Assembly: GCF_947623445.1 (NCBI RefSeq)
Contig: NC_135241.1
Location: forward strand, 24,120,501-24,184,500
Direction of reading: 5' to 3'
Origin: Clavelina lepadiformis
Taxonomy: Eukaryota > Chordata > Ascidiacea > Aplousobranchia > Clavelinidae
DNA length: 64,000 bases
Shown: positions 1 through 64,000 of the stretch, one piece after another
How the letters are laid out: each line of letters begins with the position of its first letter
Position numbering within the stretch: the stretch's first letter is position 1
The notes under the pieces: model-generated
Seen by the model: only the letters and a program-made list of their open reading frames with translations
Databases searched by the model: none
What the model was told of the DNA's origin: nothing
Program-made: the position numbers and the translations under genes

Positions 1-3000
1 CCAATTCGCGATTTCGGAGCAACAAGATAAAAGAGAGAAAGGAGAGGATATAGGAGACCAATAAACGTTCCGAAGATAGTTCTTTTGAAAAGATTTTCAT
101 CTCGAAGTGCGGAGAAGTATCTGTATCTTATATAACTCAAGGCAAGCTGAAAGTCATACAAACAATGTAGTCTGATATAAACGACATATTTTGAAATATT
201 TGGCAGTGTATTTCAGCAATATGCTCAAAGATAAATGTTACAAAGTTATCCTTTATTTACCTGCGAGTGGGGATGAGTTACAAAATTTACTAAACGTAGC
301 TTGCTAGCGCGCTCTAGCAGTTCCAAGCGAGCGCTCACAACTTTCCTCGAAGTTGGCTCATTTGCAAGTGCCTTAATTGCTGATCGAGCGTCATCAAAAC
401 ACACGTGATCGTACTCAAACAAAGTGGCGAGCTCTTTCGACGATTGTATCTAAGAAAAGAAAAGTGTTTGTAGTTCGAGAGTGACTATTTCACCGAATGT
501 AGGTCAAGCAGCCCGTTGGTTGAGGTGGTTAAGAGAATTAGCATGCAAGAAGCTGATTTAAGTTGTATAGGGTTTAATTGAAGTTAGAGGATGATAGGAG
601 AAAGGGAGAAAGATTTGGATTAGGTTTAGGTGACTATGTTATAACATTAACTTTAGGTTAACAAAAACTGTGAAATAGAACTTCGAACGCACAATTTTTT
701 CAGGTGCAATAGGAACAGCTTGTTAGTTTCTCCTTTCATTAGTTTGCTAATTCCACCTTTTACAAGCACAGCGATTAAAATCATCAATAAACCAAATTAT
801 GACTTACTTGGTCGAGCAGTGAGCACATATACTTCTCCACTTGAGCTTCGAGTTTGTGGTAGAAATCACTGTTTTCCTTTTCACGATCAGCATTTTTTTG
901 TAAAGTTTTAATCTGTTTTACGCAAAACGTCATCGGATTTTGGTGATTTACCTAATTAATACATAAATTGATAATTGCTATTAATAGCTCAAAATTGGAA
1001 GTAGAACGTTGTCGAAAAAAAAGAAAGTTGTAAAATCAAAAGGTAACGCAGAGCTAGTTAAGAAACCTCTAAGCTTAGTCTTTCGTTATATTATTGAAAC
1101 AATTTGTTATATGTTCATTCCAACAAAAGTTTAGAAACCAAATACCTCGCACATCAAAGTAATGTAGGCAGGGCTCGCTTTTGCTTTGCACATCATTTTT
1201 CGTTTATTGGCGGATTCCCAGTAAGCCGTGTGTATTCCTTCACACCAGCTAATGGATTCCTAAAATTGTTTGTGAAACAAATTTTACTAAAAATAGTGGG
1301 AAATGTGAAATTAATCTTGTGTCTTGCTTGACTTCACGATGGGTTGTTGGTTGTTACACCTATCTCGAGTCTGCTCTCACCTATCTGCGTTCAATAATTA
1401 AAGCTAGCACAAAACACAATTTTTTATTCCACACCTGGTGATAATAAGATATGACCTTCAGTATAACACAAATTATAGAAAGTCCCACAAATAGCGTGCA
1501 AAATACCGTTAATCTGTGCCCATATCTGTGTAACATTTTCAATGCGTCGTAGTTGTTTTTGATCGCTGCAAGTATCATAGGCGTAGTACCGACATTGAAG
1601 TTGGGATTTTCGCAGTCAACTTCGACCTTTTCGCTGCTTTCATGTTTCAGAATAACTTCTACTCCGGCTAAGAAATCGCGGTTGATAGCGTGCAAAAGAC
1701 AATCGCCAACTTTTACCTGACAAGCAACCCCAAGGATGTAACAAAATGAATATTTCTATCCATACATGTCGTTAGAAATGTCGACCGAGGTTGCACTTGG
1801 CACAACAATTTCGCTCACCTCATGAACCAGCAATGCTTGGCACATTTCAACATCTTCATTTTCTATGGCGATTCTGAGGGCAGTTTTTTCGTGCTGATTG
1901 AGAGAGTTTGGCTGAAATTTAATGCTTTTGTCTATCTTGGAAAGCGAAAATAGTGCTTTGACGTCGCGAACATCGCCCGATGCCACCTTTTCAAGATAAT
2001 AAGAGTTGACGGAACGAGAACCTGACCTTAAAATAAAAAGATCAGCATGATGATACCGTAACTACTGGAAAGTGACTTGTCACCATTTTCATCGTGTTTG
2101 CTCCAACGTCAAACGTGTGCATAAAACGTTTCTACAGATGGTCTGCAACGACCATTGACCTAAAAATACGCTAAATGTTTTTTTTATTTTCGATGTTGTT
2201 TATACGAGGTTAGAATGAAATATTTTCAACAGCAATATTTGTGAAAGCTGCGATAAATTTCGAAATCTCTGACAACAAGTAAACAGCGATAACAGTGACA
2301 AAGCCTGACAACTTCTCACCAAAAGTTTAATCAGTAAAAAACAGTAAAAATAATTTTGTAAGCTGCACACGATGTCTTTATCACCTTTTTAAGTTTGCAA
2401 GGTCGCGGCGAACTTTCCAACCTGCTTTTATTTCGGACTTTGCAACCGAATCTTGACACAATTTGTTTTTCTGTTGCTTCTTTCGGCGTCGTTGTTCCCA
2501 TTCCAATGCAGGGCTCAGTTGAACTTTGTTTTTAAGTCCTGAAATGCAGACGTGTCGGCTGTATGTGAAACTGAAACTGTTTTGGTTCATTTAGTAACTC
2601 ACAAATTTTTTTTTCCGTTATACAAGCGTAATTTTGATCGAGAACACGTTTACCGGAACTCTTACAAATGCTTTACGATGTTAAATACGATTGTTACGTA
2701 TGTATTTCACCTTTAACATTTCCTCCTTCAATCGATGTTAATTTTCTTTTCACTTCCTGCAAAATGTCGGCACTGACAATTTCCGAGAGTGTTTTCATTG
2801 AAAAATATTCTCTTTCGTCTCCTGTCACTGCTTCGTCATAATGCAGCTGTTCTGCTGAAGGAAGTGACGTTATCGTTATGTCGTCAGCAAAACCACTCAC
2901 GGAGCTTAATGACGTAGAAGAAGAGGATGGCGAAACACGAGAATAACTTCTTGTGAAAGCTGCGAGAATAGTTGATAAAAGACAATTTTGGTTAATTTTC

Positions 3001-3398
3001 ATCTAATAATTAAATATAAATATCAGACTGTGAATAAGAGTAGCGCATGTTCTTGTATGGAAACACAGATATACGTTTTACATGAACGCATGTTCTGGTT
3101 ATTACATGTAATCTTGTAGAGAAATAAAAATCAAATATCTGGATAATGGTTAAACAGCGCCACCTCCTGGGTGTCGTGATCGTTTAAGAGCTCTCGCGCT
3201 TGTTTCGACGACCGGAGTTTCTGTTTCATTGTTTGATGTTTTCCTTTCTGTCGGTTCTTTTGATCTTGTCGCTGCAATTCGTGGAATTACGTCATCTCTA
3301 TTACCGCAAGTGACGTTTTGTTTTGCCGACTCGACTATTACGGCGAACGAGTCAGCTGTGAACGTGTCCGTGTTAGATGCTGAAAAGTCCGACATCAT
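1..3398 (-). CDS. TRPC-like cation channel, N-terminal part (gene continues past left edge)
   Basis: The product is the cytoplasmic N-terminus and first membrane helix of a canonical transient receptor potential (TRPC) cation channel. I placed nine exons on the minus strand: 3398-3164, 2959-2711, 2538-2385, 2026-1819, 1716-1507, 1259-1146, 951-808, 449-261 and 146-1 (open). Every junction has GT-AG sites and compatible phase. An in-frame stop directly precedes the ATG at 3398. Exons 4-5 carry TRPC ankyrin repeats (VKVGDCLLHAINRDF; PMILAAIKNNYDALKML). Exons 6-8 carry the TRPC linker helices (ASPAYITL, CSLLDQ, FVTHPHSQ). Exon 9 enters the first membrane helix, ending near YLVAPKSRI. The first two exons encode a Ser/Thr-rich extension of about 160 residues that resembles nothing I know. 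The pore and TRP box are outside the window. TRPC assignment is firm; the subfamily is not. Confidence 0.88.
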
Positions 3399-5781
3399 TT
3401 ATGAGCTTTCGTTTCAAGAAACGATCTTGGCCTTTTTCAAATGAGCAACAGACTTTCAACTACTCCCAATACTTTATCTGGCATCACCCATTTAAGCTTC
3501 CAACATATTTTGTGTAACTTTTAATAAACACTGCAGTTTTAAAAGGTCATTTATCATCACCATTTATTCATTTATCTTTTGCAATATATTGCTTTGAATT
3601 TGAAAGATATTTAACCTACAGAAACATTACTTTGTAAATTAAACTTGTTTTTGGTAATAACCGTCGTCATCAGGTGACTTTTCCGTTCAAAGCTTGGCTA
3701 CTATTTCTTTCCTCTTGGCTTTCTTCCTTCCTTTCACGTTTTGGGTTATAATTTTAAAGAATAAAAATAACTTTACGTTTACACCATCCCGCTATCAGCA
3801 GTGCTTCAACAATATTACTGCTCTGAATTAAAAAAATGTAAAGTTTGTCCAGAAATCAATATTCTTTGCCATTTTCACTTAGTGCCTGCATACATTTGCT
3901 CGGTAATACTTACACCTATTAATATGATTTAACTAAACTACGTTTTGCGTCGTAGTACTGTAGATGTGAGTAATCCAAACAATGTTTTCTCCAAACATAA
4001 ACACGAGTCTTATTTGCAATAATCATCGACTACCTGCGTTGCCCACCATTTTACTTGTAAATTCCCTGAGTTGTTGATTCACACAATGATATGGGAAGCC
4101 GTTAGCTTTAGCAACACGTACACAGTATTTGCAAGTCACATACGTACGGTACATCATGAAATTGTACACGATGAAGTTTTACATTGAACATGTTGCAAAA
4201 GTGTAAAAGTTGTTGTACATCAGGAAATTGCCAGCTTTTTGGCAACTTACTCCATAGGGTTGCGCCTTTTCGACACTCCCCTTTCAAAACCCAGCATTCC
4301 CCGACATGTTCTACTGCAGCAGGTGCTTGCCCTCTTTTAATTGCTGGTTGTCGGACAGAAATGCTTTAGACACAATGATTAATTAATTATCATTTACTTT
4401 ACTTTACCAGTGTTCCCAGAACGTTCTCTAGTTTTGAGTTCTGAAAAGCACAGGAGCATATGAGTATAAGGTTTTAGGGAACTCAAGACATTATAGCGTG
4501 TAAAATTATATGAATCAGTTCTCTAAATCTAACAATGAGTGAGTCATGAGCCAAATACGATCTAGACTCTAGAGTATCCTATAGCTATTAATTCACTGAT
4601 GTCCCAATATATTATGGCTCTGATGTTCGTTAAACAACAAAAATGCCAACACAACTGTAATTTATACTTACCCTGAATTTGACTCGTTTTGGCTGTTGAA
4701 ATATTAGGAGTCCCATCTTTGTTAAGGTTTTTAGAATGATGTCAATTCATGTTTGTTGTTTACTGTTTCGTAAAACTAATTTTGAATTATTGAAAATACT
4801 CTTCTCCCCCGTATTGCACTTACTACAAAAGTATTTGTGAGATATTGCCAAATTACAATATTCTTGTCTTGAGAAATGTCAAATATTTACATTAGCATTA
4901 GACAATATAACGATAAACAAATAATTTCAGAAGATCCTTTCGTGCGCTTGATATTTGGATATTTGAATAATAAAGAAATTATAGCGATAAGATACGTCAT
5001 ATTCGAATAATAATTTAATTGACGTTGTGTGCGGCGTGGGCCTGTGTGTGTTTGTGTGAGTGTGTGCGTGCATGCGTAGGTGCGTGTGTGATGAAAACAA
5101 GATCGAGCTCGTGAGAAGGCATGCTTTGAAGTTTCACCTCTGTGCAAACCGATGACCTTACGTATGACGTCATAATAATACAAATCATTTCACAGAAATC
5201 ACTTGAGAAGCAAATGCTTTTAGAAAAATAAACTGCCATTTTACAAACTGTAGGCTTTTATTAACGGCAACGAGTAAGATATATACGCAAAATATACTGT
5301 GTATAGTAGTGTATTGTTATTGTATAATATTGTACAGCAGAATATTGCAAATCTTATTTTCATCAAATAACCTTAAACATCAGCCGTGATTATGAAAGAT
5401 GCAAACAAAGATGTGAAGTGAAAGTTGACTGATTTATTATTTAAAGAAATATTTAAAGAAAATCGTTAAACATCAAGTTGTTTCTTTTATTTTTTCACTT
5501 TTTCTACAGGACTGAAATGTACAACTGCTTTGAATCTTTTTAATAAACTCTATGCAAAGGAACAAAACAAATTCTTAAAATTTAAAAGACACTTATTTCT
5601 ATATAAAGATGTAAATCAAAAAAAACAAACTGATCGATTCTTGGTCATCTTCAGCAAAGTTGTCATCATTATTATGTATTCCACTAACCACCTGTTGTTA
5701 AAACAAAGACGATTTTTGATTTTACATTTAATCAGTTCATTTTACATCAAAATCTTTTTTTATTCAAACCATCTTACCTTT
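3399..5781. other. Intergenic, between TRPC-like gene and first TSP1-family gene
   Basis: I see no convincing gene here. About 3880-4190 is recognisably similar, at moderate identity, to 9025-9330 on the far side of the first TSP1-family gene, so it is part of an old tandem duplication unit. A TG-rich microsatellite lies at 5041-5092. Small open frames on both strands lack conserved motifs and are probably chance. Confidence 0.6.
5041..5092. repeat. TG-rich microsatellite
   Basis: Imperfect TG/GTGTGC tract of about 50 bp, duplicated unchanged at 28503-28554 as part of the 12.2-kb repeat. The frames that cross it, rich in His and Thr on the minus strand, are products of the simple repeat. Confidence 0.85.
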
Positions 5782-7851
5782 CTATTCAATATTTCTACAC
5801 GGTTCAACGTTGCAGTTTCTTGTCTCCAAGCTCTCACCAACGCAGTCGTCGGATAAATTGCGCGGGTCTGCTCCGTCTCTGCAAGTCCGCTCTCTCGTTT
5901 GAGTTCCGGCTCCGCAAGAAGCGGAGCAATCACCCCATTTTCCAGTACCCGCCCAAAATGGTTCTGGACAAAAAAATGTTTAACTCAGAAAATGCCAGCT
6001 TTTGGTTTTATCAATAGAATTTGAATTGAACGTTTCAACGAATTTCCGAATCCAAGGCAGTAACTTTTTATCTGGCATTTGGAACTTCCATTTTCTACCT
6101 GGTGGAAAGAAATCTTTTCCACATCTGTACAGTGCTTCCCTTAACGGAGAATCGATTCTGGTCAATGCCACAAACCTGAACGGCCAGACTGAACTCATCC
6201 GATCTGTCGATGACAGTATACGCTGGATGTCGCATCTGTGCAATAAAACATGTTTCATCAGCTCAGGTTTATCAGGTAAAATCGATGGGCATTGTTGCAT
6301 CCATCATTTATATTGTGGAAAGGAATCTCGAGCGCAGAGAAGAAATTATGTTTATTGAAATTAACGTTCTTAACCAGAAACATTGACTCCATGGCACGCA
6401 AAAGACACCATCTCACAAATGGGCAAACTGTATACCGAGTATGACCAATAACATCAAACTTGAAATTTATATATGTTGATAAAACATCTTATCATGGAAG
6501 TAAAATGTCACATTTACACTCACGAGTATTGCAGATGCTTGTCCACTACATCTGATAGAAACCGATAATCGAATGATGGAAATGAGGATGTTTCTACAGA
6601 ACTATCCAAGCAGGAAATATAACCTTCCCTCAAGTAGTGTTGAGCTTCAGACGAGTGTTTTGCACTATCGGAAGAATTTGGAAGTATCTCCCGTTTCTTT
6701 TTGCTTGGCTGGTATTCAACTATTGGACAAAAACAAAACCTTTTAGTCAATTACTACAAACCACTACATTAGAACCGCAGATAACTAATTGGTACGCAAT
6801 ATTTGCTGATATTTTATATGTTCTTAACTCTGAGAATAATGCAACGGGGCCCATCGTTAACACTGAGATTAATATGTTATGTACACTACATTACACCGAG
6901 ATTAATGTATTAAGTGTCCATCGTTGAATGCCTGCTTCTACTTACAAATTCCTTGAGAGAAATCTGCTTCGTATTGGTCGATGCAATCTTTTCCTGCTTG
7001 AAGAACGTCCTCAGACGAACTTCCCGATTGCACATAAACCTCCAACTCGTTCTTCCAACAACCTGCAGTGGCGTCTCCTCTGAAACAGAAACAACTTATG
7101 ATGTTGAACAGTATCGAGTAAGAAATGCAAAACTTGAAAAACATTGGCATTTTATCTTGCTGAAACTTCATGCAAATAGCCTTTAACATGTAACCGTAGT
7201 AACAAATTTCTTACAAACAAGTGAAATCTTCAGTGTCTTTGTACCAGTTGGTCTCAAGAACCGAATAATCAACAACAGACTCCCAATCCGATGTAAGTTC
7301 AGCCTGGAACAGCAATTTGTGTGACTTTTAATGTTAAGAGTGACTATATTCGCTGTTTGACTATGTGTGCTACCAGTTTTGCCTACTGCTTACTGGTATA
7401 CTGGAGAAACTATGAGTATTCTTAGGTCGTTTTGCTCAATAGTCGCAAAACCTCAAGTACCTTGTCATTCAAACATGCCGCAAAATATTCTCGAAGTGCC
7501 ACAGTTGCCTGAATCTCTTCGGCGCTTGTTCGTTTGCGTCTTTTGCGGTCACCGAGCCAAATGTTGCAGCCTGATAACAGAAACCTTGTGTTAAAGATGC
7601 GAGCAAAGATGAAGTGATGAAAAGAAACAAACGGAATTGTCCCCGAAACACAATGCTACTAGCTTGTTCTTTCTATTCTCAACAAGCGTTTGCATTTATA
7701 TTACACATGACTGACTTGACGTGATATTCATATTAACTGTAAAGTGCTTTGCAATTATTCACAAAAAACGTGCATATCACCAACCTCGGCTTTCATTGAA
7801 AAGACAGAAGATGTGCAAAGTGAGAATGAAGATTGAAAACCTCCGGTTCAT
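5782..7851 (-). CDS. Secreted cysteine-rich/TSP1 family protein, member 1
   Basis: Seven phase-compatible exons: 7851-7785, 7570-7461, 7303-7215, 7079-6946, 6719-6524, 6235-6099 and 5963-5782, giving 304 residues. Exon 1 is a signal peptide (MNRRFSIFILTLHIFCLF). Exon 2 holds a short propeptide with a furin-like site (DRKRRKR). Exons 3-4 carry the family blocks TNWYKDTEDFTC and GDATAGCWKNELEVYVQSG, and exon 5 a variable linker with a second basic cluster (PSKKKRE). Exon 6 carries VWPFRFVALTRIDSPLREAL and FFPPG. Exon 7 is one TSP1 repeat (GKWGDCSASCGAGTQTRERT) ending after EPC. A secreted, proteolytically processed extracellular protein is inferred. The region between the RRKR site and the TSP1 repeat matches no family I recognise. 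Members 6-8 have a second TSP1 repeat and a tail exon; this one stops after the first. Confidence 0.88.
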
Positions 7852-10169
7852 GATTCTGTTCAGATCAGATTTGGGCAACTAATTAGGAAAAGGTAATCTA
7901 GGAAAAATAATAATTCTACCTACTATTTTCGCGTTTTCTGACTCTCACAATTTTACTGATGGTTTACTGATAAACTTTCCACTTATTAAAAGTTGTCGTC
8001 TTACTGGCATTCAGCCAAGTTATGACAGGGAATATGTTTCTAGAGATTCCAACAATGATCTCAACAAGCGATACCAAGAGGGGTAGTGTACAGCCCGATT
8101 TTAAAAAGTTCACTCAGCCTGAAATCTTACGCTTTTAATCGCGTATAAAATATTTCAATGCATAAAAATTTTCATTTTGTTCGAATGACTTCAAGCACAC
8201 AATTACCACATTTCATATCCTGGTACATTTGGTTACTATGGCTGACGAGCGCTCTGAGCGATAAAAGTTTCTTACTTTGCACATAAACTAACGCCATACC
8301 ATTTCCTGGTGGTGCAAGTTTGTAACCGCTGCGTAACCGTTAAAGATGTATCCTTACTACTAATGACGTCATTATGACCCTAGTTATGATACGAAATGGT
8401 ACTTTGTTAATTTCCTCATCAAGTTTTCAAATTTCTTATGTTTCTCCCACTTTACGTTCCGCCGAAGGTTGAACAAACAAAGTAATATTTTGCGACTGTA
8501 AAACCGCAATCAAATAGGCGGAGCTTTTAATTTTGTGTAAAAAAACAGCATTGAAAAATGTCAAATCCACTTTGGTTTCTGAGCCACAGTTGGAAATGTA
8601 CAGTCCTTTAAGGTGATAAAACTTTTTTACGTATTTACAAAATTTTCCGCTGCCAATTCTTGTTGCTTCCATTCTACAGTTCTGTTGGGGTTATACCGCG
8701 CGCAAAACGAGCTTATCTTGTGCATTTTTTCGTTTCTTTGCTGTTTTGGGTATTATGTAGGTGCCGAGTATCAATCGCAACAAAATATAAATAACCGGAT
8801 TAGTTCTTTCATTCGCGGAAATTTCTGAACAAATATATTTGGGGATATGACCCAAATACCCTGAAAATCGTGAATAAGTTTATTTTTTCAATCTTAAATC
8901 CGTTTTACCAGTCTTCCACGTAAACTCTGTACTGCTTAATTACTTATTAGAAAAGGGCAAGTTTTTCGTTTAAACGCAGCCGTTCGTCTTTATTTTCTAC
9001 CAAAAATCTGTTGTGGTTTGGTCTCAATGCCTGCACTCATTTATCTTGCGCCACTTACCAAGCACTGTGCTTTATGTAAGCTTGTTTTGATTCATAGTAG
9101 ATATGAGTAAACCGAATATTTTTAGCTTGCATAGTTGTCTCCAAATATGAACGGGAATTATTTCACAAGGATCATCGACTGTATACGTTGTTCACTACTT
9201 TAGATCATCTGAGCTGATGATTCACATAATGATTTGACAAGTCGTTAGCTTTTACATCACGTATGCTTGCAACAGTTGCAATTCACACACCTATGTACAT
9301 CATGCATAAATCATACATTTGCACAGTCTTGCAATTCCAACAAAGCATAAAACAATGATGACGAAAGCACCTTATAGTATCCTACAGTCATGTTTACGCA
9401 GATACCTCCATGTGTTGTAGCGCAAGCGCGAATGAAATCTTTGTGAATTACGTGCGCGTATGCTGTACGTGTGTATGCTGCATGTGCGAAATATGAAAGC
9501 GGTGATTTACGGTGTTACCTCATGCTGTCAAGTTCATTTGTAACTTCTTGCTTTCGACCTATCCTAGCACGTACAAAAATCTTTTACTTGTGAAGCTTTC
9601 TTTGTTTTACCAATGTCATGCACAGTACGTCACCGAAGGCTTCTTATTAAAAGTAAATGTTTGATGCTTGCACAGTATATTTCAATATTCAAAATTAATT
9701 GATTAAAATCTGTTTTTCTGCATCAGTGTTTGCTTTACCCGCTCAGAAAATCCGACTGAGATTTTCATTAATCAGTGGAAAAGAGTAGTTTTACCCATGT
9801 GTTGCAGCTTTAACGTTGATAATGGGGAAAAAATAAGCTGTTTATTTGTTCATTTCACTCACAGGACAAAAAATTACATTTGGTTAAAAGATTTATAGCA
9901 CAGAAAAAAGAGATTGTTCATAAAATAATCTTGTATTTGAGCATTTGTCTGCATAACGATTTATGCTCCGAGAAAAATACTAACTAAAAGACTCTTGGTT
10001 AATTTGCAAAATTTTCTTCACTTTTATGTGGCTGCTGTCACATCAACCTGTCGTAAAAAATACGCCGCATGTCAAATTTGAAAAATGAAAATGAATTTGA
10101 TAAAATAAAATATTAATTGAAAAAAAACATAATGATTTTCAAATTAACATAAAACAATTAATTCTACTT
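7852..10169. other. Intergenic, between TSP1-family members 1 and 2
   Basis: No supported gene. Positions 9025-9330 resemble 3880-4190, marking a diverged tandem unit that carries one gene each. The 78-residue minus frame at 8436-8672 has no recognisable motif or splice context, and I leave it uncalled. Confidence 0.6.
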
Positions 10170-12098
10170 CTAGATTGTTTCCATTAAAATATGACCTTGA
10201 GCGCACGGTTCAACGTTGCAATTTCTTGTCTCCAAGCTCTCACCAATGCAGTCGTCGGATAAACTGCGCGGATCTGCTCCGTCTCTACAAGTCCGCTCTC
10301 TCGTTTGCGTTCCGCCTCCGCAAGAAGCGGAACAAACACCCCAATTTCCAGTACCAGCCCAAAATGGTTCTGAAAAAAAAATTGTTTAACTCAGAAAATG
10401 CCAGCTTTTGGTTTTATCAATAGAATTTGAATTGAACGTTTCAACAAATTTCCGAATCCAAGGCAGTCACTTTTTATCTGGCATTTGGAACTTCCATTTT
10501 CTACCTGGTGGAAAGAAATCTTTTCCGCATCTGTACAGTGCTTCCCTTAATGGAGAATCGATTCTGGTCAATGCCGCAAACCTGAACGGCCAGACTGAAC
10601 TCATCCGATCTGTTGACGACAGTGTCCGCTGGATGTCGCACCTGTGCAATAAAAAAAGTTTCATCAGCTCAGGTTTATCAGGTAAAATCGATGGGCATTG
10701 TTGCATCGATCATTTATGACTATGTTATAGACAGGAATTTCGAGCGAAGAGAAGAAATTATGTTCAATGAAATTAATGTTCTTAACCAGAAACTTTGACT
10801 CCACGCAAGAGACACCATCTCACAAATGGGCAAACTATATGTATAGTTTACTCGTGTACCGAGTATAACCATTAACATCAAACTTGAAATTTATATATTT
10901 TTATAAAACATCTTTGTATGCAAGTAAAATATCACATTTACACTCACGAGTATTGCAGATGCTTGTCCACTACATCTGATAGAAACCGATAATCAAATGA
11001 TGGAAGTGAGGATGTTTCTACAGAACTATCCAAGCAGGAAATATAGCCTTCCTTCAAGTTATTATAAACTTCAGATGATTGTTGTGCACTGTTGGAAGAT
11101 TTTGGAAGTACCTCCCGTTTCTTTTTACTTGGCTGGTATTCAACTGTATTCAGCAAAAACAAATCTTTTAGCTAACAACTGTAAGTTTATATATTGAAGT
11201 TACAAAACCCAAACAGGTTTGCAACATTCTCGGATAGTTCATATTTTTTGAATTAAAGTTCTTAACACTGAGATTAATGTATTTAGTGGCCAATCGTTGA
11301 ATGCCTGCTTCTACTTACAAATTCCTTGAGAGAAATCTGCTTCGTATTGATCGATGCAATATTTTCCTGCTTGAAGAACGTCCTCAGAAGAATTTCCCGA
11401 TTGCACATAAACGTCCAACTCGTTCTTCCAACAACCTGCAGTGGCGTTTCCTCTGAAACAGAAGTAACTTATCATGTTGAACTGTACCGACTAAGAAATT
11501 CACAACGTTGAACAACTTTGGAAACGATCTCGACTGAACTTGATGCAGTAACAAATTTCTTACAAACAAGTGAAATCTTCTGTGTCTCTGTACCAGTTGG
11601 TTTCAAGAACCGAATAATCAACAACAGACTCCCAATCCGATGTAAGTACAGCCTGGAAAAAGATGTAATTTGAGTGATTTTTATACTTGCCTACTGCTCA
11701 CTGGTGTAACGGAGAAACTAAATATCTTTAAAAGATTGTTTTGTTCAAGAGCCTCTATTACCTTGTCATTCAAACATGCCGCAAAATATTCTCGAAGGGC
11801 TTCAGTTGCCTGAATCTCTTCGGCGCTTGTTCGTTTGCGTCTTTTGCGGTCACCGAGCCAAATGTTGCAGCCTGATAACAGAAACCTTGTGTTAGAGACG
11901 CAAAACTATTGCAGAAATGAATGAAATTATCTCATGTAGGAGACCGTCTGCTACCACATTCTTATAGGATATTTTGGAGTGCTATCTGCTTGTATGTTAC
12001 TAAACACGAAAAGGTCGAATTTATCGCCAACCTTGACTATCATTGAAAAGACAGAAGATGTGCAAAGTGAGAATGAAAAATGAAATCCGCTTGTTCAT
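10170..12098 (-). CDS. Secreted cysteine-rich/TSP1 family protein, member 2
   Basis: Same seven-exon plan as its neighbour downstream (member 1), and its closest paralogue in the window. The signal peptide starts at 12098 (MNKRISFFILTLHIFCLF) and exon 1 ends at 12032. The propeptide again has an RKRRKR site. The conserved blocks read SDWESVVDYSVLETNWY, NATAGCWKNELDVYVQSG, VWPFRFAALTRIDSPLREAL and FFPPG, then one TSP1 repeat. The tail after the last TSP1 cysteine differs (AQGHILMETI, stop at 10170). NAT is a possible N-glycosylation site absent in member 1. Only about 194 bp upstream of the ATG is native in this copy: the foldback transposon begins at 12293. Its promoter is therefore probably truncated compared with the duplicate at 33632-35560. 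Function unknown. Confidence 0.87.
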
Positions 12099-12292
12099 TG
12101 CTGTCTGCATATTACAGACTGTATATTTCCTATACTTTGTACAACGAGTTACGAAACCAAAGCTAGAAACAAAAATTCTACCAACTAAGAGCTTTCTGCA
12201 ATTTAGCTGCCTGCAAGATTCTTGTACCTCGCTTGTATCATTTTTTTGTTGCAAAAATGAGAATCATTTCTGGTTTGTACATTGATTCGTGC

Positions 12293-13290
12293 GGTGTACC
12301 GACACTTAATCACGCGACACTTAATCACGCGACATTTAATCACCGACACATAATCACTAGGACATTTAATCACGCGACACATAATCACTAGGACATTTAA
12401 TCACGCGACACATAATCACTAGGACATTTAATCACGCGACTTGGATACGTAATCACGCGACATTTAATCACGCGACACATAATCACTTGGATGCGACTGC
12501 CAAAGGCTTCCTTGGTCTTTCTTTTAGAACTCCCGACAATTGTTTTGACTCCGTTGCGCCGGCTTTCTCTATAATGTTTCTTTAAATCAACACCAGCTTC
12601 ATAAAGTCTAATTGTTATATTGTCCGAAAGTATAACCTATGTAATATCTAACATTATTCTACTGTATTGTCACCGAAGCTCTTGACCAAAGTACCATCAA
12701 AACGTTACACCGTAAAATACAATGCTACTTGAAACTGTGTCAGAGCGTCGGTTTTGGAACTCTGGAACAATGCCAATGAATGAATTATTACAATTTACTA
12801 TCACGACCGCCACATCTCTTTGTATCTATAACGACTAGTCTAGCCTACAGACAATCTCGTACTTAGCCACCCGACAATGTGGACTTTCATACGGGGAATT
12901 GAAAAAGACATTCAAATGCAACGTGCAACGTTTCTGCAAGGAATTGCTGGTACTCAACCTTCTATTCCAATGCAGTACAAGGCACTGAAACTGCGCGTGC
13001 AAAACACAGTTGCCCTTTGTCTGTCAAGCGAGATTTTAGTCTATCTTCGTGCAGTTGCTTACATTTCCCATGCATAACATTGCTGTAAATTGTAAATGTA
13101 AAAAAATATTGTAAATGTGTGATTAAATGTCGCGTGATTAAATGTCCTAGTGATTATGTGTCGCGTGATTAAATGTCCTAGTGATTATGTGTCGCGTGAT
13201 TAAATGTCGCGTGATTAAATGTCCTAGTGATTATGTGTCGGTGATTAAGCGTCGCGTGATTAATTGTCGCGTGATTAAGTGTCACCAAAC
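12293..13290. mobile_element. Foldback-type DNA transposon with MULE transposase remnant
   Basis: Long inverted repeats flank about 0.6 kb of internal DNA: roughly 12293-12487 on the left and 13119-13290 on the right. Both arms are built of tandem 15-17-bp units, such as GACATTTAATCACGC and GACACATAATCACTAG. The outer ends share GACACTTAATCACGCGAC in inverted orientation, and internal DNA encodes the end of a Mutator-like transposase (see separate entry). No target-site duplication is visible. The left end coincides exactly with the end of the 12.2-kb duplication, and the right end abuts a 0.6-kb dispersed repeat. It is non-autonomous in this form. Confidence 0.8.
12859..13077 (+). pseudogene. 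C-terminal remnant of MULE (FLYWCH-associated) transposase
   Basis: The plus frame reads LSHPTMWTFIRGIEKD and later IAGTQPSIPMQYKALKLR, ending LVYLRAVAYISHA. This matches from memory the C-terminal signature of animal Mutator-like transposases found with FLYWCH zinc fingers: HPNIWKFIE, a basic GQQPP-like stretch with KY, then YLRGIAHN. The catalytic core is missing, so this is a deleted remnant. The fragment lies inside the foldback element and is the best clue to its superfamily. Confidence 0.7.
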
Positions 13291-13907
13291 CAAAATATAT
13301 ACTGCACAATGTATTTAATGATTGAGCAACTCCATGAAATAATGTGTCATTTCCCAGAATCTGAAATATTTTCATTTAAATTTGGAAATTTAGTTTAAGT
13401 TTGAACGAAACTAACTGAATCACTGAGGAACAAAATACTTTACATGAATCAATAAATCTAAAATTTGAAAAGTTATTTTAACTTTACATGAAATGAGTCT
13501 CATTACTTCAAATACAGGACAAATTTTCAACCATACTTATTATTTACTTTGTCGAATCTTTTACTCACTAGCTACGATTATGCTCAACTTAAATAACTTT
13601 CCTTGTCTTGTGCGTTGCTAAGCTGCTTGCCTTCTACTTGAATGTGAAGCAACTGTGTGAGCTACAGAATAATTTATAGTGCGATTTCGGACTTTCATGG
13701 CGACAAAGAGAAAAAATGCTAACCACCTGCGTTTAAGCGGAGATAATAGTGCGAGGTGGGCAAGGTGTGAAGAACAATTACAAGGGCGCAAGTGCAAATA
13801 AGCTTCGATCTGAAATCCCGTCAGGTCAGATAAGATGATGTCACGACAATAAGTTTTATCAACTTTAGAATGGAGTCGCCAACAGATTACCTCTATCAAG
13901 AAAAACA
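13291..13907. repeat. 0.6-kb dispersed or flanking repeat, copy 1
   Basis: Matches 22928-23559 in direct orientation with scattered substitutions and small indels, by eye about 5% divergence. That is far more than the 12.2-kb copies differ. The two copies bracket the block with the F-box and RTF1 genes. Both have an open minus-strand frame containing LSDLTGFQIEA and LALLSPLKRRWL, but I do not recognise it and would not call it a gene. Confidence 0.85.
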
Positions 13908-15742
13908 GTTTTAGAAGATGTTGTTCTGCCTTAGCGACGATAAAGACGAAAATGTAACAACGTTGCAAACGATAAACCGCTGCTCAAATTGTGAAGACAA
14001 GTGAGGACATATAAAATGTTCACGATTGGATGATTAACACAGAACAAAGTTACTTGATTATATATTTTGAACGGAAAAGTTGTTTGCAAAAATTTAATAT
14101 TTTGGGATCTTCTGTTAAAATGTGGTTGTTTCGGCGTCTATTATATTGTGAGTTGTAGTTTTTGAAAGATAATAGATCCGTTTCTATGCATCTATTGGTT
14201 TACTGGTAGCCCAGTCCTTAAAAAGATAAATAAGCTGCTCATATTATGTTGTTTCATGCTCCACCAACTGTCAAGTATTTTGTCCTACATCGTTCAATAT
14301 TGCTCATTCACCGACCTATGCGTCCGTTGCTTTGATTAAGTTAAAAGAAAGTTCAAAACATGCAAAGTGTTTGACCAGCGTTTGTTTGTTTGTTCAAAGT
14401 AGCCTGATACAAATACTGCTGATGTCATAGATGTCAATAGATGGAGATTGCGCGTTTCTACAAATACTTAAATTCAGTTTTCGTACACTTTGAATCGTCA
14501 TTGATAACCTTGTAGCAAATTACCCCAAAACATAAAAATATTTACAATTTTCACAACTTTTTGATCCACGCTTTTCAAAAGTAATATCTTCGTTTCAAAT
14601 AAAAGTTTTCCGTTTTCAAAACCGTTAAATATGCGTACTTATGCGTTAGTCATATAATGCTTAACTCCAAACATGATTTTAACTGGGTACAGTTTGTGTT
14701 AAAATTTCAGGGTCGGGTTTTAAAGTGACTTAGAATTTTAAATCGAATTAAATATTTCCATTTTATGATTGTCAGGGACGAAATGTTTTATCAGCAAAGT
14801 CGTTTTAACTCGGCGTCGACGCTTTTTGCCTTCCAGCGCATTCCAACCAGTTCCCGGTTTTACTTCTCTTTGCGTGCTCATTTTAAATGATCCACAGTAG
14901 AGTTGTTTAGGGTCTTTGTGATTTGGACATTTTATAACAACTAAAAAGATTTCTGCCGACAGTCAGTACTTATAGGAATGTTGCCGATAATGACGTCCAT
15001 TAATCACCTTAAGTTCGATTTAAGTAGAAAAACTACCGAGTAAAAAACGTCATTTATGAAAACATTTCTAATTTGCGTTGAAATATTTGTCAGAAATTTC
15101 TTCCACGACAGCTATGAGTTACCTGGTAATAGACACCATGTCCGAGAAATGACAAACAGCAAGCAAACAAAACTTGAAAACGAGAAAACGGCGACAATGG
15201 CAGATATCTTTGTCGCCAGTAATGTTTGTGAAGTCAAATAAGTAAGAGTTTAAGACCAAGTAGATATTAAACATATTAAAAAATTTCAAGCTAAAAAACC
15301 TGAAAGTGCGGTGTTGATTGCTCTACTTGCGCATTACTCTTATTACGTCTTGGTGCAATTATTACTTTTGACCCTAAATCGACCATTTAATGTTCTTGGT
15401 TTTACATTCGGGTATGAGCATAATGACGAGTTGAACAAATAATTGTTTTGCTAGGGAAGAAAGTGTGTTAACAAGTTGTGTTAACAAGTATATAACATAG
15501 ACAACAAACAAAGTTCGTTCGGTGTCTGATGAATTAAGTTAGTGGTCAAATTTTTACTTTACTTGATAGAAACATAGAATGTGTTGTTTTAAATCTGGAA
15601 CGAATTGAAAAAGATTGATAAATGTTTTTAAGCATTATATTTCTTTTCTTGATCAATTAATTTTACATTTTAATTATTACTTTTGATCCAAAATCGATCG
15701 AATTTACGATCCAAAATTTACAATTTAAAATAAGGTTAACTT
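13908..15742. other. Intergenic, upstream of F-box gene
   Basis: AT-rich DNA with no convincing coding exon, RNA gene or repeat that I can support. Confidence 0.55.
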
Positions 15743-18700
15743 ATGGCGGATTCCGTTTCTGATCGCTCTAGCGGAGAATGTGCAACTGAAGTCGATTGGA
15801 TGAAACTTCCTTCAGAACTTTGGTTGGAGATTTTTAGTTATTTGTCTCCAGTAACCATTCTCAGTGTAGTAGCCTTCGTTTGTCGAAAATTCGATTCACT
15901 GTCATTTCACCTTTCATTATGGAAAGAATTAGACGTGACAAACTGGGTTGGACCTATAATAAATATGGTAAAGAATCACTTATTACTGTTTTTACTATTG
16001 ATGTGGATGTGTTGAATTTCGACATAGGTTTTAATATTCTTGGATTATATTCAGGATTCCTTCATTGAGAACCTCTCGTCTGTGATCGATTTAGTTTCCG
16101 AAAATTTGCGATCCCTTTCATTTTGTCAAATCACTGGAAACTTTGTGTTTGGTTCAGATAAACGATGGACGTTTTACAAGTTTTCAAATATTGTTCACTT
16201 GGAATTGACAGAATGTGAATATGTCACGGCTCAAATCCTGGATGAAATCCGAAAAAACTGTAAAAAAATTGAAAGGCTTAATCTTAGTGGATGCCGGTAA
16301 ATGCATATCATAAATCAATTACAGTCTAATTAAAGTGTGAATGATCACAAAATCTGTGATTGCGTCATCAGTTACCTTTAATTACAATAAAAAACATAAT
16401 TCGTTACCACTTTCAAATCACTTTAAATTATTGTAAACAACTGATGATAGTCTGTAAATGTAAATTTACTATTTAATACTGGTGACGACAGCTATTTTTC
16501 TTAAGTGTCATATTTGCAGTAACGTCGATGATGAAGCCATAGAAGTTGTGAGCAAATTTGAGCATCTTAAAATACTGAACATCTCGGAATGTTCACAAGT
16601 TACTGATGATGGTGTTATTTTTATTGCTGATATGCCTTGTCAGATTTTGCATTTTCTTAGCTTCGACGTCCAACAATTTAGCGATAGGTAACACATCTTG
16701 TCAGGAAGATAGTTATTGCAAAGCTTTAAGTTAGCTTGTTATCAATATGAAATATACGAAAACATTTTGATGAATGATCAAATGTACCGCAGATAAAACG
16801 TTTATTTTGTACAGGGGTATAGTGAATCTTGTCAGTAAACAAACTAAGATTGAGTTCTTGGTTCTATCTGGAGATAACAAAACTGACTACTCTGTGATTG
16901 ATGCTTGCCATTGTCTTGCAAACTTAAAACAATTTCATATTTATGACTGCAGAAATCTTACTGATAGAAGCATCTATGCGCTGTGTGGGAAAGTAAGGTA
17001 TCGAATATAGATAATAACACATTTAAAATTTATTTGCTATTCGTTTCAATCAATTCATCATTAAAGTTGAGCTGAAGTACAATAATATAATATGTTTAAT
17101 CTAAGTGCAATATGTTTCTTGTAGACTGGAATGCTTGTGTTTGCAAAGAGCAACAAAAGTTTCTACCCAGGCTGTTAATCATTTGTTTCAAGAGAAACCT
17201 CGGTTGAACTTGAAGGACCTTTGTATCGGCTATACAGACGCCGTTGTTGATGACACAGTAAATGCAATATTATCTGGGTAGGGTTATGTTTTATATTTTA
17301 GATTTGAACAAAACCAATAAATCTGCCGTGTCGTGTTCATTTGTTTAAATAATTCTATGACTGAAATTATATTCTGACATCCGTATTATTTGAAGAAAAA
17401 AAGTTATAGTCGGCAAAGCAATATACACGTGTACTTGAAACAGTAATGTATGTATGCTGTAGTGGTAAATTTGTTGTAATTTTATCAAGTTCATTACCTA
17501 TTACATGTCTTTCTCGTAATATTTTGCCAGATGTCCTCATCTTGAGAGAATTGAACTTAACTTTTGCTGCGAAGTCACCGATAAATCAATTGACGAACTT
17601 ATCAAATCATGCAGGTAGGTTAAGTCTCAAAATAATCGAGTAGTGAAATAATTCATCATGTTGGTCAATTTTGAAGACGTTGTGTCGTGTAATATTTGAG
17701 CCGTTTTTTAACTGTTGTAGCTTAAACCACTGGTTTACTGGTTATTTGTTTCATTGATCTAACTGGAGATATTCAGCTTAAATGATTGTTCATTATGTCG
17801 GGAAAGTTTGTGACAACTTCATCGATAAAACGCAAACAAGCTCGATAAGGTATGAGCATTGAGGAGCCGTCGATGACTTTGACAAAGACGTTTTGAAATA
17901 CGACGATAATTATTCTTACGCTAACAATTCAATAATATTGGTCTTGTTTGGTGAAAGCTTTCGGGACTTTTTTTGATAAACGCAGACAAGCTTTTCAATC
18001 ATGACTTGGAACAACGTAGGAAAGATTACTTAAATACACACAATAGAACTTGTGCAAATTCCAATAAGTAGCTGACAGTAACATTATTAGCAACAGTAAC
18101 AACTTTACTGTTAATTTTCAAATTTCCACACTGCTTTATTATTTAACATAATCTTTTAATTAGACATATTTTTATTTGCAGAAAACTAGAGGTGGTTAGT
18201 TTACAGGGACTGACAAGTTTAAAAGGCGATTGGCTTGCAGAAATAGAACGTTATTTGCCAAAATTACATCGTCTCAGTATGTCTTTTTGTAGCGGTATTT
18301 CTGAAGAAAAAGTCAAACATCTCTTTTTGCGGTAAGATGTTTTTTTGTTACGACGTGAAGTATAATTTTAATAATTTAATTCAATAACTTTAATTAAATC
18401 ATCATCAGATTTTATTCGGACTTTGATTAACAAAATGTTGTCAATTTGCACAATGTTAATCAACATGATCGAATTAACAAGTTTCTTCATGCCCACGTTA
18501 GATTTTTGAATTAGACAGGTTTGCTTCCAATATTAATACATTCAACTCACAATGCATGCGTATTTACCAAACCACAACATCACATTATACAACGCACATA
18601 CAGGTTGCTGGTCACTTAATTTTAATTCGATCATCGTATGACTTATAAATGTTGTCAGCCTAGACTTCCAGGAACACTCTTTGGTAATGGCCTGACCGTT

Positions 18701-19212
18701 TCACTGATATTGTTTGGTTTAAATGCGGGCACCAAGCGTCATAAAAACAGAAAAAGAGAATTAATTGAAATTATAGGAGAAGCACAGCTTAAACCAACAT
18801 AAAATCAAGGGCGTACCGATACAAAAAAACGTCCGTTCGGTCGCTCCTCCACATGGGAAAGCGACGCATAACTGGCGAGCAATATTTACAGATTACCCGC
18901 AAAAACACACTAACGATGCATCCATAGGAAACGATGTAATACTAAAATAAAATATTGGAATATTTTTCAGTATTTTTGCACTTTTGTGACAGTGACAGTG
19001 TGTGTACATTTTTGTAAAAAGTGAACTTCTTTAAATCTCAAGCTAATACTGGTTATATAGGTTGCAGATTAACAATAAAGTGATTTGACTGGTTTTACTG
19101 TTACAGGAAACCTGACCTTGAACTGTTATGGAATAGGATGCCAATCAATGAGCTTAAACATGAAGATATCGACCATGTTTTGAGGAATATTACTTTGGAA
19201 GATTTTGAGTGA
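15743..19212 (+). CDS. F-box and leucine-rich-repeat protein (FBXL type)
   Basis: Predicted substrate receptor of an SCF (SKP1-cullin-F-box) ubiquitin ligase. Eight exons: 15743-15967, 16055-16296, 16520-16687, 16815-16997, 17125-17277, 17531-17614, 18182-18331 and 19107-19212, giving 436 residues with all phases consistent. Residues about 20-70 are an F-box (KLPSELWLEIFSYLSPVTIL, then FVCRKF and LWKELDV), which binds SKP1. Exons 2-7 hold cysteine-containing LRRs of the AMN1/FBXL class (ERLNLSGC, LKILNISECSQVTDDG, FHIYDCRNLTDRS, IELNFCCEVTDKS), which would bind the substrate. From intron 2 on, every junction splits a codon after its second base, so LRR exons are symmetric. I cannot assign a specific FBXL orthologue. 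The last exon ends in an acidic tail (ITLEDFE), with AATAAA about 25 bp past the stop. Confidence 0.92.
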
Positions 19213-20974
19213 AATTTGATAGAAATGCAAATGGAAGTGATTAATAAATTTGCTTTTCATTTGATTCATACAAAATATCCTATTGTAACATGGTCACATG
19301 ATATATTGAACATCATTATTGCGTCAACAATTCGTGTTAATATGCCAACTGATTTTAGCTGGACATACATATAACATAACTCAGACGAAAGTCATAAACT
19401 TTAGTTTCTTTTTTGGTGTAGGTTTTGAAAATTAAAGTTAACTTACTGTAGCTTGTGTGTGACTGTGGAGCGACCAACTGTTGTTAAGTGGCAAGAAAGG
19501 TATTTCTAAGAACACAAATCTAAACAGTTAAAAGTGCAAGATATTCCCACTTGGTAAGTTAGCACGACCACAAAACATAAAGACACCACCTGAATTATGA
19601 ATTCAAAAATTAACACCACGCAAACGGTTCTAGAAATGTGCAAAGAAAGGGTAAATACAGGAAAGCAAAATTATGAAACACAATGTCAAGCCGCCATGTA
19701 GTAATAGACAACGCCTACTTCATTTCAGTTTTTACACTAAAACAAAAACATGTCTCTGTAGTGAATTTGGGCAAGAGAAGAGAAAAGTTAAGCATAATGC
19801 GCTAAATTCCATTGATTAAGGTAGAGGAGATGCAATCTAAAACGAAGTTTTGAAAATGATCTGAATCGAAAAAAACTAAAGTGAAGTCTTTCGCTTAAAA
19901 CCTTCCCATTTGGAAGCAACTTCATCAAGTGTTAACCAGGATGCAAAAATTGAACACCAAGGATTACAACAAGGTTTCGAAGTAGCAGAGAACACCAATT
20001 GAAGTATATTAATGTAGAATTTCAGTTTGACAGGTTCAGAATTTGACCGATTTCCGCATTGAAATTAGATATTTAAATTTAATCGACGTGTCTTCTAACA
20101 TTGACATCTTAAAATTTACACAAAAACAAAGAAGAAATGTAAGAACCAAACGGATATGTCTAACAAACGCTTTCACTAGCCAGGTAAGCAAGCTGACTGC
20201 GTTCTATCGTTATTTCTAACATATTTTTTGGATATCTGCAACGATATAGATTCAAACTCCTGGTATTTGGGAAGATTACAAGCAGCTGTTAATCGCTGTA
20301 TTTAATTCATAATCTCTGATTGTTAAAATAATAATTTAACAAGATGCTAAAATATTTGTGGTGGCTCGTGTAATACTAGTCTTGTCCAGTGCCCTGAGAC
20401 CCAGCATTAGTGGGAGCCCTTTCATTTATAAAATTATAATTTAAGCGAATATTTGCCGAATTTAGCTTTATGCTCTTTAAAACCTTTATGTTGGTCTAAT
20501 TAGACTAACCAGTTGTTTTATTTTTTAATCGATAAAATTGCGCAACTAACCTATGCTTAAGATAACAGCGTCAGCGTCGTCAAACTACCGACAACCATCA
20601 GTGTAATATTGCGTTGATAAGTAAAATTGTGTATAGTTAGCATACAGTGGCGTATTCAGGAGTTGCGTTGAAGGCAAACCTAAGGTTTGTGAATGGGTAT
20701 CGCCCAATTCTTATCACTGTATATTAACTTATAAACTGCGCCATAACTAATGTTAACTAATAACAACATCCGGTTTATTCCCTTGTTTGATAAAATTTGC
20801 GTATATTGAGGCAAAGATTGTTTTATTCAAGTTTATTTCAATCATCGACTCTTGAATAGACAACGTTAAACACACATCAGTAAATTCAGCATCAAAATAA
20901 ATCTAACTTATGTAAAACACAATAAATCTCAATTTGTCTTACAATAGACAACGATTTCAGCTAGGACTGAATGT
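19213..20974. other. Intergenic, between convergent F-box and RTF1 genes
   Basis: The two genes point at each other. Apart from likely 3' untranslated and polyadenylation sequence at both ends (a minus-strand AATAAA near 20831-20836 suits RTF1), I see nothing to call. Confidence 0.6.
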
Positions 20975-22726
20975 TTATATCAAAGCCTTGCGCTTTTTGC
21001 ATTTAGCAAAACCAATTGAATGATGAGGGTTGTCGGAAATCTCACTCGATGGATTTAATTTGGTTGCCGAAGGTTTCTCGTCGGCTGAAAGCATCTGCAG
21101 ATCTATGTTTAAGTCAAAATCGTGAACATCAAAACGATCTTCGGACATGTGCTTTGGTTGTGCAGTTGCCATGTTGCTTGGTTCAGGATCAGAATTGCTT
21201 TCTGACGAACCGGTGCCGTAAAGTTTGTCTATTTCCTGGAGGAGTCTTTCTTTCTGCTTTCCATCTTTTGTGCTGCACATGAGGAGTGGTTTGCATTTTT
21301 TTCTTGTGAATGGGTCGGCCTCGTTGTTCCGCGGAACTTTCCACTCTTCCTTGTAGGCCTTCACCTTCTGCAAGTTGTGCAATTTAATTCGTTTATTTAT
21401 GTAAGTAGTCCCGGCCAAATGATTCTGTCTCTGATTGTCCAGTTGAGTGGCGCGTTCTTCCAAATCTTTTAAGACATCAACGAGACGGGTCGCCTCAACA
21501 GCATCATCCCGCTCCAGGGCGATATCTATCTGCCTCATGATGTCGGTCTTACTCCTTGCATAATTAATTGGAGTCTTTCGGAATCGACTTTTTTCTTTGA
21601 CGATGCGATCGATGTCGGTGTCTTTGAAAATGTACGATCTCGCTTTGTTGATAGCGGCTTGCTTCTTTTTGATGTCATCGAAGGTTGGAAGAGATTCGCC
21701 CGCTTCTTCCATTGCTTGCTTCCATTTGAAGAATTCAGAATCCGTGAAGTTGCAATTGGAAACAAATTCAAGTCTGAAGACGCGCGTTTGCTGACCGTGC
21801 TTCAGTCTGAAACCCAAGTTTGTTCGAACTTTACCCAGGTGATAAATTTTGGCAGTTTCAACAACATCGACTATTTCAGCCATTCGATAAACCGGCTTGC
21901 CTTCATGATTGCCGATTCCAATGCGGACGTAACATCCCAACACAACTTCTCTAAACATTGGAAGATAAAACCATCTTTCCAACCTGAATCTTGACAATCG
22001 AATGGTTGAAACCTTTTCCTTGCTCAGTGGAGGTTGCATTGTAACGATGTTATCTTGACCATTTTTGTTTGATGTGTGAGCAAATTCTTTATGAAAGTTT
22101 GTATCGGTAGAACTGGGAACCTTTGCGGCAAGTCGACTCCTCGTCATCGGCATTTCATCATCACCATCGTCCGAGTAAACAGAACTGGCTTGCAATTTTG
22201 TCTTTACGACTTTGTTCTTCTTTCGTTGTCTTTCCGCTTTCAGCTTTTCTAAAGCTTCGTTTTCCTGTCTCTTCCCAATGATTTTCTTCCTGTCGGAAGC
22301 GTCCGGCAGGGAAGATGGAGAACTCGAGACGGATATTTTTCGCTTCTTTCTCTTCTGTTGGTATTTTTCTCTTTCTGCTCGCGATTGTCCAAATAGAAGC
22401 TTCTTTTCAAGTTCGAATCGTTTTTGCAGAGTTTCGCGTCGTTCTAATCTGTTATAAAATTCGAGCTCGCGTTCTTTCTCTGTCATGTTCGCCAATCGGC
22501 GACGATCCATTTCATCTCCGACCAGATCCGAATCGTAACCGTCATCAAATTTCTTTCTGAGTGCTTCTTCCTCGAGAGAGTTTGCTGTCGATGTCTGCAA
22601 TTTTGGTTTCGATGAAGTGATGCCGCTCATTCGATAATTTGCTGAAGATGAATCTACTTGAAGAAAAACTTCACTGCCAGATTCATCTGAATCAGAAAAG
22701 AAACGATTCTTTCTTTTTCTGCTCAT
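20975..22726 (-). CDS. RTF1: RTF1, Paf1-complex/RNA polymerase II elongation factor (intronless)
   Basis: RTF1 works with the Paf1 complex on elongating RNA polymerase II in the nucleus. It stimulates histone H2B ubiquitination and binds phosphorylated SPT5. The 583-residue frame is uninterrupted. The N-terminus is Ser/Asp-rich and basic ([20 protein letters not shown]). Residues about 60-115 match the histone modification domain ([20 protein letters not shown], then [15 protein letters not shown]), followed by a Lys/Arg-rich helix. The Plus3 domain spans about 240-345 ([36 protein letters not shown]). After it comes the helical region with [20 protein letters not shown] and the late [10 protein letters not shown] motif. 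Length is close to yeast and shorter than the human protein. The absence of introns, while its neighbours have many, suggests a retrocopy or intron loss. The frame shows no damage. Confidence 0.96.
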
Positions 22727-22927
22727 TTCGTCAAAACTAAATTCGATGTCTTAAACGCAGGATATATTTTTAGCAAAATCTTTCTATTTACTGTGAAAGA
22801 AGAAGAATGTTCACAAACGTCAAGTTCTTGAAACCGTTTCACCAACGCGGGTTAATATCAGCTAACAGTTTTTTTATTTCAACACCCATACGCAATAGCG
22901 CAAAATAAACTGATTGTTGGAAGGTAA

Positions 22928-23559
22928 CAAAATATATACTGCACAATGTATTTAATGATTGAGCAACTCCATGAAATAATGTGTCATTTCCCAGAATCTG
23001 AAATATTTTCATTTAAATTTGGAAATTTAGTTTAAGTTTGAACGAAACTAACTGAATCACTGAGGAACAAAATACTTTACATGAATCAATAAATCTAAAA
23101 TTTGAAAAGTTATTTTAACTTTACATGAAATGAGTCTCATTACTTCAAATACAGCACCAATTTTCAACCATATTTATTATTTACTTTGTCGAATCTTTTA
23201 CTCACTAGTTACGATTATGCTCAATTTAAATAACGTTCCTGGTCTTGTGCGTTGCTAAGCTGCTTGCCTTCTACTTGAATGTGAAGCAACTGTGTGAGTT
23301 ACAGAATAATTTATAGTGAGATTTCAGACTTTCATGGCGACAACGAGAAAACATAGTAACCACCTGCGTTTAAGCGGAGATAATAGTGCGAGGTGGGCAA
23401 GGTGTGAAGAACAATTACAAGGGCGCAAGTGCAAATGAGCTTCGATTTGAAATCCCGTCAGGTCAGATAAGATGATGTCACGACCGAAACTTTTATCAAC
23501 TTTAGAATGGAGTCGCACCAAAACAATGAAACAACAAATGTCCTCTATCAAGAAAAACA
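22928..23559. repeat. 0.6-kb dispersed or flanking repeat, copy 2
   Basis: Direct copy of 13291-13907 with about 5% substitutions and short indels, the largest near its right end. It runs to within about 8 bp of the left end of the second 12.2-kb copy (23567). Its minus strand supplies an in-frame continuation to the cut TRPC exon (see the truncated TRPC entry). Confidence 0.85.
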
Positions 23560-26500
23560 TGAAATAAAGTGCGGAGAAGTATCTGTATCTTATATAACTC
23601 AAGGCAAGCTGAAAGTCATACAAACAATGTAGTCTGATATAAACGACATATTTTGAAATATTTGGCAGTGTATTTCAGCAATATGCTCAAAGATAAATGT
23701 TACAAAGTTATCCTTTATTTACCTGCGAGTGGGGATGAGTTACAAAATTTACTAAACGTAGCTTGCTAGCGCGCTCTAGCAGTTCCAAGCGAGCGCTCAC
23801 AACTTTCCTCGAAGTTGGCTCATTTGCAAGTGCCTTAATTGCTGATCGAGCGTCATCAAAACACACGTGATCGTACTCAAACAAAGTGGCGAGCTCTTTC
23901 GACGATTGTATCTAAGAAAAGAAAAGTGTTTGTAGTTCGAGAGTGACTATTTCACCGAATGTAGGTCAAGCAGCCCGTTGGTTGAGGTGGTTAAGAGAAT
24001 TAGCATGCAAGAAGCTGATTTAAGTTGTATAGGGTTTAATTGAAGTTAGAGGATGATAGGAGAAAGGGAGAAAGATTTGGATTAGGTTTAGGTGACTATG
24101 TTATAACATTAACTTTAGGTTAACAAAAACTGTGAAATAGAACTTCGAACGCACAATTTTTTCAGGTGCAATAGGAACAGCTTGTTAGTTTCTCCTTTCA
24201 TTAGTTTGCTAATTCCACCTTTTACAAGCACAGCGATTAAAATCATCAATAAACCAAATTATGACTTACTTGGTCGAGCAGTGAGCACATATACTTCTCC
24301 ACTTGAGCTTCGAGTTTGTGGTAGAAATCACTGTTTTCCTTTTCACGATCAGCATTTTTTTGTAAAGTTTTAATCTGTTTTACGCAAAACGTCATCGGAT
24401 TTTGGTGATTTACCTAATTAATACATAAATTGATAATTGCTATTAATAGCTCAAAATTGGAAGTAGAACGTTGTCGAAAAAAAAGAAAGTTGTAAAATCA
24501 AAAGGTAACGCAGAGCTAGTTAAGAAACCTCTAAGCTTAGTCTTTCGTTATATTATTGAAACAATTTGTTATATGTTCATTCCAACAAAAGTTTAGAAAC
24601 CAAATACCTCGCACATCAAAGTAATGTAGGCAGGGCTCGCTTTTGCTTTGCACATCATTTTTCGTTTATTGGCGGATTCCCAGTAAGCCGTGTGTATTCC
24701 TTCACACCAGCTAATGGATTCCTAAAATTGTTTGTGAAACAAATTTTACTAAAAATAGTGGGAAATGTGAAATTAATCTTGTGTCTTGCTTGACTTCACG
24801 ATGGGTTGTTGGTTGTTACACCTATCTCGAGTCTGCTCTCACCTATCTGCGTTCAATAATTAAAGCTAGCACAAAACACAATTTTTTATTCCACACCTGG
24901 TGATAATAAGATATGACCTTCAGTATAACACAAATTATAGAAAGTCCCACAAATAGCGTGCAAAATACCGTTAATCTGTGCCCATATCTGTGTAACATTT
25001 TCAATGCGTCGTAGTTGTTTTTGATCGCTGCAAGTATCATAGGCGTAGTACCGACATTGAAGTTGGGATTTTCGCAGTCAACTTCGACCTTTTCGCTGCT
25101 TTCATGTTTCAGAATAACTTCTACTCCGGCTAAGAAATCGCGGTTGATAGCGTGCAAAAGACAATCGCCAACTTTTACCTGACAAGCAACCCCAAGGATG
25201 TAACAAAATGAATATTTCTATCCATACATGTCGTTAGAAATGTCGACCGAGGTTGCACTTGGCACAACAATTTCGCTCACCTCATGAACCAGCAATGCTT
25301 GGCACATTTCAACATCTTCATTTTCTATGGCGATTCTGAGGGCAGTTTTTTCGTGCTGATTGAGAGAGTTTGGCTGAAATTTAATGCTTTTGTCTATCTT
25401 GGAAAGCGAAAATAGTGCTTTGACGTCGCGAACATCGCCCGATGCCACCTTTTCAAGATAATAAGAGTTGACGGAACGAGAACCTGACCTTAAAATAAAA
25501 AGATCAGCATGATGATACCGTAACTACTGGAAAGTGACTTGTCACCATTTTCATCGTGTTTGCTCCAACGTCAAACGTGTGCATAAAACGTTTCTACAGA
25601 TGGTCTGCAACGACCATTGACCTAAAAATACGCTAAATGTTTTTTTTATTTTCGATGTTGTTTATACGAGGTTAGAATGAAATATTTTCAACAGCAATAT
25701 TTGTGAAAGCTGCGATAAATTTCGAAATCTCTGACAACAAGTAAACAGCGATAACAGTGACAAAGCCTGACAACTTCTCACCAAAAGTTTAATCAGTAAA
25801 AAACAGTAAAAATAATTTTGTAAGCTGCACACGATGTCTTTATCACCTTTTTAAGTTTGCAAGGTCGCGGCGAACTTTCCAACCTGCTTTTATTTCGGAC
25901 TTTGCAACCGAATCTTGACACAATTTGTTTTTCTGTTGCTTCTTTCGGCGTCGTTGTTCCCATTCCAATGCAGGGCTCAGTTGAACTTTGTTTTTAAGTC
26001 CTGAAATGCAGACGTGTCGGCTGTATGTGAAACTGAAACTGTTTTGGTTCATTTAGTAACTCACAAATTTTTTTTTCCGTTATACAAGCGTAATTTTGAT
26101 CGAGAACACGTTTACCGGAACTCTTACAAATGCTTTACGATGTTAAATACGATTGTTACGTATGTATTTCACCTTTAACATTTCCTCCTTCAATCGATGT
26201 TAATTTTCTTTTCACTTCCTGCAAAATGTCGGCACTGACAATTTCCGAGAGTGTTTTCATTGAAAAATATTCTCTTTCGTCTCCTGTCACTGCTTCGTCA
26301 TAATGCAGCTGTTCTGCTGAAGGAAGTGACGTTATCGTTATGTCGTCAGCAAAACCACTCACGGAGCTTAATGACGTAGAAGAAGAGGATGGCGAAACAC
26401 GAGAATAACTTCTTGTGAAAGCTGCGAGAATAGTTGATAAAAGACAATTTTGGTTAATTTTCATCTAATAATTAAATATAAATATCAGACTGTGAATAAG

Positions 26501-26860
26501 AGTAGCGCATGTTCTTGTATGGAAACACAGATATACGTTTTACATGAACGCATGTTCTGGTTATTACATGTAATCTTGTAGAGAAATAAAAATCAAATAT
26601 CTGGATAATGGTTAAACAGCGCCACCTCCTGGGTGTCGTGATCGTTTAAGAGCTCTCGCGCTTGTTTCGACGACCGGAGTTTCTGTTTCATTGTTTGATG
26701 TTTTCCTTTCTGTCGGTTCTTTTGATCTTGTCGCTGCAATTCGTGGAATTACGTCATCTCTATTACCGCAAGTGACGTTTTGTTTTGCCGACTCGACTAT
26801 TACGGCGAACGAGTCAGCTGTGAACGTGTCCGTGTTAGATGCTGAAAAGTCCGACATCAT
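23324..26860 (-). pseudogene. Truncated second copy of the TRPC-like gene (5' exons only)
   Basis: Exons 1-8 are repeated at +23462 from the first copy (26860-26626, 26421-26173, 26000-25847, 25488-25281, 25178-24969, 24721-24608, 24413-24270 and 23911-23723). Exon 9 begins at 23608, but after 14 codons (LALSYIRYRYFSAL) the duplication ends at 23567. The frame then runs into the 0.6-kb repeat for 80 residues to a stop at 23324. All membrane helices and the pore are lost. If transcribed, it would encode the ankyrin and linker region with a chimeric tail. If the duplication is an assembly artefact, this gene does not exist. I regard it as a non-functional channel copy either way. Confidence 0.8.
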
Positions 26861-29243
26861 TTATGAGCTTTCGTTTCAAGAAACGATCTTGGCCTTTTTC
26901 AAATGAGCAACAGACTTTCAACTACTCCCAATACTTTATCTGGCATCACCCATTTAAGCTTCCAACATATTTTGTGTAACTTTTAATAAACACTGCAGTT
27001 TTAAAAGGTCATTTATCATCACCATTTATTCATTTATCTTTTGCAATATATTGCTTTGAATTTGAAAGATATTTAACCTACAGAAACATTACTTTGTAAA
27101 TTAAACTTGTTTTTGGTAATAACCGTCGTCATCAGGTGACTTTTCCGTTCAAAGCTTGGCTACTATTTCTTTCCTCTTGGCTTTCTTCCTTCCTTTCACG
27201 TTTTGGGTTATAATTTTAAAGAATAAAAATAACTTTACGTTTACACCATCCCGCTATCAGCAGTGCTTCAACAATATTACTGCTCTGAATTAAAAAAATG
27301 TAAAGTTTGTCCAGAAATCAATATTCTTTGCCATTTTCACTTAGTGCCTGCATACATTTGCTCGGTAATACTTACACCTATTAATATGATTTAACTAAAC
27401 TACGTTTTGCGTCGTAGTACTGTAGATGTGAGTAATCCAAACAATGTTTTCTCCAAACATAAACACGAGTCTTATTTGCAATAATCATCGACTACCTGCG
27501 TTGCCCACCATTTTACTTGTAAATTCCCTGAGTTGTTGATTCACACAATGATATGGGAAGCCGTTAGCTTTAGCAACACGTACACAGTATTTGCAAGTCA
27601 CATACGTACGGTACATCATGAAATTGTACACGATGAAGTTTTACATTGAACATGTTGCAAAAGTGTAAAAGTTGTTGTACATCAGGAAATTGCCAGCTTT
27701 TTGGCAACTTACTCCATAGGGTTGCGCCTTTTCGACACTCCCCTTTCAAAACCCAGCATTCCCCGACATGTTCTACTGCAGCAGGTGCTTGCCCTCTTTT
27801 AATTGCTGGTTGTCGGACAGAAATGCTTTAGACACAATGATTAATTAATTATCATTTACTTTACTTTACCAGTGTTCCCAGAACGTTCTCTAGTTTTGAG
27901 TTCTGAAAAGCACAGGAGCATATGAGTATAAGGTTTTAGGGAACTCAAGACATTATAGCGTGTAAAATTATATGAATCAGTTCTCTAAATCTAACAATGA
28001 GTGAGTCATGAGCCAAATACGATCTAGACTCTAGAGTATCCTATAGCTATTAATTCACTGATGTCCCAATATATTATGGCTCTGATGTTCGTTAAACAAC
28101 AAAAATGCCAACACAACTGTAATTTATACTTACCCTGAATTTGACTCGTTTTGGCTGTTGAAATATTAGGAGTCCCATCTTTGTTAAGGTTTTTAGAATG
28201 ATGTCAATTCATGTTTGTTGTTTACTGTTTCGTAAAACTAATTTTGAATTATTGAAAATACTCTTCTCCCCCGTATTGCACTTACTACAAAAGTATTTGT
28301 GAGATATTGCCAAATTACAATATTCTTGTCTTGAGAAATGTCAAATATTTACATTAGCATTAGACAATATAACGATAAACAAATAATTTCAGAAGATCCT
28401 TTCGTGCGCTTGATATTTGGATATTTGAATAATAAAGAAATTATAGCGATAAGATACGTCATATTCGAATAATAATTTAATTGACGTTGTGTGCGGCGTG
28501 GGCCTGTGTGTGTTTGTGTGAGTGTGTGCGTGCATGCGTAGGTGCGTGTGTGATGAAAACAAGATCGAGCTCGTGAGAAGGCATGCTTTGAAGTTTCACC
28601 TCTGTGCAAACCGATGACCTTACGTATGACGTCATAATAATACAAATCATTTCACAGAAATCACTTGAGAAGCAAATGCTTTTAGAAAAATAAACTGCCA
28701 TTTTACAAACTGTAGGCTTTTATTAACGGCAACGAGTAAGATATATACGCAAAATATACTGTGTATAGTAGTGTATTGTTATTGTATAATATTGTACAGC
28801 AGAATATTGCAAATCTTATTTTCATCAAATAACCTTAAACATCAGCCGTGATTATGAAAGATGCAAACAAAGATGTGAAGTGAAAGTTGACTGATTTATT
28901 ATTTAAAGAAATATTTAAAGAAAATCGTTAAACATCAAGTTGTTTCTTTTATTTTTTCACTTTTTCTACAGGACTGAAATGTACAACTGCTTTGAATCTT
29001 TTTAATAAACTCTATGCAAAGGAACAAAACAAATTCTTAAAATTTAAAAGACACTTATTTCTATATAAAGATGTAAATCAAAAAAAACAAACTGATCGAT
29101 TCTTGGTCATCTTCAGCAAAGTTGTCATCATTATTATGTATTCCACTAACCACCTGTTGTTAAAACAAAGACGATTTTTGATTTTACATTTAATCAGTTC
29201 ATTTTACATCAAAATCTTTTTTTATTCAAACCATCTTACCTTT

Positions 29244-31313
29244 CTATTCAATATTTCTACACGGTTCAACGTTGCAGTTTCTTGTCTCCAAGCTCTCACC
29301 AACGCAGTCGTCGGATAAATTGCGCGGGTCTGCTCCGTCTCTGCAAGTCCGCTCTCTCGTTTGAGTTCCGGCTCCGCAAGAAGCGGAGCAATCACCCCAT
29401 TTTCCAGTACCCGCCCAAAATGGTTCTGGACAAAAAAATGTTTAACTCAGAAAATGCCAGCTTTTGGTTTTATCAATAGAATTTGAATTGAACGTTTCAA
29501 CGAATTTCCGAATCCAAGGCAGTAACTTTTTATCTGGCATTTGGAACTTCCATTTTCTACCTGGTGGAAAGAAATCTTTTCCACATCTGTACAGTGCTTC
29601 CCTTAACGGAGAATCGATTCTGGTCAATGCCACAAACCTGAACGGCCAGACTGAACTCATCCGATCTGTCGATGACAGTATACGCTGGATGTCGCATCTG
29701 TGCAATAAAACATGTTTCATCAGCTCAGGTTTATCAGGTAAAATCGATGGGCATTGTTGCATCCATCATTTATATTGTGGAAAGGAATCTCGAGCGCAGA
29801 GAAGAAATTATGTTTATTGAAATTAACGTTCTTAACCAGAAACATTGACTCCATGGCACGCAAAAGACACCATCTCACAAATGGGCAAACTGTATACCGA
29901 GTATGACCAATAACATCAAACTTGAAATTTATATATGTTGATAAAACATCTTATCATGGAAGTAAAATGTCACATTTACACTCACGAGTATTGCAGGTGC
30001 TTGTCCACTACATCTGATAGAAACCGATAATCGAATGATGGAAATGAGGATGTTTCTACAGAACTATCCAAGCAGGAAATATAACCTTCCCTCAAGTAGT
30101 GTTGAGCTTCAGACGAGTGTTTTGCACTATCGGAAGAATTTGGAAGTATCTCCCGTTTCTTTTTGCTTGGCTGGTATTCAACTATTGGACAAAAACAAAA
30201 CCTTTTAGTCAATTACTACAAACCACTACATTAGAACCGCAGATAACTAATTGGTACGCAATATTTGCTGATATTTTATATGTTCTTAACTCTGAGAATA
30301 ATGCAACGGGGCCCATCGTTAACACTGAGATTAATATGTTATGTACACTACATTACACCGAGATTAATGTATTAAGTGTCCATCGTTGAATGCCTGCTTC
30401 TACTTACAAATTCCTTGAGAGAAATCTGCTTCGTATTGGTCGATGCAATCTTTTCCTGCTTGAAGAACGTCCTCAGACGAACTTCCCGATTGCACATAAA
30501 CCTCCAACTCGTTCTTCCAACAACCTGCAGTGGCGTCTCCTCTGAAACAGAAACAACTTATGATGTTGAACAGTATCGAGTAAGAAATGCAAAACTTGAA
30601 AAACATTGGCATTTTATCTTGCTGAAACTTCATGCAAATAGCCTTTAACATGTAACCGTAGTAACAAATTTCTTACAAACAAGTGAAATCTTCAGTGTCT
30701 TTGTACCAGTTGGTCTCAAGAACCGAATAATCAACAACAGACTCCCAATCCGATGTAAGTTCAGCCTGGAACAGCAATTTGTGTGACTTTTAATGTTAAG
30801 AGTGACTATATTCGCTGTTTGACTATGTGTGCTACCAGTTTTGCCTACTGCTTACTGGTATACTGGAGAAACTATGAGTATTCTTAGGTCGTTTTGCTCA
30901 ATAGTCGCAAAACCTCAAGTACCTTGTCATTCAAACATGCCGCAAAATATTCTCGAAGTGCCACAGTTGCCTGAATCTCTTCGGCGCTTGTTCGTTTGCG
31001 TCTTTTGCGGTCACCGAGCCAAATGTTGCAGCCTGATAACAGAAACCTTGTGTTAAAGATGCGAGCAAAGATGAAGTGATGAAAAGAAACAAACGGAATT
31101 GTCCCCGAAACACAATGCTACTAGCTTGTTCTTTCTATTCTCAACAAGCGTTTGCATTTATATTACACATGACTGACTTGACGTGATATTCATATTAACT
31201 GTAAAGTGCTTTGCAATTATTCACAAAAAACGTGCATATCACCAACCTCGGCTTTCATTGAAAAGACAGAAGATGTGCAAAGTGAGAATGAAGATTGAAA
31301 ACCTCCGGTTCAT
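29244..31313 (-). CDS. Secreted cysteine-rich/TSP1 family protein, duplicate of member 1
   Basis: Identical in protein sequence to the gene at 5782-7851. The single base change at 29997 is synonymous. Exons are 31313-31247, 31032-30923, 30765-30677, 30541-30408, 30181-29986, 29697-29561 and 29425-29244. The same features apply: signal peptide, RKRRKR propeptide site, the unrecognised cysteine-containing region and one TSP1 repeat, 304 residues. It counts as a separate gene only if the 12.2-kb duplication is real. Confidence 0.75.
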
Positions 31314-33631
31314 GATTCTGTTCAGATCAGATTTGGGCAACTAATTAGGAAAAGGTAATCTAGGAAAAATAATAATTCTACCTACTATTTTCGCGTTTTC
31401 TGACTCTCACAATTTTACTGATGGTTTACTGATAAACTTTCCACTTATTAAAAGTTGTCGTCTTACTGGCATTCAGCCAAGTTATGACAGGGAATATGTT
31501 TCTAGAGATTCCAACAATGATCTCAACAAGCGATACCAAGAGGGGTAGTGTACAGCCCGATTTTAAAAAGTTCACTCAGCCTGAAATCTTACGCTTTTAA
31601 TCGCGTATAAAATATTTCAATGCATAAAAATTTTCATTTTGTTCGAATGACTTCAAGCACACAATTACCACATTTCATATCCTGGTACATTTGGTTACTA
31701 TGGCTGACGAGCGCTCTGAGCGATAAAAGTTTCTTACTTTGCACATAAACTAACGCCATACCATTTCCTGGTGGTGCAAGTTTGTAACCGCTGCGTAACC
31801 GTTAAAGATGTATCCTTACTACTAATGACGTCATTATGACCCTAGTTATGATACGAAATGGTACTTTGTTAATTTCCTCATCAAGTTTTCAAATTTCTTA
31901 TGTTTCTCCCACTTTACGTTCCGCCGAAGGTTGAACAAACAAAGTAATATTTTGCGACTGTAAAACCGCAATCAAATAGGCGGAGCTTTTAATTTTGTGT
32001 AAAAAAACAGCATTGAAAAATGTCAAATCCACTTTGGTTTCTGAGCCACAGTTGGAAATGTACAGTCCTTTAAGGTGATAAAACTTTTTTACGTATTTAC
32101 AAAATTTTCCGCTGCCAATTCTTGTTGCTTCCATTCTACAGTTCTGTTGGGGTTATACCGCGCGCAAAACGAGCTTATCTTGTGCATTTTTTCGTTTCTT
32201 TGCTGTTTTGGGTATTATGTAGGTGCCGAGTATCAATCGCAACAAAATATAAATAACCGGATTAGTTCTTTCATTCGCGGAAATTTCTGAACAAATATAT
32301 TTGGGGATATGACCCAAATACCCTGAAAATCGTGAATAAGTTTATTTTTTCAATCTTAAATCCGTTTTACCAGTCTTCCACGTAAACTCTGTACTGCTTA
32401 ATTACTTATTAGAAAAGGGCAAGTTTTTCGTTTAAACGCAGCCGTTCGTCTTTATTTTCTACCAAAAATCTGTTGTGGTTTGGTCTCAATGCCTGCACTC
32501 ATTTATCTTGCGCCACTTACCAAGCACTGTGCTTTATGTAAGCTTGTTTTGATTCATAGTAGATATGAGTAAACCGAATATTTTTAGCTTGCATAGTTGT
32601 CTCCAAATATGAACGGGAATTATTTCACAAGGATCATCGACTGTATACGTTGTTCACTACTTTAGATCATCTGAGCTGATGATTCACATAATGATTTGAC
32701 AAGTCGTTAGCTTTTACATCACGTATGCTTGCAACAGTTGCAATTCACACACCTATGTACATCATGCATAAATCATACATTTGCACAGTCTTGCAATTCC
32801 AACAAAGCATAAAACAATGATGACGAAAGCACCTTATAGTATCCTACAGTCATGTTTACGCAGATACCTCCATGTGTTGTAGCGCAAGCGCGAATGAAAT
32901 CTTTGTGAATTACGTGCGCGTATGCTGTACGTGTGTATGCTGCATGTGCGAAATATGAAAGCGGTGATTTACGGTGTTACCTCATGCTGTCAAGTTCATT
33001 TGTAACTTCTTGCTTTCGACCTATCCTAGCACGTACAAAAATCTTTTACTTGTGAAGCTTTCTTTGTTTTACCAATGTCATGCACAGTACGTCACCGAAG
33101 GCTTCTTATTAAAAGTAAATGTTTGATGCTTGCACAGTATATTTCAATATTCAAAATTAATTGATTAAAATCTGTTTTTCTGCATCAGTGTTTGCTTTAC
33201 CCGCTCAGAAAATCCGACTGAGATTTTCATTAATCAGTGGAAAAGAGTAGTTTTACCCATGTGTTGCAGCTTTAACGTTGATAATGGGGAAAAAATAAGC
33301 TGTTTATTTGTTCATTTCACTCACAGGACAAAAAATTACATTTGGTTAAAAGATTTATAGCACAGAAAAAAGAGATTGTTCATAAAATAATCTTGTATTT
33401 GAGCATTTGTCTGCATAACGATTTATGCTCCGAGAAAAATACTAACTAAAAGACTCTTGGTTAATTTGCAAAATTTTCTTCACTTTTATGTGGCTGCTGT
33501 CACATCAACCTGTCGTAAAAAATACGCCGCATGTCAAATTTGAAAAATGAAAATGAATTTGATAAAATAAAATATTAATTGAAAAAAAACATAATGATTT
33601 TCAAATTAACATAAAACAATTAATTCTACTT

Positions 33632-35560
33632 CTAGATTGTTTCCATTAAAATATGACCTTGAGCGCACGGTTCAACGTTGCAATTTCTTGTCTCCAAGCT
33701 CTCACCAATGCAGTCGTCGGATAAACTGCGCGGATCTGCTCCGTCTCTACAAGTCCGCTCTCTCGTTTGCGTTCCGCCTCCGCAAGAAGCGGAACAAACA
33801 CCCCAATTTCCAGTACCAGCCCAAAATGGTTCTGAAAAAAAAATTGTTTAACTCAGAAAATGCCAGCTTTTGGTTTTATCAATAGAATTTGAATTGAACG
33901 TTTCAACAAATTTCCGAATCCAAGGCAGTCACTTTTTATCTGGCATTTGGAACTTCCATTTTCTACCTGGTGGAAAGAAATCTTTTCCGCATCTGTACAG
34001 TGCTTCCCTTAATGGAGAATCGATTCTGGTCAATGCCGCAAACCTGAACGGCCAGACTGAACTCATCCGATCTGTTGACGACAGTGTCCGCTGGATGTCG
34101 CACCTGTGCAATAAAAAAAGTTTCATCAGCTCAGGTTTATCAGGTAAAATCGATGGGCATTGTTGCATCGATCATTTATGACTATGTTATAGACAGGAAT
34201 TTCGAGCGAAGAGAAGAAATTATGTTCAATGAAATTAATGTTCTTAACCAGAAACTTTGACTCCACGCAAGAGACACCATCTCACAAATGGGCAAACTAT
34301 ATGTATAGTTTACTCGTGTACCGAGTATAACCATTAACATCAAACTTGAAATTTATATATTTTTATAAAACATCTTTGTATGCAAGTAAAATATCACATT
34401 TACACTCACGAGTATTGCAGATGCTTGTCCACTACATCTGATAGAAACCGATAATCAAATGATGGAAGTGAGGATGTTTCTACAGAACTATCCAAGCAGG
34501 AAATATAGCCTTCCTTCAAGTTATTATAAACTTCAGATGATTGTTGTGCACTGTTGGAAGATTTTGGAAGTACCTCCCGTTTCTTTTTACTTGGCTGGTA
34601 TTCAACTGTATTCAGCAAAAACAAATCTTTTAGCTAACAACTGTAAGTTTATATATTGAAGTTACAAAACCCAAACAGGTTTGCAACATTCTCGGATAGT
34701 TCATATTTTTTGAATTAAAGTTCTTAACACTGAGATTAATGTATTTAGTGGCCAATCGTTGAATGCCTGCTTCTACTTACAAATTCCTTGAGAGAAATCT
34801 GCTTCGTATTGATCGATGCAATATTTTCCTGCTTGAAGAACGTCCTCAGAAGAATTTCCCGATTGCACATAAACGTCCAACTCGTTCTTCCAACAACCTG
34901 CAGTGGCGTTTCCTCTGAAACAGAAGTAACTTATCATGTTGAACTGTACCGACTAAGAAATTCACAACGTTGAACAACTTTGGAAACGATCTCGACTGAA
35001 CTTGATGCAGTAACAAATTTCTTACAAACAAGTGAAATCTTCTGTGTCTCTGTACCAGTTGGTTTCAAGAACCGAATAATCAACAACAGACTCCCAATCC
35101 GATGTAAGTACAGCCTGGAAAAAGATGTAATTTGAGTGATTTTTATACTTGCCTACTGCTCACTGGTGTAACGGAGAAACTAAATATCTTTAAAAGATTG
35201 TTTTGTTCAAGAGCCTCTATTACCTTGTCATTCAAACATGCCGCAAAATATTCTCGAAGGGCTTCAGTTGCCTGAATCTCTTCGGCGCTTGTTCGTTTGC
35301 GTCTTTTGCGGTCACCGAGCCAAATGTTGCAGCCTGATAACAGAAACCTTGTGTTAGAGACGCAAAACTATTGCAGAAATGAATGAAATTATCTCATGTA
35401 GGAGACCGTCTGCTACCACATTCTTATAGGATATTTTGGAGTGCTATCTGCTTGTATGTTACTAAACACGAAAAGGTCGAATTTATCGCCAACCTTGACT
35501 ATCATTGAAAAGACAGAAGATGTGCAAAGTGAGAATGAAAAATGAAATCCGCTTGTTCAT
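33632..35560 (-). CDS. Secreted cysteine-rich/TSP1 family protein, duplicate of member 2
   Basis: Identical in coding sequence to 10170-12098. Unlike that copy, the duplication ends 194 bp upstream of its ATG and continues into unique DNA rather than a transposon. This copy therefore more likely keeps the ancestral promoter. Features are as for member 2: signal peptide, RRKR site, conserved cysteine region and one TSP1 repeat. Confidence 0.78.
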
Positions 35561-35754
35561 TGCTGTCTGCATATTACAGACTGTATATTTCCTATACTTT
35601 GTACAACGAGTTACGAAACCAAAGCTAGAAACAAAAATTCTACCAACTAAGAGCTTTCTGCAATTTAGCTGCCTGCAAGATTCTTGTACCTCGCTTGTAT
35701 CATTTTTTTGTTGCAAAAATGAGAATCATTTCTGGTTTGTACATTGATTCGTGC

Positions 35755-36649
35755 AACATCTTAGGCACTTACATGCGTATGCGTAAGCAGTTTACAATGG
35801 CTGCGAATTTAAATTGGTTCCAATTGTTTAACACAGGAAATTAATGATCTAATACAATCCATGTGCGCCAAGCCAGAAATCAACCCTTGAAAATATATCT
35901 GCTGACTGTCAGAATTAAGTCACAATAAGAATGCGAGACCGTGCTGAATGCATCATTGAACGTATTAAAGTTACAGTTTAACACTGAATCTTGCATTGCT
36001 TGGCAGTTTATTGTGTCACCATTTGCTTCCTGGCTGACATATTTGAAATATAACAATTTATTTTGAAGTTATTTGGTTGTGGTTGTTGTTGTTTTATGTT
36101 GTAGAAATTACATTTAACATAATTTGGCTAAAAGTCATTAACATAGTATCTGCGTTTGCCGTTCATTGCTTTAAAATAGTTGAAAAGTCTTCGTGAAACA
36201 GATATGTCTATAGATTCTTTAACCGAACATGTTGTCAATGATTATTGTCTCAATGCGAGCATAATTAGCCGCAACAACCATCTTACTTGCTTTGACTTGT
36301 TTTTAGGACCCTTTTTCCAGCATTTTAATAATATAGGTTAATCGTTAGAAGCGCAAATAAACACTCTGCTTATCAAAACTTTAACCTCGAAAACAGCAAG
36401 ACATCTTTTATTAATTTTCCGTTTTTCGAGCCCATAAAGCCATAAGCAAGCACTGATGCTTGATTCTAAAGAACGGTTAAACAATACTCAATCCGCCGAT
36501 GTATTATTTTGAGTAGGAATGCATAATGATGTCTCTAACGTATTTTATACTTTAACACCACAGTTTATTGCTTTAATTATAAACAGAAATAGATTATGTT
36601 CAGAAATTGGCTACATTTAGAAATTAACTACATTTTTTTCGCTATAAGA
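35755..36649. other. Intergenic, native upstream flank of member 2 duplicate
   Basis: No gene seen. It contains the probable promoter region of the minus-strand gene ending upstream at 35560 and the 3' flank of the pseudogene to the right. I cannot point to a clear TATA element. Confidence 0.5.
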
Positions 36650-38116
36650 TTAATGTGATTCTTTATCAGTGCAAACAAAAATAGAACACGATGTTCTTTG
36701 ATCGTTCAATCCGTCGCAGTAACTTTTATCGACCTGGTTTAAAAATAGTTTTTGGTTCCCGGTTTGTTCTTTGCGTAACCAGTGCTTCGTTAAAAATCTC
36801 ATCGTCTAATGATTCAAATCTCTCACACAATGCTATCTACTGGTATCCGTATCGCAACAAAACTGGAAAAATAGCAAAGCTTGATGTCACCTGTTCATAG
36901 CCCGCAATGCACGTTCTTGATCTCGTGCGCAACCCATCGGGACATTGACATCTAGACCAGGTTGATCAACAACTCCAAGCGAAACATGGTTGCTCGTTGC
37001 ACGTTTGTATCTCTTCGTTTTCACCAATGCATCCGGCAGATGGTAGCTGTGGATTCGCTCCATCTTTGCAGACCCTTGTCCTTTTCCGGGTTCCTCCATC
37101 GCATGATTCCGAACACTAGCTCCAGCTACCGACGCTTGCCCAAAATGGCGCTGTGAAAGAAATAAAAGTCTTTGTTTGAAAATCTTTATTGATCGATGTG
37201 GTGTTTAGTTTAATGTGACCATAATCATGCATTATTCGAAAATAATTCAATTTTATTCCCATAGTACCAGGTGGATAGAATTCAATGGCACAGTCAAGCA
37301 AACCACTCCTGACTGAAGCGTCGAGTCTGGTCAGCGCCACAAACCTGTACGGCCAGACACTGTTCAACTGCTCGGTAGTTGAAGAAGTCACATCTAAGCA
37401 ATAATCGTGAGTCACATCTAAACAATAATACCGTTTGCTGATATGTCTGTTTTATTCTATTTTGTTTGTGCATATCACATCCAAAGTTATCCATTCACTT
37501 GATTAGGTCTACTTCAAAGTATGGCAAAATACATAAAGTGTAGTCAAAACTCGCAGCAGAGTTATTTCATTGTCAATAATAAAGTTTTCATATTTCCTCA
37601 CTCACGAATATTGCATATGACTATATTATATGACTATATTGCATAGACTCCCAGCCACGAATGAATCTCGCCCAGAAAAATGAACCAAATAATTTTTTTA
37701 AGTCCAAACAACCCAAGTATCTGAGAACTGTTGACAAATGTTAAATCTCAAAGCATAAAGCGACCAACCAGAAGTAGTAAAAGTGAACTTATGTGTTTTC
37801 GTTACCTTATCTTTCAGACACGCTGTAAAATATTGTCTAAGGATAGCAGTATAAGAAATTTCATCGGTTGGTGTCGTTGTCCGTTTACGACGTACAGCAA
37901 AGCTCAGATGCACATTGCGACTTAAAGAATTGTGTTCTGTCTGAGTCTAAGCCAAGTTATACAGAATCAGAAACAGCTTGAACTTATAAATAGGCTATGA
38001 TTGATCCATTAAGCCGCACTTAAGTTTTTTAAACGTCTTATATACTAACCTTGTCCTTCATTGAGAAGACAGATAACATGCAGCGTGATGAGGATGAATG
38101 ACAGTGCCCGAGTCAT
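36650..38116 (-). pseudogene. TSP1-family member 5, decayed
   Basis: Recognisable parts, in order: signal peptide (38116, MTRALSFILITLHVICLL), propeptide exon near 37920-37807 (RRKRTTTPTDE, RQYFTACLKDK), end of the linker exon near 37610, the VWPYRFVALTRLDAS exon near 37400-37270, a double-TSP1 exon near 37145-36900 and a tail exon 36733-36650 (VDKSYCDGLNDQ). It is broken. The exons for TNWY..FTC and GCWK are absent. The propeptide exon has a 5-bp deletion near its start compared with member 6. Two in-frame stops interrupt the TSP1 exon: TAG after GSWS, and TGA where member 6 has Trp in WSCWSTWS. Closest relative is member 6, with near-identity in the second TSP1 repeat. This is a host-gene relic. 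Confidence 0.82.
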
Positions 38117-38388
38117 CTTCAGTTAAGTTGCTAAATTCTCTACGGAACGGCCACAATTCAAGTCTAAACACTTATTTCATGTGATATCTTCTAATAACCT
38201 TCTGCAGTTGACCCTTCCTTGAACCTTCCTTGCGTTGTCTGTGGCATATTTCGCTTTGTTTTTCGTGTTATAAGCTTGGAGTAATTCGTACAACGCTTCG
38301 TGTATTATCGTTAAGGAATTCATGCGTACGAGTGAGTAAGGTGTACGATTTCCGCTCATTGCAGTCGAAATGTTTCGCTTGTGCCGGA

Positions 38389-38399
38389 TATTATATAAT
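38389..38399 (-). promoter_or_regulatory. Possible TATA element upstream of member 5
   Basis: TATATAAT-like sequence about 270 bp before the pseudogene ATG, in a position similar to the TATAAATA of member 6. The leader between TATA and ATG is alignable between the two genes. Confidence 0.35.
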
Positions 38400-38758
38400 C
38401 GTATAAACTCAAGCTAAATAAAACTTACGTAACCCCGCTTACTTGTGGACGTGATTAAGCAAATATCGAGAAGATAAACTGAGTATAGGTTACTGTGCAA
38501 GTGTAAAAAACTTAAAACGTTCTTCTTAAACTTTTAATTCTACAACTGACGCACATCGTTTTTTAATTCCGCTTATTTCAATATCAAATGTACAGTCACA
38601 AATCCGATGGAATTTTCTGTATATAACGTTTTTATGCGTCAAATCCATCTTTATAAGCAGCAGAATATAATGAAATAACAGAGATCTTTACATAATAAAC
38701 GGAAAATTAATCATTTGATTACGCAGAAATAATCACGTTGAAAGGAATATTTAATTCT

Positions 38759-40886
38759 TCACGAATATGGACAATAACGCGAACACGATGTGCTCTGTTC
38801 GGCCAGTCCATCACAGTAACGATCATCAACCTGGTTTGAAAACAGTTTTTTTTTGAGAAATCTTTATTTTGTCCAAATAAATATGTGTCATAAAAAGTGA
38901 GGAATCCCATCGCTTGTTTGATTGGTTTGTTGCTCATATCGTACAGATCAAAAACCACCTAAATTTAAATTTACCTGTTCATATCCCGCAATGCACGTTC
39001 TCGATCTCGTGCGCAACCCATCGGGACATTGACATCTAGACCAGGTGGACCAACAACTCCAAGCGAAACACGGTTGCTCGTTGCAGGGTCGAGTTGCGTT
39101 GTTTGAACCAACGCACCCGCCAGATTCTACGCGGAGGTTGGTCACGTCCCGGCAGGTTCTTGATCTTGTTTGGATTCCTCCGTCGCAGGGCGCAGAACAT
39201 TCGCTCCAGCTTCCGATGTTTGCCCAGAAAGGCTCTGCACGAAAGCATTAAGACACTGCTGAGTGTAGTTTATTGTGTTCACGATGCAAGTTCTTCATAA
39301 AAACCATTGCACGAAAATATCACGATTTCCCTCCTTACTATATCCCTATACCTGGTGGGTAGAACTCAATGGCGCATTCAAGCCAGATATTTCTGATCGA
39401 AGTATCCAGTCTGGTCAAAGCTACAAACCTGTACGGCCCAACTCTGCTCAACTGCTCCGTCGATGACGACGTTTCACGCGAGTCGCATCTAAACAATAGA
39501 AACAGTTGTATAGAACTCGTAGCATTTGTTCTCTGTCGTCAATCCAAATCTTTGTCTTCATTGTCTTGTTTATATACTTTGCATAAACTTTACTTTCCTG
39601 AACATACGTTGCAGTTTGCTTCAAAAATATTTTAATTTTATATTTTTTACTCGGCCTGCTTACGAATATTGCAGATGTTCGTCAACAAACGCAGTCAGCG
39701 GGTCATAGTCGAGGAAAACCAAAGAATTCACTTCCATGGAAGCATTAAGACATTGAAGATAAGCGGGCCTGACATCGGACTCATTTCTGGACAAACTTCT
39801 CTTAAATACTTTCCGCTGAGTTGAGTGAAGTTTATTGGAAAATCTGGAGGAAACCTCGGAATGTACGTCACGCTTCTTTCTGCTTGGGGCATATGTATCT
39901 ATTGGGTATATGCAAGAGTTTTATTCCAATTTACCTGCAAAAATACACCAACAAAGTGGCAATAAACGTGATGAAAGAGACACAAGTTTGCAACTTACAG
40001 ATTTCTAGTGACACATCTATTTCAAATTGATCGATGCAATCCTTTCCTGCTTGGAGAACGTCGTCAGAAAAGCTTTCAGATTGTACATAAACGTCCAGTT
40101 CGTTATTCCAGCAACTTGCGGTGGAATCTCCTCTATATCAGATTAAAGAAGCAATTCTTCACGGAAATGTTGCAAAACCACCGTAAACAATTTCAACAAT
40201 AACCCACTTCAAATTGTGATGATTTCATTTCAAAACTCGACAAACTGCAGAGCCAGTTTTTTAACATTTTACAATCTTACTTATAGGCCACAATTTGACC
40301 CCCTTTAAACAGACGTCGCAAAAGTGTTACGTTGTATCTGGGAGGTTTGTTCATATCTCAATGTAGTGCTTACAAGCAAGTGATGTCTTCTGTTACCCGA
40401 TACCAGTTGGTAAGAAGAACTGAAAAATCGACAATGGAATTCCATCCGTCAATAAATTCTGCCTGGAAATTAAAAAGTAGTTTTTTTCTTTTCTTTTAAT
40501 TTTTTGTCGCCTTAAACTAAATAACAATCAAGATGATGGTATCAATCAAGATAAGTCATGATGTCATCCTAAAACCCAAAATAAAATAACAACAAACTGT
40601 TGATTTAATACCTTATCTGCAAGACACGCAGAAAAATATTGTCTTATCTCATCTGTGGAAGAAACTTCATCCATTGTTGTTCGCTTTCGACGTGAAATAA
40701 AACTCAGATGAACTGTACAGCCTGAAAATGCAAAACTCAGATGAACTGTAAAGCTTCCGTTTGACTTGACATCGAAGGCAATGATGGTTAACTCACATTC
40801 TTACACGTAGTAAACTTACCTTGCCCTTCGTTGAGAAGACAGAAAAATTGCAGAGTTATCAGGGCGAATGCTAACGTCCGATTCAT
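38759..40886 (-). CDS. Secreted cysteine-rich/TSP1 family protein, member 6 (two TSP1 repeats)
   Basis: A complete, intact member of the long form. Signal peptide from 40886 (MNRTLAFALITLQFFCLL); propeptide exon with SRRKRTTMDE and RQYFSACLADK; exon near 40465-40380 with VDFSVLLTNWY and TEDITC; exon near 40135-40010; linker exon near 39830-39660 (RKVFKRSLSRNESD). The exon near 39490-39351 has VGPYRFVALTRLDTS and EFYPPG, where the usual Trp is Gly. Exon 39234-38975 has two TSP1 repeats in one exon (GSWSECSAPCDGGIQTRSRT; CWSTWSRCQCPDGLRTRSRT). Tail exon 38830-38759 reads VDDRYCDGLAEQSTSCSRYC and ends shortly after. Phases checked at the last two exons agree. A secreted, furin-processed matrix or immune-type protein is plausible, but the function is unknown. 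Confidence 0.86.
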
Positions 40887-41200
40887 CCTCGTTTAAAATT
40901 GTTGTACCGGTAGCTTATTCTTCACTGAATATCTACGGCCCAAGTCCAAACAACAGTTTCAATTAATATCTATACTAACAACCTTTTGCAATTAAACCAA
41001 AGCCTTCCTTGTGTCGTTTGCACCTTATTTCGCCTTGCTTCCTGTGTTTTACCAAGTAGCTGCGCTCTAGAAACCTGTACAACGGTTCGTGCATTATGTT
41101 TGCGGAAATCACGTTTGCGAGTGAATACTCGCCAGTTTTGTTCATTGTAATTAATTCGTTTCTTTTGCGCAGGAAATTACTCACAAACAAACGCACGGCA

Positions 41201-41208
41201 TATTTATA
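41201..41208 (-). promoter_or_regulatory. Candidate TATA box of member 6
   Basis: TATAAATA on the minus strand about 315 bp before the ATG at 40886. The same octamer stands upstream of member 8. This is a motif match only. Confidence 0.45.
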
Positions 41209-42409
41209 AGCAAATCAGGCGAGTACAACCTGGCTTGCTGCTTAAGAAAGCATGCTCCCTCATATAAATGGAAAATGAATGTGGAAAAACAAAGGAGCTT
41301 TTTTCTTAATCTACATTCTACAGCACTGGAATGCAGAAGAAATAAAATATGACTTTTTGCCGCGCACTAACGCCTGTTATTTGAACTTACCAATCCCTAA
41401 TTCCGAAATGGATCGGAAATGTTTTCAAATTTCTTCGGTTTACAAGAATTAGTCTGATGTGGGTATAGCCTCAACTTGTAAAGTCCGTTGTTAACTCTGG
41501 TGTATGACAAACTACAGTATTTCTGAAACTAATAAAGCCCTTTAAAATGCACTTCGAATAAGGTAACAAAATTAAAGTTTTAACGACCGGTTCTAAAACT
41601 TTTCCCTCCATGCGAACGCACGCATATTAATCGTACTAGATAACTAGAAGATTGCACAAAACACTCTTATATCTCTCATGGCACCATTGTCTGCTTGAAC
41701 ATCGATCCAAAGCTGCCATAATGCCGCAGCAAGAACAAGCAATAGTTTGGAGATGACGAGCGGCACCCAGCGACGGTTCGCAGGCAGCTATCAATCCAGT
41801 TTGCTACAGAATTCCGCAGCAGCGTACAACAAGTTCAAGGCTGATGTTGTTAGTAAAGAAAAGTTTACGTCTCATCTTGCGCCAACAAAACTTTTCAGAA
41901 GTGCAGTTCGTAGATTTTCGTTCGTACAGGCATAGGCAAAAGTGCCTAGGTTTTCAACTAATTGCAGCTTTACGTAAGCGGCGAACCACGTTCCACGCCT
42001 CGAAATACTAGCGATGCTACAAAAAGAAGTTTGTTCTGAAGTTGACTTGATTGTTCAATTGTGGGCCAAGTTTCCTAATGTTTAGATGGAAAGCGGCAGT
42101 TAAAGTGCGGTCTTCGATGCACTCAATCGTAGGCGCTAATGGTTAAAGTTTAGGACGGTAGAAAGCCAATATCCCCTTTGCAGAGTGTCTCCACACAAAG
42201 CTGGAAAAGCAATGTGCGACCAGTTTGGAGAGTCGCAAGTCATTGGCGCCACCATATGGCTTTAGTAATAACAATATACTGAACGTATGAGGTCTGAGTT
42301 AGCAGCTCCGTTTCTTGCAGTAAAGCAACGGGACATGTTCAGTTAATTTCCGTAGCTTTTGTTGCCAGATAAATTCCTCGGGACCGGAATAACAGCCTGT
42401 GGGCTCAAT
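41209..42409. other. Intergenic, between members 6 and 7
   Basis: No gene I can support. The plus-strand frame at 41747-41935 (62 codons) has no motif and no obvious splice context. The stretch around 41700-42300 is more GC-rich than its surroundings and could be an old insertion or relic that I do not recognise. Confidence 0.5.
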
Positions 42410-45400
42410 CTATCGTGACTGTTGTTGTAGCACTGAGACCAGGTTGAAATGAAACAAAACAGGGATGTGTTTTAACGCTCGGCACCGTTTGAACATTCCC
42501 TCACGCTGGACATCTGGTGAAGCGCTTCTTTCGGAGTCATCGCCATCACAAAGCTTTGGAGCGACCTCATCAAATCGTTTGTTTCTCACGACCACGCAAA
42601 TGCAGTAAATTTCCAACATCACAGAAAGTTGACGTATAATTATAAAATACGCATACACAAGCTTTACAACGTCAATAGTTGATACCTGTTGCTTTTTTCA
42701 GAAACACATCTTGGCTTATTATCTTGTCAAACCAGGCTTATTATATGCAACAACATTTGCTCAAAATGCTTTTTTATATTTGTGTCATTATGAGTTCAAC
42801 GCATAAGGAACAAAAGCATGTGTATATGTACATCACGAAAATAGCTGGACCTTAATATTCTCAGTGCAATGACGAAACTACAGTAACTAAGGCAAATCAG
42901 TATTCCCGGATAACTCTTGGCAACACTTTTGAAAAACCTCAGTTTTCTGTTTAGCAGAAATATTTTGCTTGAATGCATAATATTGCATTCATTAGTTTAT
43001 CCATTAATTCCACGAAGTGTTTATGATGTTACGACGCTTTCTTAGGGAATTTGCGGGCAGTGTTCGGGTGAACAAAACCTTGTCTCGATGCTGCTTCCAT
43101 TGCAAAGTGTTGAAGCAATCTAAATAAATAAATGTTTACTATAATACAGTTTCAGCTTTTTTATCTTATTCAGTGAAAACATGTGCATTTATGACGTCAT
43201 CATACCGTTTCAATCTCTTGCAGGCAAATCCTGGTCCTGGTCTGCTGGCCGTAGCACTGAAACACCGAAGTACACGTTTTCCAATCTGACCATTCCCCCC
43301 ATTCATGGTTCCCGGGGCAGGGGATGGTGTTGCAGCTCCGTTTTTCTATTCCTTCACCAATGCATCCGTTGGAAATTACCCGCGGATTTGCTCCGTCCTT
43401 GCACATCCGTTTTCTAGTTTGACTTCCCCCGCCGCATGTTGCGGAACAATCGCTCCATTTCCCGAAATCTTCCCAAAAGGGGGCTGCGAGAAAGTTTGGT
43501 GAATTTCATGTTTAGATTTTATAAGTTCTTAAACATTTTTGTGATGTCTATTTAGTCATTTTGCACAAAATATTACGAACCCTTTCCGCTAGGTGTCAGT
43601 GTGGATATGACGCAAACAAAAGCATAAATTTACTTTGTCAACAACTGAAAATAGTTGCAAATTAGATTTGCTGTACCTGGTGGATAAAGTTGCTTTCCAC
43701 AGCGAAGTAAAATCTCCCGAAGCGGAGAATCTAGTCGAGTCAATGCAACAAACCTGAACGGCCAAAGCACTTCGAACTGATTCGTCGATGTCCTCGCATC
43801 TCTCGAATCGCATCTGTCAAGTAGAAGGCTACGAAGATAATGTTTGATGCGAAGTTGGAGTAAATCGCTCAGGTCATGTTTGACATGTCCCAACAAAAAT
43901 ATTACCAAACTGTCTTCAGGGAAAATTCTTTCTGAATCTTTATGTTGATTCAGACAAGACTTGTATATTGGTTGTAAGTACAATGCAATATTCTGACTAT
44001 GCTAGCAAATCTTTTTCATCTATTGGCAAGTTTTACTCTTATGTTAATGGTTTGCTGAAGTGCTTTTGTTTTGTGTATGTGGCCAGCGTAGATTAGAAAT
44101 AAAACATTCAAATATCACTCAGTATTTTGTAAATGTCGTTTCAAACAATTGCTAAAAGCGTTAACTTCGCTCCTTGTGAAATGATAATTATTACAGCACT
44201 TTAAGTTAAACAATTGTCATTACCTCGAGCAAGGTGGTCTCTTAGCTAAAGTTAGTTCTTTCCCACTTACGAGTATTGCAAATGATCAATGACAAAGTTG
44301 GAAACAGACGTTATGTCCAGTTGTTGGTAAATTTCACTTAAACCAAAACTTGAGGCTAGAACGCAGGCGCGATAACGCTGCAATAGTGGATCCGGGAATC
44401 CAACAATTAGGAAATTGGAACCTGCATATAGTTAAAAATAAAAATTGTACTGCAAAAACATTCGATATCGGAGTGTATTTGGAGAAGTGAGACCAAAGAC
44501 CTTACCGTCACTATCAGAAGTCTGTCGTTCCCTGCTGTTTGCGGAGGTTATTTGATAAACATCTAACAAAAGAACGCTGTCAACTTTATAAAAGTCTTTA
44601 GGAACGAACATTGCATTGTTTTGTTATATCGTAGATACAGTTGATGATTATAGACTATATAGACCTACAGCAGGCTTGGTGTACGTAAAGCACGTTTAAT
44701 TGTGCCGCTTGTCTATTAAAACGTCATCACCCGAGCAGTAGCAGCTAACTTACTGCAGGAAAAACGTATATCAATGTAAACCAGCAATGAAATTGTCTAC
44801 AGCGGTTGTCTTGTCATCGCCGCATGTAGTCTACCATGAAGTTTGTAACTTAAAAAGCGAGTTAATAACCACTATATGCCAATGACGAGCTTCTATGTGA
44901 GACTTATACTTACTGATGCCATCGGCTTGGTCTGCCTTGTACTCGTCGATGCAGTTTTTTCCGGCTTGGAGGACTTTCCTGGAAGAACTTCCGGATTGAA
45001 CAAAGACCTCCAGTTCCCTTTTCCAACAGCTTGCGGTTGCCTCTCCTCTGTGTAGTAAAGAAGAACTTTTCAAAGATTCTGGTCAAGTAATTAATAGTCA
45101 ATCTGGCTGTCAGTTAACGGTCAATCTGATCAATCAATCTGTTAACGGTCAGTCAAATCACTGTTAATCTACCCGTAATTTAACTCTCAAAACTGTCAAT
45201 TAACTGTGCGAAAATATGTTACAGATTACAACATATTTCGAGGTGTACGTGTGAACAGTTTTACTAGATTTTGAAAATGTGCTGATATGTTTATTAGACA
45301 AACAGTAAATTTATAGTTTGTTATCTTTCGCTTACAAGCAAGTGAAGTCTTCCGTGTTTCGATACCAGTTGGTTAGAAGAATCGAGTAATCGACTGTGGA

Positions 45401-45911
45401 CCGCCATCCTGAGATGGATCCGACCTAGTAGGCAAATTTGATGTAACGCACTTCAATTTATTGTGTTTTGAACGAATTGATTATATGAAGATTATAACTT
45501 TAAATTATAACTTATAGGTTTTAACCTTGTCCTGTAAACAAGCCGTGAAATATTGTCGAAGTATTGAAGTTTCTTGAATCTCGTCAGCGGTATTTCGTTT
45601 GCGTCGTCCACTGTTGAAGTTGATAGGCGCGTGACATGCTGAAGCAGAATAGGTTTGAAGTTTTAGCGAAAACGAAAGTCTAAATAAACTGCAAAACTTT
45701 TAAGCAGCGGAAGCTATTACCACTACGGTATCACACTTAGCACATGTTTTTCAAACTTTTGTAGCAGAAAAGCGTCTCGAGCGTTTTTCCGATTAGGTGC
45801 AGTCATGACCATAACAATGTATTTGCTCAAACACGTTCTTAACTAACCTTGACCATCACTGAGGAAACTGAGAGCATGTAAAGCTGCCAAAAAAAGAATT
45901 TTGAATTTCAT
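42410..45911 (-). CDS. Secreted cysteine-rich/TSP1 family protein, member 7 (altered C-terminus)
   Basis: Exons in order: signal peptide 45911-45848 (MKFKILFLAALHALSFLSDG); propeptide near 45640-45528 (GRRKRNTADE); 45424-45342 (VDYSILLTNWYRNTEDFTC); 45055-44917 (GEATASCWKRELEVFVQSG). The linker is split in two exons near 44565-44508 and 44420-44272 (SREROTSD-like basic stretch, then FPDPLLQRYRACV). Next comes 43812-43677 (WPFRFVALTRLDSPLREILL, LYPPG), then a double TSP1 exon 43488-43206 (GKWSDCSATCGGGSQTRKRM; EWGEWSDWKTC), and a last exon from 42565. Compared with member 8 the last exon has a net 4-bp loss after GDDSE. The CysPheThrGlyCysProAla-type ending is therefore replaced by a longer tail stopping at 42410. 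It is either a variant or an early pseudogene. Confidence 0.78.
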
Positions 45912-46888
45912 CACCTGATAGTTTCAGTATACCGTATCTTGATTATAGTTATAGAGATACTTCAGATTCTGCAGAAACTAAAGCTTGCATCTTCTATTTT
46001 TTACAAACAATGAGTTAAAAATTTCAATAATTTTAAATTGAAATGAAACAATTTACATGTCGCGATTGAACTAATCGGTAACTGAGCACATAAACTCTGT
46101 TGTTGGGCTTACATTTAGCTTTAGGTCTTTTTTCTTATTAATTGTCCACACCAAAATAATTGTAAAATGTCAAAGTTTGTGGTTCTGGATTAATTTAGAA
46201 CCTTGTCATCATCATCATCATCATCGTCAACAAAGTAGACTAAAATTTAAATTACAAAATTTCCTGAAATTGTGTGTACGTTGTCAATGGAAGCAGTAAT
46301 TATATAATACCGAGGTTATTGATTTCGCATAAGTTTAGGCAGAATTTCTGTTTACTAAACCACGTACGTGTCCTAATAACCTTTTAAATATAAAACTTCA
46401 AGCCAATATATCATAAACGAAACTGTTAAAGATGTTTTGTACAGTTTGTCAACGTATTTTTTATTTCACACTAATTATCAACCTGTTTCCATATCTAAGA
46501 TTTCTACCAAATGTATTTATGCAACAAGGCGTCTCTTTCAACCAAGCAGGAAAAATACAGTCCGTTTGGATGCAGACACTCAAAGGCATCATTGCTTCCA
46601 CCACTTGACAAAGGAAAGCACAGCATTAAGCAAGGCAAGGTCTTTGTTGGATGTTCCATGCATTGCGTTGAAAGGACAAGCTCAGATAATTAGTTTCAAT
46701 CGTTTTTACCAGACAAGTATCTTTGGGACAATATTTGCTTCTAAACTAAGTATGTTATGATATCATATTACTGGGAGTTTTGTGCGGCAAAACACAATGC
46801 ATTTTAAAGTGCTTTATTTACATTAATAGCTCAGCAGAATGTAGTAGTTTCAAAACAGCTCCTTTTTATTCGTTGTTTCCGGATTTCT
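45912..46888. other. Intergenic, between members 7 and 8
   Basis: Contains an (ATC)n microsatellite at 46206-46225. Open frames at 46437-46760 and 46511-46693 have no motif I recognise. Nothing else is seen. Confidence 0.5.
46206..46225. repeat. (ATC)n microsatellite
   Basis: About six to seven tandem CAT/ATC triplets in noncoding DNA. Confidence 0.8.
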
Positions 46889-49110
46889 TCACGCTGGACA
46901 ACCGGTGAAGCACGTTCTTGTTTCGGTGTCATCACCATCGCAAAGCCTTGAAGCGACCTAATAAAATCGTTTGTTTTTTCACAACTACCCAGCTGCAGTA
47001 TTTCAAAATTTACAACAAGTTCATCTTCTAAACTCCATGACGTCATTACCTGTTGTCTTCCGCACAAGCACACTCTGGATCTGATCTGTTGCCCGTAGCA
47101 ACCAAATAATGGTCTACAAGGAGTCCAGTTTGACCATCTCCTCCAACCACATCTCTGCTGACACGGCCGGAGGTTGCATCTTCGAGTCTGTGTGTCGTCA
47201 CCAACGCATCCGGTCGAAGGTAACCGCGGATTTGCTCCGTCCTTGCACTTCCGCTTTCGCGTTTGTGTTCCAGCGCCGCAAGTCTTGGAACATTCGCTCC
47301 ATTTCCCAAACTTTCCCCAGAAAGGGGCTGCGGAAATATTTAAACAAAATATTTTGATTAGATCTGATAAGTAGCTACGCAGTTAGGCTAAGCGGTGCCT
47401 ATTCAGATTGTTTTCTGATGACGAAAAAGTTGACATGATTTTCTCCAATAATGGACAGACAGAGCAAAAGCTAAAACATTCACAGACACTACGGTAGTAG
47501 ATTATACCTGGAGGATAAACTAGTTTTCCGCAGTCAAGTAAAGAATCTCTCAGTGGTGTGTCAAGTCTGGTCAGAGCCACGAACCTGTACGGCCAGACCG
47601 CACTCAACTCTGGGGTCGAACTTCTCGTTTTACGTGAGTCGCATCTACACAATGACGTAAAAATCAAATGTCGATCAACTTAAAGCTGCTTCATTTGCCG
47701 ATGATTTTTAACAACAATCAAACAACGTTTAACATCATAAGCAGTTGTTGGCGTCATAATTAAAGCAAAAGTGACGTAATGCTCCGCTTACGAGTATTGC
47801 AAATGATCGTTGACGAAGTTGGAAAGAGTTGCAATATTCAATCTTTGAAATCCAATAGCAGATTGTGATGACGAAATTGCTACGCAGTTGTCGTATCGTT
47901 GCTTGGCTGGATCAGGGTACCCCGGAATCGGTGAACGAGGACGGGGAGGACCTACCTCTGGATTAGGGTAACCACCAGGAGGGAAACCTCGGCTAGGAAA
48001 ACCTTCAGTTTGTCGTTTCCGTCTGTTTGATCTGGGTTCATATTCGTCTGCAGTTGTAGGAGTGTCATTATCAAAGCTTATGAAACAATATTTAAAAAAA
48101 CATTTGTTTTTCACCATAAATCAAATAGGAAATGTTTGCTTCTGCCAGTATTGTCGTCCTGACTAGCCTATACGCCACATTTATAGTGAGTTGAATGCGA
48201 GGTGATAATGAATTATACGTCAATGCATATTTGCCATGACCAAAAATAAAGTTCGTTTTTACTGATGAATAGGGCTTGGTCGGCCTCGTATTGGTCGATG
48301 CAATCCTTTCCCGCCTGAAGTACTTGCGCAGAGGAACTGTCGGACTGAACATAAACTGACAGCTCATCCTTCCAGCAATCTGCAGTGGAATCTCCTCTGG
48401 ATATAAGTTGCAAAGAGATGTATTAAATCTTTTTTCGAGTCAAAATACCCTTAAAAACTGCTTTAACTTTACACTTTAATGCTTTCCTGAAGAAATTGAT
48501 TAATTAAATTATTATTGGTTGTATCTTTGTGCAATTTCAAGCTGAAACCAAACAGTTGTGAAATGTTTTGTGCGGTAATAAGCTGATATATATATTTTTA
48601 AATTTGCTCACAAGCAAGTGAAGTCTTCCGTGTTTCGATACCAGTTGGTTAGAAGAATCGAGTAATCGACTGTGGATTGCCATCCGGGAATCGATCCAAC
48701 CTAGTTATAAAGTGTACAATGTGTCATGCGTTGAATTAACCGGCAAGTTTTAGTTTATAAACAGTAAATTGACCTTATCCTCCAGGCAGTCTGTGAAATA
48801 TTGACGAAGTATTTCTGTGTCCTGTACTTCTTCATCTATCGTTCGCTTACGCCGTTTAAGAACACTGAGATAGGTGTGACAAGCTACAAGATAAATCTTT
48901 TCGTTGGTTTAGCAGCAAAAAGATGGAGAGGTTTAGTGACACAAAATGAACGGTATTGTATCTTAAATTACGTTTTCATCGTTCAATATCTGCAGTGCAT
49001 TTGCCTACACTGCAGTTCTTCAATTATGTCATTTACTAACCTTGTCCTTCGTTGAAAAGGGAGAAGATTTGCAAAGTAACAAACAAAGTTATAGACTTCC
49101 AAGTCATCAT
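46889..49110 (-). CDS. Secreted cysteine-rich/TSP1 family protein, member 8 (two TSP1 repeats)
   Basis: Signal peptide exon 49110-49041 (MTWKSITLFVTLQIFSLF). Propeptide exon 48884-48777 (LKRRKRTIDEE). Then 48699-48610 (VDYSILLTNWYRNTEDFTC) and 48396-48263 (GDSTADCWKDELSVYVQSD). A long linker exon near 48076-47794 has NRRKRQTEG, a second RRKR-type site, and a Pro/Gly-rich stretch (PSRGFPPGGYPNPEVG). Next is 47646-47511 (VWPYRFVALTRLDTPLRDSL, LVYPPG), then 47313-47051 with two TSP1 repeats (GKWSECSKTCGAGTQTRKRK; WRRWSNWTPC). Tail exon 46957-46889 (LCDGDDTETRTCFTGCPA). I could not reconcile the phase where the linker exon starts, so that junction is uncertain. TATAAATA lies 121 bp upstream of the ATG. 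Closest paralogue: member 7. Confidence 0.84.
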
Positions 49111-49230
49111 CACTAGAATTTCCCACTGAACAATTCTTTTGCGCCTGCGATTTTACTTGCAGTTCATTTGTAATCAATTGCTTATTCTGAACTACCAGCT
49201 GTAAGAATGTAACAGATTATCAAAACAGTA

Positions 49231-49238
49231 TATTTATA
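49231..49238 (-). promoter_or_regulatory. Candidate TATA box of member 8
   Basis: TATAAATA on the minus strand, 121 bp before the ATG at 49110. The distance suits a short 5' leader. Confidence 0.5.
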
Positions 49239-51907
49239 CAAAGCTTTACATCTTTTTTGCTGAATATAGTTGGTTAGCAAAACCTTCTGCGTTCAAGCTA
49301 ATCCGAAATAAAGCAACGATTTAACTATAATAATCCGTCTGCCGACCTTTTTTGTATGATGACCGGTAATATTGCAGCGTTCTCCCTGAGGCGAACAAAA
49401 TTTGGGACTTTTCCACAATTCTTGTTTTTAAGATTTATCTTTTATACTGATGATGTCAACAAAGCAGATAAAATTCCCTTCGTGCAAACATTGGAGATAT
49501 TATTTGATATAATCGCTTGCTATGCGCACTTCTAATCTTCATAATAGCTATCGGAAGCATCGCAATGCGAGGGAAGACGCAAATTTGGGCAGAATCTTTT
49601 CCTGCCAAGTCATGTAACGTGCAAGTGATTTGCAGCTATTAATTGAATTTCCGTTGTTAAATGTTTCAGCTTTCCTGACGTTTCTGTTGTCTTTTTAATG
49701 CTTTTTAATTGCAACTGTGGTGAAAATTAGTGGCAATTATTTTATTTGCTTTTGAATACATTTACTCTGACCAAGCCTAAAAGAAATCTTGACGAAGTTT
49801 TGACGTAGCTTTGTAGTTAATTTCTGTATTGAACCATTATGCCACAAAATAAAGCATGACATCACGTAATCTTCGAGTAGGATTGAACGTTCTAAATGTC
49901 GTAACAGTCGCGCTAATTAATTTCAAGCTTTACCTCGAACCAAACAAGCCACAAATACTTGACATGAACTTGTTTCCTTCGAAGCCCGACCACGCAATCT
50001 CTATTTTAATCCATTTTTAACATTTCTGCTGAAACATTGGACAAAGCTGTAGATGCCTGGGGCAAACAATTTATTTTCACGGTTTTCAAATGTTCGATGA
50101 TGGTTTTGCAGCGAGTGCTTGCGGGAACGTGTGACATCATTGAAATTTATAATGCTGATGCTATAGATGTAACAGGTTTCCCACGTTACTTAAAGTTAGT
50201 ACATTTACATATTTCAATGATTTGAGTTATATTGTAATCTGCTAGGCCTATATTAAATATAGTTTCAAAATTTCCATCCCTGAGAGGTAATTCTGGTCTG
50301 TGTCATTTCTTTGATTCAAGTTCTGTGCGATTAAACTTTGTAAAAAGTTGTAAACTTTCTCTCTTTCTGAGTCATTCATACGCAACTTAGAAGGTATAGA
50401 AACAAAGTTGCGTTGTGTTCAAATTTACTGGCAAAAACAACACGATGTTTTAAGCAATATTGAAATGTGATTTAGTGATGATGTTAGACGTTTTAACAAT
50501 CTTTATCAGGCATCAAGTCTGTATCAGGCATCGCGTAAAATCTTTTTAATAGGAATAATACGGTAATACTTGTATTTATTGTTGAACAATATTTACAGCT
50601 TAAATTATAACGTATAAAAGATCAATGTTTAGTATTAAATGCATTGCGAAGCCACCATTTACGTCAGGCCCCCTACATTGATATGTTTAATCAAATTATG
50701 TTTGTGGCAAACTTTGGAAGCAACCTTTTATTACTGTATTTGCAAACAAAATTGATTAATTCAAGATTTCTGTTGGTATTGATATTCATTGATTAACAAC
50801 TTGAATATTACTGAAAGAACGTACTGCATTAAATTTAATAATTGTTTCACCTTGAATCTTTAGTAACAACAACTATCTGGCCTAGCATATACAATCTCTT
50901 TGCTATGCATTGTCCTGCCAAGATTATGCTTCTTTGGCTCGTTGTTTTTAATTTTTCAATTAATTAAAGCATTATTTCAAATTCCAGAATGTAATAATTG
51001 TAGCTACTGTAACTATTATAGTAGCTAATATAAATAACGCAGTTAATTTACGAAATGTAGCTCTTATTAAATAACAAAATGTAGCTGTTGTTACTAATGT
51101 AGCCAATGTATATAATATCAATTGTGTAATTAAATACGGCAACAAACATAACGCAACTCTGATTATTATCTACATTACAGTAGTAATAGTACGTTATTTA
51201 GAGTTCTCTGCATTTAAATGCAAAGCTGAATGTTGATATCAAAGTTCCTTCATGCAGTGGTTCCTTCCCCGGCGCATCGGACCGCGTTGATTCCCGATCC
51301 AGTGGAGCCTTGAGGCGACTCAACTACAATTCATGAAGCGTCAAGTCTATTGGTAGCGCCAGACTACACCATGGAAGGCAACAAGTACCAATTTGAAGCC
51401 TTGATATGACGCGGACTTTAACCATAGACTTCATACTTACGAGGCGAGCGTTCTATTGTTAACTGTTAACTTTATTATACAGTAGGGCATCGCTCCGGTA
51501 AAAAAATTGTTGTTTATCAGCTTGACCAAAAAGCACTTGACTAAAAGCTGACGGTTTGTGTCTTTCTTCGTTGTTTCAATCTTACAACATGTTCATCTAA
51601 CTTCGAAATGGAAATTTGTTAACGGGAAAAGAAAGGCAAGAATTTTCAAAACTGTGTTGTTTGTATCATTCTATTATTTCATGACTACGACTAAAAATCA
51701 CATTTGCAACTATATAACTTAGCCTTATGGTAAGGCCATGTCAAACATGACTATATTATGCAATAACCTATATACCAAACAATGAAATGTTGTATAGGCT
51801 ACTGTTGTTAATAAAATCATAAAAAAATGATGTTTTTTTACAAGGCTTTGAATTTTACCGAAGTTTTAATTTAAGTCATTCGAGTCGTGTACAGTAAGTT
51901 TGTTATT
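49239..51907. other. Intergenic desert
   Basis: AT-rich, low-complexity in places (51000-51180 has loose GTAGC/TAAT repetition). A GC-richer patch at about 51240-51420 looks out of place, possibly an old SINE-like insertion, but I could not identify one. No coding exon supported. Confidence 0.5.
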
Positions 51908-54200
51908 TCACGTTAAAGTGTCGACCTTCCTTCTGTTAGAGAAATAATGTTTGTTGAACCATATTGCAACAGCTGCTATTAAACCTATAAAGGTTAGGGC
52001 CGCCACTGAACTCGTAGCAGCCACCAACGGGATATTCAAAGAGGACGAGACGTTACTCTCGTTTTCTTTGCTTGTGGTTGCTTCGAAGACTGGAATTTGC
52101 TCAGTTACTTCAACCGACGTTGGTTCAACTTGGAAGTTGGAAGTTACATTTATCTTAAATTCAATTGCATGGTTGCTTGATGAACCGACAGGGGGCGTGT
52201 ATTCCACCAGCAACGTGTAATTTCCGGCATCGCTTAAAGTAGCCTGTAATGCAAGTTTACCACTTATTTGTAGCATTACAATATATCTTTACATTTATTT
52301 ACCACATAAGTTGGGTAGTATAAGCTGATCACATACAAGTTTGTATTTCAAAGTTACAATCGATGGTAAGTGGTAACATACGTTGTTTCTCATGAAAATG
52401 TACACTTGGCTGTCATCTAACGCATCTAAGAAGATGTTATCACCTTCGTTCATCACCGGAGATCCTGGAACAAATCTTCATTGATTGATTTGGTTAACAG
52501 TAATTAACGGTTAGTAAATAGATTTAGTTACAGTTCATTGGCAAGCAATCAACTCAATCATAAAGACCGTTTGGATATTTTAGGATAAATTTTGTGAGTC
52601 ATTATCATTATGATACGAATTTGGTGGCAGCGAAATTTTTTTGCTTTAAGTTTTACTTTAGCCAAAGTGTTTGGAAGAACACACTTTCTTACACTTACCG
52701 TCTTTAAGGATATTGATGAATCTGGACTTGGGTCTTGACATAAAAGTCACGACGCAAATTTCTTGTTGACCAACAGTCCAAGTACAAGCAAATGGTTCGT
52801 CGTCAAGACAAGGTGTAACTTTGAAGAAAGCTTTGGAAGTTAATTGGCGTTATGGCTCACTTGTACCCAACAACACAATGTTACTGCCTGGTATCAGTCA
52901 ATTTTCAATTAAAACATCAACAGCAACTATTGTCAATGATGTAAAACTTGAACTTACTTGTTTCTATGGTTGAAGTCAGTTTTCCTCGCAGTTGGTCAGT
53001 TATCTCAAACAATTGACTGAAATCGTCCAATTCAAAACTTTTATCTTCCACCCCGTTGGTTATAGCCTAAGTTGGTATCACAATCACTTATGGGAAAAAA
53101 ATGCTTTGAATGTACACGATTAATATTCAGCAATACTTGCACGACCAATTCCAGCCTGACTCATCTATTCTACACGATGCTCCCAACATACTGTTGGTGT
53201 TCATAGGTGTTCAACTCACGTTCATTTCTGCTTGCGGAGCTCCACCTACGGCATACAATGTAATCCCATTTGATCTGACGTAACTCGCAGTGCTGGCCAA
53301 TGAGTCAAAATCCGTCGCACTGCAAAATTTATATCAAATTTTTGTACTCAATTATATCAATTTTTTGTACTGAATAGGACTAATTATTTTTCCTTAATTT
53401 AAATTATATATATAAGTTACAAATCGCTTTCATGTTCGATAAATTCAACTTATCACTTTGAACCTGCTCAAATGATATTAGGCATATTTCATTCATGATA
53501 CTTTCTTATCATGTTAATATTATAGTTGTACGTTACATAGTATCAGTCATAACCACAAGAGCCTTGAAGGTCGTATTGTCGTTAAATCTTTCAGATGATT
53601 GGAAATCTTGGAGCGATTTGTTTAAAGCTTTTGCAGTGAAAGTCAAAAGACCTAACTTGCTGACGTCATCGACCGCCATCTGCAATAGAAATTTTTTAAG
53701 CAACTGAAATTGATTCTTTTGTTATTTTCGTACTTACATTAAATTGGCTTTGGTTTCTAAACTGTCCCAGTTCAATTTCAGTCTTGATATGGTTCTGACT
53801 ATCCGGCGGTCTGTAACAAAGTTTAAACGTAATAAAACGCATGTGCGCTCATCGAATGGACCCAAAATCTCAGCTTACAAAGTATCAAAGTAGTGAGAGA
53901 ATTGTATCACTCCAATCCTGTGCGTGCCGGCATTTAAATCAAAATTTGACGAAAAGTTTTTGATCCAATTCTTTGCGGTGTTAAAATCATCGTCCGACAC
54001 TGCACTGGAACCCTCAAGAAGGAAAATTATGTCCAATCCGAGGTTGGAAGTCTGACATTCTATACAGTAGAAGCAAAAAGTAGGTTTTATTAATGTTATT
54101 AGTATTCTATGACTTTTTACGATAGAAATGTTTGCTTACCCGGTTTTACTGCAGTATACTGGAAAAGAACTTGAACAAAAATAATTACAAGAACATTCAT
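51908..54200 (-). CDS. Single-pass membrane protein with von Willebrand A-like domain
   Basis: Nine phase-consistent exons: 54200-54140, 54059-53879, 53810-53738, 53679-53537, 53319-53220, 53066-52958, 52818-52699, 52464-52382 and 52243-51908, giving 401 residues. It starts with a signal peptide (MNVLVIIFVQVLFQYTAV). Residues about 25-210 form a VWA fold (LGLDIIFLLEGSSAVSDDDF; KLGLLTFTAKALNKSL; FKALVVMTD; YVRSNGITLYAVG; FELDDFSQLFEITDQL). The metal-site motif DxSxS reads ExSxA, so metal-dependent ligand binding is doubtful. A beta-rich region follows with three Cys (PCLDDEPFACTW, EICVV) and a DAGNYTLLVEYTP segment typical of Ig-like folds. Then come a Thr/Ser-rich stalk, a hydrophobic helix (ALTFIGLIAAVAIWF) and a short basic tail (NRRKVDTLT). 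A cell-surface adhesion or recognition role is inferred. I recognise no named orthologue. Confidence 0.87.
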
Positions 54201-56560
54201 AACTGCAACTGCCTCAATCAAATGCAGTTTCCTGTAAAGAAATGAACTCGGGTCAGAAAATATCAATAACGAACCTCGGGTACTTTTGTAACAATATTTA
54301 ATAAAAGAGTTAACTAAGCCATTTATAGCCTACGTCGATCTAATTTTGGTTGGGTCCAATCTACATGAGGAAAGTTTAAAATTTAACACTAGGTTTATCT
54401 TCTACCACTCTTCACCTGCCTAAGTGGAATCCAACTAAACGGATGTCCCGTAATTACTCTCAATAAATACATTGCAACACGTCATAGAAAATAATGTAAA
54501 TAAAACAAGCTATTGTATTGAATGACTGTGTATATTCAGTGCATATTGTACTTTAGCGTCAAAAAAGAATAAGCTATTATTCCGGGTATCATTACAAATT
54601 AAGGAACTCATCATATGCTTTTAATAACATTTTCTGCTCGACTATATTTCAATTTTAAAATACTGACATTTAATCACCAACGTTGTGTGTAAAAACAGTC
54701 TGGGATTGTTGGCCATATTGTAGACAGTTCGTCTAAACAATGCAATTTCATTTCCATCAACACCCAAACAGTTTGTCGTTCCATTCATGAAATTGGAGAA
54801 TCGTTCAGAAAACCAGCGGTTTAGTTTGTCATTAGCTTTTGACTGGAAGTTTGGTTTGCCAAATTTTTGATTGTTTGTCTTGTCAGTATGTTCTTCATAA
54901 CTTTGACAGTCCATAATCTCTCATATGAGAAAACATTTCTCGCTTTCCATTCTGTTCCAACGTTGTTGAAAAGCGCTGATGACGCAGATGTTGATTGACA
55001 TGAGGCGAATTCCCCACACAGACGAGGGTGTGGCAGTTATACTAAATCAACTATTTACTCCCATTGTTTGTGTAACTGGACGAAGTAACAATGGTTTGCT
55101 AAAATTTATGGAATTTTGGTGACGTCAAAGATAACGACCCTGATTTGACCTTTTTCACAATGGAGGTTTTACACAATATCAAATTATTAGCGATCAGCAA
55201 TGTTTTGTGTCTATGGATCGCGAGGGTGTATGCGCTTGTTACAAACTCTGCACGCCGCTTTCTAAAAAACGCAAAATGAACAAACTTCATGCCCAGAAAA
55301 CGAATTCATGAAAACGTTGTACATTTGCAAGTAAAGTTAGTTGCCAAACAAATCAATATAAAGTATTGACAAATCACAATTACAGTGATTGGACGTAAGA
55401 TAATACAAAGACATTGTTAAACAATCGTGCTCCTGCAGATAGTTTAGCGCGCATCTACATGTATATAGCGCCCAATGACGTGAAAGTAGAGCAAAGTTCA
55501 CGTTGACTGGAAACAAATAAATCTCAACTACGTAGGCAAACAAGTTATAGCAAAACTAACAGGAATGTAAACAATTTTTAATAAACGACCGCTCGCCGTG
55601 AACCCTGAACCCGGTAAATCTCATAAAAAGGACTTAAACGCAAAGTGACTTGTTAACAGCACGCAAGGATGTTTCCAGCATGTACTGTGCAGTAATTACA
55701 TGGCAGGCGGCAATCCTTTCACGAACTGGGTGTAGGTAGCTGTAGGTTGCTGGTTGTTTAGGCTGAAAATCGACGCATCTGTCTTTTTTGAAACTCAAGT
55801 TTTGTTTGTTGTCAATAACATGAATGACATGTTGTGATAATATGATTTCAAACCGATCTTAAACTTACCGCAATCATCGTGCAGATTTGATAATAGACAG
55901 GTGTTTCAATAATAGTGAGGTGCTTTTATCTGTTTTCAGTTTTGTTCGTTCGTTCATGCGTGCGTGTGTATTTCCGGTTGGCGTAACGTGACAATCGATG
56001 TTTACCCTACAGCGATAAGGTACAAAATCATTCAGCGTCAGTCCGGTTCAGTCCGGTTCAGTCCGGTTCAGTCCGGTTCAGTCTGGTTCAGTCCGGTTCA
56101 GTCCGGTTCAGTCCGGTACAGTCCGGTTCAGTCCGGTTCAGTCCGGTTCAGTCCGGTTCAGTCCGGTTCAGTCCGGTTCAGTCCGCTGCAGTTTCTGTTC
56201 AATGTCATTCGGTTCTTTCTCTTTGATGACGAGCAGTATATATTATTAAAAGCAGTTTACGGTTTGAACCAAGCTACAATAAAGAAACCAAAATTATTAC
56301 CTCCAGCCTGTTTGCCGTACTGAGCACTACCTAGTAATTGAAAAGCTATAAAGTCAGGCTAACCATCAGTTTACAAGTTAATTAATTATCAACAGAACAG
56401 CAGCCACCAGACAGTCTGCATAATAATGCTTGGTGCAAATTGTCATAGTTATGAGAATGCTCATTATACTTGCAATATGTATGTTGATTTAGAAATTTAG
56501 ATAAACGAGTATAGGCTTACATTATTTAGTTATGTAATGTTTGCTTCAACCTAGCCCGCT
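54201..56560. other. Intergenic, between VWA gene and SLC17 gene 1
   Basis: Holds a 10-bp minisatellite (56039-56189), listed separately. A 90-codon minus frame at 54642-54914 (begins MDCQSYEEH) has no introns, motifs or homologues known to me, and I would not promote it to a gene. Nothing else is supported. Confidence 0.5.
56039..56189. repeat. 10-bp minisatellite (GTCCGGTTCA)n
   Basis: Fifteen consecutive 10-bp units in perfect register with only four substitutions visible (one C-to-T, one T-to-A, and two in the last unit). A plus-strand frame crosses it as a Gly-Ser-Val-Arg-Phe-Ser-Pro-Val-Gln-Ser type repeat, which I treat as a by-product. It lies about 370 bp upstream of the SLC17 gene 1 ATG. 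Confidence 0.95.
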
Positions 56561-59500
56561 ATGGAAATGAATCTTGACAAGCAAAAGGAAACGAAAGAAG
56601 AACTGAAGGAGGTTAAGTGAGTTCAAATACTTGCATCACAAAAAGCATTGTTTCGCAACAATCACGTAATGTACTGTGTTGACTATGCTGTCATGTTGTA
56701 AGCTAATAACTCGAATAGACTGCATGTCCGGAATGATAGTTGTTTAATCAGGTTACGTTTCTATCAGAAACCAACATCAGGATGTTACGTCAAAGCCAGA
56801 CACGTGCTGGCCGGAATGGGCTTTCTGGTCATTTTCAACATCTACGTACTTCGAACCATACTCAGTGTTGCCATCGTTGCCATGGTGAACAGCACAGAGG
56901 AGACTGGAAACCTATCGGACACATGTCCGGACAGGGGACAGGTCATTGAAAACCAAACCAACTCGGTAAAACATTAGCTGTTGATTTATGTGAAATTTGT
57001 CTCCCTGGTTGATTGATTCCTGGTTTATGTTTTTGTTTATATTTTAACTACGTTTATATTTTTATCTTGTATACGTTTGTGCAAGTAAAATAATGCGAAA
57101 TTCTTTTTTTATTTTGTTTCCCAGAATGGTATCTTTGATTGGGATTCCGCTAACCAAGGTCTGCTTTTAGGATGTTATTACTATGGTTACGTCATCAGCA
57201 ACGTTCCAGGAGCCTGGCTTGCCAAGCGATATGGATTCAAGCTTGTGATTGGCGTGTCGATGTTGGTCTCTGCCATTCTCACACTTGCCACGCCACTTGC
57301 AGCTTACGCCAGTTTCGAGCTCTTGGTGGCGTTGCAAATCTTTCTCGGCTTAATTCAAGTAAGTTTAAGTTTATAGGTCAAATGTCAAAGTTATATTTGG
57401 TGAACGAATGCTCTTTACGACAATTTGCTGTAAAGGGGCGATTTAAGGGAAAATATTTGAAAACTATCACGATTATAATGGGACCCTAGTATAGTGAAGT
57501 GGAGATCATTGCACATGAATGCTACCGTGATATGACGTGACTTCACGCCGCCATCACCATCACTACCGAGATCATTCCACATGGACACTACAACATGGAA
57601 TTAACACCGATGCTTCTTGTTTATTTCACTGCATGCATTTTATGAAACAAAAACATGAAACATATCCTTTTATATTCTGTGATGTCTATGGATTCTTTCA
57701 AGTGCAATATTTTAGGGCGTGGCATCCCCGTCTATGCAAGGGGCGTGGTCCTTTTGGTCCCCTCCGAAGGAAAAGAGCACGCTGTCTTCCGCCGCTATGT
57801 CTGGCTCCAGCTTCGGGGCTTGTGTAACGTTACCCATAGGCATCGTGGCTGAATTGCTCGGATGGGAAGCCGTCTTCTACGTCACAGGTGCCAAGCTCGC
57901 TTTTCTTGTTTATAATGCTTGGAGTGGTTTGGGAGTCGCACGTTGAAAAAATCATAACAGCGGTGATTTTGTTTATTTTGTAAACATTTTTCAACATAAA
58001 GTTAAACCGAGTGTTAGCTCCGACTGTGTATGCTTTATTCTTTCCTCATATACTGTCTTTTTCTTCTTTTACTCGTTCTCTTTTTGCGCTGTACTGTAAA
58101 TTGCATTAGTGCTTGTTGAGCGCAATATTGTTGACTAAATAATTAGACGCTAGTGGGAGTTAGAGAGCAATTTCTCGGCTACCGAGTGTATCCACATGAC
58201 GGCCGCTTATTGTTCTACGTTTCAGGCGGATACGTTTTACTCTGGACGTTTGTATGGTTCGTTTTGATCTACAACCGACCAAATGATCATCCCAGAATCT
58301 CGAAAGAAGAGAGACTTTACATCAATGAAAGTATCGGACTGGAAAGGGAAAAGGAAGAAGTATAAATAAAAATAGATGAAAAATTAAACAAAAAATGCAT
58401 AAACCAACTTTAAATTTAACGTAGCATTGGTATTACCCAGATTATTGATGACGCATATTGTCGTTACGTAACGATAGCGATTAAACAACGATATCATATT
58501 TTCTTTTTTTTCACATACGCACACGTATTTTCAAGTCAAAGTGCAATTTTCAAACTTTCAATGTTTAGAAGACAGCGAAGGTTCGAACCCCGTGGAGGGG
58601 AATGTTTACGTCAGTTCCGCTTTGGGCGATAAATATCGCGCACTTTTGCGGAAACTGGGGCAACTACACCCTCCTCACAATGCTACCGACCTTCCTCTCA
58701 ACAATTTTGAAGTTCGATCTTTCACTGGTGAGTGTAAATGTGCGTACACAAGTCAACTTACTCATCGGTGCAAATGTCCCTATAGACTGTAAAGATGGTT
58801 AAATGACAAGAAATAGTTGTACAAGTTGTTTTTTGCTAATATAATATAATTTATGCATTTTGCTTTTATGGTAAATGTTTCAGCTATTGTTTAATTTTGC
58901 AATCGCAGATTGGAGGCCTGACAGCGCTACCATTTCTACTTCAGTGGATCTTCACACTGATTAGTGGCTACCTGACTGACTTTTTTATTCGACGGCTCAT
59001 CCTTTCCACAATCGCTGTCCGTAAATTGAACACCATTATCGGGCTTGGCGTGCCGGGGATTTGCATCATTTTAGCCGGATATGTTGGCTGCAACGCTGCG
59101 GCTGTCATCGTGTTCTTGGCCTTGTCGGTCGCTTTCAACGCTTTTGCAAGTAAGTGGCATGACAACTGCCTAAGTACTTAGTAATAGGACAAGTATGTTG
59201 CTGTTTAGGACTTTGTACGTTTCATTTTTTACGAAAATGATCTTTTAGCTCCCGGATGTAAGTTAAATGTCCTTGACATCGCTCCTAAATACTGTGGGAT
59301 CACCTACGCCATATCCAACGCAATCGCCAACACGACCGGATTTCTAGCGCCGCAAGTGGTTGGGCTCATTCTTTTAAATGGAGTGAGTTTGTTTAACGAT
59401 GACGTCATAACAGTATTAAGTTTACAAATATAACAGCACATCTTGCTACTTTGTTCGTTACTCATATGTTGTTAAAATAGTGAACTTTTATCTTATGCTG

Positions 59501-60701
59501 ATGTATGTCGTCATTCGGTATTTCAAAACGAATTTAAGCAGACTATAAGTTATTGTATACTGCTAGCGTATTATGTCTTTTCACGTTTAAACGATCCATT
59601 CTTATCTACAGAATACTTTATATGGTGATGATTATTTGAGTCAGTTGCTATTTCAGAACGTTTCAAATACATTTCTTCACATTGCAGTCGCTTCTAAAAA
59701 CCGTAACGCCCGTTATTTAAAGTATCTTGCCGTTATTGTTTTCCACCTTGCTTTGTGAAGTCATCTAGTTCATGAATCCTCTTTTGCTGTCTGCTTTCAA
59801 GTTTAAATTATTTTAAGAGCAACAAATAATTCTCAACAATTTGACAACCTCTAGGAAGCATTTGGCACAATGCAACCGTTTACATTGCCACAATCTTGAT
59901 GTTTTGTTTATCATAGTCCTGTTGTATCCCGAGCTTTCTTAAGCTTCTTCATTGTCCTTACGTTTTCCTGTTGACGTTAAATATCTGCATATATTGGATA
60001 TTGGCTTTGTTATTTCTAAAATTGTTTTTCTGCGTCAGAACAATCTCGGTCAGTGGCAGCTTGTGTTCTGGATATCTTCGGCCTTCTACTTTTTGGGAAT
60101 TTTGATCTACCTGCCGTTTGCTTCGGCGAAAGAACAATCCTGGGCGAAAGGAGAAATTGTAAGAACAAAGGATGGAGTTGAAGTTGAAGTTTTAATGAAA
60201 GGTATAAAGATTATTATGAAGTTGGCTTGTTTTGTTTGTTTCATTCCCGCTTGATGGGTTACCAGAGATATCAGGCTTTCAAAATAACTAGCATAACTCA
60301 CAAAGACTTGTTGAACTTTTTCAGTAATCCTTCTCCTGTACAAATTGCAACCATCTTGGTATCATAACGACATTGTTACGCTGTGCTTACGGTGTCTTTG
60401 GCTGTTTCTTCGCATTGACCACTTCGTGAAATATTTAACGTCTTCTAGTAGCCTGTTAGTCCTGAATTTCAGTAAACTAACAGCGCGGTTTATTTGTGTA
60501 TTTTAACAGAAAATCGGTCTGGACTCGCTATGGATTATAATTGTTCTGTTTTCAAAACTTTAAAAATCTCGTTTTTATCTAAGTATGATAAAGAATGTGA
60601 TGATTTATTTTTAAGTGAAAGATCTTCAAAAATTCACGGTTTATTTTCAGATCTGCCAAGTGTTTCAGCCCAACAAAACCGAATGCAACTTTGAGAAATG
60701 A
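56561..60701 (+). CDS. SLC17-family anion transporter, gene 1 (sialin/NPT/VGLUT-like)
   Basis: Major-facilitator transporter of organic or phosphate anions, about 12 membrane helices. Ten exons: 56561-56611, 56768-56965, 57125-57358, 57716-57887, 58226-58359, 58569-58727, 58909-59149, 59249-59382, 60039-60158 and 60651-60701, giving 497 residues, all phases consistent. Helix 1 reads [16 protein letters not shown], followed by an extracellular loop with two NxT/S sites. Then [20 protein letters not shown] and GYVISNVPGAWLAKRYG, the SLC17 signature [56 protein letters not shown] and FLAPQVVG. The usual Asn in helix 1 (LRxNLSV) is Ile here, and the usual ER after PPx is EK. The substrate cannot be told from sequence. 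Tandem sister of the gene at 62258. Confidence 0.95.
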
Positions 60702-60946
60702 AGAGGATATTAAGCACACGGAGTTTGCCGAACTGCTTTTTACCAAAAACTGGCTTTTCATCTTATTCTAGAACATTTGTTTTATTGCGACACAACTATT
60801 ATTTTGTTTTAAATTGTTAGTTGTCGCTATCAGTCAGTTCTAATAAGTGTGATTTTCAATATATTAGCACTCATTTTGAACGTGTAGGAACTTTAGAGTA
60901 AGAGTTCAAAGTAAAGACATGTTTCCATTTGCTTTTTATTGAACAT
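60702..60946. other. Short spacer between SLC17 gene 1 and a minus-strand exon
   Basis: Probable 3' sequence of both genes. TTTATT at 60935-60940 gives AATAAA on the minus strand. Confidence 0.4.
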
Positions 60947-61118
60947 TTATATCTTGAAATTCATTTTCATTGCATGAACACGTCTTAGTGATTGTTGCTC
61001 GGCGTTTACATTGTTGTTTTGTTCGCTCGGCTTCTTGTCTTTAACAAACATTAATGCAATGTTGGCGACTCCAATGGCTGAGCAGAGGTACAGCACACGA
61101 ATGAGTTTTTCATCTTCA
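60947..61118 (-). CDS. Possible terminal exon of an unidentified membrane protein
   Basis: The minus strand has a pyrimidine-rich acceptor (CTCTTTCCCTTATCATCAAG) ending at 61119, then an open frame of 56 residues: EDEKLIRVLYLCSAIGVANI, further hydrophobics (ALMFV), then a charged tail (KDKKPSEQ...HAMKMNFKI) and a TAA at 60947. AATAAA follows 7 bp later. The hydrophobic stretch looks like one membrane helix. An upstream candidate exon with good splice signals lies near 61854-61950, but its frame is unclear. I do not recognise the protein. It could be a relic of an older gene between the SLC17 copies. Confidence 0.35.
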
Positions 61119-62257
61119 CTTGATGATAAGGGAAAGAGCTTCCAATAACAGGCAATTTATAATTTTTGGCAGCAGTTTTATCGCACAATTTTCGGTGTCA
61201 ACTATTTTGCATAAAAATATAAATATGATTTGAAAAAGTATAATCACAATTAATAATAAATGAAACGGGCAGAAAACGTAATTATAAATATCGTTTAAAA
61301 TTCGTAGGAAAATGTGAATTCGCAGCTGCAAAAGACAAGGAAGAAAACCTAAAACAACTTAATTTTCGATTATGAGCCTTGAAGTGAATATTTTAGGTAA
61401 CTATTTATTAATTTGAAACAACCTTTCAGTCATCAGCTTCCATCACAACCATGTTACCTAAAATTAGAGATCATGTTGCCATTATGACGAGCATGATATT
61501 AAGTCTTATCTTATTTGAACCGTTACCGTTCTTTTGATTTTTCTCGTACTTTGTGTTTCCAACTTTTTATCTTTAATAAAAAAGTAAGATATAATCTAAA
61601 CAACTCTGCAGGTTAAAACAAACAAATTGAGAACGTTTGCTCACAGTCTTTACAAAGTTTACGGTCATGTTGGTGTAGTGCACAGCATTACACGGCTGCC
61701 ATTGTCATTTCTCTTCTTTTGAGACCATTTGCAATCTCTTAGTTTGTTGTCAGCAGACATAACCTAACGCAAAAAGCTTAAACAACAATTAAGCGTTTGT
61801 CCAAACACGTTTTGTGATCTTTATAACGCGATTTACTACATAACGAGGTACCTGATGGGACAATATTTGATGAGTAAACAACAGCCTTTGCTCATAGACC
61901 GTGCTGTGTTGCTGCATTCTGCGTTTCTGCCAATTCTGCATTTCCCGTCACTGAAAGGACAAAACAGTTTAAACAAGCAAGGACAGCGTTGTAGGGACAC
62001 GATTTATCTAGAAAGCCTGGTTTGAGTTGTAAAGTGACCACAACACGTCACGTTATATAAGCTTGGGATGTTATGGAAGAAAACTTAACCTGACGGCGTA
62101 CCCTGAGTTATTTGATTGCTCCCAGCAGCCTCCAATAACAGATTTTTATTCTGTCGAATTGACCCAAATTTAGCTGCTTATGTTACAGTCAGGTGAGGTT
62201 GACAGCAATTTTGTGTTTGATTGAGTAAGGGTTGTTTACATTTGCACTGACGCAATA
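61119..62257. other. Intergenic, upstream of SLC17 gene 2
   Basis: AT-rich. Apart from the possible minus-strand exon near 61854-61950, I see no coding or repeat signal. Confidence 0.45.
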
Positions 62258-64000
62258 ATGACCGGAAGTGAATCAAAGAACAACAAAGTCGACGATGAGA
62301 TACAAGAGGTGAGATTTTTGAAGCTGATCAACTTAGCCAACAATTTAAATGACAACATAGAAAAAAAACGCAGAAAACATACAGAGTCAATTAATTTTAA
62401 CTCGTAAATAAAATGCATCATTTATGGGCACCTATTTTCACTTTGCAATAAAAAGTTTAGAACGAGCCCATCAAAGATGAAGACCTGTTATTAAACAAAG
62501 TGAAAGCAAATGTTAATTGCCTGATTTCAGCAACCCACTCCTGGCTGTTACGTCAAAGCAAGATATGTCTTAGCTTTTATGGGGTTTCTTGGTATGTTCA
62601 ACGTTTATTCCCTTCGAACCAACCTCAGCGTCGCCATTGTTGCCATGGTGAACAGCACAGACGACTCTGGCAACGAATCGGATACGTGTCCGGACAGAGG
62701 TCAAAGCGCTGGAAACAGCACCAATTCTGTGAGATCATGATAACTTGTGTGTGTAATAGTTATGGAGTGCTTGATATAGGCTGACATTATGTACCATTGC
62801 TGTTGATTTGAACATTATTTAATTGAATTCAGATTACTTGACGAAATGTAAAAGCTAGCAAAATATCTATACACAAATCATGTATTTCAGAACGGAATAT
62901 ACGATTGGAATTCGGCCGAACAGGGTCTTCTACTCGGTTGTTATTTCTACGGTTACATCGTAAGCAATATTCCCGGTGCCTGGTTGTCGAAAAGATACGG
63001 TTTTAAGATAGTGCTAGGAAGTGCCATGTTCTTTTCTTCCATTATCACTCTTTTCACTCCGCTTGCAGCAAACAGCAGTTTTGAGCTTCTGGTCGCTTTG
63101 AGAGTTATTCTTGGATTTTTCCAGGTGCGTGCATGTGTGCATGTGTGCATGCATGCGTGTGTGCGTGCATTGTGCATTTTAAAAAGGTGCTGAAAAAGAG
63201 ACAAACGCTTTTAAGTTAAAAATTTCACTTGGAAATAAAAACGAAAAATATGGCGTTAAATTTCAGGGCGTCTCTTTTCCCTCAATGCAAGGAGCTTGGT
63301 CGTACTGGGCTCCCCCGATGGAAAGAAGCGCCCTGGTGTCTGTTCACATTTCAGGGTCGAGCTTTGGCACCTGCGTTACTCTGCCAATTGCTGGAGTAAT
63401 TGCCGACACTCTGGGATGGGAAGCTGTCTTTTACTTTACAGGTCCGGGATCTTGGCCTACGTATTTTTATCGAAATATCGTTACATTTCCTTTGAGTGTT
63501 TGTAGTTTCTGAAATTAAAACCGCCAAATACGTTCAGGTGGAGTCTCCCTATTATGGACACTAGTGTGGTTTGCAATAATATACAATAAACCATCGGAAC
63601 ATCCGAGGATATCGGACGAAGAAAAAGCTTACATTACGGAAAGCATTGGGATCGAGAAACAAAAAGTCGAAGTACACCACAAATAAAGACATTTATTGTT
63701 CATAAACCGGGAGTTACAATTGAAAGACTTTTACTTATTCAAGCCACATATAGTTTGTAAAAGTAATAAATATAAGCGAAAAATCCTTGTTAAAAGCAAT
63801 AAAAACTAACAATCGGTATCAAGTACCAGCTTGATTTTAACTGACCATAAACGTCTAACAAAGTAACTTGATTGTTTTCAGGGAGTTAAAGTTCGAACAC
63901 CGTGGAAATCCATGCTGACGTCACTACCTATACTGGCAATAATATGCGGTCATTTTGCAAGCAACTGGGGCAACTACACTCTGCTTACCATGCTGCCCAC
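62258..64000 (+). CDS. SLC17-family anion transporter, gene 2 (cut by right edge)
   Basis: Exons found: 62258-62308, 62531-62728, 62891-63124, 63267-63441, 63538-63671 and 63882-64000 (open). Exons 1, 2, 3 and 5 have exactly the lengths of those in gene 1 (51, 198, 234, 134 bp) and exon 4 is one codon longer, so the genes are tandem duplicates. Motifs: [68 protein letters not shown] (standard PPxER) and [16 protein letters not shown]. This copy keeps the family-typical LRTNLSV in helix 1. About 269 residues are present; later helices lie outside. The two genes are separated by about 1.6 kb and share strand. Substrate undetermined. Confidence 0.95.
63125..63171. repeat. GTGTGC/GCAT-rich microsatellite in intron 3 of SLC17 gene 2
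   Basis: Imperfect alternating purine-pyrimidine tract starting at the splice donor itself (GTGCGTGC...), a potential left-handed-DNA sequence. It is absent from the matching intron of SLC17 gene 1. Confidence 0.8.

What the first reader, a model, noticed from the sequence alone, without database searches (positions are those of the whole stretch)
105..35754. Two 12,188-bp copies with one visible difference flank an 11.3-kb block with unrelated genes
Copies 105-12292 and 23567-35754 are in register throughout. If 12293-35754 is removed, the TRPC gene, TSP1-family pair and rest of the array form one continuous locus. The extra material (transposon, repeat, F-box gene, RTF1, repeat, second copy) looks inserted with a 12-kb repeat around it. 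Outcrossing marine invertebrates often have 1-5% allelic divergence, so two near-identical copies fit re-use of the same reads or haplotype in assembly. A duplication a few generations old or ongoing gene conversion would also fit.
Basis: partly seen in the sequence, partly recalled or inferred. Interest (0 to 1): 0.8.

Follow-up and report, generated by a model that had tools for sequence, protein, structure and literature searches.

The report
Young duplication around a displaced gene unit
In a sea-squirt chromosome a 12-kb stretch occurs twice, almost letter for letter, on either side of a gene unit that resembles those of an array almost a million bases away; the junctions suggest a recent real rearrangement set off by a jumping gene rather than an assembly mistake, but only the raw reads can prove it.

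Summary
The locus lies in a copy of the Clavelina lepadiformis assembly, where the duplicated sequence is found full length only at these two places. The 11,274-bp middle block is not "unrelated": it is a 999-bp transposon plus just over one unit of an F-box/RTF1 tandem array 0.84-1.0 Mb away on the same chromosome. The transposon sits flush on the end of copy 1 and flush on the array unit and has no target-site duplication, whereas 11 of 11 relatives with both ends readable (13 fetched) have one of 8-9 bp. The block's other end meets copy 2 at 2-4 bp of microhomology. The uninterrupted site survives at 35754/35755. The topology is known from tumours as a "cis reciprocal duplication"; a transposon end fused to a target with donor flank attached is known from maize alternative transposition. 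I favour one recent real event combining the two. Artefact is less likely, but only reads (ERR10499356) can exclude it. Two things strain the account: no assembled array unit is closer than about 95-96%, and no reads could be examined.

The parts
1..104 (.). left flank L, taken as continuous with copy 1; downstream part of the TRPC-like gene lies here and to the left
   Evidence: minus-strand Ion_trans ORF at window -1724..-750 (L007:8276-9250)
105..12292 (.). copy 1 (B): 5' part of the TRPC-like gene, two TSP1-domain genes; ends in GATTCGTGC, the transposon's target side
1381..3002 (-). ankyrin and N-terminal ORFs of the TRPC-like gene (second, truncated copy at 24843-26464)
   Evidence: Ank_2 E 2.8e-4 and 2.3e-3, both below the family cut-off; the N-terminal ORF 2694-2999 matches no family
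5785..7851 (-). TSP1-domain gene 1; holds the only difference between the copies (6535/29997, synonymous His in the ORF ending VDKHLQYS)
   Evidence: TSP_1 E 3.1e-11 at 5785-5979; three other ORFs of this gene match no family
10173..12110 (-). TSP1-domain gene 2 (82% paralogue of gene 1); a signal-peptide-like start (my reading) lies 180-195 bp before the transposon
   Evidence: TSP_1 E 4.1e-10 at 10173-10385
12293..13291 (+). DNA transposon GGTGTACC...ACCAAACC with inverted subterminal 15/31-bp repeats; no target-site duplication here
13292..13907 (+). array repeat R1, flush on the transposon
13908..22927 (+). rest of one unit resembling the C2:24.98-25.14 Mb F-box/RTF1 array, best local matches about 87-99%
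15743..16297 (+). F-box/LRR gene, first exon-like ORFs
   Evidence: F-box-like E 3.1e-12; LRR_FBXL18 E 0.0067, below cut-off
20975..22750 (-). single-frame RTF1-like ORF, 591 aa, Plus-3 domain, no internal stop
22928..23566 (+). array repeat R2 (94% to R1), truncated by copy 2
23567..23570 (.). 2-4 bp of microhomology (AA to AAGT) between array sequence and copy 2
   Evidence: array sequences L080 and L081 carry GAAATAAAGT and GAAATAAACT at this point; L079 and L082 carry GAAATTAACC, and L083-L085 diverge earlier
23567..35754 (.). copy 2 (B'): identical to copy 1 but for one base; TRPC-like gene truncated at its left end, TSP1 pair with native upstream sequence
35755..48705 (-). right flank R with further TSP1-domain genes; 35754/35755 is the transposon-free site

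Best explanation
It is a real, evolutionarily recent compound rearrangement of the order L-B-E-B'-R. Shown in the assembly: B is duplicated; E is a transposon plus a 10.3-kb piece resembling a distant array; the transposon's left end is fused to the end of B and its right end to array-type sequence without a target-site duplication; E meets B' at microhomology; the uninterrupted site persists at B'/R. Inferred: a transposon lying in an array unit attacked the B/R site about 0.9 Mb away with one end while its other end stayed attached to the array (aberrant or alternative transposition in S or G2 phase). Replication or break-induced copying then ran through the transposon into about 10.3 kb of array and broke off, and the free end was joined by microhomology to a sister chromatid 12.2 kb upstream, at base 105. 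The result is an extra TSP1 gene pair, a truncated TRPC-like copy, and an extra F-box/RTF1 unit in a new place. Confidence is for the whole statement; for 'a real duplication in the animal' alone I put about 0.85.
For: Exact boundaries and one difference. E has array matches from end to end: R1, the unit and the right part up to 23568-23570, with one nearest unit at 95.2-96.0% over 15673-23568. The transposon lacks a TSD, while 11 of 11 other copies with both ends readable, of 13 fetched, have 8-9 bp. The transposon/array junction occurs once in the genome with up to 2 mismatches, here. The transposon is young: 4 of 999 bases unlike any of 12 compared copies, where about 20 would be expected had it sat there since E and the nearest unit diverged (L066 dropped because its right end was not found and it aligned with 95 differences in 780). 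B' has no transposon at its right end although B and B' differ by one base, which points to sister chromatids rather than diverged homologues (inference). The ion-channel domain lies only on the L-B side. The published assembly is HiFi at 117x, QV 67.4, BUSCO duplicated 0.6% (PMC10884593).
Against: No assembled array unit found is closer than 95-96% to E over 15673-23568 (99% over one 2.2-kb stretch), and the left 2.4 kb is 85-92% from that neighbourhood (in one search only 40 of 112 candidates were scored). A copying event as young as the B pair should have a near-identical donor, so the donor must be on the other haplotype, lost, or converted since. No second transposon end bounds E, as it does in maize composite insertions. 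The order of steps is not recoverable from one sequence. No read evidence was available. A microhomology of 2-4 bp is weak evidence on its own, and 5 of the 7 array ends read do not share all four bases or even two.
Confidence: 0.5

Rival explanations
1. Real duplication, but without transposase. The transposon was already inserted at B/R on one chromosome; a broken end inside it invaded another copy lying in the array by homology, copied 10.3 kb, then switched template by microhomology back to base 105 (BIR/MMBIR, replication restart).
For: Same topology as cis reciprocal duplications (order ABEBC) in BRCA1-deficient tumours (PMC10482687, passages); microhomology at the second junction; dispersed near-identical transposon copies give homology.
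Against: B'/R has no transposon and no TSD, so the template for B' must have lacked it; yet B and B' differ by one base, which a diverged homologue would not give unless heterozygosity here is very low (not measured). E (11.3 kb) is longer than the 50 bp-1 kb that predominates in cis cases. No transposon copy was found in the assembled array.
Confidence: 0.27
2. Assembly artefact: the graph walked B twice, or a heterozygous trans rearrangement (one chromosome B-transposon-array, another array-B'-R) was phased into one contig.
For: Copies nearly identical; published fragment size 12-20 kb is close to the 12.2-kb repeat; the array is repetitive; 9 haplotypic duplications had to be removed by curation; the divergent donor is unexplained.
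Against: Needs unusual junctions to be real anyway. Transposon/array junction found once, and no array-side remnant found for a 9-bp or an 8-bp TSD; no B sequence near the array; no N; one difference against about 0.004 expected errors.
Confidence: 0.12
3. Old duplication kept identical by gene conversion or unequal exchange between the copies.
For: E differs 4-5% from its nearest assembled array unit, so E as a sequence is old.
Against: Identity runs unbroken over 12,188 bp to the exact last base at both ends, bar one base; the transposon inside E is young.
Confidence: 0.07
4. A circular or somatic B-E molecule beside a normal L-B-R chromosome, collapsed into one path.
For: A graph loop L-B-R plus B-E gives the same path; colonial animal, so mosaicism is possible (inference, no call).
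Against: Nothing seen points to it; a fixed base difference between the copies is less expected (inference).
Confidence: 0.04

Closest known systems
cis reciprocal duplication (ABEBC templated insertion, MMBIR/replication-restart model; Nature 2023, PMC10482687, 12 of 38 passages shown)
   Same: two copies of B flank a segment E copied from a distant locus; B of 12.2 kb is inside their 1-300 kb; junctions with minimal homology
   Different: E is 11.3 kb against predominantly 50 bp-1 kb; reference genome of a wild animal, not a tumour; one junction is an exact transposon end
Maize reversed-ends / alternative transposition with tandem direct duplication and composite insertion (PMC3744419, 12 of 23 passages; PMC4270019, parts 1-3 of 7)
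   Same: transposon end fused to a target with donor flank attached and, in natural duplications, no matching TSD on one side; fully sized composites of 10-24 kb; end-joined composites closed at 3, 4 or 9 bp of microhomology or none; donor 13 kb to 1.7 Mb away on the same chromosome
   Different: composite insertions there are bounded by transposon ends on both sides; some were closed by homologous recombination; in the TDDCI alleles the duplicated segment spans donor to target, whereas here it is a 12-kb stretch beside the target; the family here is not shown to be hAT
Drosophila P-element hybrid element insertion (named in PMC3744419; details recalled)
   Same: ends from two elements produce flanking rearrangements with the element at the junction
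   Different: no distant array unit carried along as far as I recall; not tested here
Tandem duplications by polymerase-theta end joining in C. elegans helq-1 mutants (PMC8654963, abstract and outline)
   Same: tandem duplication from an aborted homologous repair closed by end joining
   Different: no distant insertion or transposon end mentioned in the abstract

Membership tests
cis reciprocal duplication (ABEBC) | two copies of B around a segment from a distant locus, on one molecule | tested here: met
   in the assembly; phase not proven by reads, and E is only 95-96% like its nearest assembled source
cis reciprocal duplication (ABEBC) | E predominantly 50 bp-1 kb | tested here: not met
   E is 11,274 bp
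cis reciprocal duplication (ABEBC) | junctions with minimal homology | tested here: inconclusive
   second junction 2-4 bp; first junction is a transposon end
Composite insertion by alternative transposition | insertion begins exactly at a transposon end, with no matching TSD on the element's other side | tested here: met
   left ATTGATTCGTGC, right AAAATATATACT, 0 bp shared
Composite insertion by alternative transposition | insertion bounded by transposon ends on both sides | tested here: not met
   array sequence runs into copy 2
Composite insertion by alternative transposition | donor flank contiguous with the element in the progenitor | tested here: inconclusive
   flank is array-type sequence, but no array copy with the transposon was found in the assembly
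Simple transposon insertion | 8-9-bp target-site duplication | tested here: not met
   against 11 of 11 other copies with both ends readable
Mutator-like element | 8-11-bp TSD (recalled) and MULE transposase | tested here: inconclusive
   TSD of 8-9 bp fits but fits other superfamilies too; no transposase was sought
Macrotransposon or Pack-MULE | cargo lies between two element ends | tested here: not met
   no element end at 23559-23567; array sequence continues to copy 2
False haplotypic duplication | no read spans the junctions; depth halved | not testable with these tools
   reads not held

The most novel reading that the evidence does not exclude
A chordate germline carries a recent product of alternative transposition coupled to re-replication: one transposon end captured a neighbouring gene-array unit, moved it about 0.9 Mb into a new locus, and left a 12-kb tandem duplication of the target. 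A selfish element thereby created a duplicated TSP1 gene pair and seeded a new site for an F-box/RTF1 array in one step.
Probability: 0.35. Interest if true: 0.6.

Novelty: new variant of a known kind. Interest (0 to 1): 0.4.

Why it matters
If reads confirm it, this is a fresh segmental duplication whose every junction can be read, showing how a transposon end can carry a gene unit to a new place and duplicate the target in one go. That route is described in maize; among the 49 papers listed (of 196 that matched), judged by title and abstract start, I saw no chordate case of it. It would also show that a near-identical duplication in a wild-animal assembly need not be an artefact, and how junction anatomy can argue the point before reads are mapped.

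Tried and rejected
Simple transposon insertion at a pre-existing B/E junction: rejected because no TSD is present and both ends would have to coincide with the junction. LTR-like reading of the R1/R2 direct repeats: rejected because the same repeat occurs at several array places. A further full-length copy of B: not found. A further copy of the first 8 kb of R: not found; the rest of R was not searched. Donor still in the assembly: not found by junction pattern for the right side with 2 mismatches, for the left side with a 9-bp TSD and 3 mismatches (one 2-mismatch hit on C5, outside the array), or for the left side with an 8-bp TSD and 3 mismatches. Transposon recombinant of two known copies: I saw no clear breakpoint in the variant table, by eye only. 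Genome-wide rate of near-identical duplications: not measured; only 164 kb around the locus was compared.

Literature: searches (9 of 9 listed; 10 of 58; 12 of 69; 3 of 3; 15 of 57) were the searches for similar cases. The three papers, from titles and abstract starts, do not concern this locus. Apart and the genome-note search, no search was limited to tunicates, so absence in print is not claimed beyond these. PMC12373286 (ascidian pangenome) was seen as a listing only.

Full report
Source. The window is G000:C2:24120501-24184500 of a 209,060,895-bp, 95-contig genome. Contigs C4 (25,070,715 bp) and C8 (19,509,797 bp) equal, to the base, the scaffold N50 and N90 printed for Clavelina lepadiformis kaClaLepa1.1 (PMC10884593, parts 1 and 2 of 3 read). 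C1, C2 and the total are slightly smaller than printed (28,783,666 against 28,789,166 for C1), so this is probably another version or a filtered copy. That paper gives 117x HiFi, fragments sheared to 12-20 kb, Hifiasm, purge_dups, Hi-C, QV 67.4, BUSCO duplicated 0.6%, and an alternate haplotype deposit.

Observation. The two copies are 12,188 bp each, in register, with one mismatch, and differ at the very next base on both sides. Searched in two parts, the copy is found full length only at these two places. In 164 kb around the locus no other pair longer than 100 bp exceeds 94.9%. The single difference is CAT/CAC (His) in an ORF of the first TSP1-domain gene; that this ORF is an exon is my reading, from its likeness to a neighbouring gene and a splice-donor-like end, and it matches no Pfam family.

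What the middle block is. 12293-13291 is a 999-bp DNA transposon with GGTGTACC...ACCAAACC ends and inverted subterminal minisatellites, with relatives on all nine large contigs. 13292-23566 is array-type sequence. Its stretches match a cluster at C2:24.98-25.14 Mb, the best local matches being about 87-99%. The nearest unit, in 25.042-25.059 Mb, matches at 95.2% (15673-19702) and 96.0% (19703-23568) and is interrupted between these by a 6.2-kb insertion that the window lacks; left of 15673 that neighbourhood is only 85-92% alike. R1 and R2 (94% alike) are a repeat that recurs in the array. The RTF1-like ORF is complete here and at seven array places aligned over all 590 residues without a stop; an eighth place (25.0016-25.0033 Mb) is split into two matches, and more distant relatives lie on C9, C6 and, broken by stops, C3. 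The block is therefore just over one array unit, placed 0.84-1.0 Mb from the array, with a transposon at its left edge.

Junctions. (i) B | transposon: the transposon's first base follows GATTCGTGC, the last nine bases of B. (ii) transposon | array: its last base precedes AAAATATATACTG. These flanks share no bases, whereas 11 of 11 relatives with both ends readable (13 fetched, two with one end not found) have perfect 8-9-bp target-site duplications. (iii) array | B': homology to the array continues 2-4 bp into B' in the best matches; of seven array ends read, L080 carries GAAATAAAGT and L081 GAAATAAACT, L079 and L082 GAAATTAACC, and L083-L085 diverge earlier. (iv) B' | R: ATTGATTCGTGC|AACATC, transposon-free. 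So the transposon was not simply inserted; its two sides come from two loci.

Which order is native. A TRPC-like gene seems to cross L|B: ankyrin-like ORFs are in B (below Pfam's cut-off) and the Ion_trans ORF is in L; four other ORFs that I took for parts of these genes matched no family (L007:9494-9679 and 2694-2999; 249-449 and 12024-12263). In B' the gene is cut at 23567. B'|R is then the only place left for the native right side of B. Both TSP1 genes of the copy have a TSP_1 domain above cut-off. B' keeps the natural sequence upstream of TSP1 gene 2, while in B the transposon lies 180-195 bp before that gene's presumed start, so the two copies differ in their upstream region.

Age. B against B' gives 8e-5 (95% 2e-6 to 4.6e-4). 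The transposon copy is also young: no base stood alone against an otherwise uniform column, and, with a wider definition and L066 dropped, 4 of 999 bases were unlike any of 12 copies. If it had sat in place since E and its nearest unit parted (4-5%), about 20 would be expected (chance of 4 or fewer 1.7e-5; a rough bound, since copies were only sampled and at some columns only four or five could be compared). The divergence of E from the assembled array therefore most likely predates the event, and the donor was a unit not in this assembly. This is the weakest point of the account.

Mechanism. B and B' are too alike to come from diverged homologues, yet B has the transposon at its end and B'/R has none; sister chromatids during or after replication fit best. 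Heterozygosity was not measured, so this is inference. I infer that a transposon in an array unit joined one end to the B/R target while its other end stayed attached to the array, that copying ran through it into about 10.3 kb of array, and that the broken end joined at microhomology to base 105 of a sister. The parts are precedented. Maize alternative transposition gives transposon ends with donor flank, one-sided TSDs in natural duplications, and end joins with 3, 4 or 9 bp of microhomology or none (PMC3744419 passages; PMC4270019 parts 1-3 of 7). Tumours with failed homologous repair show the same ABEBC order (PMC10482687 passages). Neither is met in full: the maize composites have transposon ends on both sides, and the tumour inserts in cis are predominantly 50 bp-1 kb.

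Artefact. It would need the same unusual junctions to exist in molecules and then be wrongly joined; the trans version predicts array-side remnants that I did not find. It stays possible because B is as long as many of the fragments, the donor is missing, and no reads could be examined.

Verdict. Observation confirmed; artefact reading not favoured; most likely a young real rearrangement, a new variant of known mechanisms, of moderate interest until reads settle it.

Noticed in passing
G000:C2:24984443-25142904 and window 20975-22750: Tandem array of F-box/LRR plus single-frame RTF1-like genes with seven full-length uninterrupted RTF1 ORFs besides the window's; dN/dS of the window copy against the nearest is 0.77, with differences concentrated in the first two thirds of the gene. 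Further relatives on C9 (14.50-14.57 Mb) and C6 (18.32 Mb). Amplification of a Paf1-complex gene is unusual as far as I recall.
   Followed up: partly
G000:C2:25048922-25055084 (L064): A 6.2-kb insertion with terminal direct repeats splits the array unit nearest to the window block; the window copy has the uninterrupted site.
   Followed up: no
window 468-727 and 23930-24189: A ~240-bp stretch in the copies matches 38 scored places elsewhere at 70-77% (40 of 764 candidates scored, so a lower bound), probably an old dispersed repeat.
   Followed up: no
window 56038-56185: 10-bp tandem repeat TCAGTCCGGT, 14.8 copies, 97% matches.
   Followed up: no
window coordinates 75057-79805 (right of the window, L009): A second local tandem duplication at 93-95% identity.
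   Followed up: no
transposon family, L073-L077: Five 759-bp copies of the transposon on three chromosomes with 0-1 private substitutions each: a recently active family.
   Followed up: partly
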